The notes beneath the pieces were generated by a model that was not told where the DNA came from, did not search any database, and saw nothing but the letters and a program-made list of their open reading frames with translations. Shown piece after piece: positions 1 through 64,000 of a stretch of 64,000 nucleotides of DNA; within the stretch, counting starts at the first letter, position 1, and every line of letters starts with the position of its first letter. Made by a program: the position numbers and the translations under genes. This stretch comes from an uncultured Kordia sp. (lineage in GTDB: Bacteria; Bacteroidota; Bacteroidia; Flavobacteriales; Flavobacteriaceae): assembly GCF_947496985.1 (NCBI RefSeq), contig NZ_CANMEZ010000007.1, positions 186,001-250,000 of the forward strand. Direction: 5' to 3'.

Positions 1-894
1 AAATCCTTGTGAGATTCCCATGACTGGAAATAAAGAAAACATCAGCATTCGGCTTATGATTCCATAGATTGTTACCGAAGTTTCACCTCCATATGTATAT
101 AACGTATGGTTTAAAATAATTGATAAAATACTTACCATTCCTTGTCGTGCTAAAGTAACACCTCCAAGTTCTGTGATTTCACGAACAATTGCTTTTTCTA
201 GTTTGAAGCATCGTAAACGAATTTTGAGTTCACTGTGTTTTGAAAAGAAAAACCAATAGATGAATAGAAAACAGATAAAATATGAGATAGAGGTTGCCCA
301 AGCGGCACCAGCCATTCCCATATCCAACACATTAATAAATAGGTAATCAAATAAAATATTCCCGATAGCTGGAAGAATCAATGCAACCATTGCAAATTTT
401 GGTTTCCCTTCTGCTCTAACAACAGGGTTTCCCGTCATACATAAGGCCAAAAACGGAATACAATACATGATGATTTCATAGTATATTTCGGCTGGACCGA
501 GAATTTTACCATTCGCACCAAATAATGCTAACGCTTCTTCTTTAAAGATCAATCCGACAATTACAAAGAAAACGGACAATCCAAACGATAGTACGATTTG
601 ATTTCCAAAAGTTCGTTGTGCTTTGTCATGATCATCAGCGCCTAATGCTCTGGAAATGATGGATGCACCACCAACTCCAATTGCCATTCCTATGGAAGCT
701 ATTAAAAATGTAAGCGGAACTACTACCGTAATAGCTGCAATTGCCATGGCACCAATCCATTGTCCTACAAATATGGTATCGACAACCATATTTAAAGACA
801 TTACAAGTATTCCTATAGAAGCAGGAAGTGCTTGCGAAATTAGGAGTTTTCCTATCGGTGCTGTACCAAGTTCGGCAGAAGCTTTGTTTGCCAT
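1..894 (-). CDS. MATE family efflux transporter (C-terminus beyond window edge)
   Basis: The first 298 codons are open on the minus strand and run off the left edge. The reading starts MANKASAELGTAPIGKLL and continues with repeated hydrophobic helices. Phrases typical of MATE/DinF exporters are present, such as the amphipathic start followed by PASIGILVMSLNMVVDTIFVG. These proteins use an ion gradient to export organic cations or drugs across the inner membrane; the substrate cannot be told. Its ATG overlaps the hemH stop codon by one base (TAATG), so it is translationally coupled to and probably co-transcribed with hemH. It could conceivably export a porphyrin or a toxic intermediate, but that is only suggested by the linkage. 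Confidence 0.88.
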   Translation of the reverse strand, partial: MANKASAELGTAPIGKLLISQALPASIGILVMSLNMVVDTIFVGQWIGAMAIAAITVVVPLTFLIASIGMAIGVGGASIISRALGADDHDKAQRTFGNQIVLSFGLSVFFVIVGLIFKEEALALFGANGKILGPAEIYYEIIMYCIPFLALCMTGNPVVRAEGKPKFAMVALILPAIGNILFDYLFINVLDMGMAGAAWATSISYFICFLFIYWFFFSKHSELKIRLRCFKLEKAIVREITELGGVTLARQGMVSILSIILNHTLYTYGGETSVTIYGIISRMLMFSLFPVMGISQGF

Positions 895-1931
895 TAGGCT
901 GTTACTTCTTCTTTAGAAGTTACGCTCCATTCATTAATCCAACGTGTCATTACTTTTACCCAACTATCATCATCATTTAAACAAGGAATGTGCTTGTAGT
1001 GTTCTCCACCAGCTTCTTTGAATTCTTCTTCTCCTTCCATCGCAATTTCTTCTAATGTTTCTAAACAATCCGAAACAAATGCAGGTGTTATAACCACTAA
1101 ATTCTTTTTACCTTCTTCTGGAAAACGTTCAAATTCTTTATCTGTGTATGGTTTTAACCAAGGGTCACCTCCTAAACGTGATTGAAAAGAATCACTATAT
1201 TTCCCTCCTGGCAAGTCTAAATATTTAGCTACTTCTTTTGTGGTTTCAAAACATTGATGCCTGTAACAGTATTCATGTGCTTTTGATGGCGTGTTACAAC
1301 AACTTCCGTCTATTTTACAGTGTGATTTTGTTGGATCGCTCTTTCGAATATGTCTTTCAGGAATTCCATGATATGAAAATAAGATATGATCATAATCAAC
1401 ACCTTCTAGGTGTGTTTTTATTTTTTCAGATAGTACACGAATGTAATCAGGATGCTTGTAAAAAGAAGGGAGAATAGTCAAATCCATATTTGGGAAATGC
1501 TTTTTCTGATCTTCTTTTGTTTTTTCAATTACCGTTTCTGTAGAAGACATTGCATAATGTGGATATAAAGGAACTACCAAGACATCATCAACACCTTTAT
1601 CATGCAATTCTTGCAATCCTTTTTTAATACTCATAGAACCGTAACGCATTCCTAAAGCTACAGGAACTTTAGCGCGCGCTTGTACTTTTTCTTGAAAACG
1701 CTCAGAAATTATGATTAATGGAGACCCTTCATCCCACCAAATTTTTTGATATGCTTTTGCAGATTTTTTTGGACGTGTATTTAATATAATTCCTTTTACT
1801 AAAAATGTACGAAGCCATTTTGGGACATCAATCACGCGTTCGTCCATTAAAAATTCACCTAAGTATCTTTTTACATCTTTAGGGTTTGGACTATCAGGAG
1901 ATCCTAAATTAATCAATAATACACCTTTCAT
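894..1931 (-). CDS. hemH: Ferrochelatase
   Basis: Inserts ferrous iron into protoporphyrin IX, the last step of protoheme synthesis. The reading frame opens with a GTG at 1964. The ATG at 1931 gives the canonical start MKGVLLINLGSP, and a TAnnTTTG-like box (1964-1971) sits over the GTG, so 1931 is preferred (345 aa). The catalytic histidine lies in FSYHGIPERH (H188), and the acidic stretch ETLEEIAME (291-299) follows. Between 205 and 227 there are five cysteines (C205, C211, C212, C222, C227), more than in classic ferrochelatases. They could hold a metal or an Fe-S cluster; this is inferred. The 3' end overlaps the MATE gene. Confidence 0.95.
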   Translation of the reverse strand: MKGVLLINLGSPDSPNPKDVKRYLGEFLMDERVIDVPKWLRTFLVKGIILNTRPKKSAKAYQKIWWDEGSPLIIISERFQEKVQARAKVPVALGMRYGSMSIKKGLQELHDKGVDDVLVVPLYPHYAMSSTETVIEKTKEDQKKHFPNMDLTILPSFYKHPDYIRVLSEKIKTHLEGVDYDHILFSYHGIPERHIRKSDPTKSHCKIDGSCCNTPSKAHEYCYRHQCFETTKEVAKYLDLPGGKYSDSFQSRLGGDPWLKPYTDKEFERFPEEGKKNLVVITPAFVSDCLETLEEIAMEGEEEFKEAGGEHYKHIPCLNDDDSWVKVMTRWINEWSVTSKEEVTA

Positions 1932-2143
1932 CTGTGTTTTCTTTTTTACGTTTTTCTTGAACACAAAAATACGACTCTATCTTCAATAATTATATAGAGA
2001 AGTATAGGAAATGTTTATACACTCATTTAAAAGCTATTTTTACGCATTATGATTCTGTTAACAGGAAAGATTCGTTATCTTTAGTACATTGTTATCAAAT
2101 TGCCAATAACATGTATTGGTCTTAAATATTGCACCCGATTTTT

Positions 2144-5100
2144 ATGAGAGTTTACATATCGATTTTATCCCTGTTTTTTACATCTATCCTTTTTTCACAA
2201 CAAACTAAACAAAGTCTTCTTTGGGAAGTTTCTGGAAATGGCATGGAAAAACCTTCCTATTTATACGGAACCATGCATGTGAGTAAAAAAGTAGCTTTTC
2301 GCTTGGACGATGTCTTTTTTAAAGCGCTAAACGAAGCTGAAACAGTCGCTTTAGAATCTGATCCGACAACTTGGTTGGCACATAATTATGAACGAATGAC
2401 TACTACTTCCCCAAGAGGTTCTAGCGGAAGTAATTTTTATACGAATAGTTTTAATCCACAGTTTTCAAAAAAAGAAACAGTACGGCGTATTATTCGATTT
2501 GACAATAGAATTATTAATGGTTATTTATATAGAAAGCAAGCTGGTGCTGATGATTTTGAAGAAGAAACGTATTTAGATATGTTCATCTATCAGGCAGGAA
2601 AAAAGAACAACAAACCCATTATTAGTTTAGAAGATATTGGCGAATCGCGTTATTTAACTTCACGCGCTGCTTTTAATCGTTTGAAGAAAAAACCAGATGA
2701 ATGGCTTCAAAAAAAGTTTAAAGAAAAAAACAAATATACACTGCAAGAAGATGTATATAGAGATAGAAATATTGAATTGTTAGATTCTATCGGAGCTGCG
2801 ACAAACACTGAGTTCTATCGTGAACATATGTTATATAAACGTAATGAAAATATGGTGATTGTGATGGATTCATTAATGCAACACAAAACTGTTTTTGCAG
2901 GTGTTGGCGCAGCACATTTAGCTGGAGAAAAAGGCATGTTACAAATGTTAGAAGATAGAGGTTATATAGTAAAACCGCTAACGTCTGAGCAGACAGATTT
3001 TGCACTAAAAGCAAAAGCTACTTTAGAAGATTTACACGTACAACCTTATTTAAATTCATATAGTACACCTGATGGTTTTATTACGATTAAAACCTTTGAT
3101 GAACTTCGTGAGTTTGTTTATAAGGAGCAGAAATTTTATTTAGCGCCCGACATGACAAATGGCGCGTATTTAACTATTACACGCTTGAATACGTATGATC
3201 ATTTTCCGAACGAGGAAGAAATTACACTAGACGAAATTGATCCATTATTATATGAAGATATCCCTGGCGATATTATTTCAAAAAAGGAATTAACAAGTCC
3301 GTTTCCAGGATTCAGTATTGTGAATAAAACCAAAAAAGGTGATTACCAAAAGTATCATATATACAAAACGCCTTTGGAAGTTATTATTATCAAATTTGCC
3401 GGAAAAAAGGATTTTGTCTTAGCATATGAAAAGGAAATCTTTGATTCTATTAAGTTTCGTGCATCTTCAAATGAGCTTAAAACCTATACTTCTGAGTATA
3501 ATAAGTATAGTTTTTTGTTTCCTGCTAATTACATTTCAGACAATACTAAAAATGTTGGAAACAAACTGCTACAAGCAGAAATTGATGATCAGTATTATTT
3601 TTTTAAAGAAGTATTGAGTTATGATTTATCGTACATTGAAGAAGATGCATTTGAAGCAGCATACATACATGATAATTTTTACAACAAGCTCGATTTAACC
3701 AAAGAAACAGGAAAATTTGTCGATTTTGGCTATAAAAGTTATGAATCTTCTGCATTGATTGACAGTGTAAAACAGCATCATATTTATTTAAAAACCATCA
3801 TCAAAGATGAAAGCTATTATTTGCTAGGTTATATCGGAAAAACAGATGAAAAAGCAACGAAATATTTCAACTCGTTTCAACTAAAAAAACCAAGTTATAA
3901 GCAGTTTAAAAAAGTCATTGACACTTCACTACATTTTTCTGTATTAACAAGTGCAAAACAACCTGAAACAAATGCTGCATACGGACGTTACAAATCGAAG
4001 AAAAAATCATATGATGAAGATAAAAAATATATCATTTACACCTCAAAAAGCAATGAACGAATTTATGTAAAACGTCTTAAATATCATGATTTACAGATGT
4101 TCCACAATATTGACAGTGTTTGGAGTTCGTTGGAAAAAGGGTATAAATATGACTTAGTAATTGAAGATAAAAAAGTTTGGAAAAAAGACGATGTGTTCTA
4201 TAGCACGTATCGTTTAAAAGATACCGCAAGTACTAAGCGTATTTACATGAAAAACATATTAAATAAAGGTGTGTTATACGGTTTGCTTACGCTAGAAGAT
4301 TCCATTGCCGAACCTTCTGAATTTGTAGCAAATTTCTATGAAACTTTTCAACCATCAGATACTTTACTCGGGGAAGATATTTTCTCTGACAAAACAGCTA
4401 TTTTCTTTGATGGCATTAAAAATAATGACAGTATTGTATTGAAATCATATGCTAAAATCAAATTTACAGACAAACATGCTAATACGATTATTTCTATTCT
4501 AAAAGAACACGATTTCCCTGAAGACAGGGAAATTATTAAAAACTACCTAATCAGGTCGTTAGGGAAGTTAAAAAATGATCGAATTCATCCATTTTTTGAA
4601 GATTTATATGTAAAAGCATACGACAAACCAAAAACGCAAACAGCTATTTTAAAGTCGTTATTATTACAAAAAGAAGCTGCTTCTTATGAGTTGGTACTTT
4701 CCTTATTAGAAAAAGATTTTCCGTTAGATTCTAGAGGCACAAGTCGTTTGTTTAAAACAGGAAAAAACAGCTTAGCATTAAAGAAAACTTTATTTCCAGA
4801 ATTGCTGAATTATTCAAGCATTCAAGAATACAAAACGCCTATTTATTCATTATTAACACAATTGAGCGATAGTAGTCTTATTAAACCAAAAACCTATAAA
4901 AAATATAAAAATCAATTATTGAATGATGCTAAAATAGAAATCAAACGAAATATAGGGAAGTCATCGTATAATGGCAAAAGTAATAGTGCTTTAAATAGAT
5001 ATGTAAAGCTTTTATTTCCGTTTCGAAAAGATAAAAAAATCAAGGATTTCTTCAATAAGTTGGTAAAAAGTGATGCCAAAAGTGCTTTAACAACCTATGT

Positions 5101-5587
5101 TGCATTACTTGCTGAAAATCAAGAACCAATTTCAAAAGAACTAAAAGAAAAGACAATTGAGGATCCAATTGCACTCTCTTCTACATTATACAAACTAGCT
5201 AAAAAAGACTTACTAGCGGTTGTTCCTGATTCGTTAAAAACACAAAAACGATATGCAGAAACGCGATTAATTAATCAAATTAGTTTTGATGAAGAAAAGG
5301 ATAAAATTTCGTTTGTAACTACAAAGCAAGTAGAAAATGAAGATGGAAATAGCACCATTTATTTTTTCAAGGTGACAAAAGAAAGTTCCTATGACAAAGG
5401 CACAAAGTTGTATTACATTGCGTTCTTAGATCAGGAAACACTCAATACAAAACCTTATTTCTCTACAAAAACCTACGGTGGCACAAAAATATATGGTGAT
5501 GAAATTGAAGATGAAGTCTACGAAAAAGCTATTGAACTCGTAAAGTATAAAAACAGAAAACGTGTCAGTGGAAGATCGAGGTTTTAG
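2144..5587 (+). CDS. TraB/GumN family secreted protein with very long C-terminal region
   Basis: From the ATG at 2144 (an upstream TTG at 2129 is less likely) the 1147-residue product has a signal peptide MRVYISILSLFFTSILFSQQ. Residues about 20-290 match the TraB/GumN pattern: WEVSGNGMEKPSYLYGTMH near the start and VFAGVGAAHLAGEKGMLQML near 250. The TraB fold is related to EreA/ChaN-like proteins, and its activity is poorly defined. The remaining roughly 850 residues are Lys/Tyr-rich, without motifs I recognise, and make the protein about four times longer than usual GumN proteins. It stands alone between hemH and the glycosidase operon. Function is not assigned. Confidence 0.8.
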   Translation: MRVYISILSLFFTSILFSQQTKQSLLWEVSGNGMEKPSYLYGTMHVSKKVAFRLDDVFFKALNEAETVALESDPTTWLAHNYERMTTTSPRGSSGSNFYTNSFNPQFSKKETVRRIIRFDNRIINGYLYRKQAGADDFEEETYLDMFIYQAGKKNNKPIISLEDIGESRYLTSRAAFNRLKKKPDEWLQKKFKEKNKYTLQEDVYRDRNIELLDSIGAATNTEFYREHMLYKRNENMVIVMDSLMQHKTVFAGVGAAHLAGEKGMLQMLEDRGYIVKPLTSEQTDFALKAKATLEDLHVQPYLNSYSTPDGFITIKTFDELREFVYKEQKFYLAPDMTNGAYLTITRLNTYDHFPNEEEITLDEIDPLLYEDIPGDIISKKELTSPFPGFSIVNKTKKGDYQKYHIYKTPLEVIIIKFAGKKDFVLAYEKEIFDSIKFRASSNELKTYTSEYNKYSFLFPANYISDNTKNVGNKLLQAEIDDQYYFFKEVLSYDLSYIEEDAFEAAYIHDNFYNKLDLTKETGKFVDFGYKSYESSALIDSVKQHHIYLKTIIKDESYYLLGYIGKTDEKATKYFNSFQLKKPSYKQFKKVIDTSLHFSVLTSAKQPETNAAYGRYKSKKKSYDEDKKYIIYTSKSNERIYVKRLKYHDLQMFHNIDSVWSSLEKGYKYDLVIEDKKVWKKDDVFYSTYRLKDTASTKRIYMKNILNKGVLYGLLTLEDSIAEPSEFVANFYETFQPSDTLLGEDIFSDKTAIFFDGIKNNDSIVLKSYAKIKFTDKHANTIISILKEHDFPEDREIIKNYLIRSLGKLKNDRIHPFFEDLYVKAYDKPKTQTAILKSLLLQKEAASYELVLSLLEKDFPLDSRGTSRLFKTGKNSLALKKTLFPELLNYSSIQEYKTPIYSLLTQLSDSSLIKPKTYKKYKNQLLNDAKIEIKRNIGKSSYNGKSNSALNRYVKLLFPFRKDKKIKDFFNKLVKSDAKSALTTYVALLAENQEPISKELKEKTIEDPIALSSTLYKLAKKDLLAVVPDSLKTQKRYAETRLINQISFDEEKDKISFVTTKQVENEDGNSTIYFFKVTKESSYDKGTKLYYIAFLDQETLNTKPYFSTKTYGGTKIYGDEIEDEVYEKAIELVKYKNRKRVSGRSRF

Positions 5588-5745
5588 ATTTTTATACTAA
5601 AATAACGTTAATACATTCATCACAATTGCACATTGAGCATTATTAAAATAAAAATGTATTCTCATTAAAGACAACTAATGTCGTTATCGAAATGTGGTAC
5701 AACATAACGAAAATGTTCATAAATGCACTTCTTCCCTATAACACT

Positions 5746-5767
5746 GTGGTTTGTATCAAAAAACCAC
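5746..5767. other. Small hairpin in the 310-nt gap before the exported-enzyme operon
   Basis: GTGGTTT (5746-5752) and AAACCAC (5761-5767) form a 7-bp stem with an 8-nt loop, without a following T-run. It may end the TraB transcript or be incidental. Apart from this and the promoter at 5828, nothing else was recognised between 5588 and 5897. Confidence 0.2.
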
Positions 5768-5827
5768 TCACACTTTGTACACTTTTGATTTATAGCACCC
5801 TACAAAAATAAGGGTGTAAGAAAAAAA

Positions 5828-5858
5828 TTGTTATTTACATTAAAAAGTTCTACTTTTA
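5828..5858 (+). promoter_or_regulatory. Putative Bacteroidetes promoter of the exported-enzyme operon
   Basis: TTG (5828-5830), 20 nt, then TACTTTTA (5851-5858) resembles the Bacteroidetes sigma-A consensus TTG-N19/20-TAnnTTTG, with the last G replaced by A. It lies 39 nt before the ATG at 5898 and is the only good promoter candidate before the seven-gene run. Confidence 0.4.
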
Positions 5859-5897
5859 ATGTTCACACTTTTAAAAAACTAACCACACAACCTAAAC

Positions 5898-6785
5898 ATG
5901 AAATTAAAATTAATTTTATCCTTCATCCTTTTCGCCTACATTTCAGATTCAAAAGCCCAATCATATTTTAACGGAAAATTTCAAGAAAAATCTTATACGT
6001 TTGACAACAAAACATATAAGTTATATGATTTTTCCCGTAAAGGAACCAGCAGTTCTAACATCAAAGCAAAATATTTTGCAACCAACGCACATTCTCAATA
6101 CTTGAAATGGAAAACTGGGAAAAAAATTCTTCTAGTTACCGCAGGCGCTTTTTCAGACACGTGGCTTTCAACAGCAACTCCTGTAGGCCTATGTGTTGAT
6201 AATGGTGTCATTGTAAATAGGTCTCCAAACAAAACTATGGACGGTATGGTAATCGTTTATAATGGAGCAGCTCAAATTGGAGGTATTGCAGTAGTTGATT
6301 TAGATAAAAAGAGTATAAAATGTGAATCACCTTACGGAAGTGGCAACTATAAATATTTTACTCCTAGAGATAAAGTCTCTCACATTACACCTTTTTTAAA
6401 TTGGGGTAAAAAAGCTGGACTTACCGTTTTTCAAACACAATTAGTGTATTCTGAAAAAAAGACGCTTTCTGAAAATTTCTCAAATCTTACCTATGGAAAG
6501 AAAAGAGAAAGAAGATATTTAGCCATCTGTAAAAAAGCAGGAACTGTACATCATGTTGTTGTAGATGCAAAGGATGAGCAATACCTTATGAAAGGAGCAA
6601 AAAATGTATTACGCGTTTTAAATCATGACGGCTTTGAAGTCTTATACATCATGAATTTAGACACCGGAGATAAAAATATTTTGTACACGTATAATGGTGT
6701 TTCTTTATACAATCATAACCCTAGTAGTTCATCAAGAGCTAAGATTGAAAAAGCAACAAATCTATTAGTATATTATAAAGATTAG
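5898..6785 (+). CDS. Exported phosphodiester-glycosidase-like (NAGPA/DUF2233-type) protein, copy 1
   Basis: A 295-aa protein with a signal peptide ending ISDSKA-QS. It is a divergent relative of the phosphodiester glycosidase (NAGPA/DUF2233) fold. The motif order follows that of the clear family member at 7628: TAGAF (81-85), PVGL (95-98), FQTQLVYS (178-185), GKKRERRYLA (200-209) and a terminal NLDTGDKN (253-260), in place of the usual LDGGGS-type loop. The family removes GlcNAc from phosphodiesters in eukaryotes; bacterial substrates are mostly unknown. First gene of a seven-gene run, 5 nt from its paralogue at 6791. Assignment comes from motif order and the paralogues, so moderately sure. 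Confidence 0.6.
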   Translation: MKLKLILSFILFAYISDSKAQSYFNGKFQEKSYTFDNKTYKLYDFSRKGTSSSNIKAKYFATNAHSQYLKWKTGKKILLVTAGAFSDTWLSTATPVGLCVDNGVIVNRSPNKTMDGMVIVYNGAAQIGGIAVVDLDKKSIKCESPYGSGNYKYFTPRDKVSHITPFLNWGKKAGLTVFQTQLVYSEKKTLSENFSNLTYGKKRERRYLAICKKAGTVHHVVVDAKDEQYLMKGAKNVLRVLNHDGFEVLYIMNLDTGDKNILYTYNGVSLYNHNPSSSSRAKIEKATNLLVYYKD

Positions 6786-6790
6786 TATTT

Positions 6791-7621
6791 ATGAAATCAT
6801 TCTTTGTTTTTATACTAATGTCATTTCTGGGAATAGCCAATGTCTTTTCTCAGGAATTTGACTCCAATTATACCACAAGCACTTATACTCATTATAAGCA
6901 TAAGTTTTATGTGCATAGTTTTAATATGGGAAACTCTATTAAAACAAAATACTTTTCAAAAAACGCCAATACTAGATACTTAAGTTGGCAAAAAAATAAA
7001 AAAGTAATGCTAATTTGTGCTGGAGCTTTTTCAGAAACCTGGAAAACTACATCAAAACCTGTTGGTTTAACGGTCGATGCCGGAAATTTGATTAATAGTA
7101 GAATTGACCCAACAATGGACGGATTAGTCATTGTTAAGAAAAAATTCATTTTTGTAATGGATTTGGATAAATTAGAAAGCGGTTTTACACTAGATGACGG
7201 TTCAAAAGTAAAAATAAACCCAAGAAAAAGCTCAAAAGATAAATTTCACCTTTTAAAAGCAGCAAGAGAAGAAAAATATACTATTTTTCAAACACAACTA
7301 GTATACTCTAAAGATAAAATATTCAATTTCAGAAATTTACACTACGGAAAAAAAAGAGAAAGAAGGTTTTTAGCAACAGCTTTTTACAATAACGATTATT
7401 ACAACATTATTGTAGATGTTCCTGACTATTTACCACTAAACCAATCTGCAAAGTACGCCAAAGAAGTACTCGACTATATTGGTTATGATGTTCAATACAT
7501 ATTAAACCTAGATACTGGAGGCAAAAATATTTTTTTAATCCGCAAAGACGACAAAAATCTAACCTATAAAGCCACCAAAAAACTAAAAGATGCAACCAAT
7601 TTAATTGTGTTTTACAGATAA
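6791..7621 (+). CDS. Exported phosphodiester-glycosidase-like protein, copy 2
   Basis: A 276-aa paralogue of the preceding gene with a signal peptide (cut near VFS-QE). The same landmarks appear in order: CAGAF (76-80), PVGL (90-93), FQTQLVYS (166-173), GKKRERRFLA (186-195) and NLDTGGKN (239-246). The last motif keeps the double glycine typical of the family loop, which copy 1 has lost (GD). It lacks the 10-20 residue insertion that copy 1 carries around 120-150. Five nt separate it from copy 1 and 6 nt from the next gene, so it is in the same operon. Probably acts in the periplasm or outside; substrate unknown. Confidence 0.6.
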   Translation: MKSFFVFILMSFLGIANVFSQEFDSNYTTSTYTHYKHKFYVHSFNMGNSIKTKYFSKNANTRYLSWQKNKKVMLICAGAFSETWKTTSKPVGLTVDAGNLINSRIDPTMDGLVIVKKKFIFVMDLDKLESGFTLDDGSKVKINPRKSSKDKFHLLKAAREEKYTIFQTQLVYSKDKIFNFRNLHYGKKRERRFLATAFYNNDYYNIIVDVPDYLPLNQSAKYAKEVLDYIGYDVQYILNLDTGGKNIFLIRKDDKNLTYKATKKLKDATNLIVFYR

Positions 7622-7627
7622 AAAATT

Positions 7628-9094
7628 ATGAAATTAAAAACTAGCATAAGTATCATACTATCAATTGTGTTTTTTCTAAGCTGTGCTGCTCAAGAAAAAA
7701 AACAAACAGAGCATGCAAAGATAAAAACAGTTACTTACAAGAAAAATTCTTTTATCACGTTGACAGTTGATCCTGAGTTGTATGACATAGATTTATATAA
7801 CACAACAGACAACAAGTTATCAAAGAAAGAAATTTTAGCTTCAAAAGATGAACTTGTTTTTGCTATTAACGCAGCTAAGAAAAGTAATTCTAGCTTATCT
7901 AAAGGTTTATTATTAAAAAATGGAACAATCATTAGTAATGGTGACCAAAGTTTAGATGATAGTCTTTTTATAGATCAAAAAGGAATCTTTCTATTATCAA
8001 AAAACTTAAAAAGTATCGTTGAATATTCCAAAAAAGTCAAAGGACTAAATCCTAGAGATTTTCTTCTAGCGATTGAATCTTCTCCCATTTTAGTATCAAA
8101 AAACGAAATAGAGACAGCTTTAAAAAAGGACACTGCAAAAAGAAAATTAAGTGGCGTTGGTATCAATTCTGATGGACATATTGTTTTTGTCATCTCTAAA
8201 AAGAAACTTAAATATCATGATTTTGCTTCTTTTTTCAAGAAAAAGATGAACTGTACATCTGCTATTGTTTTGGAAGAAGAAAAAATAAGTTACTTCTCTC
8301 CAAAAGGCAAACACGCTTCTAAAGAGCCTGTATTACGTCCTATGTTGGTTATAAGCAAAAAGGAATCAGAAGAAATAGTGCAACCAACTGTTCAGGAAGA
8401 AAAAATAAGTGACGAGCTAAAACTTGTTACCTTTTTAAACAAAAAATATATTGTTTGCGAAATAGATACAAAGAAATACGAAATAGAATTGTTTAATAAA
8501 AATGAACAGGGGAAAATTCACAACTTTATATCTATTGATAAACAACTTAAAGCACAAAAACATATTTTCTCATTTAATGCAGGAATGTATGATAAAAGAA
8601 AAGATCCTTTAGGTTTATACATTAATAAAGGAGAACTAATAACCGATGTAAACCTCCAAAAGAAAGGATACGGAAACTTTTATTCGTTGCCTCCAAATGG
8701 GATTTTCTTGATAAATGACAAAGGTGTTTCAAAAGTAATTACGACAGACGATTACGTAAAAAATAAAAAGAAATTAGGCAATATAGTTACGGCTACACAA
8801 TCTGGACCAATGATGGTAATTAAAGGCAAGTTTAACAAGGCTTTTAATAAAGGCTCTACAAATCTTAATATTAGAAATGGTATTGGTGTCACCGAAAAAG
8901 GAAAAATATTCTTAGTAATATCTGAGCAACCTGTTAACTTTTACGAGTTTTCAGAATTATTCCGAGATCATTTAAAATGTGACAACGCATTATACCTTGA
9001 TGGTGTTGTAAGCCAGTGGTATGCTCCAAGTATAAAAGAAAGAATAACAAGCAGACATACTTTAGGAACTTTTTTAACTGTAAAAAAGAAATAA
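7628..9094 (+). CDS. Lipoprotein with two phosphodiester-glycosidase (DUF2233) domains, the first degenerate
   Basis: A 488-aa protein with a lipobox-like end FLSC (C19), so probably lipid-anchored. The second half (about 268-487) is a clear phosphodiester glycosidase domain: FNAGMY (316-321), PLGLYINKGELI, ATQSGPMMV (389-397), RNGIGVTEKGKIFLVIS (416-432), ALYLDGVVSQWYAP (454-467). The first half (about 41-246) aligns motif by motif but is eroded: NAAKK for NAGMY, AIESSPILV (148-156), GVGINSDGHIVFVIS (176-190), and SAIVLEEEKISYFSP where the catalytic LDG loop should be. Domain 1 is therefore probably a non-catalytic duplicate. Third gene of the exported operon. Confidence 0.8.
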   Translation: MKLKTSISIILSIVFFLSCAAQEKKQTEHAKIKTVTYKKNSFITLTVDPELYDIDLYNTTDNKLSKKEILASKDELVFAINAAKKSNSSLSKGLLLKNGTIISNGDQSLDDSLFIDQKGIFLLSKNLKSIVEYSKKVKGLNPRDFLLAIESSPILVSKNEIETALKKDTAKRKLSGVGINSDGHIVFVISKKKLKYHDFASFFKKKMNCTSAIVLEEEKISYFSPKGKHASKEPVLRPMLVISKKESEEIVQPTVQEEKISDELKLVTFLNKKYIVCEIDTKKYEIELFNKNEQGKIHNFISIDKQLKAQKHIFSFNAGMYDKRKDPLGLYINKGELITDVNLQKKGYGNFYSLPPNGIFLINDKGVSKVITTDDYVKNKKKLGNIVTATQSGPMMVIKGKFNKAFNKGSTNLNIRNGIGVTEKGKIFLVISEQPVNFYEFSELFRDHLKCDNALYLDGVVSQWYAPSIKERITSRHTLGTFLTVKKK

Positions 9095-9103
9095 AATACG
9101 AGT

Positions 9104-9730
9104 ATGAAAAACTGCATTGTTATAGGAATTTTACTCATCTTCAATATTGGAATTGCTCAACATACCATTTTTGACACTGTTGAATTAGATGACCTTGAAA
9201 CTGTAGATTTAAAGAAAACTTCCCTCTCAGACATTGATATTGCTTTTGATAAAGCCAAATTATTAAAAAAAGACACCTTATCAACAAATGACAATGAACT
9301 TAGAGGTGATATTATAATATCATTATTAGCAAATGAACTAGGAAGTAGAATCAATTCACAAACTGTAAACCCTAGAGATAAGAAGGTAAAAAACCTATTA
9401 CTAAAATTTGAAGGAGAAAAATATTTTATTCATCAACCAAAAATTAGCGACTTTTTAAAATTAATGAAATATAGTTGTGACGGAAATTACACTTACATAT
9501 ATTCAAGATTTGCAACTAGTGGCTTTTACTTTCCTACCATTATAATTAGCGCACTTTTTCTACTATTTATTATTTTAAACTTTTTAGGCAAAATAAAATG
9601 GAAATACAAAAAACAATTTAACACCTTTCTTATTGTATCAATAGGAATCGTAATTCTATTAATAATTATCTTTAAACTCACGTGTACTCAATATGTTCAA
9701 CCAGATTCTTTTTACGGTATTTCTTTTTAG
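9104..9730 (+). CDS. Membrane protein of unknown function, two C-terminal transmembrane helices
   Basis: A 208-aa protein. It has a signal peptide (MKNCIVIGILLIFNIGIAQ), an Asp/Leu-rich extracytoplasmic stretch of about 120 residues, then two strong membrane helices (about 143-163 and 175-195) separated by a short Lys-rich loop. I do not recognise a family. Its last 38 nt overlap the start of the aspartic peptidase gene in another frame, which implies coupled translation. Encoded inside the exported-enzyme operon, it may be a membrane anchor or partner for the neighbouring enzymes; this is inference. Confidence 0.65.
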   Translation: MKNCIVIGILLIFNIGIAQHTIFDTVELDDLETVDLKKTSLSDIDIAFDKAKLLKKDTLSTNDNELRGDIIISLLANELGSRINSQTVNPRDKKVKNLLLKFEGEKYFIHQPKISDFLKLMKYSCDGNYTYIYSRFATSGFYFPTIIISALFLLFIILNFLGKIKWKYKKQFNTFLIVSIGIVILLIIIFKLTCTQYVQPDSFYGISF

Positions 9731-10490
9731 TTCACTTATAGCACATTCTCAAAAAAATGAAGATATAGTTATTCCTTTTACGAGAAATTCTGCCAATATA
9801 ATTGAGATAAAAACTAACATAAATGGTACTGAGCAGCAATTCATTTTTGATACAGGAGCATCTACAGTTTCTTTTGGGAAAGACCTATTTAATAAGTTAT
9901 TGAAAGATTCCGTATTTACAAATGATGATATTATTGCCAAAACCAATACAAGATTAGCAAATGGATCTTTAGTCTATGCTTGGCAAATAAAAATAAGAAA
10001 AATAAAAATAGGTAAAGTACTCTTAGAAAATATAGAAGCTATTGTAATTGATGGAAACAATGTTCCACCATTACTTGGACAAAGTGTATTAGAGAATTTT
10101 GGAACAATTACAATTGACAACCAAAAAAATGAACTCATCCTAAAAAAGAAAAGTATCAACATACAGTTAAACACATTAAAACTAATTCCATGTACAACAT
10201 CAGATCAAGAGATAACCGAGAAAATAATCGCTGACTTTAAAACTTCAAAAAATGAGATATACATTACTAAAATTGACATAGAACAAAATACACCTCCACA
10301 AAAAGCAATTGATAGATTAAAAAACCAAATAACCATTAGATATTTTGACAAAAACGATGTAAAAAAAGCTATACATCTAAAAACCAAACTATTAAGTCTA
10401 AACTATATGGTAACTTTGGAAGACATGCAGCCATACTATAAAAAGCCTATCCCCGATTATATAGAAATATGGATACATAACAATTACTAA
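9693..10490 (+). CDS. Retropepsin-like aspartic peptidase with novel C-terminal domain
   Basis: A 265-aa exported protein (signal peptide MFNQILFTVFLFSSLIAHSQ). The N-terminal domain is a retropepsin-like fold: FIFDTGAST with catalytic Asp (DTGAS, 53-57), a flap-like region around 85-97, and PLLGQSVLENFG (126-137), typical of the family's second hydrophobic motif. Such single-lobe enzymes work as dimers. Residues about 160-261 form an extra domain (LIPCT, TIRYF at 214-218, final EIW) also found at the C-terminus of the next gene's product. It overlaps gene 9104 by 38 nt. The peptidase call is strong; the tail domain is unrecognised. Confidence 0.82.
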   Translation: MFNQILFTVFLFSSLIAHSQKNEDIVIPFTRNSANIIEIKTNINGTEQQFIFDTGASTVSFGKDLFNKLLKDSVFTNDDIIAKTNTRLANGSLVYAWQIKIRKIKIGKVLLENIEAIVIDGNNVPPLLGQSVLENFGTITIDNQKNELILKKKSINIQLNTLKLIPCTTSDQEITEKIIADFKTSKNEIYITKIDIEQNTPPQKAIDRLKNQITIRYFDKNDVKKAIHLKTKLLSLNYMVTLEDMQPYYKKPIPDYIEIWIHNNY

Positions 10491-10507
10491 TCAAAAACAT
10501 TATCATT

Positions 10508-11500
10508 ATGAAAAAATATCTTTACTTAGGGTTATTGTTTTTCGCAATTCAATTTTGCTTTGCTCAACCTTACACAGGATACACAGGTATCAATATGAAA
10601 AAAAATGCTAAGTGGCCAACTGCTAGCAATGGAAAAACAACTATAAAAGTAAGTTGGGAAAATCCAACAGCTTCAAATGCCATTGAAAGACAATGGGTTA
10701 AAGAAGCCATAAAAGGTTCTTGGGAAAAAGAAGCAAATATAGAATTTGTTGGCTGGGGAAAAGCTACATCAAACACTCGTGGTATTAGAATTTTAATAAA
10801 CGATTACGCACATCCGCATGTAAAAGGATTAGGAACTCAAATTGATGGAATGAGAAATGGAATGGAATTATCATTCAATTTCTATGGACAATTTAAATGT
10901 ATAGGATACAGCAAAGAACAATGTATAAAATTTATTGCCGTACATGAATTTGGTCATGCCATAGGACTCGCACACGAGCAAAACAGAGTAGATTGTTTAT
11001 GTAATGAAAAGCCTCAAGGAACAGATGGTGGATTTTACGTGACTCCTTGTGATATGAGTTCAGTAATGAATTACTGCAATCCTAAATGGACAAATTACGG
11101 AGTACTTAGTGATTTAGACAAAACTGGAATCAGAAAAATATACGGAAAGCCTGGCACTACAAATACGGTGGTAGATTTATATGAAATTCGATTAGTTCCT
11201 TGTACAAAAAGTAAAATTTTCGACTTAAGAAAAATGAAAAACTATGTAATTAATGATGGTAGTTTCAGTGTGAGAAAATTTACGGAAGAATCTAAAACAG
11301 TTCCAAAACCCGCAGTAGATAATTTACCAAACACCAAATACACAATTAGGTATTTCCATCCGGATGACAAAGCCAAAGCTGCAGACTTAAAAGAAATGCT
11401 AATTAGTAAAGGATATGCCAGCTATAGTATTACCATAGAAAATATGTTGTCTAGAATGAAAAGAACATATCCTAAGTATTTAGAAATTTGGAAAAAATAA
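10508..11500 (+). CDS. Astacin-like (M12A) zinc metallopeptidase with the same C-terminal domain
   Basis: A 330-aa exported protein (signal peptide ending CFA-QP). The zinc motif HEFGHAIGLAHEQNR (146-160) matches the astacin signature HExxHxxGxxHE: H146, H150 and H156 bind zinc and E147 is catalytic. The Met-turn is SVMNY (M187). Extra cysteines at 131, 139, 163, 165, 181 and 190 could form disulfides outside the cytoplasm. Residues about 224-328 repeat the tail domain of the upstream aspartic peptidase: LVPCTKS, TIRYF, then a Lys-Ala/Leu-Lys helix and a final EIW. It follows the aspartic peptidase by 17 nt in the same operon. Confidence 0.88.
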   Translation: MKKYLYLGLLFFAIQFCFAQPYTGYTGINMKKNAKWPTASNGKTTIKVSWENPTASNAIERQWVKEAIKGSWEKEANIEFVGWGKATSNTRGIRILINDYAHPHVKGLGTQIDGMRNGMELSFNFYGQFKCIGYSKEQCIKFIAVHEFGHAIGLAHEQNRVDCLCNEKPQGTDGGFYVTPCDMSSVMNYCNPKWTNYGVLSDLDKTGIRKIYGKPGTTNTVVDLYEIRLVPCTKSKIFDLRKMKNYVINDGSFSVRKFTEESKTVPKPAVDNLPNTKYTIRYFHPDDKAKAADLKEMLISKGYASYSITIENMLSRMKRTYPKYLEIWKK

Positions 11501-11506
11501 AAACCA

Positions 11507-11998
11507 ATGAAAACATATATCATACTAGCAATCTCTTTACTATTATCTCAAAATGGTTGCGAAGAAAAAGGCGCAAATGAAATTGCCTCAAATAATTATA
11601 TTAGATTAGAAATTCCTATGTATCCATCTAACTACTCTCATATTTATGAAGTCACAGAGAATACAAAAAAAATCTTTCTAAGAAATAGACGAACTGAAAA
11701 AGATTCGTTAATCTACAACGAAAAAAGCAGCGCCAAAACCTATGAAAAATTAGCATTTTACTCAAACAAAATAAACAAAGACGTTTATGAAAATAAGTGC
11801 ATTGAAGATGGAATGAATTTTAATTTGTTAGTCAAAAAAGACAGTCTAAATAAAAACGTTCTATTTACTAACGCGTATAATATAAACTTAGATAGTATTA
11901 TCACTAAAGTAAATAAAGACATTCCAAAAACACATCAAATCTATTACAATAAAGCAATCATAGATTCTTTACTAAAAAATTGTAGTGATAAAAAATAA
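11507..11998 (+). CDS. Small putative lipoprotein, unknown function
   Basis: A 163-aa product starting MKTYIILAISLLLSQNGCEEKG, which reads as a lipoprotein signal with C18, although the residues before the cysteine (QNG) are a loose lipobox. The rest is a polar, Lys/Asn-rich domain with no motif I recognise. It is the last gene of the exported operon, 6 nt after the metallopeptidase, and is followed at once by a strong bidirectional terminator. It might be an inhibitor or anchor for the peptidases; there is no direct evidence. Confidence 0.6.
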   Translation: MKTYIILAISLLLSQNGCEEKGANEIASNNYIRLEIPMYPSNYSHIYEVTENTKKIFLRNRRTEKDSLIYNEKSSAKTYEKLAFYSNKINKDVYENKCIEDGMNFNLLVKKDSLNKNVLFTNAYNINLDSIITKVNKDIPKTHQIYYNKAIIDSLLKNCSDKK

Positions 11999-12004
11999 AA
12001 ACCA

Positions 12005-12042
12005 TCAAGCGAGTGTAATTTTAACTATTCACACTCGCTTGA
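12005..12042. terminator. Bidirectional intrinsic terminator between converging genes
   Basis: A perfect 12-bp stem: TCAAGCGAGTGT (12005-12016) pairs with ACACTCGCTTGA (12031-12042) across a 14-nt loop, with a T-rich tract on both sides. It ends the exported-enzyme operon. Its right arm also encodes the last residues of the AraC regulator, so it serves that gene too. Confidence 0.8.
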
Positions 12043-12911
12043 ATATATTTTTTCGGTGTTGTTCCGTATTTCTTTTTAAACGCAGCAATAAAATGGCTTG
12101 CAGTACTATATCCAACTTTCAATCCAACTTCATTCACGTTATAACTTCCAGATTCTAGTAGTTTTCGTGCGTACTCCATTTTATAATCAAACAAAAAGCT
12201 AAATACCGAATCGCCATAAATCTGCTTAAAACCTTCTTTCAGTTTCTTAATATTTAAACCAACCTGATTTGCCAATTCTTGTAAACTTGGCGGCTCTGCC
12301 ATATTTGCTATCACAATATCTTTCGCTCTACGAATTTTCAATACGTTTTCTTCATCTACCAAAAACGGACATTGTTCTATATCTGCATCTTCGCTTCTAT
12401 TAAAATACAAACTCAACAATTCGTATGCTTTCCCTTTTAAATATAACTTCTTAATAGATTCATGCATGTTGTAATTAATCATCTGATTTAGTACAACAGC
12501 CATCATCGGCGTTATCTTTTTATTATCATAATACTTTTTATCTTTCTTATCAGCATTCAAAAAATGAATATAATCGGCTTCCAACGAAAACAATGCATGA
12601 AACTTCTTAATAGGAATCAACATAGAAATCAACCATGTTTTAGGTTTCAAATCTACATTAATAGGCAAATCTGTTTGCGGATTGTATAATAATAACGCAT
12701 GCTCATCTAATACATCAAAAGAATAACGTCCATTATTAAAATTGAACTTACATTCTCCTTTCACTGTAAAATGAAATTGTATAAAACTACTGTCAATTTC
12801 ACGGATAAGTTGCTGAGTATCATTACTATCATTTTGAAGCTTCAAAATGTAAAACCCATCTTCAATTTGAGTCTCTTGTAAAGTACCTTGAGCGATATTT
12901 TTTTCTTCCAT
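12021..12911 (-). CDS. AraC family transcriptional regulator next to hemA
   Basis: A 296-aa cytoplasmic regulator. Residues about 1-185 form an effector-binding or dimerisation region. Residues 190-296 hold the two helix-turn-helix units of AraC/XylS proteins (PSLQELANQVGLNIKKLKEGF, about 214-234, and VNEVGLKVGYSTASHFIAAF, about 261-280, followed by KKKYGTTPKKY). It is divergent from hemA across 204 bp that contain an inverted repeat, so control of the hem genes is likely, although the signal (heme, iron, oxygen) cannot be read. Its 3' end lies inside the terminator shared with the exported operon. Confidence 0.9.
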   Translation of the reverse strand: MEEKNIAQGTLQETQIEDGFYILKLQNDSNDTQQLIREIDSSFIQFHFTVKGECKFNFNNGRYSFDVLDEHALLLYNPQTDLPINVDLKPKTWLISMLIPIKKFHALFSLEADYIHFLNADKKDKKYYDNKKITPMMAVVLNQMINYNMHESIKKLYLKGKAYELLSLYFNRSEDADIEQCPFLVDEENVLKIRRAKDIVIANMAEPPSLQELANQVGLNIKKLKEGFKQIYGDSVFSFLFDYKMEYARKLLESGSYNVNEVGLKVGYSTASHFIAAFKKKYGTTPKKYIQASVNS

Positions 12912-13003
12912 AAGTAGTAATACGTGTTTTCACTTTATTTAGAATCATTCTACGTTAACAAGTCTAAAAAGCCTTATTTTGCAGTAAATTTACAACATTC
13001 CAC

Positions 13004-13036
13004 AAGTTTTTTACAGGAATTGCATCTAAAAAACTT
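13004..13036. promoter_or_regulatory. Inverted repeat in the araC-hemA divergent intergenic region
   Basis: AAGTTTTTTA (13004-13013) and TAAAAAACTT (13027-13036) form a perfect 10-bp inverted repeat with a 13-nt spacer, about 80 nt upstream of hemA. A spacing of about two helical turns between arm centres fits a dimeric regulator, possibly the adjacent AraC protein. AT-rich chance matches are possible. Confidence 0.35.
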
Positions 13037-13087
13037 ATAGCGATATAAAAAGTCCCTTGAGCGTTATTTTTATTTAACTGCTAATGA

Positions 13088-13095
13088 TACTTTTG
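13088..13095 (+). promoter_or_regulatory. TAnnTTTG box upstream of hemA
   Basis: TACTTTTG matches the Bacteroidetes -7 consensus exactly and lies 20 nt before the hemA ATG. No good TTG box is seen at the usual distance, which would suit an activator-dependent promoter. Confidence 0.45.
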
Positions 13096-13115
13096 TTAAC
13101 GAATTTAGAAATTTC

Positions 13116-14375
13116 ATGAAGCAATACAACATATCAAAACATAATTCTTTCTACTGTGTAGGGTTAAGCTACCAAAAAGCGGAAGCACACATACGTGGAA
13201 AGTTTAGTTTACCAGATACGGCGAAAGCTTCTATTCTTGACACTATAAAGATTGATGCTATTGGCGATGGCGCTTTAATCATCTCCACATGTAATCGAAC
13301 AGAAATTTACGGTTTTGCACAACGTCCTTGTCAATTCATTAAACTACTTTGTGATTATTCCAACGGAACTGCCGAAGAATTTGAGAAAGTAGCATACATT
13401 CATGAGAATAAAAATGCCATTTCGCATTTATTTAAAGTAGGAACAGGATTAGACAGTCAAATCTTAGGAGATTTCGAAATTATATCACAACTTAAAAAAG
13501 GATTCAAAGCTTCGCAAGAAGTTGGACTTATCAACGGTTTCATGGAACGTTTGGTAAACTCAGTCATTACGGCTAGCAAACGTATTAAAAACGAAACTGA
13601 AATATCTTCTGGAGCAACTTCAGTTGCTTTTGCTTCTGTTCAATATATTTTGAAGAATGTAAAAAATATCTCTGATAAAAACATCTTACTATTCGGAACA
13701 GGAAAAATTGGGAGAAATACATGTGAAAATCTTGTAAAGCATACCAAAAACAATCATATCACATTAATAAATAGAACAAAAGACAAGGCTGAAAAAATTG
13801 CTGGAAAGTTCAATTTAATAGTGAAAGATTATGAAAATCTGACTTCAGAAATTCAAAAAACAGACGTTTTAATTGTTGCTACAGGTGCACAGCGTCCAAC
13901 AGTTTCTAAAGAAGACATTCACACAGATAAAGAATTACTTGTATTAGACTTATCAATTCCTGAAAACGTTTCTCGAAATGTAACGGAACACGAAAATGTA
14001 ACGCTTGTTCATTTAGATGCTTTATCACAGATTACAGATGAAACATTAGAAAAAAGAAAAGCACACATTCCAAAAGCAGAAGGAATCATTGACGAAGTAC
14101 AATCAGAATTCATTGCGTGGTTAGAAACACGTAAATTTGCACCAACCATCAAAGCGCTAAAGCAAAAATTAACAGCAATCAAAAACGCAGAAATTAACTT
14201 TCAGCGTAAAAAAATAAATGATTTCGACGAATCTCAAGCTGAAATCATCACGAATAGAATCATTCAAAAAATAACTACACAATTTGCAAATCATCTTAAA
14301 GATGAAAACACAACTTCAGAAGAAAGTGTAGCGTTAATACAAAAAGTATTTCAATTGGAAAATAACTCAATATGA
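13116..14375 (+). CDS. hemA: Glutamyl-tRNA reductase
   Basis: Reduces glutamyl-tRNA to glutamate-1-semialdehyde with NADPH, the first committed step of C5-pathway tetrapyrrole synthesis. The 419-aa protein has the normal length. The catalytic cysteine lies in ISTCNRTEIYG (C59). The NADPH domain has ILLFGTGKIGRNTC (about 190-203), and the C-terminal helical dimerisation domain follows. The stop codon overlaps the hemC start (ATGA), so hemA and hemC-D are one operon. No hemL (semialdehyde aminotransferase) is present in the window. Confidence 0.97.
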   Translation: MKQYNISKHNSFYCVGLSYQKAEAHIRGKFSLPDTAKASILDTIKIDAIGDGALIISTCNRTEIYGFAQRPCQFIKLLCDYSNGTAEEFEKVAYIHENKNAISHLFKVGTGLDSQILGDFEIISQLKKGFKASQEVGLINGFMERLVNSVITASKRIKNETEISSGATSVAFASVQYILKNVKNISDKNILLFGTGKIGRNTCENLVKHTKNNHITLINRTKDKAEKIAGKFNLIVKDYENLTSEIQKTDVLIVATGAQRPTVSKEDIHTDKELLVLDLSIPENVSRNVTEHENVTLVHLDALSQITDETLEKRKAHIPKAEGIIDEVQSEFIAWLETRKFAPTIKALKQKLTAIKNAEINFQRKKINDFDESQAEIITNRIIQKITTQFANHLKDENTTSEESVALIQKVFQLENNSI

Positions 14376-15949
14376 GTAAACTCATCAGAATCGGGACTAG
14401 AGATAGTGAACTCGCATTGTGGCAAGCTAAAGTAGTACAAGACATATTAGAACATCTTGGCCACAAAACCGTATTAGTTCCCGTAAAATCTACCGGAGAT
14501 TTAGTTTTGGACAAACCTTTATACGAGCTCGGAATCACAGGAATTTTTACACGAACGCTTGACATTGCAATGCTCAATAACGACATTGATATTGCTGTGC
14601 ATTCGTTAAAAGATGTTCCTACGGTATTACCAAAAGGTATTGTACAAGCTGCGGTTTTAAAACGTGGAAATGTTCGTGATACATTAGTTTTTAAGAAAAA
14701 CGAAGAATTTTTATCACAACGTGATGCTGTCATAGCTACAGGAAGCTTACGCCGAAAAGCACAATGGTTGAACAGATATCCAACACATACGATTGAAGAT
14801 TTACGCGGTAATGTAAACACACGTTTACAAAAACTTGAAGATACAGAACATTGGAATGGTGCAATTTTCGCTGCCGCTGGATTAGGACGAATTGGCTTAC
14901 GCCCTGAAGATTCTGTAAATCTTGAATGGATGATTCCTGCCCCTGCACAAGGAGCAATCATGATTACAGCCTTGGAAGAAGATGAGGAAATCAGAGAAAT
15001 CTGTACTGAAATCAATCATGAAGAAACAGAGATCTGTACGTCTATTGAACGTAAATTTCTAAACCTATTAGAAGGCGGTTGTACGGCTCCAATTGGTGCT
15101 ATTGCATACATAAAAGAAGATGTAGTTACTTTAGAAGGTGTATTACTAAGTACAGACGGAACGAAACGAATTTACGTTACACGTTACGAAAAATTAGGGG
15201 AACATCACGAATTGGCAAAATACTGTGCTGATTTTATTATTGAACGTGGCGGGAAACGCTTAATGGACGATATTAAGAAATCTGGAAAGCAGACAAACAT
15301 ATATTCTACCAAGTTATTAACGGAAGCACAACGACAACTATTCAATGAAAAAACGGTTGTAGAAAGTAGTGATTTTATCAAAGTAAGCTTGAATAGAATG
15401 AAGCCACAAGTAGTTCGCAAACCGATTAAAAATGTAGTTATTACTAGTAAAAATGCTGTAGAAGCATTGGTAAATAACTTTTCGGCCACCGAGTTACAAT
15501 TTGAAAACATATACTGTGTTGGAAGACGAACCAAAAAACTCATTGAACAAAAAATTGGTCCTGTTGTAAAATCGGCGCGAAACTCTAAATTATTAGCAGA
15601 ACATTTAGTAGAATATATTGAAGGAACTTCTGTCACCTATTTTTGTAGTGATATTCGTTTGGATGCATTGCCAACAATTTTAGAAAAAAACAATATAGAA
15701 GTTTCAGAAGTACATGCTTACAAAACTATATTAGACGCTGAAAAACTTCAAGAAGGTGTAGAAGGTGTCATGTTTTACAGTCCATCAACTGTGCAAAGTT
15801 ATATCTCAGCCAACAAAGCAAAAGGTATTGCATTTTGTATTGGTGAAACAACGGCCAAAGAAGCAAAACAATACTTTGAAGATGTACGTATTGCCAAAGT
15901 ACCAACGGTAGAAAGCGTTATTGAATTGGTCAATGAGCATTATGTGTAA
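14372..15949 (+). CDS. hemC: Hydroxymethylbilane synthase / uroporphyrinogen-III synthase fusion
   Basis: A 525-aa bifunctional protein. Residues 1-300 are porphobilinogen deaminase: IRIGTRDSELALWQA at the start, SLKDVPT, ATGSLRRKAQ, and the dipyrromethane-cofactor cysteine in LLEGGCTAPIGA (C237). Residues about 308-525 are a HemD-type domain (VVITSKNAVEALV at 355-367, YCVGRRTKKLI, MFYSPSTVQSY, FCIGETTAKEA). It polymerises four porphobilinogens and then cyclises the bilane with D-ring inversion. Fusion would allow the unstable hydroxymethylbilane to be passed on directly. It overlaps hemA by 4 nt. A 366-nt gap holding a decayed element separates it from hemE. Confidence 0.95.
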   Translation: MSKLIRIGTRDSELALWQAKVVQDILEHLGHKTVLVPVKSTGDLVLDKPLYELGITGIFTRTLDIAMLNNDIDIAVHSLKDVPTVLPKGIVQAAVLKRGNVRDTLVFKKNEEFLSQRDAVIATGSLRRKAQWLNRYPTHTIEDLRGNVNTRLQKLEDTEHWNGAIFAAAGLGRIGLRPEDSVNLEWMIPAPAQGAIMITALEEDEEIREICTEINHEETEICTSIERKFLNLLEGGCTAPIGAIAYIKEDVVTLEGVLLSTDGTKRIYVTRYEKLGEHHELAKYCADFIIERGGKRLMDDIKKSGKQTNIYSTKLLTEAQRQLFNEKTVVESSDFIKVSLNRMKPQVVRKPIKNVVITSKNAVEALVNNFSATELQFENIYCVGRRTKKLIEQKIGPVVKSARNSKLLAEHLVEYIEGTSVTYFCSDIRLDALPTILEKNNIEVSEVHAYKTILDAEKLQEGVEGVMFYSPSTVQSYISANKAKGIAFCIGETTAKEAKQYFEDVRIAKVPTVESVIELVNEHYV

Positions 15950-15963
15950 ATAACTTTTTAGCC

Positions 15964-16306
15964 TTTGGCTCTTAGCTTTTTACTCATTTATGATTTAACT
16001 ATATTTATAAATAAGATTAAGCGGCTAAGAAACAAGAAAGTAATAACACGCGCTGCAATTTCTATTCCTTCAAACATAACTGAAGGTTGTAGCAGAAATA
16101 GTGAAATAGAATTTAAGCGATTTTAGAAATTGCAATAGGTTCTTTATTTAAATTAGAAACACAATTGATTATTATCATCGAACTAAATTTGATTGAAATC
16201 GCTAAATCTGAAAAGATATTAGCATTAATACAAAAAGAAGGTAAAATGATCAACGGATTAATAAACAAAATAAAAAACGGCTAATAGCTAAAAGCTAAGA
16301 GCCAAA
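15964..16306. mobile_element. IVS-like insertion flanked by a 17-bp inverted repeat
   Basis: TTTGGCTCTTAGCTTTT (15964-15980) recurs as an exact reverse complement at 16290-16306, with looser similarity on both sides. It encloses about 310 nt that carry a broken four-helix-bundle (S23-type) gene. Intervening sequences in 23S rRNA have the same plan: an S23-type ORF between complementary ends that fold into a stem. Here the element sits between hemC-D and hemE, so it looks like a relative of such elements in an ordinary operon. Confidence 0.6.
16037..16284 (+). pseudogene. Frameshifted four-helix-bundle (23S IVS/S23-type) protein remnant
   Basis: The frame from 16037 reads RAAISIPSNITEGCSRNSE, the hallmark of the four-helix-bundle/S23 family (typically RRAAVSIPSNIAEG), and reaches FKRF before a TAG at 16124. 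Shifting frame at the T-run 16121-16124 (one base missing) gives LEIAIGSLFKLETQLIII and continues through INGLINKIKNG to a TAA at 16282-16284. The usual N-terminal half-helix (ELxVWQ-type) is missing, so the gene is both 5'-truncated and frameshifted. Family members are associated with rRNA intervening sequences and as accessory proteins of retroelements; no reverse transcriptase is nearby. Confidence 0.75.
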
Positions 16307-16315
16307 AGCCAGGAT

Positions 16316-17341
16316 ATGATTAAAAACGATTTATTTTTAAGAGCTTTAAAAGGAGAAGTGGTAGAACGTCCACCAGTTTGGATGATGCGCCAAGCAGGAA
16401 GATATTTACCAGAGTTTATGGAAATTAAAAAGAAGTATGACTTCTTTACACGTTGTCAAACTCCAGAATTGGCAAGTGAAATTACAGTGCAACCAATTCG
16501 TCGTTACGGAATGGACGCTGCAATTCTATTTTGTGATATTTTAGTCATTCCACAAGCCATGAATATTGAAGTGCAAATGAAGCCTAATTTTGGTCCATAT
16601 TTGCCAAATCCTGTGCGAACACAACAAGATGTTGACAATGCAATCGTTCCTGATGTTACTGTTGAGTTAGACTATGTATACAAAGCCATCAAAGCAACCA
16701 AAGAATTGCTAAATGATGAAATTCCTTTAATTGGTTTTGCAGGTTCTCCGTGGACAATTTTATGTTACTGCGTACAAGGTCAAGGAAGTAAAAACTTTGA
16801 CAAAGCAAAGAAATTCTGTTTTACAAACCCTATAGCAGCGCATCAATTATTACAAAAAATCACAGATACAACCATTGCGTATCTAAAAGAAAAAGTAAAA
16901 GCTGGTGTCAATGCAGTTCAAGTATTTGACTCTTGGGGAGGAATGTTATCACCAACAGATTATCAAGAATTTTCTTGGCAATACATCAACCAAATCATTG
17001 AAGCCCTAAAAGACGACGCTCCTGTGATTGCTTTTGGAAAAGGATGTTGGTTTGCCTTGCAAGAAATGGCAAGTTCAAATGCTTCTGCTTTAGGAATCGA
17101 TTGGACATGCTCTGCACGAAATGCACGTTATTTAACAGGTGGAAACATCACATTACAGGGTAACTTTGATCCAACTCGTTTGTATTCGCCTCCAGCGGAA
17201 ATCAAAAAAATGGTACACCAAATGATTGGCGAATTCGGAAAAGACAAATATATTGTAAATCTTGGTCATGGAATTCTACCAGATATTCCACTCGATAATG
17301 CAAAAGCGTTCATTGATGCCGTAAAAGAATATAAAGCGTAA
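16316..17341 (+). CDS. hemE: Uroporphyrinogen decarboxylase
   Basis: Removes four acetate carboxyls of uroporphyrinogen III to give coproporphyrinogen III. The 341-aa protein has the family length and the signature [17 protein letters not shown] near the N-terminus, [12 protein letters not shown] in the middle and [10 protein letters not shown] near the end. The ATG at 16316 is only 9 nt after the right arm of the IVS-like inverted repeat, so that element supplies the ribosome-binding region and leader of hemE. Confidence 0.97.
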
Positions 17342-17479
17342 TAAATTTATATGCTTTAGTATCATATTGATATTTTGACTTTGAATAAGGATATTGTAAC
17401 TTTAATCATTATTAAATTTATGACCTAAGTATAATAGATTCTGTTATGTTAAAAATAATAGCAATTGACACTATACATG

Positions 17480-17499
17480 TTTTCACAAATTTGTGAAAA
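17480..17499. promoter_or_regulatory. 20-bp perfect palindrome between hemE and the delta-60 gene
   Basis: The half-site TTTTCACAAA is followed directly by its reverse complement with no spacer, 28 nt before the ATG at 17527. With no loop it is more likely a dimeric operator than a terminator. The factor is unknown. Confidence 0.4.
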
Positions 17500-17526
17500 A
17501 AGCTTAGATAATCATCTTCAACAAAT

Positions 17527-19095
17527 ATGAAAAAATTTCTATTACTAATTCTTCTAGCGACTGTTAGTACTATATATTCACAAAATATAACATCAGATCT
17601 GTCTTTCGGGAATGATGGATATACAGCTTTTACGATTCAAGCTGTAAATGATTTAACAGACACTGTTCTTTTACCAAATGGCGAATTTATCACAGGTTAT
17701 GTGAGCGTTACTTCTGTTGGCTGGGATTTGAGTTTAAAAAAAATTAACCCTAACGGATCTATTGACGACTCCTTTAGCGGACGTATTAGCAGAAATGGTT
17801 CTATAGAGTTTAAAAAATTAGTCTATCATAATGATAAGCTATTTTTTGTTGGATCATATTCAACTTATCCTTACAACAATCGTAATTTAATGATCGTAAG
17901 GTTTAATTTAGATGGAGATATTGACACAACTTTCGGAACAAATGGACAAACGCTTTTTTCTTACGGTTCTGGACACGACGATGCTTTAGATTTTGTAATT
18001 GACGGTGCTGGAAATAGCTACATTTACGCAAAACATAGCTCTGATCATTATTTAGCAAAGTTAGATGCTAACGGTATCGTTGATAGTAATTTTGGTACCG
18101 GAGGAGCAGTTTATTTACATAGTTACAATATTTATGATTCTAGCACCACTAAAATTCTCAATAAACTATTCCTTCAGAATGATGGGAAATTCATACTTGC
18201 CGGAGCAAAAAAGAATATATCAACGGGATTGAAGGAATCTTATTTAGTACGAAAGTTACAAGATGGCTCAGATGATCTTAGTTTTGGAAATAATGGAGAA
18301 TTAATTATACCTAATACAACATATACCACTATTAAGGATTTAAAATTTGAATATGACAACAACTCAATTCTTATTTTACATCAATATGATAATTCTAATC
18401 AGACCAGGGATAGAGTTTTTCTATCAAAAATACAAATCTCAAATGGCGCCTTGAATTCTGCATTTGCAAATAATGGCATTACTTCACAATATAGTTTTTC
18501 TAACGCTCCAAACCTTAATCTTCAACATGTTACTTTGCTTTCTGATTCAAAAATATTAGTTGTAGGAAGCGTGAGTAATTTTTGGGTTAATCCGAGTATT
18601 AATACTCAACTATTTGTTATGAGATTCAATTCAGATGGTAGTGTAGATTATTCATCTTCAAGTAATGGCTATCATATTTTTGATACAACTCCTCCAGACT
18701 CTTCAATGAGAGCCGATAATGTTAACAGGTTATTTGATTTAAATAATGGTTCTTTCATAATAGCATATTCTGGATATAGTGCTACACATGGCGCTCATTC
18801 TTATTTAGCTAAATTTAATGGTGCTACGCTATTAGGATTAAATGATTTAAATAACGAATTCTCGACATTAACAATTTCTCCGAATCCCTCCAAAGATTAC
18901 GTAACTGTAAAACACTCTCAACATACTTTCACTAACTTCAATTATGAGATTGTTGATTTGGTTGGTAGAATTACACAAAAAGGAACTTCAAAATTCAATG
19001 AAAAAATAAATATTGACAACTTACCGAGTGGTACTTACATTTTTCATTTACAATCTGAATTAGGCGAACAATCTTCCAAAATAATCATAGAATAA
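17527..19095 (+). CDS. T9SS-secreted delta-60 repeat protein
   Basis: A 522-aa secreted protein with signal peptide MKKFLLLILLATVSTIYSQ. It has repeated units of the delta-60/beta-propeller type: DLSFGNDGYTAF, IDTTFGTNGQTLF, VDSNFGTGGAVYL and DLSFGNNGELII, each followed by a VxxDGKFILAG-like strand. The last 80 residues are a T9SS type A sorting domain (LTISPNPSKDYVTV ... NLPSGTYIFHLQSE ... SSKIIIE), so export to the cell surface by the type IX system is likely. Ligand unknown. It is separate from hemE and probably has its own promoter. Confidence 0.85.
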   Translation: MKKFLLLILLATVSTIYSQNITSDLSFGNDGYTAFTIQAVNDLTDTVLLPNGEFITGYVSVTSVGWDLSLKKINPNGSIDDSFSGRISRNGSIEFKKLVYHNDKLFFVGSYSTYPYNNRNLMIVRFNLDGDIDTTFGTNGQTLFSYGSGHDDALDFVIDGAGNSYIYAKHSSDHYLAKLDANGIVDSNFGTGGAVYLHSYNIYDSSTTKILNKLFLQNDGKFILAGAKKNISTGLKESYLVRKLQDGSDDLSFGNNGELIIPNTTYTTIKDLKFEYDNNSILILHQYDNSNQTRDRVFLSKIQISNGALNSAFANNGITSQYSFSNAPNLNLQHVTLLSDSKILVVGSVSNFWVNPSINTQLFVMRFNSDGSVDYSSSSNGYHIFDTTPPDSSMRADNVNRLFDLNNGSFIIAYSGYSATHGAHSYLAKFNGATLLGLNDLNNEFSTLTISPNPSKDYVTVKHSQHTFTNFNYEIVDLVGRITQKGTSKFNEKINIDNLPSGTYIFHLQSELGEQSSKIIIE

Positions 19096-19148
19096 GTTCT
19101 ATTGACTTATATTTTGAATATAAAGTAAAAGTTTTATATTAGAGCAGT

Positions 19149-19167
19149 TGCTGAACTTGACTCAGCA
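19149..19167. repeat. Short hairpin element
   Basis: TGCTGA (19149-19154) pairs with TCAGCA (19162-19167) around the 7-nt loop ACTTGAC. Similar hairpins recur between genes in many flavobacteria as I recall them, but no second copy was found here. It may be a processing or termination remnant. Confidence 0.25.
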
Positions 19168-19215
19168 CATCATATAGAGTTCCAATTATTGCTTCTATCC
19201 TAAAGCGTTTGCATC

Positions 19216-19746
19216 ATGAATATCAATGCCCAATTTATTATATCGCTTCTTGAACAAAAAGACACCAAACCACTTTTTGAATTGGTTCAAGCAAATGCAA
19301 AACGATTGCATCAATATTTTCCTATTACAGCCAAAGAAAACTGTTCATTAGTTGCTACTGAAGAATATATCAACAGAAAAATACGAGAAGTCGCTGTAAA
19401 AGAAAATTATACCTTCAAAATAGTAAACACAGCCACACAACTTCCAATTGGCTTGCTCATCATTAAAAAACTTAATTGGAGCACTAAAGAATGTGAACTT
19501 GCTTATTTTATAGACGAAAATCACGAAGGAAAAGGAATTACTTCAGCAGGAATTTCACAACTACTCTCCTATTGCAAAAAAGAATTACAACTTCAGAAAG
19601 CCATTCTGAGAATTGGAGAAGATAACCCTGGAAGTTTACGTATTGCAGAAAAATATAACTTTACACTAACCAAACGCATTAAAGATGGACATGAAGATTT
19701 TCATGGAAATATTATGGATGTTTTACACTTTGAATGTAACTTATAA
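19216..19746 (+). CDS. GNAT family N-acetyltransferase (RimJ/RimL type)
   Basis: A 176-aa cytoplasmic enzyme expected to move an acetyl group from acetyl-CoA to an amine or protein N-terminus. ELAYFIDENHEGKGITSAG contains the acetyl-CoA pyrophosphate loop (the family's Q/RxxGxG/A), followed by KAILRIGEDNPGSLRIAEKYNFT, the usual NxxSxxxAEKxGF motif. The layout is close to ribosomal-protein acetyltransferases, but the substrate cannot be fixed. It is followed within 24 nt by the unknown gene at 19770, so they are probably co-transcribed. Confidence 0.85.
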   Translation: MNINAQFIISLLEQKDTKPLFELVQANAKRLHQYFPITAKENCSLVATEEYINRKIREVAVKENYTFKIVNTATQLPIGLLIIKKLNWSTKECELAYFIDENHEGKGITSAGISQLLSYCKKELQLQKAILRIGEDNPGSLRIAEKYNFTLTKRIKDGHEDFHGNIMDVLHFECNL

Positions 19747-19769
19747 GGTGAAACTCATACGTATAGTTT

Positions 19770-20588
19770 ATGCAAATTGATTTTATAGGAAACACACAAT
19801 TTAATAAAAAAACGATCAATTATTTATCCGTTTTAAAACCTGCTGCAACTGCAATTTTACTAGCGCCTACAAAAACTGAACTCAAAGATGTTATTCGGTA
19901 TACTTTGCTCGATTTAACACTACAAAAAGTATTATTTCTTGAACAAAAATTCATAAAATACAATCCAAATGATGCCTATGCACGAGAAGTTATTATTGTA
20001 GAAACTAGTAAAAACTTTACTAATTATTACAGTAGTGAGTATGAAAAATGTTTCCTCTCTATCATAAACGAAGAAAACTACTTTCGTCTTTATTTATACC
20101 TACGAAAAATTTATTACGATGCTCCACTTGATTCTGTAATGAAACGCGCAATCATTAAAGAAAGTAATATTGAAAATTTATTTTTAGACAATATTTTTCT
20201 AAGAACATTCAATACATTTAGACTAAATGCAAATGGTAAAAAAGTTCGTAATGAACTAAAGCAATATATAGCAACAATTGATAAAAATATAGCAACAATA
20301 ATTCAAGAATCACCCGAACAAGCCTTACAACTGCTATCATTTTTAAAAGGAAATGTCTTCTTATTAAAAAACCTAACAAACGAATTATTGGAACAAATTA
20401 ACTTGTTAATAAAAGAACGTACAAAAAATGCTTATTTTGAAATGTTTGATATATTTCACTTTTCGGAAATATTCTTTACACCTATTTCTGAAGAAATTAC
20501 AGAATTATTAAATACTATTGAAAAGCAATACAATGCACCTAAAACAAGTAGTGAAACTAATGAAGACACAATAGATTATTTCTTTTAA
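19770..20588 (+). CDS. Conserved-looking hypothetical protein, Leu/Ile/Tyr-rich
   Basis: A 272-aa protein without signal peptide or membrane segments, starting MQIDFIGNTQFNKKT. It appears largely helical, with many Leu/Ile/Tyr residues and an acidic C-terminus (SSETNEDTIDYFF). No catalytic motif was recognised. It lies between the GNAT gene and the EI24 membrane protein with 20-24 nt spacings, so it is likely part of that operon. Function unknown. Confidence 0.6.
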   Translation: MQIDFIGNTQFNKKTINYLSVLKPAATAILLAPTKTELKDVIRYTLLDLTLQKVLFLEQKFIKYNPNDAYAREVIIVETSKNFTNYYSSEYEKCFLSIINEENYFRLYLYLRKIYYDAPLDSVMKRAIIKESNIENLFLDNIFLRTFNTFRLNANGKKVRNELKQYIATIDKNIATIIQESPEQALQLLSFLKGNVFLLKNLTNELLEQINLLIKERTKNAYFEMFDIFHFSEIFFTPISEEITELLNTIEKQYNAPKTSSETNEDTIDYFF

Positions 20589-20607
20589 TAATTATAAATT
20601 TACAAAG

Positions 20608-21375
20608 ATGACACAAAACATATTTAACGGAATTCAAGCTTACTTTTCAGCATTTACTACGCTGAATAAGCTTAATTTGTGGCGTTACTTTGCCATTCCA
20701 ATCGGAATTAGCTTTCTATTAGGAATCTTTATCCTTTTTACAGCATACGGACTTTCAGACAATTTAGGAAGTTACATTGCGAGTACTTGGGGATTTAATT
20801 GGGGAAAAGAAACCGTAACAAGTATCAGTTACTTTATTGGCGGATTGGTTGTATTAGCATTCGGAATTGTGATTTTCAAACATGTATTAATGGCAGTTGT
20901 AGCGCCATTCATGAGCCCGATTTCTGAAAAAATAGAGCTTCATTTTATAGGAAACGTATCTAAAAAAGGAACAGGAATTAAAGCACAAACCTCAGCATTA
21001 GCAAGAGGAATTAGAATCAATCTTCGCAATTTAATTTTAGAGATACTCTTCATTATTCCGTTCTTTATCTTTAGTTTCATTCCACTCATTGGTTTCATAT
21101 TCGTATTCTTTATTTTCATAGTACAATCGTATTATGCAGGTTTTGGCAATATGGATTACACCTTAGAACGTTATTTTTCCTATGGTGAAAGTGTTTATTT
21201 TGTTAAAACTCACAAAGGAATTGCCATTGGAAATGGAATTGTTTTTATGCTAATTTTATTAATTCCCGTTATCGGAATTTTAATTGTATTACCTTTATCT
21301 GTAGTAGCTTCTACCACGGAAACACTCAAAGCACTACATCCTGAAAAGTTTGCTAAAAATCAATTATCACTATAA
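20608..21375 (+). CDS. EI24 domain-containing membrane protein (CysZ-like)
   Basis: A 255-aa inner-membrane protein with the EI24/CysZ layout: IFNGIQAYFSAFTTLNKLNLWRYF, a first long helix at about 22-45, then HVLMAVVAPFMSPISEKIE, followed by a second pair of helices (about 143-180) and a last pair (about 205-235). CysZ imports sulfate in proteobacteria; the flavobacterial group is not characterised. It sits with genes of unknown role just before hemF, an arrangement that suggests a housekeeping operon. Confidence 0.8.
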   Translation: MTQNIFNGIQAYFSAFTTLNKLNLWRYFAIPIGISFLLGIFILFTAYGLSDNLGSYIASTWGFNWGKETVTSISYFIGGLVVLAFGIVIFKHVLMAVVAPFMSPISEKIELHFIGNVSKKGTGIKAQTSALARGIRINLRNLILEILFIIPFFIFSFIPLIGFIFVFFIFIVQSYYAGFGNMDYTLERYFSYGESVYFVKTHKGIAIGNGIVFMLILLIPVIGILIVLPLSVVASTTETLKALHPEKFAKNQLSL

Positions 21376-21407
21376 ATTTTAAACACCTTTTTAAGCATAC
21401 ACAAACT

Positions 21408-22103
21408 ATGTATAGAATTCAAGACTTCGATGTAAAATCTGAATTACTTCAAAAACATTGGGAATTAATTAATGTAGCATACGGCTCATTAGTTAAAAAA
21501 TTAAAGGAAAACGAAAACGATACAGAAGATGAGTTTGGTTTTGGCATAACTTTGTTTGATCAATGCTACGATATCATTTTTAGTCAATGGAGAGAAATTT
21601 ATCCAAAATTTGTGCTTCATCCAATAAGAGACGAAGTACTAGCTTTATTTTTGGAAGCACAAACGACTGATTTAAAGCTAAAAAAACCTTCAAAAAACAC
21701 AACGAAGGTATATTCAGTATATTACTATGTATTGCAATACTTTGCTATTGGAATTCAACCGTATCATGACTATGATGAATTTCCTGATTTAAGTTTAGAT
21801 AGATCGGACAAATCTGATGATTTAAACTTACTTCTCTACAATATATTTGAAACCATATGGTATGAACTAAAACTAGATGATAAAACCGAAGAAGACATCT
21901 TTGATGACAAATCTGAATTTTATGATTTAGAAGTTGATTTTTTGAGCGATTTTCTATCTAAATGCTGGAATGAAACAAAAGCTAAGACCAATACAAACGT
22001 TATAGGGATTCTTGATGAAGCTACTGCATGTGGCATTACATATAGTTTAGATGAAAACAAACCGCTGAAAGATTCTGATGAGATTCTTAAAAACCTAATA
22101 TAA
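21408..22103 (+). CDS. Hypothetical acidic protein upstream of hemF
   Basis: A 231-aa soluble, strongly acidic protein (runs such as ENENDTEDEF and DRSDKSDD) with many aromatic residues. No signal peptide, membrane segment or known motif is visible. It lies 32 nt after the EI24 gene and 101 nt before hemF. It is probably a real gene, because its frame is long, clean and co-directional, but I cannot name a family. Confidence 0.55.
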   Translation: MYRIQDFDVKSELLQKHWELINVAYGSLVKKLKENENDTEDEFGFGITLFDQCYDIIFSQWREIYPKFVLHPIRDEVLALFLEAQTTDLKLKKPSKNTTKVYSVYYYVLQYFAIGIQPYHDYDEFPDLSLDRSDKSDDLNLLLYNIFETIWYELKLDDKTEEDIFDDKSEFYDLEVDFLSDFLSKCWNETKAKTNTNVIGILDEATACGITYSLDENKPLKDSDEILKNLI

Positions 22104-22204
22104 CAATCACTGTTTGAAGACAATTTGTGATGCAAATTAGTATCAAGAACTATTCTAATTGCCAAAAAATCATTGCTATCTTTGTACACAGTAAATAAAA
22201 ATTC

Positions 22205-23110
22205 ATGAAAGACCTTTTTCTCAACTATATTCATCAATTACAAGACACAATAACATCAACTTTAGAACAACTTGATGGAAAAGCCAAGTTTCAAGAAGAT
22301 CTCTGGGAACGTCCAGAAGGCGGTGGCGGACGAACACGCGTTATTGAAAATGGAAACCTATTTGAAAAAGGTGGTGTAAACATTTCGGCAGTTCATGGTG
22401 AATTACCCGAAGCATTACGTAAAAACTTCAAAGTAGAAGAAGGCGATTTTTTTGCCTGCGGATTGAGTTTAGTATTACATCCAAAAAACCCTTTTATTCC
22501 TACGGTTCACGCAAATTGGCGCTACTTTGAAATGTATGATGCAGCAGGAAATATAGTAACACAATGGTTTGGTGGTGGACAAGATTTAACACCATATTAT
22601 CTATTTGAAGAAGATGCCAAACACTTTCATTCAGTATGTAAAACTGCTTGTGACAAACATCATCCTGAATTCTACCCAAAACACAAGGAAACTTGCGACA
22701 ATTACTTCTGGAATGCCCATAGAAACGAAGCACGTGGCGTTGGCGGATTATTCTTTGATTACCTAAAAAAGACAGACGAATTCACAATGCAAGATCGCTA
22801 TAACTTTGTCACCGAAATTGGAAATAGTTTCTTAGAAAGTTACGTACCAATTGTAGAACGTCGTAAAAATATGGAATACACACAAGAACATAAAGATTGG
22901 CAAGAAATACGTCGTGGTCGGTATGTAGAATTCAATTTGGTTCATGATAGAGGAACACTGTTCGGACTCAAAACCAATGGGCGCATAGAAAGTATTTTAA
23001 TGAGTTTACCACCAACAGTTCAATGGAAATACAATCACCACCCGGAAAAAGGTAGCGAAGAAGCAAAGTTGGTTACAATACTAAAACATCCGAAAGAATG
23101 GATTTCATAA
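22205..23110 (+). CDS. hemF: Oxygen-dependent coproporphyrinogen-III oxidase
   Basis: Oxidatively decarboxylates two propionates of coproporphyrinogen III to vinyl groups using O2. The 301-aa length is normal. Signature stretches are WERPEGGGGRTRVIENG, GVNISAVHGELP, NPFIPTVHANWRYFEM, WFGGGQDLTPYYL, ARGVGGLFFDYL and RRGRYVEFNLVHDRGT. Use of the aerobic enzyme fits an oxygen-respiring marine bacterium. The final 13 nt overlap the start of the next gene, a degenerate site-2-protease homologue, implying coupled expression. Confidence 0.97.
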   Translation: MKDLFLNYIHQLQDTITSTLEQLDGKAKFQEDLWERPEGGGGRTRVIENGNLFEKGGVNISAVHGELPEALRKNFKVEEGDFFACGLSLVLHPKNPFIPTVHANWRYFEMYDAAGNIVTQWFGGGQDLTPYYLFEEDAKHFHSVCKTACDKHHPEFYPKHKETCDNYFWNAHRNEARGVGGLFFDYLKKTDEFTMQDRYNFVTEIGNSFLESYVPIVERRKNMEYTQEHKDWQEIRRGRYVEFNLVHDRGTLFGLKTNGRIESILMSLPPTVQWKYNHHPEKGSEEAKLVTILKHPKEWIS

Positions 23111-23892
23111 CAACGGCTATATATTTTGGAATTGCCGCAACAACTGTCATGTTTTTATTCAACATATTTCATTGTGTATTCGCAAGTATTTTTGAGGTAC
23201 GCATAGAAAAGTTTGGAATGTTATTAACAATTGGAAGTAAGTATTTTCTAAAATTTAAACGCAATCACACGGAATACAGCTTAGGTTGGATTCCAACAGG
23301 AAGTTATGTCAAAATAGCCGGAATGTTTAATGAAGGTCTAGACATTGAGCCTACTAAGATTGAAGAATATATGCTGCTCTCCAAATCGCCAATTGTTCGT
23401 TTCATCTGTTCAGCAGGTGCACCATTACTCCTACTCATTCCATTTATACTAAGCGCAAGTTTTATTGACTCAAATGGCTCTTTAAATGATGGTTTTCAAG
23501 TATTGAACAATGTTTTATACAACATATATCAATACTTAATCGGCGCGATTGATGTTACACAAACTGAAACAAATTGGACAGCAATTGCAAATAAATACAA
23601 TGAATTTCCAATCATTTTATGTTTAATGACACTTTTTACAGCGTTTACAAATATTACAACACTACTAACGATAGCTATTTCGGAAAAAATTAAAGGTTTC
23701 TACAACATTTCTAGCATAGCATTAATTATTTTTTACCTATTCATTTGTTACAAGATAATTGTTTTATATTTCACACTGTATGGCTTTATAGGTGGTTTAA
23801 CAAGCTTTCTTAAATTTTCGGTTACCATCTATAGCATCTCTTTTATACTAATGTTACTGATCAAAATTTCACCAAAGAATAAGTATATTTAA
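23098..23892 (+). CDS. Site-2 protease (M50) homologue lacking the HExxH motif
   Basis: A 264-aa protein with about six membrane segments. FASIFEVRIEKFGM followed by TEYSLGWIPTGSYVKIAGM matches the core of RseP-like M50 proteases, which normally read HELGHFxxAxxxGVRVEKF. Here the zinc motif is FNIFH (21-25): the first His and the catalytic Glu are gone, so it should be proteolytically inactive. The second conserved region is also altered (SAGAPLLLLIPF). It overlaps the hemF 3' end. A chaperone or anti-proteolytic role is conceivable but unproven. Confidence 0.72.
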   Translation: MDFITTAIYFGIAATTVMFLFNIFHCVFASIFEVRIEKFGMLLTIGSKYFLKFKRNHTEYSLGWIPTGSYVKIAGMFNEGLDIEPTKIEEYMLLSKSPIVRFICSAGAPLLLLIPFILSASFIDSNGSLNDGFQVLNNVLYNIYQYLIGAIDVTQTETNWTAIANKYNEFPIILCLMTLFTAFTNITTLLTIAISEKIKGFYNISSIALIIFYLFICYKIIVLYFTLYGFIGGLTSFLKFSVTIYSISFILMLLIKISPKNKYI

Positions 23893-23917
23893 AGAGTCAT
23901 GAGATCATTTTTTCAAT

Positions 23918-24176
23918 ATGTATCTATTTAATTATGTTATTCAATTTGAAGATGCAATCTTTAGTGGTGATGTAAAATCTATCCAATTTTGATAAATCAG
24001 AAGAAAACCTTTTACAAACAGACAACTTCTTTGAATTCTTTATTGAGCATCGTTTTGATGCACCAAAATTTATAAAAAATCATTCGATTGGGTTGAATAA
24101 AAAACTGGATTGTAATTATAACAACTGCTTCAAAAAAATCACTAATTTTATGTCATGGAACACTTCCGAAAATTAG
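23918..24176 (+). pseudogene. Possible decayed coding remnant in two frames
   Basis: A 24-codon frame from the ATG at 23918 ends at a TGA (23990). A +1 shift just before it opens a further 64 codons (about 23982-24176) that read NFDKSEENLLQTDNFFEFF and end inside the thioesterase gene. Protein-like composition on both sides of one shift suggests an eroded gene, but no family was recognised, and chance open frames in AT-rich DNA remain possible. Confidence 0.3.
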
Positions 24177-24586
24177 AGCGTATGTATTTGGATTCAAATA
24201 TGAATACGCAACTCTATGAAACTACAGAAATCAAGATTGATGATGAAGTTGCCGAAATTAAATTAACGATTGACTCCAAGTATTTTCATGCGCTTGGCGC
24301 GATTCACGGTTCGGTATATTTCAAACTATTAGATGATGCTGCTTTTTTTGCGGTAAATTCTATTGTAAAAGATGTGTTTGTTTTGACCACTTCTTTCAAC
24401 ATTAACATTACACGACCTGTAAATAGTGGAACTATTACCGCAACAGGAAAGCTAAAATTCAAATCGCGTAATTTATTCGTTGCCGAAAGTAGCTTGGTAG
24501 ATGAAAAAGGCAGAGAAATTGCCTTTGGAACAGGAAATTTTGCCAAAAGTAGAATTCCTTTGACAGAAGATATTGGATATAAATAA
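24155..24586 (+). CDS. PaaI family hotdog thioesterase
   Basis: A 143-aa hotdog protein. FHALGAIHGSVYFKLLDDAAFFAVNSI is the PaaI/YbgC-like motif (normally N/HxxGxxHGGxxxxLxDxA), with the catalytic acid expected at the LLDD pair, followed by strands TTSFNINITRPVNSG and GREIAFGTGNF. It probably hydrolyses an acyl-CoA. It lies 31 nt before the TPR-AAA gene and may be co-transcribed with it. Confidence 0.85.
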   Translation: MEHFRKLERMYLDSNMNTQLYETTEIKIDDEVAEIKLTIDSKYFHALGAIHGSVYFKLLDDAAFFAVNSIVKDVFVLTTSFNINITRPVNSGTITATGKLKFKSRNLFVAESSLVDEKGREIAFGTGNFAKSRIPLTEDIGYK

Positions 24587-24617
24587 AAGTACTTATCTTG
24601 ATTAAAAAACAAACCGA

Positions 24618-25910
24618 ATGTTAGAAAGTTTATTAGAAGCATTACAGTTTTCTCCAAATAATATTCCGCTCAAACTTCAAATTGCAAAACTATACACGCA
24701 ACAAGGAAGCTTTACCGAAGCGGAACAACAATTGATTGAAATTATTGATTTAGATAACAATCATGTAGAAGCAAAGTATGAATTGGCAAATTGTTTTTAC
24801 AAACAGCAAAAGATTACCGCTGCCGAAGTGTTGCTGGAAGAAATTATCAAAGTAGACGCCAATCTAAAATATTTAGAATTGCTATGCTATTGTCAAATCA
24901 ATCAAGAAAATTATAGCGATGCACAAGAAACATATAAAGAAATTCTGAGCATAAACGCTTCCTATGAAAATGAAGATTTTGACAATGTATTAAAAGTCAA
25001 TACCACACGCGAACCTGAATTTGTAGATGAAGATGGTTTGTCATTCCTTAAAAAACCAAATACAAATTTTGCCAGTATTGGCGGTATGGATGACATCAAA
25101 AAAGAAATTGATCTTAAAATCATAAAACCACTTGCCCATCAAGATCTATACAAAGCGTATGGTAAAAAAATTGGTGGTGGAATTTTATTATACGGTCCGC
25201 CAGGATGTGGAAAAACACATATTGCACGTGCAACTGCAGGAGAAATCAATGCAAACTTTATAAGCGTTGGTATCAATGATATTTTAGATATGTGGATTGG
25301 TAATTCTGAGAAAAACTTACATGAAATCTTTGAAGTTGCCAGAGCCAACAAGCCTTGTGTGGTTTTTATTGATGAAATTGATGCGCTTGGCGCGAATAGA
25401 AACGACGTAAACAAAACCTCAGGAAGGTCAGTTATCAATCAGTTTTTAGCCGAATTGGACGGAATTGACGCAGACAACGATGGAATTTTAGTCCTTGGAG
25501 CTACTAACGCTCCTTGGCATTTAGACCCTGCATTTCGTCGTCCAGGACGTTTTGATCGGATCATATTTGTATCGCCACCAGATGTAGAAGCTAAAGCGTC
25601 TATTTTTAATATTCACCTTAAAGAAAAACCAACAGAAACCATTGATTATATGGCGTTAGCAAAAGCTGCTAAGGAGTTTTCTGGAGCAGATATTCAAGCA
25701 GCAATTGATGTCGCTATTGAACGAAAGTTAGAAGCTTCTTTTAAAGATGGTATTCCAAAACCACTCACAACAAAAGATATTTTAAAAGCGATCAAAAAAG
25801 TAAAACCAAGTACCAAAGAATGGTTTGTATCTTCTAAAAACTACGCCTTGTATGCAAATGATAGCGGATTGTACGATGATATTTTAGCCTATTTAAAAAT
25901 TAAGAAATGA
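24618..25910 (+). CDS. TPR-AAA+ ATPase fusion
   Basis: A 430-aa cytoplasmic protein. About residues 1-115 form three tetratricopeptide repeats. Residues 150-390 are a classic type AAA module: IGGMDDIKKEI, Walker A GPPGCGKT (193-200), Walker B VVFIDEID (248-255), sensor region LVLGATNAPWHLDPAFRRPGRFDR with its arginine finger pair, and FSGADIQAAI as the sensor-2/lid region. Related modules (VCP/FtsH-type) unfold proteins or remodel complexes. No protease domain is present. The stop overlaps the start of the TPR-membrane gene by 4 nt, so the two products probably work together. Confidence 0.88.
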   Translation: MLESLLEALQFSPNNIPLKLQIAKLYTQQGSFTEAEQQLIEIIDLDNNHVEAKYELANCFYKQQKITAAEVLLEEIIKVDANLKYLELLCYCQINQENYSDAQETYKEILSINASYENEDFDNVLKVNTTREPEFVDEDGLSFLKKPNTNFASIGGMDDIKKEIDLKIIKPLAHQDLYKAYGKKIGGGILLYGPPGCGKTHIARATAGEINANFISVGINDILDMWIGNSEKNLHEIFEVARANKPCVVFIDEIDALGANRNDVNKTSGRSVINQFLAELDGIDADNDGILVLGATNAPWHLDPAFRRPGRFDRIIFVSPPDVEAKASIFNIHLKEKPTETIDYMALAKAAKEFSGADIQAAIDVAIERKLEASFKDGIPKPLTTKDILKAIKKVKPSTKEWFVSSKNYALYANDSGLYDDILAYLKIKK

Positions 25911-27136
25911 TTGAGTCAAAAAATCATCAACGCGGTGTTCAATTGTTTGAGCTAGGACGCTTCAACGACGCCATTCCATACTTGCAACAAGCGATTACAG
26001 AAAGTGTGTTCAATTACGCAAGTAAATACTACTTAGCTTTGTGTTTTTTCAATATTGAAGCCTATAACAAAGCTTCAACTATCATTGATGAATTGGTAAG
26101 CGAAACACCCAACGAAGGCAATTTATTTTTCTTAAAAGGACAAATTGCATCACGCTTAGACAAATCTGCGGAAGCATTAACCTTAGTTAATCAAAGTATA
26201 GAACTCAATCCGTACCAAGCAGATTATTTTGGTTTTAAAGGCGCTTTGTTAATGGAAAACAAAAAGTTTGAAGAAGCATTACATTTTGTAAATGAAGGGC
26301 TGGCACTTGATCCTAAAAATACACCTTGTCTTAATTTACGTGCACGCTTACTCACCAAACTCAATAGAAAAGAAGAAGCTGAACAAACGGTTGAAAACAT
26401 ATTATTTGACAATGCAGAAAACGATTATGCACATGCAAATGTCGGTTGGGTTGCCTTGGAAAATGGCGATACTGAAAAAGCATTGCATCATTTTAAACAA
26501 GCGTTGCAATTGAATCCCAATATGCAATACGCAAGAGAAGGAATGTCTACAGCGTTAAAAACGAAGAATTTCTTTTACAAATGGTATTTAAAATATGCCT
26601 TTTGGATGAGTAATCAATCCTCTAAAAATCAATGGATTTTCATTATTGGACTTTACATTGCCTATCGATTAGGAATTCGGTTATTGGAAGCCTCTGATTT
26701 AACATTTTTAATCATTCCGTTGGTTGTATTGTACTTAGTTTTTGTACTTGGTGGCTGGATTATGGAATCGTTATCAAACACCATTTTACTGCTCGATTCG
26801 TATGGAAAGTACTTATTAACAGACAATGAAAAATATAGTGGCTATGCTTTTGGTAGTTTAACTTTCGCTGGAATTGCCTCAGTGATAGTTTATTTTATAA
26901 TTGGGAATCCATTATTCATGCTATGGGGTTTTACATTCCTTTGTGCTTTATTACCCTTACCTGGATCATTTTTAAGAGCCAAAAAGCGTACTCGAATGTT
27001 TGGGCTTTTCTATGGAGTTGCAATGATTTCCGTTGGACTTTTAGGAATCTTTTTTACCGCAGATGTAATGTTGCTTGGCGGAATTGTTTTAGGAATGATG
27101 GTTGTATATACGTGGTTATTTAATTTTCTTTCGTAA
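25907..27136 (+). CDS. TPR protein with C-terminal membrane domain
   Basis: A 409-aa protein. Residues 1-215 form about five to six TPR units (for example AIPYLQQAIT and ALHHFKQALQLNPNMQYA). Residues about 240-409 hold around six membrane helices, including WIFIIGLYIAYRLGIRLL and FLIIPLVVLYLVFVLGGW. The TPR part would face the cytoplasm, where the overlapping TPR-AAA gene product could dock. No enzymatic motif is visible. It seems to form a two-gene membrane-tethered ATPase unit. Confidence 0.8.
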   Translation: MIESKNHQRGVQLFELGRFNDAIPYLQQAITESVFNYASKYYLALCFFNIEAYNKASTIIDELVSETPNEGNLFFLKGQIASRLDKSAEALTLVNQSIELNPYQADYFGFKGALLMENKKFEEALHFVNEGLALDPKNTPCLNLRARLLTKLNRKEEAEQTVENILFDNAENDYAHANVGWVALENGDTEKALHHFKQALQLNPNMQYAREGMSTALKTKNFFYKWYLKYAFWMSNQSSKNQWIFIIGLYIAYRLGIRLLEASDLTFLIIPLVVLYLVFVLGGWIMESLSNTILLLDSYGKYLLTDNEKYSGYAFGSLTFAGIASVIVYFIIGNPLFMLWGFTFLCALLPLPGSFLRAKKRTRMFGLFYGVAMISVGLLGIFFTADVMLLGGIVLGMMVVYTWLFNFLS

Positions 27137-27173
27137 GAAACATAACTAACATAAAAATCATTAAAACAGTTTT

Positions 27174-27444
27174 TCAATTTTCTGGTAATTGTTCTATAAT
27201 TTGATACGTACTTAAGTTTAAAAAGTTTTCAGGATCAGCTAGTATGTTTTGTAAGATGAAAGGCGTATTTGGGTTGACACCTATGTATTGCGCATTTCCG
27301 TCCATATTTATATCATTAGTACTGTAGCCAGCAATACTAAATGTTGACAGGTTTAAAAAAGTTGCTAACATCATTCAAAACTTGTGATAATATAGTAGGC
27401 GCATCAGATGTTGTACCTGAATTACGTGTATCTAAACAATACCA
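27174..27444 (-). pseudogene. Frameshifted C-terminal fragment of a dockerin-like secreted protein
   Basis: On the minus strand, from just after the helicase stop codon, the frame reads LDTRNSGTTSDAPTILSQ and then VLNDVSNF. An extra base in the T-run at 27355-27360 disrupts it. In the shifted frame it continues NLSTFSIAGYSTNDINMDG, then an FILQNILADPENFLNL-type segment and a final IIEQLPEN. The DxNMDG unit with a following ILxNILxxP stretch is typical of C-terminal ends of large flavobacterial surface proteins. The N-terminal bulk is missing, so this is a remnant. Confidence 0.6.
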
Positions 27445-30099
27445 TCACTTCCAAATCACTTCTTTTTTTGTCGTTTGTTTCAACACATTGGTTACGTGAA
27501 ATAAGCGTGCTTTGATCAATAATTTTCGTCCGATGACTGTTCGGGTAAAATGTAATTTTGCATCACCAACATATAAATTCCAATACTCAAAAAAGACCAA
27601 AGCATCTTTCTTATTCGTACTACAAATGGAAGGCACTGTAAAGTAATTCTGCCAATCAGATTTTGATCCAAAAATGCTCGTTTTCTCTAACAAATAGCGT
27701 GGATTTTCTATCGGATCCAAAATTTCTTGCATCGCTTTTACAAACAACGCACTTTCTACACGCGTGGCACCATAAATATTACAAACGGTATCGCCGCCAT
27801 ACAAATGCTCCGAACGAATATCAATTTCGTCAAGATTAGTGGTAATATAACCTAATTTATGCAAGGTTTGCAAAACGGTTTCGCCAATATCAATCATATT
27901 TCTATGCACAAAACGCGATTGTACGTACACACGAATTCTCGTAAATATTTTAAATGCTAGAAAAATTCCTAGTACAGAAAGTAACCCGTAAATTCCATAC
28001 AAAACGCCTACTTGCATATTCATAAAAGCTTCATAAAAGTAGAATTGTATCAATACAATTGCAACGCCAATTGAAAGTTCCGCAGAAATATATTTTGCCA
28101 AGTCGCGATGATAAACTTCTTTTCTTTGTACTCCGCTGCTTCTATTTTCGTTAAAATATTGTATTTCAGTAATTAGGGTGTTTCCTTTTTTAATAGCCGT
28201 TTGCCAAGCGTTTCGAATCTTTTTTCTATTCTTTGCTAACGCGAATGTACGCTCGTTTAGGTTTGCAACATGTTTAGCATCAAAAGCTGAAGGAAACATC
28301 AGTCTACCAATTCCTGTACTGATATAAGCAGGCTCTGTATTTGAAATTCCAACAAACGCATGAAAACGACGTTCTAATTTTTCAAAATCACTTCCGCCAT
28401 TTTTTACAGTTGGATCAATACAGGCCAAATGCCAAATTGTGCTTACTTTTTCAGAATTTCCGTGTTGTGACCGAATAGCTCTTCCGCGCATTTGATTTGA
28501 TGAAACATACGAACCAACAAAAGATGCCAAAATAAGTGTATTAATTGCTGGAGAATCCCAACCTTCACCTAATAAAGATTTTGTTCCTACCAAAATAGTG
28601 ATGTATCCAAATTCAAATAGTTTGGTAATATCTGCTACCAAATCAGATTTTACTTTTGTATTTATTTTAATATTTATAAATCTATCATCGCAATCTAACA
28701 ATGAATATTTATATTCCTTTTCAGGATTGATTTCTGCCAGAACTTCCAAACATGATTTCGGAATAATTACCATCGTTCCTGAAAGTACTGCCAATGTTGA
28801 AATATCACTTAATGAAGTTCGCACATGTTGAAAAATAGGTAATACACCTAATAAGTTTACATCTGTAATATCTTGATAAGTCAAAAATTCCTTCCGAATA
28901 TAATCGGTTAAGACAACAGCACGTAATTGTGTATCTAAGTTTTGGTGTTCATTATATAAAATATCAACAATGCTTCTAAGTTTGCTAGGACTATTTGCAA
29001 GCGCTCTAAAGATTTCTACATCCCTAAAAATATCAACGCGTTTTTTATTCAACACACCTTTTCTACGCATTTGATTTTCAAACTTTTGTAAAAATTCTTC
29101 ATGCATGAACAATTGCTCACGATCTCTAAATACAAGATTTTGCAGTAAAATTTCGATCCAATTGTGATCTATCTCGGGTAAGTTTACTTTTTTATTCTTT
29201 TCAAAACCTAGAACTTCTAACAAAAACGGATTGATCTCTTTTCCAATCGATTTTAGGAAGATTAAAATACTCGAAAAATAACTCGGTTCTTTGTAGATTT
29301 CATTTAAAACTTCATCTGTGATTTTCAAAAAACGATGCGACGTTAACAACCGAATAAATGCTTCATTTTGTTGTAAATCGGCAATAAACTCTTTTGCTTT
29401 TTTTCGGCCATTTATAATAGTAATCGTTTGAGAAGTATTTGGAAAAGAAAAATGTATAAAATCTTGATGTGGACACAAATCGCCTTCTTTTACCAAATCG
29501 GGCACAGCAATTTCTTCATCAATTGGACCACATAATTCAAAATATCGTGATAATTCTTGATCCGTACTGTCAATTGGCGGCGTTGCGGTTAAGGCAATCG
29601 TAGTCAAATTTCGATCATCTTTTAAAGCAAACAAACATTTCCACCATTCATTCTTCAAATGATGTGCTTCATCTAATACAATTGCTTCAATTCCGTACGA
29701 TTCAAAATATGCTAAAAATGCTACTTTTGTATCAAATGATTTGTAAAAAGTATGCAATGCCTGATAAGTTACAAACGTTAACATTGCAGGTTGTTTGATA
29801 TCAAAAGAATAATCTGTAAATAAACCATCTTTTGTAAAAAAAGAAAGCAATCGATTTTTCCATTGATTCCGAATCGTTAAGGTTGGTGCAAATACAATGG
29901 TTTTCTTTTGCACTCTTCGGAGCATTTCAATTCCTAAAATGGTTTTTCCAGAGCCTGGTGGCGCTACAACATGCAAATGATTGTCGTTCAAATGCAAATT
30001 GAAATGTGCTAAAAATTGTTCTTGATAATTTCGCCAAGAAAACTGAAATCGTAACGATTCAAATGGCGTATTTGATATGACTTTCGGTTTATTATTCAT
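27445..30099 (-). CDS. SF2 DEAH-box helicase with two transmembrane segments
   Basis: An 884-aa protein. Helicase motifs are in order: Walker A APPGSGKT (46-53), FAPTLTIRNQW (70-80), DEAH (143-146), TATPP (171-175), then a long insert, motif V GEGWDSP (511-517) and motif VI QMRGRAIRS (536-544). Unusually, two hydrophobic helices follow (about 672-690 and 696-716), and a further 170 residues contain no motif I recognise. It resembles the ATPase subunit of restriction-type or UvrB-like helicases, but no nuclease or methylase is adjacent. It is divergent from hemB across a strong inverted repeat. Confidence 0.82.
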   Translation of the reverse strand: MNNKPKVISNTPFESLRFQFSWRNYQEQFLAHFNLHLNDNHLHVVAPPGSGKTILGIEMLRRVQKKTIVFAPTLTIRNQWKNRLLSFFTKDGLFTDYSFDIKQPAMLTFVTYQALHTFYKSFDTKVAFLAYFESYGIEAIVLDEAHHLKNEWWKCLFALKDDRNLTTIALTATPPIDSTDQELSRYFELCGPIDEEIAVPDLVKEGDLCPHQDFIHFSFPNTSQTITIINGRKKAKEFIADLQQNEAFIRLLTSHRFLKITDEVLNEIYKEPSYFSSILIFLKSIGKEINPFLLEVLGFEKNKKVNLPEIDHNWIEILLQNLVFRDREQLFMHEEFLQKFENQMRRKGVLNKKRVDIFRDVEIFRALANSPSKLRSIVDILYNEHQNLDTQLRAVVLTDYIRKEFLTYQDITDVNLLGVLPIFQHVRTSLSDISTLAVLSGTMVIIPKSCLEVLAEINPEKEYKYSLLDCDDRFINIKINTKVKSDLVADITKLFEFGYITILVGTKSLLGEGWDSPAINTLILASFVGSYVSSNQMRGRAIRSQHGNSEKVSTIWHLACIDPTVKNGGSDFEKLERRFHAFVGISNTEPAYISTGIGRLMFPSAFDAKHVANLNERTFALAKNRKKIRNAWQTAIKKGNTLITEIQYFNENRSSGVQRKEVYHRDLAKYISAELSIGVAIVLIQFYFYEAFMNMQVGVLYGIYGLLSVLGIFLAFKIFTRIRVYVQSRFVHRNMIDIGETVLQTLHKLGYITTNLDEIDIRSEHLYGGDTVCNIYGATRVESALFVKAMQEILDPIENPRYLLEKTSIFGSKSDWQNYFTVPSICSTNKKDALVFFEYWNLYVGDAKLHFTRTVIGRKLLIKARLFHVTNVLKQTTKKEVIWK

Positions 30100-30107
30100 T
30101 ATCTTTG
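30100..30107 (+). promoter_or_regulatory. TAnnTTTG box upstream of hemB
   Basis: TATCTTTG matches the Bacteroidetes -7 consensus on the plus strand, 59 nt before the hemB ATG. If used, the transcript would begin with the 15-bp hairpin described at 30107-30143. No good TTG box was seen at 19-20 nt, so support is limited. Confidence 0.3.
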
Positions 30108-30143
30108 TGAGATCTAAAATAGAAAAGATATTTTAGATCTCAC
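30107..30143. promoter_or_regulatory. 15-bp perfect inverted repeat between helicase and hemB
   Basis: GTGAGATCTAAAATA (30107-30121), a 7-nt spacer and TATTTTAGATCTCAC (30129-30143) pair perfectly. It lies 24 nt before hemB, so it could be an operator shared by both divergent genes or a hairpin in the hemB leader. Confidence 0.6.
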
Positions 30144-30160
30144 GATTTATCTTTAAATAA

Positions 30161-31141
<981 letters not shown>

Positions 31142-31150
31142 TAGCTGAAC

Positions 31151-31558
31151 ATGAAAGCTGCGATTTCAATATTTGTATTTATAATTTCTGCTGGAGCAGC
31201 TATCCTATTTTATATAAACGCTGAAGAACAGCAATATGCCGCTGTTATGGTAATTAAAGAGAAACCACAATTTATTTGTGGCACATATTATATATCTCCA
31301 CTTTTAAATGAAAAAGCTAAAGCTGGAAAACAATTGTTTAATACCAATTGTGCCGCTTGCCATAAACTTGATAAGTATTCTACAGGTCCGCCTTTACGAA
31401 ATATTAATGAGCGTTTTACAACTGAAGATATTATTAAATTTATACGAAATGATTTTTCAGGTACGATAAAATATACTGAAAAAAGCGATTATAAATGCAC
31501 TTCATTTCCTAATTTATCCGATATAGACATTCAAACTATTTTACACTATACTAATTAA
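31151..31558 (+). CDS. Membrane-anchored monoheme cytochrome c with atypical sixth ligand
   Basis: A 135-aa protein with an N-terminal anchor (about 3-22) and one heme c site, CAACH (C67, C70, H71), followed by GPPLRNI. At the usual distal-ligand site the family reads MxxFPxLT/S; here it is CTSFPNLSD, with C116 in place of the Met, and no other methionine exists after residue 33. Cysteine ligation, or a histidine-only site, would lower the redox potential; this is inferred. It is 9 nt downstream of hemB and 6 nt upstream of a DinB-type gene. Confidence 0.85.
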   Translation: MKAAISIFVFIISAGAAILFYINAEEQQYAAVMVIKEKPQFICGTYYISPLLNEKAKAGKQLFNTNCAACHKLDKYSTGPPLRNINERFTTEDIIKFIRNDFSGTIKYTEKSDYKCTSFPNLSDIDIQTILHYTN

Positions 31559-31564
31559 CTTTTT

Positions 31565-32071
31565 ATGCAAAAACATCTACTACTTATCATCATCTTCGTG
31601 AGTACATTCGCGAAAGCACAAGACACGCCAATTTCTGCTTTTTTAGAAAAATGGGAAAACTCTAAAAACTATTTGATAGAAATGGCAGAAGCCATGCCAG
31701 AAGATAAATACGATTTTAAACCAACGGATCGTCAGAAATCATTTAAGGAGCAATTATTACACATCAAAGGAAATATGGATTGGCTAAGTACAACCTATTT
31801 TTCAGAAGATAAAAAAGATGTTTCTAAGAAAACTTATACTACAAAAGCAGAAATCATTCTGGCATTAAAAGAAGCTTTTAACAATACGGCTAATATCATT
31901 AAAAATACTTCCGCAGACGAGTTAAAAAAAGTGGTTGAGTTTTTTGCAGGTCCAAAAACCAAACTACAAATCTTGAATTTATTACAAGATCATGTAACAC
32001 ATCATCGAGGACAAATCATTGTATATTTAAACCTTAATGAAGTAAAACCACCAAAATATAGAGGTTGGTAA
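31565..32071 (+). CDS. Exported DinB-like protein
   Basis: A 168-aa protein with a signal peptide (ending FAKA-QD) and a DinB four-helix-bundle domain. HIKGNMDWL and HVTHHRGQIIVYL carry the three histidines expected to bind a divalent metal. DinB superfamily members include thiol-dependent transferases; location outside the cytoplasm is unusual but common in Bacteroidetes. It follows the cytochrome c gene by 6 nt, so a hemB-cytochrome-DinB operon is likely. Confidence 0.85.
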   Translation: MQKHLLLIIIFVSTFAKAQDTPISAFLEKWENSKNYLIEMAEAMPEDKYDFKPTDRQKSFKEQLLHIKGNMDWLSTTYFSEDKKDVSKKTYTTKAEIILALKEAFNNTANIIKNTSADELKKVVEFFAGPKTKLQILNLLQDHVTHHRGQIIVYLNLNEVKPPKYRGW

Positions 32072-32140
32072 TTTATTTTAATTTGATATAAGAAAGTTAA
32101 CTTACACACACTTATTATCGTCAACTAACACAATAATAAT

Positions 32141-32512
32141 ATGAAAGTAACTGCTAAACACAATGAACGCGTTGCAAAAATGACATTTGCTTCAGTATAT
32201 CCACATTACGTAACGAAAGTAGAAAAAAATGGTAGAACAAAGGAAGAACTACATCAAGTAATAACTTGGTTGACAGGATTCAATGACAATAAAATACAAG
32301 ATCTTATTGATGAAAAAGTGACTTTTGAAACCTTTTTTGAGAGAGCAGAGTTGCACCCAAACGCTCATTTGATAAAAGGCGTTATATGTGGTTATCGTAT
32401 TGAAGAAATTGATAATACATTAACCAGACAAGCTAGATACCTCGATAAATTAATAGAAGAACTAGCCCGAGGTCGTAAAATGGAAAAGATTTTAAGAGAG
32501 GAGAAGAAATAA
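32141..32512 (+). CDS. DUF2200 domain-containing protein
   Basis: A 123-aa soluble protein whose whole length matches DUF2200: FASVYPHYVTKVEKNGRTKEEL, then ITWLTGF, and HPNAHLIKGVICGYRIEEID with a basic helix at the end (RQARYLDKLIEELARGRK). Function of the family is unknown. It is transcribed alone, or from a weak site 70 nt after the DinB gene, and ends at a shared terminator. Confidence 0.88.
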   Translation: MKVTAKHNERVAKMTFASVYPHYVTKVEKNGRTKEELHQVITWLTGFNDNKIQDLIDEKVTFETFFERAELHPNAHLIKGVICGYRIEEIDNTLTRQARYLDKLIEELARGRKMEKILREEKK

Positions 32513-32530
32513 ATTCATCTCAATGATAAA

Positions 32531-32568
32531 AAAGCTGTTTTGAAATTATACAATTTCAAAACAGCTTT
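32531..32568. terminator. Strong 17-bp terminator between DUF2200 and a small peptide gene
   Basis: AAAGCTGTTTTGAAATT (32531-32547) and AATTTCAAAACAGCTTT (32552-32568) form a perfect stem with a 4-nt loop. The T6 tract is on the minus-strand side, so it chiefly ends the 32582-32743 peptide gene but lies between two converging genes. Confidence 0.85.
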
Positions 32569-32581
32569 CACTTTTAAAATC

Positions 32582-32743
32582 CTATGGCCACCAGTCTAAA
32601 ACACAAGAAACTTGTGGACGAGAAATACATCTTTCTTCTTCAACTGGCTCTACCGGTTTGTAAGGTGGTCTTCCTCCTGTTGCTTCAGCAATTGTTGACT
32701 TTTTAATATTCAACTTGTCTAAACTTACATTCTTTTTTTTCAT
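32582..32743 (-). CDS. GG-leader peptide precursor, 53 aa, two cysteines
   Basis: A short gene reading MKKKNVSLDKLNIKKSTIAE, then ATGG, then a core RPPYKPVEPVEEERC and a tail with SC and a final DWWP. The Lys-rich start, LxxLNIKKSTIA pattern and GG resemble Bacteroidetes class I lanthipeptide/GG-leader natural product precursors. The core has two cysteines seven residues apart. A good promoter (32773-32803) and a strong terminator flank it, which supports a real monocistronic gene. No modification enzyme is nearby, so the mature product is unknown. Confidence 0.75.
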   Translation of the reverse strand: MKKKNVSLDKLNIKKSTIAEATGGRPPYKPVEPVEEERCISRPQVSCVLDWWP

Positions 32744-32772
32744 TTTAATAAAGTTTTGATTTAATTATGAAG

Positions 32773-32803
32773 CAAAATTATACGCCAAAACACTACAAAA
32801 CAA
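32773..32803 (-). promoter_or_regulatory. Promoter of the 53-aa peptide gene
   Basis: On the minus strand a TTG (32801-32803), 20 nt and TAATTTTG (32773-32780) fit the Bacteroidetes consensus exactly. The box ends about 30 nt before the peptide's ATG. Confidence 0.65.
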
Positions 32804-32995
32804 CCACATACACTGAGCCTTTATAAAAGAATAGGTGACTTTTTATAAAATATCACTGTAAGTTTTGTAACAAAAAGAAGAACAGTATATCGAATAAATA
32901 AGCCCAAAAGGCAGAAACTTTACGGATTCATACAGATATCTGAAAAATTGATTAAAATATTATCTAAATTCGCTATATACAATTTTCAAAGAACC

Positions 32996-34075
32996 ATGAC
33001 ACTATTAATATTTTACGGAGTTATCTCTATTTTCTTTTCGTTTTTATGCTCAATTTTAGAAGCAGTTTTATTAAGCGTTACACCAACATTTGTAAACATT
33101 AAAAAGAAAGAAGGAAAACCTTTTGCCGATGCCTTAAAAGCCTTGAAGCAAGATGTTGATAAACCTTTAATTGCGATTCTTACGCTAAACACTATTGCAC
33201 ACACCGTTGGTGCAATTTTAGTAGGAACCGAAGCAAAAAAACTATATGGAGACGGCGATAGTTATGGTGTGTTTATTATTTCTGTTATCATGACTATTTT
33301 AATTTTAGTAGCTTCTGAAATTATTCCAAAAACAATTGGTGCTAAGTATTGGAAAGAATTAGCAAACTTTACCACAAAGACACTTGGGATTATGGTAATC
33401 TTCTTAAAATACACAGGAATTTTATGGATTTTACAGTTGTTTACGAAAATTATAGGTAGTAAAGGACATGGTGAAAGTGTATTGAGTCGTGAAGATTTTG
33501 GTGCGATGGCAGAAATTGCAACAGATAAAGGTGTATTTCAAGAATCTGAAAGTAAAGTCATTCGTAATCTTCTAGGTTTTAAAGACATTTTAGTGAAAGA
33601 TGTGATGACACCACGATCTGTATTGAAGATTGATAGTTCTACTAAGACAATTCAAGAGTTTTTTGATGAAAACCCTGATTTAAAGTTTTCTCGAATCCCA
33701 ATTCATGGAGAAAAAGCAGATGATATTATTGGATATATTTTAAAAGATAAGTTGATGGAAGCCATTATTCATGGAAAAGGTGATGAGCCTTTAGAATCTA
33801 TCAAACGTGAATTGTTAGTTACAGATCGTAATTTGCCAATTCCTGAATTATTTGAAAAACTGATAGAACACCGTGAACATATTGCCTTAGTAGTTGATGA
33901 ATATGGTTCCGTAAGTGGTTTGGTAAGTCAGGAAGACGTTATTGAAACCTTATTAGGCTTAGAAATTATGGACGAGAGTGACAATGTAGCAGATTTACAA
34001 CAACTCGCTCGTAAAAGTTGGGAAAAACGCGCTAAGAAGCTTGGATTGATTGAAAAAAATAACCCAGAAGAATAA
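32996..34075 (+). CDS. CNNM/CBS domain protein (CorC/HlyC-like)
   Basis: The ATG at 32996 (rather than the TTG at 32948) gives 359 aa with a first helix MTLLIFYGVISIFFSF. Residues about 1-150 form the DUF21/CNNM membrane domain (SILEAVLLS, ILTLNTIAHTVGAILVG, IIPKTIG). Residues about 185-315 contain two CBS repeats (VKDVMTPRSVL, HIALVVDEYGSVSGLVSQEDVIETL). Such proteins take part in magnesium or cobalt efflux or its control. The CorC-type C-terminal transport domain is absent; the protein ends shortly after the CBS pair. Confidence 0.9.
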   Translation: MTLLIFYGVISIFFSFLCSILEAVLLSVTPTFVNIKKKEGKPFADALKALKQDVDKPLIAILTLNTIAHTVGAILVGTEAKKLYGDGDSYGVFIISVIMTILILVASEIIPKTIGAKYWKELANFTTKTLGIMVIFLKYTGILWILQLFTKIIGSKGHGESVLSREDFGAMAEIATDKGVFQESESKVIRNLLGFKDILVKDVMTPRSVLKIDSSTKTIQEFFDENPDLKFSRIPIHGEKADDIIGYILKDKLMEAIIHGKGDEPLESIKRELLVTDRNLPIPELFEKLIEHREHIALVVDEYGSVSGLVSQEDVIETLLGLEIMDESDNVADLQQLARKSWEKRAKKLGLIEKNNPEE

Positions 34076-34294
34076 ATCAACTGGGTATATTATCATTGGT
34101 ATTTTTTAAATAAATTACCAACTACTAACAACTATTTTAATACTGATACGTAATAAACTTAATCTTCTTAGTAAATAGGAATTAAGTATTTGACTAAGTT
34201 CATGGTAACATTTTGGGCATTACAAATCTATAAAAAAAACGTATTTCACCCGTATTTTCACTCATTTTATCGATGAATTGTGGGTTTAGTTTCG

Positions 34295-34780
34295 ATGAAT
34301 ACACATACAGCATACATAAAGACACCTTTAGGAATAACAAGACTTGTTGCCAGCGAAAATGGAATTACAGAAATTTCTGTACTTAATGATGTTTCTGACA
34401 GTTTTTTAACGGAAGTAATTCCTGAAACTCTTCAAGAATGTGCGCAACAATTACATGAATATTTTAACGGAACGCGTACCGAATTTCAATTACCATTTGC
34501 ACCTAAAGGAACAACTTTTCAACAAAAAGTATGGAATGCTTTAAACGAAATTCCGTTTGGCAAAACTTGTTCATATCTAGAGTTGTCTAAAAAATTAGGT
34601 GATGTAAAAGCTATTAGAGCTGTTGCCGCTGCCAATGGAAAAAATCCGTTGTGGATTGTTACTCCTTGTCACAGAGTTATTGGAAGTGATGGTTCTTTAA
34701 CAGGATATGCTGGTGGATTATGGCGAAAAAAATGGTTACTAGATCATGAAAACCCTGTTAAACAGCAATCTCTTTTTTAA
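34295..34780 (+). CDS. ogt: Methylated-DNA--protein-cysteine methyltransferase
   Basis: Repairs O6-methylguanine by transferring the alkyl group to its own cysteine, once per molecule. The ATG at 34295 is preferred over an upstream GTG (34280). The 161-aa product has FQQKVWNALNEIPFGKTCSY, RAVAAANGKNPLWIVTPCHRVIGSDGSLTGYAGG with the acceptor Cys in PCHRV, and the arginine finger in KAIRAVAAAN. No Ada DNA-binding domain is fused. No operon partner is obvious. Confidence 0.95.
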   Translation: MNTHTAYIKTPLGITRLVASENGITEISVLNDVSDSFLTEVIPETLQECAQQLHEYFNGTRTEFQLPFAPKGTTFQQKVWNALNEIPFGKTCSYLELSKKLGDVKAIRAVAAANGKNPLWIVTPCHRVIGSDGSLTGYAGGLWRKKWLLDHENPVKQQSLF

Positions 34781-35022
34781 AAAACTCCTTTTCCTTTTAT
34801 AAAGAATCTTTTTTTGTTTTTCCGTTAAGATTACATCTCAAAACTCAATATTGAATTCCAAATTGGATAAAATTTCAAAGATAATGTTGTTAACAATATC
34901 GAGAAAAATGCATTGACTATAGCTGTCTTATGTGCAAATAATCCAAGTTATTATCCTTATGATAAAGGAAATCATACTTAAGATCAAACAAATTTTTATC
35001 TTTAAACTTCAAATAAAGATAT

Positions 35023-35541
35023 ATGTATCAAACGGCTACAAACTTCCTGAAAAAATTCATGCCTACTTCGGCAATTTTCAAATATGGATTCAATTTATCA
35101 CCTATGTATCGTCGTACAACGGCACGTGTGATAAAGATTAGTAACGATTTAAAAGAAGTTAAGATTAAAGTTCCATTAAGCTATAAAAACAAAAATTATG
35201 TGGGTGCCATTTTTGGTGGAAGTATGTTTGCTGCAACTGATCCAATTTATATGATTCAGCTCATGCAAATTTTAGGTAAAGACTATGTTGTTTGGGACAA
35301 ATCGGCAACAATTAACTACAAACGCCCGGCAAAAGAACATATATTTTGCGATTTTAAATTTACGGATGAAGAAATTGAAGTTATCAAAAAACGTGTGCAA
35401 AATGAACACGAAATTACGATTGAAAAGATAACTTATTTAAAAAATACAGAAAATACAATCTTTGCAGAAGTCATTAAAATCTTATATATTGCTGAGAAGC
35501 AATTTTATAAAGAAAAACTTAAAAAAAGAGCTTCGTCTTAA
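35023..35541 (+). CDS. DUF4442 hotdog-fold protein
   Basis: A 172-aa soluble protein matching DUF4442, a hotdog family related to thioesterases. Features include YRRTTARVIKISNDL, VPLSYKNKNYVGAIFGGSMFAATDPIYMIQLM and VWDKSATINYKRPAKE. The glycine-rich FGGSMFAA turn takes the place of the HGG motif of active hotdog thioesterases. It is 49 nt upstream of the exonuclease gene. Confidence 0.88.
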   Translation: MYQTATNFLKKFMPTSAIFKYGFNLSPMYRRTTARVIKISNDLKEVKIKVPLSYKNKNYVGAIFGGSMFAATDPIYMIQLMQILGKDYVVWDKSATINYKRPAKEHIFCDFKFTDEEIEVIKKRVQNEHEITIEKITYLKNTENTIFAEVIKILYIAEKQFYKEKLKKRASS

Positions 35542-35589
35542 CTTTATTTAGCTAATATTTACCCTCTTCAACGTACTAAAGTAAAGACT

Positions 35590-36303
35590 ATGTTACATAA
35601 AATACATCTAGAACACATCCTGTTTTTAGATATTGAAACTGTTCCAGAACACGCTTCGCATGATCATTTAGATGCTGATGAAAAAGCACTTTGGGAGCAA
35701 AAGACTACATACCAACGCAAAGACGATTTTACGGCTGAAGAATTTTATGATAGAGCTGGAATTTGGGCAGAGTTTGGTAAAATTATCTGTATTTCTGTTG
35801 GATATTTTGCCAATAAAGGTGATATAAGAAATTTTAGAACGACTTCCTTTCATGGAGAAGAAACACAACTTTTACAAGAGTTTCGAACGCTTTTAGAAAC
35901 ACATTTCAACAGACCTCATCATTTATTGTGTGCACACAATGGAAAAGAATTTGATTTTCCTTATATCGCCAGAAGAATGATTATCAATGGAATGACTTTA
36001 CCTTTTAAACTGAATCTTTTTGGTAAAAAACCTTGGGAAATTCCACATTTAGACACGCTTGAATTATGGAAATTTGGCGATTATAAGCATTATACTTCTT
36101 TAAAATTAATGACCAAAGTATTGGGCATTCCTTCACCTAAAGATGATATTGACGGAAGTCAGGTTAGAGATGTTTTTTATGAAGAAAATAATATCGATCG
36201 TATTATTGTGTATTGTGAAAAAGATGTCATCGCTGTCGCGCAGATTTTACTCAGACTTCGTAATGAAGAATTATTGAATGATGATGAAGTGTTGCATGTG
36301 TAA
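35590..36303 (+). CDS. Predicted 3'-5' exonuclease (PolB-type, DEDDy)
   Basis: A 237-aa RNase-H-like nuclease. FLDIETVPEH supplies the first Asp and Glu, LCAHNGKEFDFPYIARR the second Asp, and YCEKDVIAVAQI the Tyr-x3-Asp of DEDDy exonucleases, as in the predicted PolB-like exonuclease group. KHYTSLKLMTKVLGIPSPKDDIDG is the helix before it. Free-standing, so likely a DNA or RNA proofreading or repair nuclease; the exact substrate is unknown. Confidence 0.88.
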   Translation: MLHKIHLEHILFLDIETVPEHASHDHLDADEKALWEQKTTYQRKDDFTAEEFYDRAGIWAEFGKIICISVGYFANKGDIRNFRTTSFHGEETQLLQEFRTLLETHFNRPHHLLCAHNGKEFDFPYIARRMIINGMTLPFKLNLFGKKPWEIPHLDTLELWKFGDYKHYTSLKLMTKVLGIPSPKDDIDGSQVRDVFYEENNIDRIIVYCEKDVIAVAQILLRLRNEELLNDDEVLHV

Positions 36304-36361
36304 GTTTATAGGTTTTAGATTGCTTCGCTTTTGGGCTTACTAATATTAGTAAATTGAATAA

Positions 36362-36402
36362 TAGGCTTTTTCCACAACACATTTATGTATAAAAAAAGCC
36401 TA
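36362..36402. terminator. Bidirectional terminator between exonuclease and DUF5916 gene
   Basis: TAGGCTTTTT (36362-36371) and AAAAAGCCTA (36393-36402) pair with a 21-nt loop between converging genes. The U-run is part of the stem, which is common for AT-rich terminators. The outer sequences AATAATAGG (36357-36365) and CCTATTATT (36411-36419) offer an alternative pairing. Confidence 0.55.
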
Positions 36403-36417
36403 ATTATCTTCCTATTA

Positions 36418-38628
36418 TTAAAACTGCTTTAAAAACGTAATTTTACTAATGAATTGTCTTGTTTGTTGCATAGGATCAAATACATCTGTTTGTATATCAT
36501 TAAATACTAGATAGATAAATGATAGCGGCATATACTCCCAGCTTAATCGTAAGTTCCAACGCCCTTGTTCATCAAAACTATTGTATTGATAAAAGCTAGA
36601 AAATTGAACTCTAGGATTTAATGCAAGTCGTAAATTTGCAGTATACAAATCCGTGTCTAAGTTTTCTCCCTGAACACCAAGACTATTGATATTGTTATGC
36701 TCATAATTCGCCGTCAGCGATATATTAGGCAAAGGAGCATAACGCAAACTTGTTTTTAACGTATTTCTAGTACCATTATAAAAATCACCAAAATCATAGC
36801 TTATGGAGGCAGAAAGTTTTTTGGATTGATCGGTATTATAGCGTGTTAAAAATCGGGTGTATTTATAGTTAGCTTCTCCAATAGTTATTCCAAGTGGCGA
36901 AAAATTAAAATTGATATTTTGCCATGTTGGTGTTAAAGAAGTTTCAAGAAAACTATTGTCTTTAAACCACATAAAAATTGGAAATATATAGATATTTGCT
37001 TGTTGGAAACTGCCAAAATCTTTTAGGTCATGATAATAATTCACAAAAAATCCAGGATCCCAACGTCTGATAAATGGTAGCGACTTAGGTCTTAGAATAG
37101 CATAACCACCTGGACTGTGATACATAAGGTTTTTTTGAAATACAAATCCCATATCTGGCGTATACGCTTCACTGATAAAAGTATTTACATACCCCATATA
37201 ATAATCGTTGGTACGTTTCCCAACAAAAACACGTCCTGAATAGCCCAATTCATTGATTTCACTATCAACAGAAGTTGATAAAAGATACGAAAGTGTTACT
37301 TCACTTTGCGGGCGAATCAAACCATCTATTGTAATCGTTGTATTGTTTGAGTTATCAATATTTGAAGCACTAAAACGATCGTCCAAACGCGCTGTAAGCA
37401 TTACTCCAAAGTTATTTTCTTTTCCATAATTTTGTGTATATCTCGCTACGCCAAAAGTGCTTCCGCCAGATTCGTCTGTTTTTCGTTGTCGTACCGTCAT
37501 TGTTGCAATGGTTCTGTTTTCATCACGATTGGTATATCTGGCTCCAAAATCCAATGGAGCTGGTTGCGCATTGAAACTATTATCTAAACCAATGGTACGA
37601 CTAAAAAAGGGTTTTAGTTGAAAGTTGTCACTTCCTGCCCAAATGCCTGAATTTTCTAAGAAAAATTGACGTCGTTCTGGGAAAAAAATATTAAATCGTT
37701 CTAAGTTGTTTACAGCTCTATCTACATCTGCTTGGGCAAAATCAGTATTAATTGTTACATCTAATACCGTTTCCGGGTTGATTACCCATTTTACATCGCC
37801 ACCAACTTTGGGTTCACTTAATTTATCTGTAATAGTATTTCCAGCTTTATTCTCATCATATTGATACAACGCATACGGTTCTGCTCTAATATTTGCTGAT
37901 GGTGGTGGCACTTCAAGCCCTGTAAGCTTTGCTGCATATACCATTCTATTTTCGGAGAAAGATTGGGGAATGGCAGGAAAAACTGTTTTTTCAAAATCTT
38001 TACGCGCCAATCGATAAAAGGTAATTCCCCAAGACACTGGTTTTCCATTTACAGGCTTATCATAACGAATTGATTTAAAAGGAATCGCAAATTCTATAGA
38101 ATATCCTTCAGCTGTTCTTTGGGTTCGTACATTCCATAAAGCATTCCAATTGGTATCGGTAATACGATCATTAAAACTCTGTAAATCTAGTTGATTTCCA
38201 TAAGGAGTTGTTTGGAATGATACTGCATATTGCTTCGTGTTTTGTGCATCTATTTGCACACCAAATACATCATTTTCACTCGTATTAAAATCTCTTCTAA
38301 GATCTTGCATTCGTATTCCTTTTTTTCCTAAAGAATCTTTTGCAAATACTCCTATGTAGAGATTTTTGTCATCAAAAAGCACACGAACCTCTGTTGGGTT
38401 TTTTATTGTTTCTCCTTGTACAGGTTCAACTTTAAAAAAACTCGTGACAGGTATTGCTTCTTCCCATGCAGCCTCGTCCAAAGATCCATCTAACATGATT
38501 TTACTTGTAATCTTCGTTGCTTTAATTTCTATAGGAATTTCTGGTGGCGGAAAATTAGCATCATTTTCTTGCGCTTGTAAAAAGTTCCCAAATAGCCCTA
38601 AAAATAGTATGTAAATTAATTTTTTCAT
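36418..38628 (-). CDS. DUF5916 outer-membrane protein with CBM9-like domain
   Basis: A 736-aa exported protein (signal peptide MKKLIYILFLGLFGNFLQAQ). Residues about 30-235 form a carbohydrate-binding family 9-like domain (ITSKIMLDGSLDEAAWEEA ... VLFDDKNLYIGVFAKD). The rest is a DUF5916 beta-barrel-like region with alternating aromatic strands and a terminal KITFLKQF, the aromatic C-terminal residue usual in outer-membrane proteins. Its ATG overlaps the stop of the permease gene by one base (TGATG), so it is the distal gene of the ABC operon. Ligand unknown. Confidence 0.88.
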   Translation of the reverse strand: MKKLIYILFLGLFGNFLQAQENDANFPPPEIPIEIKATKITSKIMLDGSLDEAAWEEAIPVTSFFKVEPVQGETIKNPTEVRVLFDDKNLYIGVFAKDSLGKKGIRMQDLRRDFNTSENDVFGVQIDAQNTKQYAVSFQTTPYGNQLDLQSFNDRITDTNWNALWNVRTQRTAEGYSIEFAIPFKSIRYDKPVNGKPVSWGITFYRLARKDFEKTVFPAIPQSFSENRMVYAAKLTGLEVPPPSANIRAEPYALYQYDENKAGNTITDKLSEPKVGGDVKWVINPETVLDVTINTDFAQADVDRAVNNLERFNIFFPERRQFFLENSGIWAGSDNFQLKPFFSRTIGLDNSFNAQPAPLDFGARYTNRDENRTIATMTVRQRKTDESGGSTFGVARYTQNYGKENNFGVMLTARLDDRFSASNIDNSNNTTITIDGLIRPQSEVTLSYLLSTSVDSEINELGYSGRVFVGKRTNDYYMGYVNTFISEAYTPDMGFVFQKNLMYHSPGGYAILRPKSLPFIRRWDPGFFVNYYHDLKDFGSFQQANIYIFPIFMWFKDNSFLETSLTPTWQNINFNFSPLGITIGEANYKYTRFLTRYNTDQSKKLSASISYDFGDFYNGTRNTLKTSLRYAPLPNISLTANYEHNNINSLGVQGENLDTDLYTANLRLALNPRVQFSSFYQYNSFDEQGRWNLRLSWEYMPLSFIYLVFNDIQTDVFDPMQQTRQFISKITFLKQF

Positions 38629-40052
38629 CACGCAACTATGTTTATTGACTCTTTGCTAGGCTTCAATACAAATACTAATAACATGATTATACAACTCATA
38701 CTTAACAATCCTAAAACTCTAAGTAAATTACTTTCATCTTGATACACATATTCAAATGATGGAAGGTTTTTGTAATCACTTTTCTTAAACTCTTTATTTT
38801 TAAACAGGAATGGAAGAAAAAAGTTTCGCCACTCTTGTGCAAATGTTAAACTTTGATTTCGGAACGCTTGGTAATCTTTTTCAGATGTTCCTGCCAACGT
38901 ATTTAGTCCATTCTGAGCCGTCAATGCAGGAGACAACCAACTAAATGTATGCGCCCATTGTTGCTGGTTTTTTATTTGTATTTCAAACTTTTCTACGACA
39001 GGGCGTAATTCTTCTTTCACAAGATTTTGTGTTGCCATGTATTTATGGTAAAAACTTGGTGCTTGTGTACTGTCATTCATAGCATATTCAGGATGATCTC
39101 TTAAATAACTATCTAAGATTTCATCTTGCTTTTTTGCAGCTTCTGCCTTTAGTGTTCGCATTTGATTGAGCATTATAGTACGAGAAGGCATCGGATATAG
39201 ACTATTACTCAATTGATTCAAGATAGACGGTGATAATAATACAAAGAACACCCAAAAACCTATGAGTGCAACTGCATTTTTAGCAGAACTGTGAATCCAA
39301 ATATTGGTAGCAAACGCCAATACAAACCAAAACAAGGCATATACAATGATATAACTGAGTAATACTACGAGTGAAGTCCAATTGGCTACAAAATCGAATG
39401 AAAAAATTGCAAATACGATAACAAGTGTAATTGTGATACATAAAATTAGCCAGAAAAAACGCAATCCTAGTTTTTGTAATACCCAAATTCTGATGCGAAT
39501 CGGTTGAGATGCTAATAACTTTAATGTTCCACTTTCACGTTCGGAAGCCAACACATTAAAAGAAAAAGCAATAATGAGTAGTGGTAACAAATAGATAATT
39601 ACAAATGCCAAGTCAAAGCTACCAAAAAGTAGTTGTACTGGGCTTGTCATTTCTGTATAACTCATAGATAGGTCATCGCCTGTAACCATTGGTTTTACAT
39701 AATGTGCAAACAAATCTGATTGTCCTGTAGCAATAAAAGCCGTTGGTTTTGCAGGCATATTTACAACTCTAGGTAATAAATTCCCAATGACAATAGGCCT
39801 AGAAGGAATCAGCCATCTTGATTTATTGACTTTGTATCCTTTATCTATAGAATCAAGTACACTTATTGTTTCTGTTTCTTCTTCACTAAATTCTGAAAGT
39901 GCTGTATTGATATTAGTTTGACGCGCTTCCACCTTTTGAATACCATTGTATACTGCAAATCCAAAAAGTAAAAATAGTAGAATACTTAGTAATTGAATCC
40001 AACGATTTCGGATTAACAATAACCATTCATATTTAAAATTATATCGTAACAT
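38628..40052 (-). CDS. ABC-2 type permease with DUF3526-like region (second)
   Basis: From the ATG at 40052 (an earlier TTG-type start at 40100 is unlikely because it overlaps the previous gene) the product is 474 aa. It has a first helix at about 18-38, a large extracytoplasmic loop of about 130 residues, a helix cluster with ASERESGTLKLLASQPIR (the coupling segment), another loop (QMRTLKAEAAKKQDEIL) and a final helix. This DUF3526 layout is that of NosY/GldF-type exporters. It partners with the ATPase at 41463 and the paralogous permease at 40054. Confidence 0.85.
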   Translation of the reverse strand: MLRYNFKYEWLLLIRNRWIQLLSILLFLLFGFAVYNGIQKVEARQTNINTALSEFSEEETETISVLDSIDKGYKVNKSRWLIPSRPIVIGNLLPRVVNMPAKPTAFIATGQSDLFAHYVKPMVTGDDLSMSYTEMTSPVQLLFGSFDLAFVIIYLLPLLIIAFSFNVLASERESGTLKLLASQPIRIRIWVLQKLGLRFFWLILCITITLVIVFAIFSFDFVANWTSLVVLLSYIIVYALFWFVLAFATNIWIHSSAKNAVALIGFWVFFVLLSPSILNQLSNSLYPMPSRTIMLNQMRTLKAEAAKKQDEILDSYLRDHPEYAMNDSTQAPSFYHKYMATQNLVKEELRPVVEKFEIQIKNQQQWAHTFSWLSPALTAQNGLNTLAGTSEKDYQAFRNQSLTFAQEWRNFFLPFLFKNKEFKKSDYKNLPSFEYVYQDESNLLRVLGLLSMSCIIMLLVFVLKPSKESINIVA

Positions 40053-40053
40053 T

Positions 40054-41460
40054 TTAAAGTGATTTAGTGGTGAAAAATAACACGGTAAATGAACCAACAA
40101 ACCAAATAAGCATTATAAAAACACCCGACATATTGGTTTGAATTGTTTTTGATAAAGAAGGCGGCTCATAGTTGAATTTTGGTAATTTCCTCCAAAAATC
40201 AGCATCCGCTTTAAAGCCCCATTCTCCATATTTTGATTCTTTTGCGAAATGATCATTAAGGAATTTTTGACTTTCAATTCGATAATTCTCAGCTGCATCT
40301 GAAAAATCCCAATGTGTATTGTAATCAGTTTTTGCAATTGCCATGCTCAAAAATCGTGTAGGCAAGTAAGGAGAAATAGCCGCCAGTTTTTGATAAATAC
40401 CATTTTGATTGGAGTATTGTGTTTTTAAATAGTTATAATGTTTAAAGTAAATTTCTGCTTCATGCTCTTCTCCTTTTTGCATTCTATAACCATCATAATT
40501 GAACGGTAACTGACTCAAACTGTCAACACCATATTCTTTTAAGGTCTTTTTTTCTAGTTCTTTTGCTGCTTTGTTCCATGGATTGTGCCCATCTAACCCA
40601 AGTTTTTTATCTTTAGAGATGTTTGCACTAAATTCTTGTCTCGTAGGATATGGATACTTATACTCTGCCAAATTGCTTGCCATTTTAGGTAAGACTAAAC
40701 AAACTAAAATCCAAACGCTTAAAGACAATACCAAAGCAATGCCCGATTTTTTTACCGTTGCAGAAATGATCAACACTAGGTTGATAAAAATTGCATAGTA
40801 AATCATATACGTAGCAAAAAGTGTGATTAAAGATGACCAACTAAAAACTCCAAAATCAGGTAAATTAGATAGTAACAAACCTGCTAATAGAAATAGCATA
40901 AATGAAATAATAAATACGGGCGAAAAAATCGCAAGCCATTTTCCAAAAACTATTTTCCAGCCAATTGCTCCTTGACTTTTTAAAAGCCTGAGCGTACCTC
41001 TTTCTCTTTCTTTTGTAATACTATTATAAGCAACCAAAATCAGTAATAAAGGAATGATAAATAGCAAAATAAAATCGGGGGTTAAGTCTCCAAAACGAGC
41101 CAAACCGGTTTGATCAGAAGCTGCAATAAATTGTGCTTCATTTCTTCTATGCGCTTCTAAAAATATAGAAGTCCCTGTATACTTATCTACACCTTGATCT
41201 ATTAACGATAAAGGATATTTTGGTTTAAAAGCATAGGTTCCATAATGTGCTGCAGAGTGTGGATTTTTTTCACCTTGATTATCCCAAACTTCACGTTCAT
41301 TAGCATTTGCTTCTACATATTGTTCATTAACACTTTTGTAATGATTTGTACTAATAAATATGGCAACTGCAGTTAAAAATAGTACTATAATAAAGGCTAT
41401 TCTAACACGTCCATCTCGCCATAGTTCTTTGGTTTCTTTTTTAAATGTATGTATAATCAT
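40054..41460 (-). CDS. ABC-2 type permease with DUF3526-like region (first)
   Basis: A 468-aa inner-membrane protein paralogous to the next gene: an initial helix (about 20-40), a long extracytoplasmic loop, the coupling segment TKERERGTLRLLKSQGAIG, four more helices, a second loop (KKLGLDGHNPWNKAAKELE) and a last helix. It is 2 nt after the ATPase gene and 1 nt before the second permease, a tight ATPase-permease-permease set. The substrate is unknown; NosFY-like exporters act in copper-site or lipoprotein maturation. Confidence 0.85.
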   Translation of the reverse strand: MIIHTFKKETKELWRDGRVRIAFIIVLFLTAVAIFISTNHYKSVNEQYVEANANEREVWDNQGEKNPHSAAHYGTYAFKPKYPLSLIDQGVDKYTGTSIFLEAHRRNEAQFIAASDQTGLARFGDLTPDFILLFIIPLLLILVAYNSITKERERGTLRLLKSQGAIGWKIVFGKWLAIFSPVFIISFMLFLLAGLLLSNLPDFGVFSWSSLITLFATYMIYYAIFINLVLIISATVKKSGIALVLSLSVWILVCLVLPKMASNLAEYKYPYPTRQEFSANISKDKKLGLDGHNPWNKAAKELEKKTLKEYGVDSLSQLPFNYDGYRMQKGEEHEAEIYFKHYNYLKTQYSNQNGIYQKLAAISPYLPTRFLSMAIAKTDYNTHWDFSDAAENYRIESQKFLNDHFAKESKYGEWGFKADADFWRKLPKFNYEPPSLSKTIQTNMSGVFIMLIWFVGSFTVLFFTTKSL

Positions 41461-41462
41461 AA

Positions 41463-42173
41463 CTACAGGGAATTATATGACATTGTTTCAAGATAACTAT
41501 CTTCCAACTCTTTCAATGAAAGTTCGTCAACGGCCCATTGTTGCTTTAACTGTCCGTCTTTCATAACTCCAATTGTTGTGGCTACTTCTTTTGCACGAAA
41601 AAGATCATGTGTTGCCATTAAAGTAGCCACTTCTTTTTGTCTTAGTTTTTGTAGCAATTGTCCAAATTCATTACTTGCCTTTGGGTCCAAGCCAGAAGTT
41701 GGCTCATCTAACAATAATACTTTTGCATCTTTGGCTAAAGCAATAGCAATTCCTACTTTTTGCCGCATTCCTTTTGAGTATTTAGAAACTGATTTATGAA
41801 ATGCTGATGTTTGCAGTCCAGCGTCTACCAAAAAAGTTTCTAATTCTTCTTTGTTAAATTTTTTATTGGCTATTCCAGAGAAATAATCAAGGTTTTCTAC
41901 TGCTGTCAAACTTGGGTATAGCATCAAATTTTCTGGAATATATGCTAAGTGATTTTTTGTTAATTTAGGTTGTTCAACCACACTAACATCATTTATATAA
42001 GCACTACCCGAAGTAGGTTTTATAAATCCTAAAAGTAGATTGATTGTGGTTGTTTTCCCTGCGCCATTAGCTCCTAAAAGACAATAAATCTCTCCTTTTT
42101 TCACTGTTAAACTAAGTGCGTCTAAAGCCGTTAGGTCTCCATACGTTTTGGTAAGGTTATCTATTTGTACCAT
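41463..42173 (-). CDS. ABC transporter ATP-binding protein
   Basis: The ATG at 42173 gives a 236-aa ATPase starting MVQIDNLTKTYGDLTALDAL; the open frame upstream is not conserved in style and is ignored. Walker A is GANGAGKTT, the ABC signature is VSKYSKGMRQKVGIA, Walker B is VLLLDEPTSGLDP, and the switch histidine is in MATHD. The class is that of NosF/CcmA drug-type exporters. First of the four-gene set ATPase, two permeases, DUF5916 barrel. Confidence 0.92.
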   Translation of the reverse strand: MVQIDNLTKTYGDLTALDALSLTVKKGEIYCLLGANGAGKTTTINLLLGFIKPTSGSAYINDVSVVEQPKLTKNHLAYIPENLMLYPSLTAVENLDYFSGIANKKFNKEELETFLVDAGLQTSAFHKSVSKYSKGMRQKVGIAIALAKDAKVLLLDEPTSGLDPKASNEFGQLLQKLRQKEVATLMATHDLFRAKEVATTIGVMKDGQLKQQWAVDELSLKELEDSYLETMSYNSL

Positions 42174-42399
42174 AAATTTTGATATTGAATAATTACATGA
42201 ATCGCAGAACTTTACAAGGCGATTCAATGTTTTTTTGATTAATGTTTTAAGAATGAACTCGTTTAAAATAAGTTCAACATATTGGATAGAAAGTTCCAAA
42301 AAGCATTGGATACTAAGCATATAGGTGTCTTCACAACAAAAATTGCTATAACACTATACATTTATTTATTAATTGATTGTAAGAACTCTATCCTGTAAT

Positions 42400-42714
42400 T
42401 TATACAAGTGATGGAGGTGGTTTATTGAAGAATTGATAAGAGTGATAAACCTTAATTATAGGATTTTTATATAATAATATAATTGGCTTATGCGTCGACT
42501 CTACAAAAAATGCAGTCTTTTCATAAGCGTTTGTATTGTGATCAAAAGAGTATGTCTTATTTGAATCAATAATTAAAATACAGTGATCACAATCAGCAAT
42601 ATCATCATGAGAAAACGCATGAGAAACCGAATGTGCAACTCCCATCTTTATCAAAACAAAGATGATGAGCAACAAGAAACTCTGTATTTTAAGTATGTTC
42701 GATTTTTTAATCAC
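42400..42714 (-). CDS. Small His/Cys-rich exported or membrane protein
   Basis: A 104-aa protein. It starts with GTG at 42714 (no ATG is in range) and has a single hydrophobic helix (about 11-24), followed by HSVSHAFSHDDIADCDHC, a dense His/Asp/Cys cluster that looks suited to binding a metal. The remainder ends FFNKPPPSLV. A TAGTTTTG box (42719-42726, minus strand) lies directly before the start. It is 227 nt upstream of the ABC ATPase; small His-rich proteins often precede metal-related outer-membrane systems in flavobacteria, but a copper or zinc role is only a guess. Confidence 0.55.
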   Translation of the reverse strand: MIKKSNILKIQSFLLLIIFVLIKMGVAHSVSHAFSHDDIADCDHCILIIDSNKTYSFDHNTNAYEKTAFFVESTHKPIILLYKNPIIKVYHSYQFFNKPPPSLV

Positions 42715-42800
42715 AACTCAAAACTAAGTAAAATATTGATACAAAAGTGTTAATGATTTGTACTACTTCAAAAAAGCACTTGTAGTATTCTATACTAAAA

Positions 42801-42829
42801 AAGCCCAAACACATTACATGTTTGAGCTT
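42801..42829 (-). terminator. Terminator of the large T9SS subtilase gene
   Basis: AAGCCCAAACA (42801-42811) pairs with TGTTTGAGCTT (42819-42829) with one mismatch and a 7-nt loop. On the minus strand it is followed by a T6 tract (42795-42800), 38 nt past the subtilase stop codon. Confidence 0.75.
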
Positions 42830-42866
42830 TTAAGCACTCTATTTACTAGTTATTTATGATAGGTGG

Positions 42867-45800
42867 TTATTGCTTAACGAATTTCTTCACAATAGCTTTT
42901 TGTCCATCTGTAACTTCTAATACATACATACCAGCTCTCATGTCATTCACATTGATTGTTCCATTTGTTAATGAACCAACTTTTACAGTTTGACCTAACA
43001 TGTTTTTGATAGTGTACGAAGTTGATCTTGCATCAGCAACACGAACTGTTAACTCACTTCCTTTTACTGGGTTTGGATACATTGTAAAGTCAAATGTAGC
43101 TCCTTCGTTTCCTAAAACATCTCCAGAAATTGGATCGTTATATGTTGTATAATTTGCAGTTGCATTTGTAATATTTACTGTATAATCTTCTACTTCTCCA
43201 TCAGCAAAATTTTCACAAGCTGTTTGTGCGCTATTATATTTCATAGAAACACGCATTCTTGTTGTACCTGTGTTTGCAGATGTTGGAATTGTAACATCAG
43301 CTGTTAAGTTATTGGCACTTGAAGAAGACCCTGTAACAACTTGTTCACTATTTTCAAAAGTTCCATTTTGGTTGAAATCAATCCAAACAGCCCAGTGCTC
43401 TGTATAAGAAGAATTACTAAACCCTGCACTAAATACAATTTGATTTGTACTTCCTCTACTAACTGTTGCAGTTTGTGATGTAAAGTCTCCATATCCACCG
43501 TTAGCTCCTGTAGAATTTGTCATTCCTCCAAAAGAAACATAATCAATCCATTCAAATGTTACTCTATTTCCACTTGAAGCACAGTATGTTACCACATTGC
43601 TTAGCGTTGTAAAACTAACTGAATTACTAGAAGAAGATACATTTCCTGCTGCATCTTTTGCAGTTACGCTATATGTGTAAGAAGTATTGGCAGTTAATCC
43701 TGTAATATTTGCAGAAGTTCCTGTTACAGTTCCAATACTAGTAGCCCCGCTAAACACTTCATATTCTGTAACACCTACATTATCATTAGAAGCGTTCCAG
43801 CTTAATGTTGCTGTTGTTTGTGTAATATTAGAAGCAGCTAAACTTGTTGGTGCACTTGGTGCTTGTGTATCAGATCCTGCTGTTACTGCTGTTACTGACA
43901 AATCATCCACAGCAATATCACTAGACCATCCATTTCCTGTAACTCCAACAATCCTTAATTTTACTTTTTCTCCTAAATAAGAATTTAAATCAACAGATAC
44001 TGAATTCCATTGGTTTCCTTGGTTTCCTGAATCTGTCCATAAACTTGTCCATGTGGTTCCATCTATAGATCCTTGAACTGTTAATGAACCTACATTGTTA
44101 CCATACATATGATTCTCAAAGCTAAATGTAGCTGAAGATTTTCCAGCAAGATCAAAACAATCACTTTCTAATATAGCGGTTGCATTGTTCCCTATTTGTC
44201 CTGTACTTCCGTTTGTAGAAGCTTCTAAGAATAAGTAGTTAGATCCTTCAGAAGCTGAACTTGGTCCTGTGTTAGAAGATGGTGTGCTTCCACTTCTTCT
44301 TACCCAGTTACCGTCATCTCCAGTAATTTGTGTCCAACCATCGTTTGCTTCAAATCCTTCACTGTAAGGGAATGAACTTACTGTAGTTGAACAAATAGAA
44401 GGTAAATCTGATGTTGTAAAAGTTACAGAAGCGCTATACGAAGAGTTTCCACTAGCACACTTGCTTCTTACTTGTACTTGATACGATGTAGAAGCTGACA
44501 AACCACTTAAAGTAGTTGTAGTTGCAGTTACTGCATTTGTTGTCCAAGAAGAAGTTCCTGTTACTCTGTAACGTACATCATATGTTGCTCCAGCTACTGT
44601 ATCCCAACTTACGTCTGCTCCAGAAGAAGTTACGCTTGCGGTTGAAACTCCTGTTGGTGTAGTTGCATTACAAACTGCTGGCGTTCCTGTTAATCCTGTT
44701 ACAATTAATGAGAAGTTTTGACTTCCACCAACTAAAGAACCTTTGTTCGTTACTGTAATTGTATAGGTTCCTGAAGCTCCAGAAATATCAACTCTTTCAT
44801 ATGGATCAACGTTATTGTCTCTTTTCGTATTTGTTGTTGCTCCTGTTAATTCGTAAGGGAAATATGTTGTTCCTCCTTTAGTAACTCTAATATCTAGATC
44901 ATTTACTAGTACTGGTGTTGTAGAGTTTACTGTTGTTGTAGCAGTTCCAGCTCTATCTGTCCAAGAAATTGAAGCTAATAATGGATTTGTTCCATCAGAA
45001 TCAACTGTAATTGAATATGTTTGTCCAGAGTTTAATGTTAATTCCTCTACTTTAGATTCATTACCATTTTCAGTAATTACTTCGGCTGCACGTTTTGCAT
45101 TCATTAATCCCCAACCAAAAACAGCATCAGGTCCAGAAGCTCCTGCATCATCAGCAGTATGTAAAGCAATACCTTTTATAGTAGCTGCTCTTGCAAAAGA
45201 ACTGTTTGTATTGTTATAATGTTGTTGTAATAATAATATAGAACCTGCTACATTAGGCGAAGCCATTGAAGTCCCTGTAATAGAATTATAGGCTGTGTTA
45301 CTATTGTGATATGTAGAATATACATTAGTACCATTACCTGTAATATCTGGTTTGATACGGAAATCATCTGTTGGGCCTTCACTACTAGAGCTATTGATAC
45401 TTACAGAAACTAAATTTCCGTTTGCATCAATATTTGCATCTTGCGCATTGGCAACTACTAAATTATTTTTAGCTGTTGAATGCCCTGTTAGTTTATCAAA
45501 TCCTGAACCTCCGGTTGGGTTTGTATTTGCTGTGTTATCATTTCCATCATTTCCAGCAGCAACTACCATTAGATAGTTTGGTGCATTAAATAATATCTCA
45601 TCCCAATCTCTTGATTCGTCAATATATCCACCGAAGAAGTATTGTGGCAATTGCACTTGTCCTGTATTTGGGTTTCTAGCAGCAAATCCGTACGAGTGGT
45701 TTGACACTAGCATTCCATTAGAAGCTGCTGTTGTAGCTTCTGCTTTATCACTATTCCAATCGTGTCCTACAGCATCTGCATGTGGCGCCATTCCTTTGGC

Positions 45801-46337
45801 ATCTGCAACAACTCCAGAAGCCATAATAGTTCCTGTAACGTGTGCAGCGTGGAAATTTAATGAAGAACTTCCATCACCGACAGAATATCTATTTGTTCCT
45901 CCTGCTCCATCATATTCTTGGTGTGATGCTCTTGCGATTCCTCCATCCCAAACATATGCGGTCATATTTTGTCCCATAAGGTTCAGTCCTAATCCTCCGC
46001 CTGAATTTAAGAAGTTTGTACGTGTAGAACGTGCTGCATCAACATTGAATGTTGTGTAATATACTGGAGTTCCGTCAGCAGTTACTTTTTGAAGCTCAAC
46101 TAATGTCCCATCAGCTAAGGTTTTTCTAACTTCCCATCCATTTTGTTGTGCCATTCGAATCGCTTTTTGCTTTTCTTGCACTTGCGTAGCTGTAAATTTG
46201 TTTTGTAATGTTCCAAGCTTTTGCACATCATATTGACTTACAATTTTTTGCTTTTGAGCAGTTGTTTGTGCAAATGAAGTTTGGGCAAAGAACATTCCTA
46301 GGGCAAATAGCCCTAATTTGAAGTACTTGTTTTTCAT
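42867..46337 (-). CDS. Modular T9SS-secreted S8 subtilisin-like peptidase
   Basis: A 1156-aa extracellular protease. It has a signal peptide (ending FAQ-TT), a propeptide to about 115, then a subtilase domain with catalytic D131 (VWDGG), H166 (FHAAHVTGT), oxyanion N263 (AAGNDG) and S357 (TGTSMASPNVAG). Next come a P-domain-like segment (about 430-550), a fibronectin type III domain (about 555-645), a MAM-like domain (about 650-815, with paired cysteines), a second FN3 (about 825-915), a GEVED domain (about 925-1055) and a C-terminal T9SS sorting domain (FDFTMYPNPVKGSELTVRV ... ADGQ-type end). It should be secreted and surface-released, probably to degrade protein outside the cell. Confidence 0.93.
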   Translation of the reverse strand: MKNKYFKLGLFALGMFFAQTSFAQTTAQKQKIVSQYDVQKLGTLQNKFTATQVQEKQKAIRMAQQNGWEVRKTLADGTLVELQKVTADGTPVYYTTFNVDAARSTRTNFLNSGGGLGLNLMGQNMTAYVWDGGIARASHQEYDGAGGTNRYSVGDGSSSLNFHAAHVTGTIMASGVVADAKGMAPHADAVGHDWNSDKAEATTAASNGMLVSNHSYGFAARNPNTGQVQLPQYFFGGYIDESRDWDEILFNAPNYLMVVAAGNDGNDNTANTNPTGGSGFDKLTGHSTAKNNLVVANAQDANIDANGNLVSVSINSSSSEGPTDDFRIKPDITGNGTNVYSTYHNSNTAYNSITGTSMASPNVAGSILLLQQHYNNTNSSFARAATIKGIALHTADDAGASGPDAVFGWGLMNAKRAAEVITENGNESKVEELTLNSGQTYSITVDSDGTNPLLASISWTDRAGTATTTVNSTTPVLVNDLDIRVTKGGTTYFPYELTGATTNTKRDNNVDPYERVDISGASGTYTITVTNKGSLVGGSQNFSLIVTGLTGTPAVCNATTPTGVSTASVTSSGADVSWDTVAGATYDVRYRVTGTSSWTTNAVTATTTTLSGLSASTSYQVQVRSKCASGNSSYSASVTFTTSDLPSICSTTVSSFPYSEGFEANDGWTQITGDDGNWVRRSGSTPSSNTGPSSASEGSNYLFLEASTNGSTGQIGNNATAILESDCFDLAGKSSATFSFENHMYGNNVGSLTVQGSIDGTTWTSLWTDSGNQGNQWNSVSVDLNSYLGEKVKLRIVGVTGNGWSSDIAVDDLSVTAVTAGSDTQAPSAPTSLAASNITQTTATLSWNASNDNVGVTEYEVFSGATSIGTVTGTSANITGLTANTSYTYSVTAKDAAGNVSSSSNSVSFTTLSNVVTYCASSGNRVTFEWIDYVSFGGMTNSTGANGGYGDFTSQTATVSRGSTNQIVFSAGFSNSSYTEHWAVWIDFNQNGTFENSEQVVTGSSSSANNLTADVTIPTSANTGTTRMRVSMKYNSAQTACENFADGEVEDYTVNITNATANYTTYNDPISGDVLGNEGATFDFTMYPNPVKGSELTVRVADARSTSYTIKNMLGQTVKVGSLTNGTINVNDMRAGMYVLEVTDGQKAIVKKFVKQ

Positions 46338-46732
46338 TTTTTTTGGTTATTTGGTTAATTTTAAAAACAGATTGTAAAAACAAAAGAAGAGTCAAGATGA
46401 AATCAAAAGGTGAAGAAGATTGTCAATTTTCGTTCATGATAAGCATCAAGGGTGTATACTCAATAGCTCTTTATTTTTTCACTAATCCGCGGCAAAAATG
46501 TTAAAATTTTATGAATTTTCAGTTAAATAGCAGTTTTTTTCGATGAATTACATATTTTTTTAAGAAATACTCGTATATCATGAATTATAATTAATAAGCT
46601 AAATCTCTGATTTTAAGATATATCCTATAAAACCACTAGAGTATATATATTAAGTGATTTTTTTGACTAAAATTCCCTTCTACTCACAATTTTGCAAGCT
46701 TTTATAAATAAATTGTAAAACCTTCTTTTTGC
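46338..46732. other. AT-rich intergenic region with no recognised gene
   Basis: About 395 nt between the divergent subtilase and dppD/F-type genes. I see no ORF, RNA gene, strong hairpin or repeat here. The subtilase promoter must lie at the left end, but no box matches the consensus well. Confidence 0.4.
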
Positions 46733-46763
46733 TTTGAAGAGAATAAACTTAAATGTATTTTTG
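46733..46763 (+). promoter_or_regulatory. Near-perfect promoter immediately upstream of the fused ABC ATPase
   Basis: TTTG (46733-46736), 19 nt and TATTTTTG (46756-46763) match the Bacteroidetes consensus exactly. The box ends only 4 nt before the ATG at 46768, so the mRNA would start at or next to the start codon, meaning leaderless translation. Confidence 0.6.
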
Positions 46764-46767
46764 AAGT

Positions 46768-48438
46768 ATGAGTACGCTACTATCAATTCAAAATTTGAGT
46801 ATTTCTTTTAAAGAAAATGAAGTTATCCATGGAATTTCGTATGCACTTTCTGAGAATAAAATTTTAGGGATTGTTGGCGAATCTGGAAGTGGGAAATCAG
46901 TTTCTTCATTGGCTATATTAGGTTTATTACCAAAGAAAAACACCTCCATTACTGGGCAAATTATCTATGATAATCAGAATTTAATTTCTTTACAGAATAA
47001 AGAGTTTCTACGCATTCGCGGGAATGAAATTTCAATGATTTTTCAGGAACCTATGAGTTCTTTAAATCCTTCAATGACTTGTGGTAAGCAAGTTGAAGAA
47101 GTATTACTACAACACAAACAATCAACCAAGAAAAATGTAAAAGAAACTGTATTATCTTTATTTGAAAAGGTAAAACTTCCAAGAGTTGCTCAAATGTACA
47201 GCGCATATCCACATCAATTGAGTGGTGGGCAAAAGCAACGTGTCATGATTGCTATGGCAATTGCTTGTAAACCAAAGATATTGATTGCTGATGAACCCAC
47301 AACTGCTTTAGATGTAACGGTTCAGAAAGAAATTATTTTATTGTTGAAAGAACTGCAGCAGGAAACTAACATGGGGATTATTTTTATTTCACATGATTTG
47401 TCGTTGGTGAGTGAAATTGCCGATGAAATTGTTGTAATGTATAAAGGTGATATTGTAGAAGCTGGAAAAACAGCAAATCTTTTTTCAAATCCAACTCATG
47501 AATACACTAAGGCTTTATTGAAGTCAAAACCATCATTAGCAGTTCGTTTGAAACGACTTCCAACCATTCAAGATGTATTGGCTGGTACTGTTTCGGATAC
47601 GGTAGTAAGTGACACAGAACGTGCAAAACACCACGAGTCCATTTACGCGAAAGCGCCATTATTAAAGGTAAAGAATGTATCAAAATCATTTTTTAGCAAC
47701 GCAGGTATCTTTGGAAAATCTACGGAAGTGAAAGCTGTAGACGACGTTAGTTTTTCATTGTATGAAGGTGAAACCCTTGGTTTGGTTGGCGAATCAGGTT
47801 GTGGAAAATCTACTTTAGGAAATACTATTTTACAGTTACACAAAGCTACCGAAGGACAGATTTTATATAAAGGACAAGATATTACGAAATTGCCTGCCGC
47901 TGCTATTAGAAGTTTACGAAAGGAGATACAAATTATTTTTCAAGATCCGTTTGCTTCTTTAAATCCAAGAATTCCTATTGGGAATGCTATTTTAGAACCA
48001 ATGAAAGTGCATGACTTGTACGCAAATGATGCAGAACGAAAGGAAAAAGTACTCGAATTGCTAGAACGCGTTGGACTTGACGCTTCGTATTATAGTAGAT
48101 ATCCGCATGAATTTTCGGGTGGACAGCGCCAACGTATTGGAATTGCACGCACTATTGCATTGCAGCCTAAGTTGATTATTTGTGATGAATCGGTTTCTGC
48201 ACTAGATATTTCGGTACAGGCACAAGTATTGAACTTGTTGAACGAACTGAAAGATAATTTTGGTTTTACCTATATTTTTATTTCACATGATTTAGCTGTC
48301 GTTAAATACATTTCAGATCAATTATTAGTGATGAATGCTGGGCAAATTGAAGAATTGGGCGAAGCTGACACTATTTATGCAAATCCTAAATCAAACTACA
48401 CACAAACGTTAATTGACGCTATTCCTAAGGGGATTTAA
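46768..48438 (+). CDS. Fused dipeptide/oligopeptide ABC transporter ATPase (two nucleotide-binding domains)
   Basis: A 556-aa protein with two complete ABC ATPase domains. The first (about 1-255) has Walker A GESGSGKS, signature LSGGQKQR, Walker B LIADEPTTALD. The second (about 295-556) has GESGCGKS, FSGGQRQR and IICDESVSALD. Both end with the oligopeptide-type tail (SNPTHEYTKALL, ANPKSNYTQTLIDAIP). It corresponds to DppD and DppF in one chain, as in YejF. The permease and binding protein are not in the window, so transport would need partners elsewhere. Confidence 0.93.
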   Translation: MSTLLSIQNLSISFKENEVIHGISYALSENKILGIVGESGSGKSVSSLAILGLLPKKNTSITGQIIYDNQNLISLQNKEFLRIRGNEISMIFQEPMSSLNPSMTCGKQVEEVLLQHKQSTKKNVKETVLSLFEKVKLPRVAQMYSAYPHQLSGGQKQRVMIAMAIACKPKILIADEPTTALDVTVQKEIILLLKELQQETNMGIIFISHDLSLVSEIADEIVVMYKGDIVEAGKTANLFSNPTHEYTKALLKSKPSLAVRLKRLPTIQDVLAGTVSDTVVSDTERAKHHESIYAKAPLLKVKNVSKSFFSNAGIFGKSTEVKAVDDVSFSLYEGETLGLVGESGCGKSTLGNTILQLHKATEGQILYKGQDITKLPAAAIRSLRKEIQIIFQDPFASLNPRIPIGNAILEPMKVHDLYANDAERKEKVLELLERVGLDASYYSRYPHEFSGGQRQRIGIARTIALQPKLIICDESVSALDISVQAQVLNLLNELKDNFGFTYIFISHDLAVVKYISDQLLVMNAGQIEELGEADTIYANPKSNYTQTLIDAIPKGI

Positions 48439-48532
48439 TTCCCATGTATTTCCTTTACTTAAAATAGTGTTTTTACCGTGTAAATCGGTTTTCTATGAGT
48501 GCACCTTTGTACCGAACAAAAAATAGAAAATC

Positions 48533-48721
48533 ATGAAAAAACAATTAGTAAACAATTTGTCTTTGAACAAAAAAACGGTTTCAAGTTTAGCTACATTAAA
48601 AGAGTTAAAAGGTGGAGCTACTGCCACAACCACACCTATTAAACCTCAAAACCCTAATCCGATACCTGCTAGTTTTATTCCACGTTGTCATAGCAAATAT
48701 GTAGTATGTCCTTTTTGGTAG
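48533..48721 (+). CDS. GG-leader peptide precursor, 62 aa, two cysteines
   Basis: MKKQLVNNLSLNKKTVSSL followed by ATLKELKGG is the leader layout of Bacteroidetes class I lanthipeptide/GG natural product precursors (LNNLSLNKKTVSxL ... GG). The core after GG is Thr/Pro-rich and ends with RCHSKYVVCPFW: two cysteines six apart and aromatic C-terminal residues. This resembles the 32582 peptide, which ends in a Cys pair and WWP. A terminator follows at 48759. No maturation enzyme is adjacent. Confidence 0.8.
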   Translation: MKKQLVNNLSLNKKTVSSLATLKELKGGATATTTPIKPQNPNPIPASFIPRCHSKYVVCPFW

Positions 48722-48758
48722 ATTACCAGAAGTGACCGTTTTAAATTTATTTTCAAAG

Positions 48759-48787
48759 AGCAGAAGAGTATTGTTATTTCTTCTGCT
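48759..48787 (+). terminator. Terminator of the 62-aa peptide gene
   Basis: AGCAGAAGA (48759-48767) pairs with TCTTCTGCT (48779-48787) across an 11-nt loop and is followed by TTTT. It makes the peptide gene monocistronic. Confidence 0.75.
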
Positions 48788-48913
48788 TTTTATATGCTTT
48801 TAAAAGTTATTACTACTTTCAATATCCTTTTAGAAACTTAAACAACTATTTCAGAAATTCTTGCAAACAACACGTATTCCCTTTTAGTAGGTTTAGTGAG
48901 AAAATTAATAATC

Positions 48914-49159
48914 ATGAAAAAAAGGAAAATCAACAACTTATCACTAAACAAAAAAACAGTTTCTAAGTTAATATTAGAAGGAAACATTAATGGTGGCGGA
49001 TATATATCTATGTTTTGCCCATCTGGAACTCCGGATTGCATTACAAAATCGCACATATTTGTTTGTTGTCCAGAACAACCAGCGCCTGAGCCAGCTCCAA
49101 CACCTTATTCTGATCCTGCTATTTGTACTGGAGGATGGGGAGAGTGTCCAATTATTTAA
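48914..49159 (+). CDS. GG-leader peptide precursor, 81 aa, six cysteines
   Basis: From the ATG at 48914 (the GTG at 48896 is unlikely) the leader reads MKKRKINNLSLNKKTVSKL, then ILEGNINGGG. The core has six cysteines: FCPS, PDCI, a CC pair, ICTG and ECP. A Pro-Glu-Pro-Ala tract (PEQPAPEPAPTP) separates the first four cysteines from the last two. Such a cysteine load suggests disulfides or thioether bridges. Terminator at 49189. The leader is near identical in style to the 62-aa gene upstream, but the two are separate units. Confidence 0.8.
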   Translation: MKKRKINNLSLNKKTVSKLILEGNINGGGYISMFCPSGTPDCITKSHIFVCCPEQPAPEPAPTPYSDPAICTGGWGECPII

Positions 49160-49188
49160 ACAATTAAATTGAAAAATTAATAAGGCTG

Positions 49189-49220
49189 CCTGAAATTTAT
49201 TGTTTTTAGACAGCCTTATT
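49189..49220 (+). terminator. Terminator of the 81-aa peptide gene
   Basis: AATAAGGCTG (49189-49198) and CAGCCTTATT (49211-49220) form a perfect 10-bp stem followed by a T-rich tract. Confidence 0.85.
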
Positions 49221-49369
49221 TTTTATATTTCGGTTTGAATGAAGATTGTTTAATTACTATTTAGAAATTAAGAAAGCTTATTCAAAAGTTCAGTCTGACA
49301 TTTTAGAAATATCTTATTTTTCGTACGTGATTTCTTTATAGTTTGAATTCTTAATCAAAATTATTCAAC

Positions 49370-49618
49370 ATGAAAAAAAAGAATTTAAAAAGTTTACGAT
49401 TAAAAAAAAGTGTCATTTCTAATTTTAAAACTACGTATGGTGGCGCTCAAAATGCTCAAAACGCAGCAGCAGCATCTGACGGACCAACTACTTGTCAGGT
49501 TTGTGATGTAGAGCCATTAACAGCAGCTAAAGGTTGCGACTTTCCTACAATTGGCTGGGATGATGGTTGGTATTGCTTAAGTTGGACAAGTCCTGATGCA
49601 TGGTGTGGCGGACGTTAG
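49370..49618 (+). CDS. GG-leader peptide precursor, 82 aa, five cysteines
   Basis: MKKKNLKSLRLKKSVISNF, then KTTYGG, is the same leader type. The core has an Ala/Gln-rich stretch (AQNAQNAAAAS) followed by a Trp/Cys-rich region with CQVC, GCDF, YCLSW and WCGGR (five cysteines, four Trp). A TATAGTTTG box lies about 30 nt upstream, one base longer than the usual -7 spacing. A terminator at 49638 ends the transcript. Next on the same strand is a methyltransferase gene, but the terminator separates them. Confidence 0.8.
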   Translation: MKKKNLKSLRLKKSVISNFKTTYGGAQNAQNAAAASDGPTTCQVCDVEPLTAAKGCDFPTIGWDDGWYCLSWTSPDAWCGGR

Positions 49619-49637
49619 TATTTTTTTAAAATATATT

Positions 49638-49661
49638 AAAAGTGAGTTAAAGCTCACTTTT
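49638..49661 (+). terminator. Terminator of the 82-aa peptide gene
   Basis: AAAAGTGAG (49638-49646) pairs with CTCACTTTT (49653-49661) over a 6-nt loop and is followed by a T/C-rich run. Confidence 0.8.
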
Positions 49662-49702
49662 TCTTTTTTTCTACATTTGAAAAATATGTATCTTTAAGAG
49701 AT

Positions 49703-51262
49703 ATGACTTTAACTAGAGAACAAAAACGTGCATTCCGTTCATTATTATTTAAACACCAAGACGGAATTGCCATTACATCCATTATTGCTACCTTAGAACA
49801 TCACGGCGTTTTTAATTTTTTAACGAACAACACTATTACTTCCGTTGCTAGTATTCTTAAAGAATTTCCTCAATTTCATGCAGGTTATGTTAATGTTGCG
49901 TTGCGTAGTTTGGCTTCACAAGGCATACTAATATATAAAGTTACACCGGAAGAAATACAGATACATACAAACGCAAAGTTTACTGCTTTTACAGCGCATG
50001 TTTCGCATTATTTACATTTTAACAGCTTGTTTGCATCTTATTATGAAATGCTGAAAAAGCCTTTTGCTTTTCCTATAGCTACTATTGAAAAGTTAACTGC
50101 ATTTGCTTCTTATTTGTCTTCTGAGAAGAAGAATTTACACAACGACATATATTTCCAAGAAGAGATTGCTATGCATTTGGAAGGTGTTTTGTTAGCGCCT
50201 TTGTTAGTTTATTTAGGATATAATGCTGACTTAGAAAATATAGATTCATATACTTTTTTAGAAGATACATCTGTTCAAGAATTATTTCGTTTGTTAGATT
50301 TATATGATGGGAATTCATTGACAAAAAAAGGCACTTTTCTGTTTACTAAGAGTTATGCGTATGGTGTTACTGTTTCGTACACACCAATTATGCGGCATAT
50401 GGAAACGTATTTGACAGGAGATTTTCTTCCGTTTTTTCAGCAAGATCGTTTAGGGAATGAACAACATGTATTTAGAGGTATCAATGTTTGGGGAAGTGGC
50501 GGAAGTCATGCAACCTATTTTAATAAGTTTGATGCCGTACTTGTGGATATTTTTAATAAACCACTAGCTGAGCAACCAAAAGGAATTATTGATGTCGGTT
50601 GTGGAAATGGTGCTTTGTTAGAACATATTTTTGATTTAATTTGGAATCAAACTCAACGCAGAGATGATCTGAGTAACAACAAATTAATTTTAGTAGGTGC
50701 AGATTACAATAAAGAAGCCTTATTGAGTACCAAACGAAATTTAGAAAAAGCCAACGTTTGGGCGGAAGTTGTTTGGGGCGATATTGGAAATCCTGCGGAG
50801 ATTGATCAAAAACTACAATCGCTTTACAATGTAAAACTGGAAGAGTTATTAAATGTGCGTTCTTTTTTAGATCATAATCGTCCGTTTAATATCCCTACGG
50901 GGACATATACTGGTGACTTATTGTCTACAGGAGCGTTTTCACATCGTGGAAAATTATTACACAATAATGACGTTGCACAAAGCTTGATAGAACATTTCCA
51001 GAAATGGAAACCGTATATTAAAAACCACGGATTATTATTTATAGAGTTGCATACGGTTTCACCAACTACAGTTGCTGTAAATTTGGGTAAAACACCTTGT
51101 ACAGCATATGATGTAACGCATGGTTTTTCTGATCAGTATATTGTGGAATTGGAAGTGTTTTTAGATGCAATTGCGAAAGCAGGAATTAAGATTGATCCGA
51201 CACATTCGTATCGTTTTCCAAGCGATGAAATTTCTACCATTAGTATTAATTTGATACAATAA
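49703..51262 (+). CDS. Class I SAM-dependent methyltransferase (AprA/PKS-associated type)
   Basis: A 519-aa soluble enzyme. An N-terminal helical region (1-250) precedes a Rossmann domain with motif I IIDVGCGNGALLEH (295-308, VGCGNG 297-302) and an acidic loop VGADYNKEAL. It also has NVRSFLDHNRPFNIPTG (about 384-400) and YDVTHGFSDQYIVELEVF, which recall the C-methyltransferases of polyketide synthases (AprA-like). Here it is free-standing, without ketosynthase or carrier domains. Its position after the precursor peptides is suggestive, but the terminator between them argues against an operon. Confidence 0.78.
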   Translation: MTLTREQKRAFRSLLFKHQDGIAITSIIATLEHHGVFNFLTNNTITSVASILKEFPQFHAGYVNVALRSLASQGILIYKVTPEEIQIHTNAKFTAFTAHVSHYLHFNSLFASYYEMLKKPFAFPIATIEKLTAFASYLSSEKKNLHNDIYFQEEIAMHLEGVLLAPLLVYLGYNADLENIDSYTFLEDTSVQELFRLLDLYDGNSLTKKGTFLFTKSYAYGVTVSYTPIMRHMETYLTGDFLPFFQQDRLGNEQHVFRGINVWGSGGSHATYFNKFDAVLVDIFNKPLAEQPKGIIDVGCGNGALLEHIFDLIWNQTQRRDDLSNNKLILVGADYNKEALLSTKRNLEKANVWAEVVWGDIGNPAEIDQKLQSLYNVKLEELLNVRSFLDHNRPFNIPTGTYTGDLLSTGAFSHRGKLLHNNDVAQSLIEHFQKWKPYIKNHGLLFIELHTVSPTTVAVNLGKTPCTAYDVTHGFSDQYIVELEVFLDAIAKAGIKIDPTHSYRFPSDEISTISINLIQ

Positions 51263-51267
51263 AAAAA

Positions 51268-51294
51268 CAACTTATTTCAATATGAAATAAGTTG
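51268..51294. terminator. Bidirectional terminator between methyltransferase and FG-GAP protein
   Basis: CAACTTATTTCA (51268-51279), a 3-nt loop and TGAAATAAGTTG (51283-51294) pair perfectly. T-rich tracts lie on both sides, between two converging genes. Confidence 0.85.
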
Positions 51295-51321
51295 CTCTTT
51301 TGTTAATTATTTTTTTAATAT

Positions 51322-54228
51322 TTAGTTGATCGTCTTTATAATTTTTTTGTCTGATCCGTTTTCAATACTAAAAATATACATTCCGCTATTTAGTTTTGAA
51401 CGCGCTATTTGAATAGATTTTTCAAATTGTTCACTTAGTAATAAGCGTCCTGTGATGTCGTATACTTTTAAGATAGACGTATCTACTTTTTGATTTTTTA
51501 CAGATAGTGTTAGTGCTTCTTCGCCAGACACTAGCATGGCATTGAACGGAGTTGTTACAATTTGTGCATTGAATCTTGTGGTGTTTGCAGCTCTTGAACT
51601 TGCTCCTCCTGGACAGTGAATTCTGTTTCTACGTAAGGTAGTAATCAGATTTACATCATCTCCATTATGATTGATCGAGGATTTTAGTTGCATTACACCT
51701 GCACTATTTTCTATACAACGATATACCGTATTGATAAATCCTACTAATAATTCATCAACACCGTCACCATCAAAATCTCCAGCGCTTAAACCGCTACATG
51801 GCTGATTTCCGCTGTAAAAATTTTGTTCAAAAGTCATATAACCCGTAGTTTCATCTTCTTCATATATGGAAATTTTTTTGTTGTTAAAAGCTATGACTAA
51901 TTCATCTTCTCCATCTAAATTAAAATCTCCGGCTTCTAAATGGGTTGGTAAAATGAAACTATTTTGGTAAAAGTTTTCACTTGTATCAGTTACAAGATTA
52001 TTTGTATTGCTATTTGCATTAATGCTATCATCTTTATATCTGGTTACAGTTCCATCACTGAATGCTACAATTAATTCATCTTTACTGTCTTCATTAAAGT
52101 TTCCAACTTCAATATGTAATGGATATACTGTTGCATCACTAAATATTATATCGCCTTGTATTATATTTCCTGTTGAATTTTGATGATATCTAGTAATTGT
52201 ATTGAGTAAGCCACCACTATTTACTACGATGAGTTCATCCACACTATCACCATTAAAATCACCTACTTCCATATGTGTTACCGCTGCCCCTAAATAAAAA
52301 GTATCATTTTCAACAAGTTGCCCTACATTATTTTCTCCATATTTTTTCATTTTATTATCACTAAAAGTCACTATTAATTCATCAATACCGTTGCCATTAA
52401 AATCGCCTGCCACTAACTTTTCAGACTTTATAGTACCTCCATTAGTACTGTATATTAGTGTTGGAGTATCCATAAATCCAGCACTATTTTCTCTATATCT
52501 ATATGTGTTTCCTCCATCAAAAGTGATGATTAGTTCATCACTTCCATTTCCGTTAAAATCGCCTGAAAGCATATCCACAGCTTCTTGGTTATGCGAATAA
52601 ATAGCTTCATTAAAATCTAATGTAAGCGTAGTATTTTCTTTATGAGAAACTATGGTAGCTGTATTTGTATCATCAAATTTAAAAGCGGCAACTGCTTTAT
52701 CTTTCGATCTGTTTTTTTGAATGTTATTTAAATTTTTTCTGTTTAGATATAATGAGAGATCATATAATTGCTCATATGGAAGATTTTTATACCCTGATCC
52801 ACTTGGTCCTCCACCAACATTAATAATTTCTCGCGTTAGCCCAGCAATTAATGCATCTAAAATTTCTTGTTCTGCTGTAGGCAAACCATCTAAATAGTTT
52901 CTAGATAAAATAAGACTTCTTAAAAATCCAATCCCTACAGAACGTTTAGGAAAGAACACTATATAATCGTTGAGACCGTCTGACATATTTATTCTAGGAT
53001 TACTACCATTTACAAATGTATCAACAAGACAATCTGTAAGGTCGGCCTCTCTATGGTATTTTGTAATTCTTCCAAGATTGGTGAGCCTCGTTTGTTGTTG
53101 TCCAGTTCCGGTAACAAGTGGATTAAATGGGTTTTCTATATGAGTAGTTTGCCCATCATAATCAATAACATGATTGATAGAAGCTACTAAATGTTTTCTA
53201 GTTTTATCTTTTAAATCCCCTTCTTCTAAGGTACTGTATAAATAAGCCAGTCCTTCTGTTATAATGGAATGATAATCTAATTCTGAATCGTGCCATTTTT
53301 GACATTCATTTAGATCAAGCAAAGTAACTCCATTAGCACTTAGGAAATAGTCTCCAATAACATATATAGCGCCATAATCTTTCCATGATCCGTCTGCTTG
53401 CTGTCCTTCATTCCAGTCTTTATCCCAATCAGGGTCTCCTCCTTCATATGGTCTTAACGGGCCTGTTTGGTCAAATAATTCTGTTGCTTTTTCCATTAAA
53501 AAATCCATGCTCCAAGCATCGTCATACAATTCATGTATACTTGTTGCCCCAATCTGCGTAAATCCAGTCATATTAAGATACTGATAATTAATTTGTTGAT
53601 ACGTATACAATGCGTGTTTTGCTTGATACACTCTATCTTCAAATTCATCACAACCTATTATTGGAACTGGTTCTCCTAAGCTATCATATAAATTTCTCAC
53701 TTCAGCAAAAACTTTTAACGCTAAAGCCGTTGGCAATGGATTTGCACTAGGGTCATCCGGAAGTTCTTCTCCTTGGTATTCTGCCGGAAAACCTCCATGC
53801 GAAAATGAACAATTAGCAGCATCTTGTGAAGGAGAGTAGTCGGTACATTGTTCTCCTAAAAATAAATCAAAAAACTTAGCTATTTGATCTTTTTGGTCAT
53901 TTGCCTCTAGCGTAGCTCCTTGATTACTGTAGTAATAATACAGTTGGATATGTGCTAATATTCTTTTTGAATAGTATACACTTACAACTCCTCGAAAATG
54001 ATTTTCAAAAGCTTCTCCTTGATGTGCATCTGGAAGTGTTGCATCTACAATTGTTCCATTTAAATAGCTAAAAATCGTGTCAATTCTGATAAGAATATTT
54101 TCATCCGAAATTTCCTCATTTCCAGGGGATTCTTGATAATACGTTCCTAATGAAGTTGGAATGTCATGAATTTCTTGCGAAAAACAGACTGTGGTGATTA
54201 ATAAAAAAATAAAGAAGATTTTTTTCAT
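51322..54228 (-). CDS. T9SS-secreted FG-GAP-type repeat protein with large N-terminal domain
   Basis: A 968-aa secreted protein with signal peptide MKKIFFIFLLITTVCFSQ. Residues about 20-530 are a helical, Asp/Tyr-rich region without a recognised motif; no HExxH or other catalytic site was seen. Residues about 550-870 contain six FG-GAP-like repeats of the form GDFNGNGxDELIxxF (calcium-binding propeller blades). The last 75 residues form a T9SS sorting domain (LKVYDITGRLLLSEQFEKS ... LNSGMYIFSIENGSDKKIIKTIN). Likely a surface-exposed or secreted adhesin or binding protein. It is followed 26 nt downstream by the S41 peptidase gene on the transcript's upstream side (54255), so both are probably one unit. 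Confidence 0.85.
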   Translation of the reverse strand: MKKIFFIFLLITTVCFSQEIHDIPTSLGTYYQESPGNEEISDENILIRIDTIFSYLNGTIVDATLPDAHQGEAFENHFRGVVSVYYSKRILAHIQLYYYYSNQGATLEANDQKDQIAKFFDLFLGEQCTDYSPSQDAANCSFSHGGFPAEYQGEELPDDPSANPLPTALALKVFAEVRNLYDSLGEPVPIIGCDEFEDRVYQAKHALYTYQQINYQYLNMTGFTQIGATSIHELYDDAWSMDFLMEKATELFDQTGPLRPYEGGDPDWDKDWNEGQQADGSWKDYGAIYVIGDYFLSANGVTLLDLNECQKWHDSELDYHSIITEGLAYLYSTLEEGDLKDKTRKHLVASINHVIDYDGQTTHIENPFNPLVTGTGQQQTRLTNLGRITKYHREADLTDCLVDTFVNGSNPRINMSDGLNDYIVFFPKRSVGIGFLRSLILSRNYLDGLPTAEQEILDALIAGLTREIINVGGGPSGSGYKNLPYEQLYDLSLYLNRKNLNNIQKNRSKDKAVAAFKFDDTNTATIVSHKENTTLTLDFNEAIYSHNQEAVDMLSGDFNGNGSDELIITFDGGNTYRYRENSAGFMDTPTLIYSTNGGTIKSEKLVAGDFNGNGIDELIVTFSDNKMKKYGENNVGQLVENDTFYLGAAVTHMEVGDFNGDSVDELIVVNSGGLLNTITRYHQNSTGNIIQGDIIFSDATVYPLHIEVGNFNEDSKDELIVAFSDGTVTRYKDDSINANSNTNNLVTDTSENFYQNSFILPTHLEAGDFNLDGEDELVIAFNNKKISIYEEDETTGYMTFEQNFYSGNQPCSGLSAGDFDGDGVDELLVGFINTVYRCIENSAGVMQLKSSINHNGDDVNLITTLRRNRIHCPGGASSRAANTTRFNAQIVTTPFNAMLVSGEEALTLSVKNQKVDTSILKVYDITGRLLLSEQFEKSIQIARSKLNSGMYIFSIENGSDKKIIKTIN

Positions 54229-54254
54229 AATTTTTATGTTTTAAAATGTTAATG

Positions 54255-55934
54255 TTAATGTGTCTTTTGAATAAGTTGCATGGTATATTCCATAACGGTA
54301 TCTACATCATTTGTATAGTCTTGGATGCTTTGTGTTACAACATAATCTGGCATCACACCTCTATCGTCAAAATTGGTATTTACCGCACTTATGTTTGTGA
54401 ATCTACCAACTGAATAGAAAACATCAGTATTGGTAAGTTTGAAACGTTTTTGACCACCTGTACAGAAATGATTTCCTCCCATTTCTTCACCAATTATTGT
54501 ACCTAATTTTAAGTCTTTTACAATGGATAACACATGACCTGATGTAGAAGCTGATTCCCCATCAATTAAAAAGTATAACTTCCCCTTGAAGTTAGATTCA
54601 AAAGGTTTAAATGATTTTTGAGCTATATCTGAGCCTTCAGCAACTTTTTTATATATAAACGCTTCTTTGGTAAGATGTCTCAACAAATGAATACCTGTAT
54701 TGCTTGGACCGCCACCATTAGATCTCATATCAATAATTAAATGCTCAATTTTTTTTGAGTTTATTTCTTGAAAACTATTACCAATAAATTCTTTAAAGAT
54801 GGAAAAACTACTTCCATAATATGCGCTATTTATAATGGTAAGTACTGCGGTATTATCGTTTACAAAATCTAAGCATAGCTCTTTACTTTCACATAGATTT
54901 GTTGGAAAATAACGAGGTTTTGGAGTATACCTAGTTAATTGTGCTAGCTTTATTGGCGTACCCTTTCCTTTAATTGTAATGGTATAGGATTTAGGAAAAT
55001 GTAGTGCATACGGAATGTAAGCAGTAAAGTAACTATTCAAAAATATCTTTTTTGTAGTTTCAATTTTCCCTTGTGATGATATGTGACGAAATATATCTTC
55101 TTTTATCTCATGGATACTTTTACCATTTATTGTAAGTATTTCACTTCCTACTTGTACGTTATTGATTAAAGGATCTGAGACATAAAATTTGTTATTGATT
55201 AGTCTTGCTTCTAAGGGAAATCGTAACGCGCTAGGTAACATTTCTCTTTCTTGATTAAAATACCATAAACTGGAATGGCCACAATTAATATTTGCTACAA
55301 TTTCACTACAACTCCAAATAAATTCACTGTAAGTAGTATTGTTTGTTATGGAAGCTTTTTTGTCTTTAACAATGCGCCAAAAATCTTCTTTTGACATAAA
55401 CTTATATGGATGTGGATTTTCAGTGGTTACTGTATTTGCCAATTCATCTAAATCATCCAAGTATTGTTGTTTTGGATAGATTTTGTAGAATTTATTTTTG
55501 TTGCGATTTTCAAAGTCTATATTCGTTATATATCGTTCCGCATTTTCATTTTTGGGATTTAACTCTAAAGATTTTCTATAATTTTTTAATGCTAGTTCTA
55601 TGTTTCCATTTAAAAAATACACTTCCCCTAGACTATCATAAGCGTTAAATGAATTTGGAAATTCGGCAACTAATAATTTAAATATTTTAATGGCGTCTTC
55701 TGTTCTGCCATCACTGAGTAATTGATACCCCAGATTGTTTAGTTCTTTTTCATCTGCAAAATTATACGCGTTGGGATTTTCATTCTTTAACTTATTATAA
55801 AAAACAATTGCAGTATCAATATCACTGTAAGAGTTTTTCACTAATGCTTCTTTTATGGATTTTTGAGTTTCTGTTTGGCAACTATTGAAAAAAAACAGCG
55901 ACAATACAAAGAGAATTATATTGTTTATTTTCAT
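54255..55934 (-). CDS. Lipoprotein with TPR and S41 peptidase domain
   Basis: A 559-aa lipoprotein (FNSC, C19). Residues about 60-145 form two or three TPR units. Residues about 160-340 contain a PDZ-like segment (VGSEILTINGKSIHEI). The S41/tail-specific protease core follows with LIIDMRSNGGGPSNTG (399-414) and the nucleophile loop DGESASTSGHVLSIV (458-472). The C-terminus DDRGVMPDYVV is typical of S41B enzymes. It would cleave unfolded or C-terminal peptides in the periplasm. It lies 26 nt upstream of the FG-GAP gene on the same strand. Confidence 0.9.
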   Translation of the reverse strand: MKINNIILFVLSLFFFNSCQTETQKSIKEALVKNSYSDIDTAIVFYNKLKNENPNAYNFADEKELNNLGYQLLSDGRTEDAIKIFKLLVAEFPNSFNAYDSLGEVYFLNGNIELALKNYRKSLELNPKNENAERYITNIDFENRNKNKFYKIYPKQQYLDDLDELANTVTTENPHPYKFMSKEDFWRIVKDKKASITNNTTYSEFIWSCSEIVANINCGHSSLWYFNQEREMLPSALRFPLEARLINNKFYVSDPLINNVQVGSEILTINGKSIHEIKEDIFRHISSQGKIETTKKIFLNSYFTAYIPYALHFPKSYTITIKGKGTPIKLAQLTRYTPKPRYFPTNLCESKELCLDFVNDNTAVLTIINSAYYGSSFSIFKEFIGNSFQEINSKKIEHLIIDMRSNGGGPSNTGIHLLRHLTKEAFIYKKVAEGSDIAQKSFKPFESNFKGKLYFLIDGESASTSGHVLSIVKDLKLGTIIGEEMGGNHFCTGGQKRFKLTNTDVFYSVGRFTNISAVNTNFDDRGVMPDYVVTQSIQDYTNDVDTVMEYTMQLIQKTH

Positions 55935-56028
55935 GCTTCTTACATTTATTTAAAAACAATTTTACATCACTTTTAATAAAAAAAGTAATTACATAAGCGT
56001 TATTTTGTACTGATTTATAAAAAAGAAC

Positions 56029-57054
56029 TTATAGTTGAGATTTATATTTAGCAGGCGTCATATTCGTAAACTTTTTAAAAGCTTTATAAAATGCTGATTT
56101 AGAATTAAATCCTGATTGATTCCCTATTGCTTCAAGAGTATATTTTAAATTTTCCTTAATCAATACCTTTGCTTCTTTAATTCTGTATTTATTTATAAAA
56201 TCAGTGAAGTTCTCACCCACATTTTCGTTTAATAATCTCGAAAGTTCGTGTGTAGATATATTGAGATGGCTAGCTACGTTTGATAATTTTAAATTTGGAT
56301 TTGTATATAATTTTTGAGTTGTCATTATTTTTTTTAATTCAACAACCAACTTCTCTGTTTCATTTGTGGTTTTTGAAATTGTAGTTTTTTTAGCTTTTGG
56401 AAATATGTTTAGAGCTATTTTTTTATTGAATAGGAAAAATAAAAAGAATGTGTAAAATAATATTGAAAATATGATGGAACCGCTAACAAAATAATCATAT
56501 TGTATAAAGAAATAAGACAACCATAAAATTAAAATACCCAGCACTAATGTTGTTAACCATTTTATTAAAACAGGATTATTTTTAAAGTTTTTTACTTTTG
56601 GTTTTATCACAAAGCCACTTATAATAATAAATAAAAGCCACTGTAAATTTATGATAGGAAGAAGTGTTTTTTTGTTGAACTCCACATTGTCTGGAAAAGG
56701 AATAAAAATTACTAAATAAGTTACTATTAAGATCCAAAATAATAGATGAGCTTTCCAATATTTTAATAGGTTCGAAGTTGGTTTTACACAACTTAAAATG
56801 TATGTTAACAACAAAGGACCTATAAGTAAAAAATACGCTGGTCCATGTTGCAAAAACCATATAGGTTTTTCCCCTGCAAAAGCATAAAACAAAGATTTCA
56901 ATACTCGCAAACTTAGTACAAGTAGGAATATTCCAAATATCCGATTACTTGAGTTTTTTCTTGATTTACTGAATAAAAAATATCCGCAAATAATTAGGCT
57001 ATTAAATACGCCTATAGCTCCCAAAAAAAATACTATCTGAGGTAGAAATTTCAT
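56029..57054 (-). CDS. Membrane-anchored AraC family regulator
   Basis: A 341-aa protein. The first 215 residues contain about seven membrane helices (for example FFLGAIGVFNSLIICGYFLF). Residues about 240-341 form an AraC-type DNA-binding domain: LKLSNVASHLNISTHELSRLL and YTLEAIGNQSGFNSKSAFYKAFK, then TPAKYK. Such proteins sense a signal in or across the membrane and act on nearby DNA. It is divergent from the 57275 peptide gene across about 220 nt, so control of that gene is plausible. Confidence 0.88.
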   Translation of the reverse strand: MKFLPQIVFFLGAIGVFNSLIICGYFLFSKSRKNSSNRIFGIFLLVLSLRVLKSLFYAFAGEKPIWFLQHGPAYFLLIGPLLLTYILSCVKPTSNLLKYWKAHLLFWILIVTYLVIFIPFPDNVEFNKKTLLPIINLQWLLFIIISGFVIKPKVKNFKNNPVLIKWLTTLVLGILILWLSYFFIQYDYFVSGSIIFSILFYTFFLFFLFNKKIALNIFPKAKKTTISKTTNETEKLVVELKKIMTTQKLYTNPNLKLSNVASHLNISTHELSRLLNENVGENFTDFINKYRIKEAKVLIKENLKYTLEAIGNQSGFNSKSAFYKAFKKFTNMTPAKYKSQL

Positions 57055-57274
57055 TAACTCAAATATAAAATTTTCTTTCTATTGGTACTGTTTAAATTAT
57101 TATGAATTATAAATCAATAATGAATTAAGTACACCATAAATATTTAAATAAACTCAAGGTTTTAATTCGCACTTTTTGACTCTAAAATCTTAAAATTTTA
57201 ACTTATTTATCTTTTTAAAAAGTAGGAATTACAACACTTGATTGTTTTATAGTTATCAATTTAAACTATATACC

Positions 57275-57523
57275 ATGAAAAAAAGAAATTTAAAATCATT
57301 AAAGCTTAACAAGAAGTCTATTTCAAACTTTAATGTACAAAGAGGAGGCGCATTATCAGATTCTAAAACTGATGAATTATTATGTGTTCCTCCAATACAA
57401 ACTTTTGATGCAGGATGTTCCAATCATATGTGCGATTCAAGATTAGGGGAATGCCCTACATATTATTGTCCTGCCAACACTACTATGTGTGTTCCTAACA
57501 CTTCTTTTAAAATTCCTTTATAA
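57275..57523 (+). CDS. GG-leader peptide precursor, 82 aa, six cysteines
   Basis: The ATG at 57275 (not the TTG at 57242) gives MKKRNLKSLKLNKKSISNF, then NVQRGG, the same leader as the 49370 gene. The core has six cysteines: LCVPP, AGCSN, MCDS, ECPT, YCPA and MCVP. A short hairpin (57248-57270) is just upstream and a UUCG-type terminator (57530) just downstream. It is flanked by a divergent AraC regulator and a convergent subtilase lipoprotein. Confidence 0.8.
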   Translation: MKKRNLKSLKLNKKSISNFNVQRGGALSDSKTDELLCVPPIQTFDAGCSNHMCDSRLGECPTYYCPANTTMCVPNTSFKIPL

Positions 57524-57529
57524 AGATTA

Positions 57530-57547
57530 GAGCGAACTTCGGTTCGC
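57530..57547 (+). terminator. TTCG-tetraloop terminator
   Basis: AGCGAAC (57530-57536), TTCG, GTTCGCT (57541-57547) and then TTTTATTTTT: a very stable hairpin with a T tract between the peptide gene and the converging subtilase. Confidence 0.9.
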
Positions 57548-57550
57548 TTT

Positions 57551-59227
57551 TTATTTTTCTTTCTTTTTAGAAACTTCTTCTGCTAGTAACAAAGCATTAT
57601 AGGCATTTACTATTTTTCCTGATTTAGATAAGGAGCTGAATGGAACTAACTCTTTTTCTTTGTTTGTGGATGGTTTATTTACCATTACATCATATGAAAT
57701 CCCCGACTCCATAATAATTTGTTTTACTTCGGAAGCAGTTAGATTAGGATAATACGAAAATAGCAAACTAGCAATACTACTTACTACCGCAGATGACTCA
57801 GAAGTCCCAGTGTCTGTAGTCATTCGCCATCTATTTAAACACGAAATTCGTGTCCCTGGCGCAAATATATCTACTTCTCTTTTTCCATAATTAGAAGCTC
57901 TTTGTACCAGCTTAGCATTTAATTGATAAGAACTGTTCCCAGCTTTTATAAAATTTTTCACAAATTCTACACCATCGCTTTTAGCATCATTTGGATAATT
58001 TTCAATCTTATCTAAATCATACGCGTCATTTCCTGCTGAAGTTACAATTAAAACATTATGTTTTTCGGCATACTTTATTGCATCATATACCCATTCAGGA
58101 TGTAATGAAAAATCCTTTCCAATACTCATATTAATAACGTTAGCGCCATTATCAACCGCATAACGGATTGCTAAGGCAATATCTTTGTCATGCTCACTTC
58201 CTGCTACAGAAATACTTAAGGGCATTATTTTCACCTTATCATTAATCCCTTCTACTAAGGTATCATTTCTTGTCGCTGCAATAATTGATGACATTTTTGT
58301 AGCATGACTAAATTTCTGTACACCTTCAACATCGTTATTACCATATGGAAAATCATTCAAATCATCCATATCATCATTTGTAAGGTAACGTTCATCAAAG
58401 TCAAAATTTAAATTATACGAAACGATTTCTTTAAACAACTTTAGTCGATTGCTTATGGAAACTAGCGTATTCTTATATTTTTTATAATGTATTAGTCGTT
58501 CTAATTTTTCAATTTCATCTTTATTTTTTAGCGTTTGCTTAAGAGAATCTAAGGAGCTAAGATTATAGGGTTCTTCAATATTAGGAAGGTATTTTTCAAG
58601 CACTTCTACTCCTAAAACAAAGCGATTTTTAGCAATAGTGTAATTCTCAACATCTGTCTGAACTTTTTTTAGTCTTTTATTATATGCAATGTACACTTTT
58701 TGATAAAGAGCAAATTCTCTCTTTTTATGCTCAGGAACATCTTTTACGGAAACTATATTTCTGAATTGTGAATCATACTTCTTAATAATTCTAACATGCT
58801 CTATTTGACTATAAGGAATTTTATCTCCTTTTTTACTGCCTACATAATTCCAACCATGAATATCATCTATATAACCATTATCATCATCATCAATATTATT
58901 ATTAGGAATTTCATCTTTGTTAATCCAAACTTGATCCTTTAAATCTGCATGATCAATATCTAATTCTGTATCAATAAGTGCGACGATAATAGTATCGCCT
59001 TTTTTATCTTTTAGGAAATCATATGCTTTGTCTAAACTTATCCCCGGAATAGAATCTGTATAAATGTTCTTAAAGTGCCAATCTTTCTTCTCTTCGTCAG
59101 TAAGTGCTTGTTTTTTAGAAAAAGTTGAAGTAATTGTTTGTGATTGCTTAATAGTTGGTTGTATAGAAGAGCAAGCAATTAGGAAGCTACACATTAAAAA
59201 TAGAATGAATGGTTGTAATGATTTCAA
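57551..59227 (-). CDS. S8 subtilisin-like lipoprotein with large D-H insertion
   Basis: A 558-aa lipoprotein (LIACS, C19). Subtilase residues are D86 (ALIDTELDIDH), H308 (FSHATKMSSIIAA), N400 (TSAGNDAY) and S476 (TDTGTSESSAVVSS). The motifs differ from the usual HGTHVAG and GTSMASPHVAG, yet all catalytic residues are present. About 222 residues lie between D and H instead of roughly 30-45; the insert (about 135-300) is Lys-rich, helical and probably coiled. Such surface subtilases could process peptides; the converging GG-peptide gene is adjacent, but a leader-peptidase role is unproven. Confidence 0.85.
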   Translation of the reverse strand: MKSLQPFILFLMCSFLIACSSIQPTIKQSQTITSTFSKKQALTDEEKKDWHFKNIYTDSIPGISLDKAYDFLKDKKGDTIIVALIDTELDIDHADLKDQVWINKDEIPNNNIDDDDNGYIDDIHGWNYVGSKKGDKIPYSQIEHVRIIKKYDSQFRNIVSVKDVPEHKKREFALYQKVYIAYNKRLKKVQTDVENYTIAKNRFVLGVEVLEKYLPNIEEPYNLSSLDSLKQTLKNKDEIEKLERLIHYKKYKNTLVSISNRLKLFKEIVSYNLNFDFDERYLTNDDMDDLNDFPYGNNDVEGVQKFSHATKMSSIIAATRNDTLVEGINDKVKIMPLSISVAGSEHDKDIALAIRYAVDNGANVINMSIGKDFSLHPEWVYDAIKYAEKHNVLIVTSAGNDAYDLDKIENYPNDAKSDGVEFVKNFIKAGNSSYQLNAKLVQRASNYGKREVDIFAPGTRISCLNRWRMTTDTGTSESSAVVSSIASLLFSYYPNLTASEVKQIIMESGISYDVMVNKPSTNKEKELVPFSSLSKSGKIVNAYNALLLAEEVSKKKEK

Positions 59228-59269
59228 GAAAACGTATGTTTATTCAGTAGTAAATATAAGAATACACTT

Positions 59270-59782
59270 TTAATATTCCTGTAATTCAAATGTACCTTTG
59301 AAATCTTTATTTTGGGTATAGAATTTAATCCCAAATAGTTTCCAATACAATAATCCGTTGGCTTCATACGAAAAAGTACCATCCGTGTTTTCATCAATGT
59401 CAACATATTTATATTCCCATTCAAAACCACTTATAAATCCACTTAAAGAACTGCTACTATAACTTGGAATTAATGCTCCTTTGGAATTTTGTTTTAATCT
59501 AATGTCTAAATGAAATATAAGTGATAAACTATCATCCATTCGTAAATCAACCGAACGCGTATTTTTTGTCTCTATATCATTACCATACAACGCATATGTA
59601 TTGTTATACTCATTATCCTTAGCGTTGATAATACCCAATACACCTAATACCAATACAATAATGATAGGATTGCCATATCTGTTACTAAACAGCTTTTTTC
59701 CTTTTGAAAATAATGTTAGGACTAGAGCAAAAAATAGAATGATAAACGCGGTGTTGATTAATGACCAAATGATGTGCGTGAG
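59270..59782 (-). CDS. Small membrane protein lacking a normal start codon
   Basis: The frame is open from the S9 peptidase stop codon (59783-59785) to 59270, giving up to 170 residues. It begins with two evident membrane helices (IIWSLINTAFIILFFALV and NPIIIVLVLGVLGII) and continues with a soluble domain ending FELQEY. No ATG, GTG or TTG precedes the first helix. The only standard start (TTG at 59653) would cut into the second helix. Either a rare start (ATT/ATC) is used, or the 5' end has been lost. No family was recognised. Confidence 0.45.
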   Translation of the reverse strand, partial: LTHIIWSLINTAFIILFFALVLTLFSKGKKLFSNRYGNPIIIVLVLGVLGIINAKDNEYNNTYALYGNDIETKNTRSVDLRMDDSLSLIFHLDIRLKQNSKGALIPSYSSSSLSGFISGFEWEYKYVDIDENTDGTFSYEANGLLYWKLFGIKFYTQNKDFKGTFELQEY

Positions 59783-61990
59783 TTATTCCTTTTTATTACC
59801 AAAAGCAGCTTCTCTATCTAACTTAAAATCTGGATGCCCTGTTTGCCAAAAAGCAAAAGCGAAATTTGAAGCCCATTCTTGATAAACTTTACCAACTGTT
59901 GTGCCACTACCGTGACCCGCGTTATAATCTACATTAAACAAAATTGGGGTGTTTGACTTATTAAGTTCTTGTAGCCTTGCTGCGAATTTCCCTGATTCCC
60001 ACGGTGCAACTCTAGGGTCATTCATTCCTGCATTTAATAAAGTTGCAGGATATTTGGTATCTTCTTTTAAATGATAATATGAATCCATAGCAATTATTCC
60101 TTTGTATTCAATTGAATCATTTATAGACCCAAATTCTTTATAATTACTACTTCCGCCAATACTACTATCTCTAATTGGATTTAATGATCCTGCATCTATA
60201 ATAATTGTTTTAAATAAGTCAGGTCTTTCTATAGCGGCTCTACCTACCATAATTCCACCTGCACTTCCACTCCAAGCTGCAATATGTTCTTTAGATGAAT
60301 ACTTATTTTCAATTAAGTATTCAGTACAAGAAATAAAATCTTTCCAAGTGTTAGGTTTATTTAATTTTTTTCCATCTAAATGCCATTTTTCTCCTTTTTC
60401 TCCACCACCTCTTACATGAGCAGCACATAAAATTCCACCTTTCTTTACCCATGTTAAAAATATTGTTGAGAAAACTGGGTTTGAGTCATCACCATAAGCA
60501 CCATAACCATAAATAAACAATGGGTTTTCCCCATTTAATTCAGTATCTTTATGATGTATTATTGATAAAGGAATTAATGCTCCGTCATGACCAAGTACTT
60601 CTATTTCTTTTACTACCAAATTATCTAATTCAGGATATTCAACTAAAGGAGAAAAGGGGGTAAGAATAAACTCTTTTGTTTCGGGATTATAGAAATATCT
60701 TTCACTTTTATTAATCCATCCATTGATAGTTACAAATAAGTCTTTTTTGTTGTGTGACCTTAAAGCAATACCTCCTGAAACTTTAGGAAGCTTAATCTCT
60801 TCTTCTTTAGAGTTATATTTATAAAATTTTGCTTGCACTCCATTTTTAATAGTAGAGTAAAAAAGTCCTTCAGGCAATACCTTAAACTCATCTATAATTT
60901 CATTTTGTTTTTCTTCTACCAACTTATTAGTGGAATTAAAGTTTAGTTTATTAAAATTAGTTTGACCAATAAAATAGTTAGAAGCTTCCCTGCCTGATTT
61001 AAAAGTTATTATATCATCATCAATACTATATTGAGTCCTGTAAACTTTATCATCAATAGTAAAAAATGGTTTCCATTTTATATTTTCTTTCCCTAAATTC
61101 TCAATTTCAGTATAGTATGCATCAAAATAATTGGTCACATTAAGCATAAATGCAATTGCATATTTTTGTTTTGAATTTTTAATGTCAATTATTGGATAAC
61201 TAGTAGTATCTAAGTTTAATTCAGGGTTATTCTGAGGACTAAAAACAGGGTTTATTTTTTTTGGATCTTGTCCTATCTTATATAAAACAGCTTGAGTATT
61301 TGATTTAGATCGCTTGTTATTTTTATCAATATTAGGAAAGTGTAAATAAGTAAAGCTTGTATTATCAGGAAGCCAATCAACCCCGTAAAATGAAGCAGCC
61401 CAAGATTTATCAATTATTTGCTCTAGAGGTTTTTTAGTTTCCATATCAATGATTATCATTTCAGCTATTTCTCTTCCTTTGTATGTTAAAGCAACTACAA
61501 CATATTTACCGTTCCAACTTGGACGAATATAATTAATGACATAATTATTATTTGTTTCTGGTTTAAAACTCTCTGGATCATAAATAAATTCTTCAACCCC
61601 ATTGTAGCCTTTCTTATAATATAATTTATACTTCTTTTCATTAGGCATCTTTTTCAAAAAGAAATATTGTTCACCATCAACAATTGCTGTTCTACGAATT
61701 CTGTATGTTTTTCTTTTACTAAACTCTTGCATAATTTCAGCCAAGCTATCAACACCGCTAATATTAGATAAAATATTATGAGCATAATCTCCTTGTGCTT
61801 TATACCAATTTTGAACTATTGTGTCTTTTGAACTTTCTAAATTCCTATATTGATCTTCGATAGTTATATCAAAATAAGTATCGGTAGCTATTTCTTTTTC
61901 AATTTTTGGAGGGGAAGGAAAGTTTTGTTCCTTTTGAAAACTACATGAAACTATATTTAAAAATAAAATAAATATTATAATTTTTTTCAT
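59783..61990 (-). CDS. S9 family prolyl oligopeptidase lipoprotein
   Basis: The ATG at 61990 gives 735 aa with a lipobox (LNIVSC, C16); the start at 62020 lacks a good signal. The propeller domain spans about 60-440 and the alpha/beta-hydrolase domain about 450-735. Catalytic residues are S576 (WSGSAGG), D658 (AGMNDPRVAPWESGK) and H693 (YNAGHGSG). It cleaves short proline-containing peptides after proline, here on the outside of a membrane. Upstream lies a terminator and a 53-aa GG peptide gene. Confidence 0.92.
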   Translation of the reverse strand: MKKIIIFILFLNIVSCSFQKEQNFPSPPKIEKEIATDTYFDITIEDQYRNLESSKDTIVQNWYKAQGDYAHNILSNISGVDSLAEIMQEFSKRKTYRIRRTAIVDGEQYFFLKKMPNEKKYKLYYKKGYNGVEEFIYDPESFKPETNNNYVINYIRPSWNGKYVVVALTYKGREIAEMIIIDMETKKPLEQIIDKSWAASFYGVDWLPDNTSFTYLHFPNIDKNNKRSKSNTQAVLYKIGQDPKKINPVFSPQNNPELNLDTTSYPIIDIKNSKQKYAIAFMLNVTNYFDAYYTEIENLGKENIKWKPFFTIDDKVYRTQYSIDDDIITFKSGREASNYFIGQTNFNKLNFNSTNKLVEEKQNEIIDEFKVLPEGLFYSTIKNGVQAKFYKYNSKEEEIKLPKVSGGIALRSHNKKDLFVTINGWINKSERYFYNPETKEFILTPFSPLVEYPELDNLVVKEIEVLGHDGALIPLSIIHHKDTELNGENPLFIYGYGAYGDDSNPVFSTIFLTWVKKGGILCAAHVRGGGEKGEKWHLDGKKLNKPNTWKDFISCTEYLIENKYSSKEHIAAWSGSAGGIMVGRAAIERPDLFKTIIIDAGSLNPIRDSSIGGSSNYKEFGSINDSIEYKGIIAMDSYYHLKEDTKYPATLLNAGMNDPRVAPWESGKFAARLQELNKSNTPILFNVDYNAGHGSGTTVGKVYQEWASNFAFAFWQTGHPDFKLDREAAFGNKKE

Positions 61991-62038
61991 AATTGGATAA
62001 GAATTATTGGCAATAATCATTGTCTAGCTTTAAAAAAA

Positions 62039-62065
62039 CGAAAAGCATTTTAATAATGCTTTTCG
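62039..62065 (-). terminator. Terminator of the acidic GG-peptide gene
   Basis: CGAAAAGCATT (62039-62049) and AATGCTTTTCG (62055-62065) form an 11-bp stem. On the minus strand a T7 run (62032-62038) follows. It separates the peptide gene from the S9 peptidase gene. Confidence 0.85.
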
Positions 62066-62075
62066 CTATAATTTT

Positions 62076-62237
62076 TTACTCTCCGTCTGACACTTCATCA
62101 TCTGGATTATCACCATTTGAAGGAATTTTAACTTTCTTTTTATCAGCCTGTCCATCATCACCACCAGTTATTGCGTTTAATAAACTAGTATCCTGAATAG
62201 ATTTTTCTGCGAATCTTTTTAAAAATGTTTTTTTCAT
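62076..62237 (-). CDS. GG-motif acidic peptide, 53 aa, no cysteine
   Basis: The short gene reads MKKTFLKRFAEKSIQDTSL, then LNAITGG, then a charged tail of 27 residues ending DDEVSDGE. The Lys/Phe-rich start and the ITGG at residues 23-26 fit a leader, but the core is hydrophilic and lacks Cys, unlike the other precursors. It has its own promoter box and terminator. It may be a divergent natural product precursor or a signalling peptide. Confidence 0.55.
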   Translation of the reverse strand: MKKTFLKRFAEKSIQDTSLLNAITGGDDGQADKKKVKIPSNGDNPDDEVSDGE

Positions 62238-62266
62238 TATTCTTTATTTTTTAATTTTTAATACCC

Positions 62267-62302
62267 CAAATCTATAGAAAAACCTCTTGATAAACCTCTT
62301 GA
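62267..62302 (-). promoter_or_regulatory. Promoter with tandem activator-like repeats upstream of the acidic peptide gene
   Basis: The minus strand has a TAGATTTG box (62267-62274), and two copies of TCAAGAGGTTT (62280-62290 and 62292-62302, period 12) sit immediately upstream where the -33 element would be. No TTG box is present. The arrangement fits an activator that replaces the -33 element. Confidence 0.5.
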
Positions 62303-62315
62303 AAAATCCTTTATA

Positions 62316-62339
62316 ACCCATAATTTACAAATTATGGGT
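62316..62339 (-). terminator. Hairpin over the AraC stop codon
   Basis: ACCCATAATTT (62316-62326) pairs with AAATTATGGGT (62329-62339), overlapping the regulator's stop codon. It lacks an immediate T tract, so termination is likely but inefficient. Confidence 0.4.
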
Positions 62340-64000
62340 GTGTTTTTCCTGTTTTTCCAGTTGTTTTATAAAGTACGAAGGTTGTATTCCTGTGATTTTC
62401 GAAAAAGCTTTAGAAAAATAATCTACATTATTAAAACCTATTTCATAGGCTATTGCTTTTATTGAATATTTACGAAAAGTAGAATTAGTTTGTAATTGAT
62501 CTATGGCATAATTAACTCTCAATTCCTTTAAATATACACTAAAGTTCTTACCTCTATATGCATTTATAACTTTAGATAAATAGGTCGTGTTTGTGTCAAT
62601 ATTTTTAGCTAAACTAGCAACGGTTATGTCCGAATTAAGGAACAAATTATTTTTTTCGAACTCATCAAGCTTAAGCAAAATTTGATCTACTATTTCTTGA
62701 CTAATTCCTATTTTATTTTTAATTACTTTGGAAGGTCTTTTTTTAGTTGGCTTGATTTTTTGATTTTTTGATTTCTCAATTACCTCGTTAAATTTTCTTT
62801 TATACTTTCTCTGTAGTAGATAATAATATATTAGTACAATTATAATAATGATTATAAAAATTAAGGAAAAGATTAACCCTCTGTAAGAACGAATATTTTG
62901 TACATGCAATGATTTTATTTGTTCTTTAAGTTTCTTTTTTTCTTCTTGTAATATACGGGTATCATATTTTCTTATGATTTTTGAGTTCAAATAACTATTT
63001 TCAATATCCAATATACTATCTACAGAAATAAGCTTTTCGAGATAATGAAGTTGCTGTGTAGTGTTTTTATTTTTCTTGTGATATTTTACAAAAGCTTCAT
63101 ATATATATTGCAGCTCAGGAAATAGATCTTTATTAGTTTGATAAACACTGTCAGCTCTATTAAACTCAGCAAACATTTTTTCTTTTTTTCCTAAATATTT
63201 ATAACATTTACCCTTATAATAGTAATTAATTCCCAAACTGTAACCTTCTAGGTAAGGAGTTGTAGTATTTAGAATATTTAATGCCTCTGTATATTTTTTG
63301 CTGAAATATTTACTATAACCAGAAGCAGAAATAAAATCATGATATATGATTGAATCATTTAATACAAGACTCTCAATAACTCCTTTTTCAATATAGACAT
63401 TAGCAGAATCAAGTATTTTCATATCTAAATAACTATCAGAAACATTATAAATAGCTTGTAAATAATTTTTTTTATGCTCAGTTTTATAATTAGGTAATGA
63501 CTCTATATAATGTAAGTCTTCTTTAAAGATATTTAAAGCTTCGCTATAGTTTCCCAGCCTACTTTTCAATGATCCAATTGCTTGCCTTATATATAATTGT
63601 TGTCTTATATTCTTTTTCTTGATAGCAAGAGGTAAAGCTATAATATAATTATCAAGAGAATTGTTATATTCCCCTTTTTGATACAAATAGTAGGCTTTCA
63701 ATATATAACCTTCCGCAGGATAGCTTCTATGCTTACTATTCCTGGCAACTTTAATTATAGAATCTCCATATTGAACAGCCTTACTTGAAGAAACCATAAA
63801 AGTATACAACTTATACCCTCTAGCAATATGTAAAGTATCATTAGTTTCTTTTGCTTTATTTAAATAATACTTCGCAAATACATCTTTTAAATTTGTGGAA
63901 TTATGAAACTTTTCAGATAGTTCTTTGAAACTATAACTTCCCAAAGAATCTGATACTATTTCTTGTGCTCTTGCATGAAGAATACAAATAAGTATAAAAA
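62325..64000 (-). CDS. Membrane-bound TPR-AraC family regulator (N-terminus beyond window edge)
   Basis: The frame stays open to the right edge, with FILICILHARAQEI at the very start of what is visible, so a signal peptide precedes 63944. A periplasmic TPR-like helical region spans about 370 residues. One membrane helix follows (GLIFSLIFIIIIIIVLIYYY), then a linker and an AraC-type DNA-binding domain at the end (ITVASLAKNIDTNTTYLSKVI, YSIKAIAYEIGFNNVDYFSKAF, GIQPSYF). It probably senses an extracytoplasmic cue. It lies upstream of the acidic peptide gene on the same strand. Confidence 0.88.
   Translation of the reverse strand, partial: FILICILHARAQEIVSDSLGSYSFKELSEKFHNSTNLKDVFAKYYLNKAKETNDTLHIARGYKLYTFMVSSSKAVQYGDSIIKVARNSKHRSYPAEGYILKAYYLYQKGEYNNSLDNYIIALPLAIKKKNIRQQLYIRQAIGSLKSRLGNYSEALNIFKEDLHYIESLPNYKTEHKKNYLQAIYNVSDSYLDMKILDSANVYIEKGVIESLVLNDSIIYHDFISASGYSKYFSKKYTEALNILNTTTPYLEGYSLGINYYYKGKCYKYLGKKEKMFAEFNRADSVYQTNKDLFPELQYIYEAFVKYHKKNKNTTQQLHYLEKLISVDSILDIENSYLNSKIIRKYDTRILQEEKKKLKEQIKSLHVQNIRSYRGLIFSLIFIIIIIIVLIYYYLLQRKYKRKFNEVIEKSKNQKIKPTKKRPSKVIKNKIGISQEIVDQILLKLDEFEKNNLFLNSDITVASLAKNIDTNTTYLSKVINAYRGKNFSVYLKELRVNYAIDQLQTNSTFRKYSIKAIAYEIGFNNVDYFSKAFSKITGIQPSYFIKQLEKQEKHTHNL

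What the first reader, a model, noticed from the sequence alone, without database searches (positions are those of the whole stretch)
32582..62237. Six dispersed GG-leader peptide precursors without maturation enzymes
Peptides at 32582, 48533, 48914, 49370, 57275 and 62076 share a Lys-rich start and a double glycine, with five having the L.LNKK..(I/V)S type leader. Every gene has its own terminator. Core cysteine counts are 2, 2, 6, 5, 6 and 0. No LanB/LanC, radical SAM, YcaO or dedicated peptidase-transporter is in the window, so either a trans-acting enzyme serves all of them or they are exported unmodified, for example as disulfide-rich peptides.
Basis: partly seen in the sequence, partly recalled or inferred. 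Interest (0 to 1): 0.72.

Follow-up and report, generated by a model that had tools for sequence, protein, structure and literature searches.

The report
Dispersed lanthipeptide-type precursors in Kordia
Five of the six small genes belong to a very large family of peptide precursors (over two hundred scattered copies in this marine bacterium) that is probably processed by one distant enzyme-and-export locus, while the sixth looks like a different peptide paired with its own sensor-regulator gene.

Summary
In detail: six short GG-leader genes at the stated places, each followed by a hairpin, core Cys counts 2, 2, 6, 5, 6, 0. Five (A-E) are one family; F is not. The family is class I lanthipeptide-like (lant_leader_L1a, LxLxKx5L). 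The enzymes missing from the window lie elsewhere in the genome: one split LanB, LanC and PCAT locus, syntenic in eight Kordia loci. At least 226 such precursors exist in the genome (225 in 1.41 Mb, one in 400 kb more). Leaders are conserved, cores hypervariable with 11% Cys and 13% Thr. Ser/Thr sit 3-6 residues before Cys more than after it, as lanthionine rings need. LanB is present in 20 of 23 family genomes with leader hits and 16 of 374 without. Best reading: a prochlorosin-like class I repertoire matured in trans. Following F revealed a repeated cassette, a membrane TPR-AraC regulator with a GG- or GA-bearing peptide gene about 90 nt downstream (25 of 28 here, 24 of 30 elsewhere; background 29 of 581 and 18 of 239), perhaps peptide sensing. 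Kordia's RiPP richness and the precursor kind are in print. No expression or chemistry was tested.

The parts
32582..32743 (-). Peptide A, 53 aa, GG leader (LNIKKSTIAEA), core with 2 Cys and no Thr; weakest of the five
   Evidence: own-genome leader HMM; NF038153 E 0.2; ortholog in G399 at the same place beside CNNM
32535..32564 (-). hairpin after peptide A
   Evidence: z -4.1
48533..48721 (+). Peptide B, 62 aa, leader LSLNKKTVSSL (LxLxKx5L), core with 2 Cys
   Evidence: NF038153 E 6.7e-4, 19.8 bits, below cut-off 22; a close counterpart upstream of the AprA-like gene in G399 and a looser one in G403
48755..48791 (+). hairpin after peptide B
   Evidence: z -5.0
48914..49159 (+). Peptide C, 81 aa, leader LSLNKKTVSKL, core with 6 Cys, conserved C-terminus ICTG..G.CP
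   Evidence: NF038153 E 0.0017, 18.4 bits; counterparts in G397, G399, G400, G403
49179..49220 (+). hairpin after peptide C
   Evidence: z -5.3
49370..49618 (+). Peptide D, 82 aa, leader LRLKKSVISNF, core with 5 Cys
   Evidence: own-genome leader HMM; no NF038153 hit
49638..49661 (+). terminator-like hairpin after peptide D
57275..57523 (+). Peptide E, 82 aa, leader LKLNKKSISNF, core with 6 Cys; leader nearly identical to that of a precursor beside LanC in L103 (Lacinutrix)
   Evidence: NF038153 E 0.16
57529..57550 (+). hairpin after peptide E
   Evidence: z -3.8
62076..62237 (-). Peptide F, 53 aa, GG leader of another type, acidic core with no Cys; lies 87 nt downstream of a TPR-AraC regulator
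   Evidence: not in the leader HMM set; counterpart in G353
62037..62067 (-). hairpin after peptide F
   Evidence: z -3.7
62325..63944 (-). TPR-TM-AraC regulator gene next to F: TPR, one hydrophobic segment, C-terminal HTH_18; the frame continues upstream of 63944 with a signal-peptide-like stretch, start codon not settled
59783..62020 (-). prolyl oligopeptidase (S9) next to F; the same neighbour stands beside the F counterpart in G353
56029..57054 (-). AraC-type regulator (no TPR match), divergent to peptide E

Best explanation
Peptides A-E are five of at least 226 dispersed class I lanthipeptide-type precursors of a Kordia-like marine flavobacterium, singly or in small groups. Each has a conserved Lys-rich LxLxKx5L...GG-type leader and a hypervariable, mostly Cys/Thr-rich core (shown). 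Inferred steps: the single split LanB (LanB-N plus LanB-C) and its LanC at C1:474-478 kb bind the leader, dehydrate Ser/Thr and close thioether rings on Cys. The C39-bearing ABC transporter (PCAT) beside them cuts after GG and exports the core with HlyD. The precursors are thus matured in trans, as prochlorosins are by ProcM, but with class I enzymes. F is a different GG peptide, tied to the membrane TPR-AraC regulator next to it.
For: One LanB-N and one LanB-C match in the genome, LanC and a C39 ABC transporter beside them; LanB matches NisB, 4wd9 E 1.8e-23; the PCAT matches the bacteriocin transporter 4ry2 over residues 2-728 of 735. 225 leader peptides in 1.41 Mb, 213 of 225 with GG; relaxed LxLxKx5L in 205 of 225 against 42 of 750 other Lys-rich ORFs; 44 of 60 randomly drawn members hit lant_leader_L1a at E<=0.1. 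Core Cys 11.0% against 0.8% in 503 long ORFs, Thr 13.1% against 6.6%, leader Cys 0.1%. Ser/Thr at -3..-6 of Cys 1.07 against 0.74 at +3..+6; observed difference 0.340, position-matched null 0.089 (sd 0.051), 0 of 500 reach it. LanB in 20 of 23 leader-positive and 16 of 374 leader-negative genomes (Fisher 4.8e-21). The leader type of E sits inside the LanBC-PCAT cluster of Lacinutrix (L103). PCAT is 95-98% identical across eight Kordia loci while HlyD is 73-92% and the TPR-AraC gene 52-64%. Eleven ortholog pairs are under purifying selection, dN/dS 0.20 (leader) and 0.24 (core).
Against: None of the six passes the curated NF038153 cut-off, and D and F have no hit. Peptide A fails the relaxed leader pattern, has no Ser/Thr in its core before the first Cys and no Thr at all. 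The genome has three more LanC-type genes, two of them with other partners (an NTase; an APH/HopA1 pair), and three more C39 matches: one strong stand-alone protein and two weak ones that I did not examine. So not all precursors need use the same locus. 16 of 36 LanB-bearing genomes show no leader hit. Cys and Ser/Thr densities of cores are weakly anticorrelated (rho -0.18). The precursors beside LanB use a somewhat different leader wording (LSLTKSRIAEL). No expression, modification or export was shown. The genomes in the co-occurrence test are related, so its p-value is too small.
Confidence: 0.66

Rival explanations
1. The peptides are exported by the PCAT after GG cleavage but not modified; the Cys form disulfides (microcin- or defensin-like), and LanB/LanC act only on the few precursors next to them.
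For: Cys-rich cores; 121 of 223 cores have an even Cys count; the LanB-adjacent precursors form a subtype with their own leader wording (LSLTKSRIAEL); peptide A has few Ser/Thr.
Against: Ser/Thr-before-Cys bias beyond a position-matched null; Thr enriched twofold; the leader family tracks LanB across genomes; even and odd Cys counts nearly balanced (121 against 102).
Confidence: 0.2
2. Several different enzyme sets share the repertoire: the LanB locus, the LanC-NTase locus (C15), perhaps the APH-HopA1-LanC locus (C1:151-154 kb), each with its own leader subtype. This overlaps with the best explanation.
For: Four LanC-type genes; three leader peptides lie beside LanC and NTase on C15; LanC with a nucleotidyltransferase near Kordia precursors is in print (PMC11118758). 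Of 60 sampled peptides 3 match L1b and 1 TIGR04149.
Against: Only one dehydratase of the LanB kind; no family leader in the 20 kb stretch with the APH-HopA1-LanC genes; one SPASM protein only, in a 20 kb stretch without leader peptides.
Confidence: 0.3
3. The small ORFs are relics or spurious reading frames.
For: Short, and the window's six are below curated cut-offs.
Against: 0 hits on reversed DNA, syntenic orthologs, dN/dS about 0.2 in 11 ortholog pairs, Cys enrichment in cores although Cys was not used to find them.
Confidence: 0.02

Closest known systems
Class I lanthipeptide precursors of Bacteroidota with LxLxKx5L leader, often ending in GG (Walker et al. 2020, PMC7268733, passages read; NCBIfam NF038153 lant_leader_L1a)
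   Same: Leader motif, GG end, C39 protease, split LanB, LanC
   Different: Those were found close to a LanC (their search limited the distance, by the passage read); here nearly all lie far from any enzyme and number over 200 in one genome
Prochlorosins / SyncA with ProcM / SyncM (class II; PMC12328550 and PMC9872173, passages read)
   Same: One enzyme, many precursors, conserved leader and variable core; many prochlorosin genes lie far from their LanM (PMC7268733 passage)
   Different: Class II LanM and Nif11-type leaders there, class I split LanB and L1a leaders here; 29 (prochlorosins) and up to 79 (SyncA) substrates against at least 226 candidate substrates here
LanB/LanC cluster of Kordia algicida OT-1 (PMC3091789, passages read); lanthipeptide cluster of K. 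antarctica (PMC7477175, passages read)
   Same: Very probably the same enzyme locus as ours (K. algicida LanB is 90% identical, L099)
   Different: One precursor was named there (in the passages read); the dispersed repertoire is not mentioned
Kordia as RiPP-rich genus in deep-learning mining (PMC11118758, section 7 read, other passages)
   Same: Reports Bacteroidota genomes with up to 176 RiPP precursors, Kordia as example of RiPP-rich Flavobacteriaceae, and LanC with a nucleotidyltransferase near precursors
   Different: The parts read do not describe one LanB/PCAT locus serving dispersed precursors, the Ser/Thr-Cys bias, or regulator-peptide cassettes; its supplements were not read
RRNPP peptide-receptor pairs of Firmicutes (PMC10075063, passages read)
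   Same: Receptor gene next to a small secreted-peptide gene; the TPR model resembles Rap proteins among many other TPR folds
   Different: Here the TPR part is predicted periplasmic, with a transmembrane segment and an AraC-type HTH, and the peptide has a GG leader; peptide binding is untested

Membership tests
Class I lanthipeptide (Bacteroidota L1a type) | LxLxKx5L leader motif | tested here: met
   B and C strict, D and E with F at the last position; A has A there and fails even the relaxed pattern; 123 strict and 205 relaxed of 225 genome-wide. F lacks it
Class I lanthipeptide (Bacteroidota L1a type) | NF038153 curated score of 22 bits | tested here: not met
   Window peptides 19.8, 18.4, 12.2, 11.9 bits, D and F no hit; other members in the same genome do pass
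Class I lanthipeptide (Bacteroidota L1a type) | LanB dehydratase (N and C parts) and LanC in the genome | tested here: met
   PF04738 506 bits, PF14028 244 bits, PF05147 156 bits at one locus; WC.G and CHG motifs present in LanC (their role as zinc ligands is recalled)
Class I lanthipeptide (Bacteroidota L1a type) | enzymes clustered with the precursor | tested here: not met
   None in the window; the LanB locus is on another contig
Class I lanthipeptide (Bacteroidota L1a type) | (methyl)lanthionine in the product | not testable with these tools
   needs mass spectrometry
Double-glycine peptides exported by C39/PCAT | GG at the leader end and a C39 ABC transporter in the genome | tested here: met
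   213 of 225 with GG; PCAT with PF03412, ABC_membrane and ABC_tran
Prochlorosin-like repertoire (one enzyme, many dispersed precursors) | single synthetase, many distant precursors with one leader family | tested here: inconclusive
   anatomy met: one LanB, at least 226 precursors; enzyme action in trans untested and other LanC loci exist
Prochlorosin proper (Nif11 leader, LanM) | class II LanM synthetase | not tested
   no LanM-specific model was searched; the leader is of another family
rSAM-modified GG peptides (TIGR04149, grasp-with-spasm) | SPASM radical SAM beside the precursor | tested here: not met
   one SPASM protein in the genome, no leader peptide in its 20 kb stretch; 1 of 60 sampled peptides hits TIGR04149
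RRNPP (for F and other regulator-linked peptides) | intracellular TPR receptor with adjacent peptide gene | tested here: not met
   adjacent peptide yes, but 56 of 56 regulators of at least 530 aa have an N-terminal hydrophobic stretch and a second hydrophobic segment before the HTH, so a periplasmic TPR is predicted

The most novel reading that the evidence does not exclude
The TPR-TM-AraC regulator and GG-peptide cassettes are transmembrane peptide-sensing pairs: the exported (perhaps lanthionine-ringed) peptide binds the periplasmic TPR domain of its neighbour regulator, whose cytoplasmic AraC domain then switches peptide genes. That would be a multi-channel peptide communication system in Bacteroidota, like RRNPP in logic but not in build, laid over a class I lanthipeptide repertoire of more than two hundred members.
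Probability: 0.25. Interest if true: 0.88.

Novelty: new variant of a known kind. Interest (0 to 1): 0.66.

Why it matters
If true, a class I dehydratase/cyclase pair is as substrate-tolerant as ProcM and has over 200 natural substrates with very diverse cores: a ready-made test set for how LanB and LanC choose sites, and a combinatorial peptide source in a marine genus with algicidal members. The repeated regulator-peptide cassette gives a concrete, testable entry to peptide sensing in Bacteroidota.

Tried and rejected
Rejected: a peptidase-transporter among the large window ORFs (the 737-aa ORF is a DUF5916/CBM9 protein). Rejected: one common family for all six (F fails). Rejected: an rSAM/SPASM route. 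A Bacteroidota promoter motif (TAnnTTTG, recalled) upstream of the peptides was not informative: 14% of 225 peptides, 25% of 610 long genes, 10% of shuffles. Counts with NF038153 were limited: 150 of 246 first-look candidates were scored in the own genome and 19 per crowded genome in the family search, so those are lower bounds; the E<=10 list holds false positives (5 of 14 control genomes ring, none over the cut-off). The mirror-image pairing control (213 of 223 cores fully pairable, 39 of 223 when reversed) is biased because Cys lies late in cores; the position-matched null is the fair one. Genome-wide YcaO, LanM and other RiPP enzymes were not searched. Orthologs of E and D were not sought separately. 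The own-genome stretches were chosen for leader hits, so the own-genome regulator-peptide statistic is biased upward (a looser first look gave a GG ORF within 700 bp of 26 of 30 regulators against 481 of 2000 random intervals). The 42 loci of other genomes were chosen by LanB (20), AprA-like (10) or CNNM (10) genes or by matches to F (2); the LanB loci of Kordia are orthologs of one another, so their regulator-peptide pairs are not independent. The 400 kb extra sample was picked by hand, not at random. An earlier count said nine Kordia contigs; the right number is eight.

Literature: papers read only in passages: PMC10734526, PMC7268733, PMC3091789, PMC7477175, PMC12328550, PMC9576775, PMC8939145, PMC10075063, PMC13101523, PMC9872173; PMC11118758 section 7 in full and other passages. 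Statements that something was not found in print rest on the searches, in an open-licence library only; supplements were not read.

Full report
Observation. A, B, C, D and E share the leader type; the exact L.LNKK..(I/V)S wording is in B, C and E only. F has a different leader and no Cys. Hairpins follow each gene (on stretches chosen by eye; the consensus scan of 48400-49720 lists only D's of the three genes there). Nineteen ORFs between 30 and 64 kb were scanned with Pfam: ABC transporters, an AprA-like methyltransferase, subtilases, prolyl oligopeptidase, regulators and others, no RiPP enzyme; ORFs at 34-36 kb and those of 1-30 kb were not scanned one by one. Whole-genome family searches place every match of LanB (N and C parts), LanC, C39 and SPASM outside the window.

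What organism. The window is contig C7:186001-250000 of a 5.48 Mb genome. Its LanB is 86-97% identical to those of eight Kordia contigs (K. jejudonensis 97%) and at most 67% to the others found, so the genus is Kordia or immediate kin; the species is not established.

Scale. Searching the own genome with NF038153 gives 147 places at E<=10, of which only part are over the cut-off (150 of 246 candidates scored). I fetched 75 stretches around these; with the window they make 1,409,035 bases, 1 kb of it twice. A leader HMM was built from 147 seed ORFs that matched a motif plus GG and converged on 225 peptides; 213 have GG. Reversed DNA of the same stretches gives none. In 400 kb of other, hand-picked sequence from the same genome one more was found, so the total is at least 226 and, by extrapolation, about 235. 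The 11 genus members searched show 135-289 first-look candidates for the family model. In the family search the three genus members have 105, 110 and 175 first-look candidates, the 40 other genomes listed at most 63 (354 genomes without a match are not listed).

Leader and core. Two random members share 46% identity in the leader but 19% in the core, close to 18% for shuffled cores. By blastp the 223 cores fall into 120 clusters, 103 of them single, with one loose cluster of 78 (2 of 225 peptides had no clear cut site and were dropped). Cores hold 11.0% Cys (503 long ORFs: 0.8%), 13.1% Thr (6.6%) and 7.7% Pro (3.2%), leaders 0.1% Cys; Cys was not used for finding them. Around Cys with enough sequence on both sides, Ser and Thr are more frequent 3-6 residues before than after (1.07 against 0.74 per Cys, difference 0.340, bootstrap 0.26 to 0.42; of the other residue groups Cys, Pro and Asp lean the opposite way and the rest show no clear lean). 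When neighbours are taken from unrelated cores at the same relative position the difference is 0.089 (sd 0.051), and none of 500 draws reaches the observed value. This is expected for thioether rings closed from Ser/Thr onto a later Cys and not for disulfides. Against it, Cys density and Ser/Thr density are weakly anticorrelated between cores, and peptide A has no Ser/Thr before its first Cys.

Machinery. One locus (L021, C1:466-486 kb) holds LanC, split LanB-N and LanB-C, a TPR-AraC regulator, three small precursor-like genes (one of them a weak HMM match), HlyD and a C39-bearing ABC transporter. It is syntenic in eight Kordia loci; the transporter is 95-98% identical there, LanB-N 86-96%, HlyD 73-92%, the regulator 52-64%. 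In Lacinutrix (L103) the same enzyme set is flanked by precursors, one with a leader (MKKKNLKSLKLNKKSISNF) that is almost that of window peptide E (MKKRNLKSLKLNKKSISNF). Over 397 genomes of the family, 23 have a leader hit at E<=0.01 and 36 a LanB; 20 have both (Fisher 4.8e-21; relatedness not corrected; two of the three leader-only hits lie in frames of 305 and 500 aa and look spurious). Two more LanC loci have other partners: a nucleotidyltransferase with three leader peptides on C15, and APH plus HopA1 genes on C1, so part of the repertoire may be served differently. Besides the PCAT there are one strong stand-alone C39 protein and two weak C39 matches, the latter not examined.

Conservation. 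B, C and D stand upstream of the AprA-like gene, a spot where 7 of 10 other genus members carry one or two family peptides and 3 none (loci L117-L126). C keeps its ICTG..G.CP end in four of them, and B its PRCHSKY..CP end in one closely and one loosely. A has one ortholog with a conserved CISRPQ(V/I)SCV.DWWP end in 10 other genomes. Eleven ortholog pairs, three from the window and eight from related loci, give pooled dN/dS of 0.20 in leaders and 0.24 in cores; synonymous change is high, so the numbers are rough. Cores differ between paralogs but are largely held within orthologs.

Peptide F and the cassette. F lies 87 nt downstream of a TPR-AraC regulator whose frame begins with a signal-peptide-like stretch and has one long hydrophobic segment before the HTH. 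A counterpart in G353 (E 0.059; acidic, Cys-free) sits between the same regulator type (65% identical) and the same prolyl oligopeptidase (63%). Generalising, 25 of 28 such regulators in the fetched own-genome sequence have a small Lys-rich-start ORF with GG or GA within 400 nt downstream on the same strand, 22 of them at 49-109 nt, against 29 of 581 other long ORFs; in loci of other genomes 24 of 30 against 18 of 239. The own-genome stretches were chosen for leader peptides, and the Kordia LanB loci are orthologs of each other; the 400 kb sample has no such regulator. All 56 regulators of at least 530 aa have the N-terminal hydrophobic stretch and the second segment, by a simple hydropathy rule. 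Peptides so placed have less Cys than the rest (23 cores, 7.9%, against 200 cores, 11.4%, p 2e-6). The model of the window regulator (mean pLDDT 84, pTM 0.57) has a TPR superhelix resembling peptide-binding TPR proteins such as LGN and, lower down, Rap proteins; TPR folds resemble one another widely, so this shows fold, not ligand. Whether the regulator senses the peptide or merely controls its gene is open.

Verdict. The finding is real and larger than seen: five members of a dispersed class I lanthipeptide-type repertoire, with enzymes elsewhere in the genome, and one peptide of another kind. The precursor kind (PMC7268733), the K. algicida LanB/LanC cluster (PMC3091789) and the richness of Kordia (PMC11118758, PMC10734526) are in print. 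The one-locus-for-hundreds arrangement with class I enzymes and the regulator-peptide cassette were not found in the searches listed.

Noticed in passing
window 62076-63944; L021:12623-14673; other loci: Membrane TPR-AraC regulators carry a GG- or GA-bearing peptide gene about 90 nt downstream in most cases seen; possible peptide-sensing cassettes.
   Followed up: partly
L024:4874-8271 (G000 C1:151-154 kb): APH-like kinase, HopA1-family protein and LanC in a row; recalls class V lanthipeptide enzymes (from memory), with LanC in addition; no leader peptide of the family in the 20 kb stretch.
   Followed up: no
L022:9758-12976 (G000 C15): LanC with a nucleotidyltransferase and three leader peptides, no LanB; the combination is mentioned for Kordia in PMC11118758.
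   Followed up: partly
L026:1058-1660 (G000 C7:120 kb): Stand-alone C39 peptidase with a lipoprotein-like N-terminus next to ABC-3 transport genes; could cut GG leaders outside the inner membrane.
   Followed up: no
L144:1303-1776 (G403): Three tandem Cys-free GG peptides with a common P(T/E)NG end near a TPR-AraC regulator.
   Followed up: no
window 42867-46337: Large subtilase with MAM, fn3, GEVED and type IX sorting domains, a likely secreted protease.
   Followed up: no
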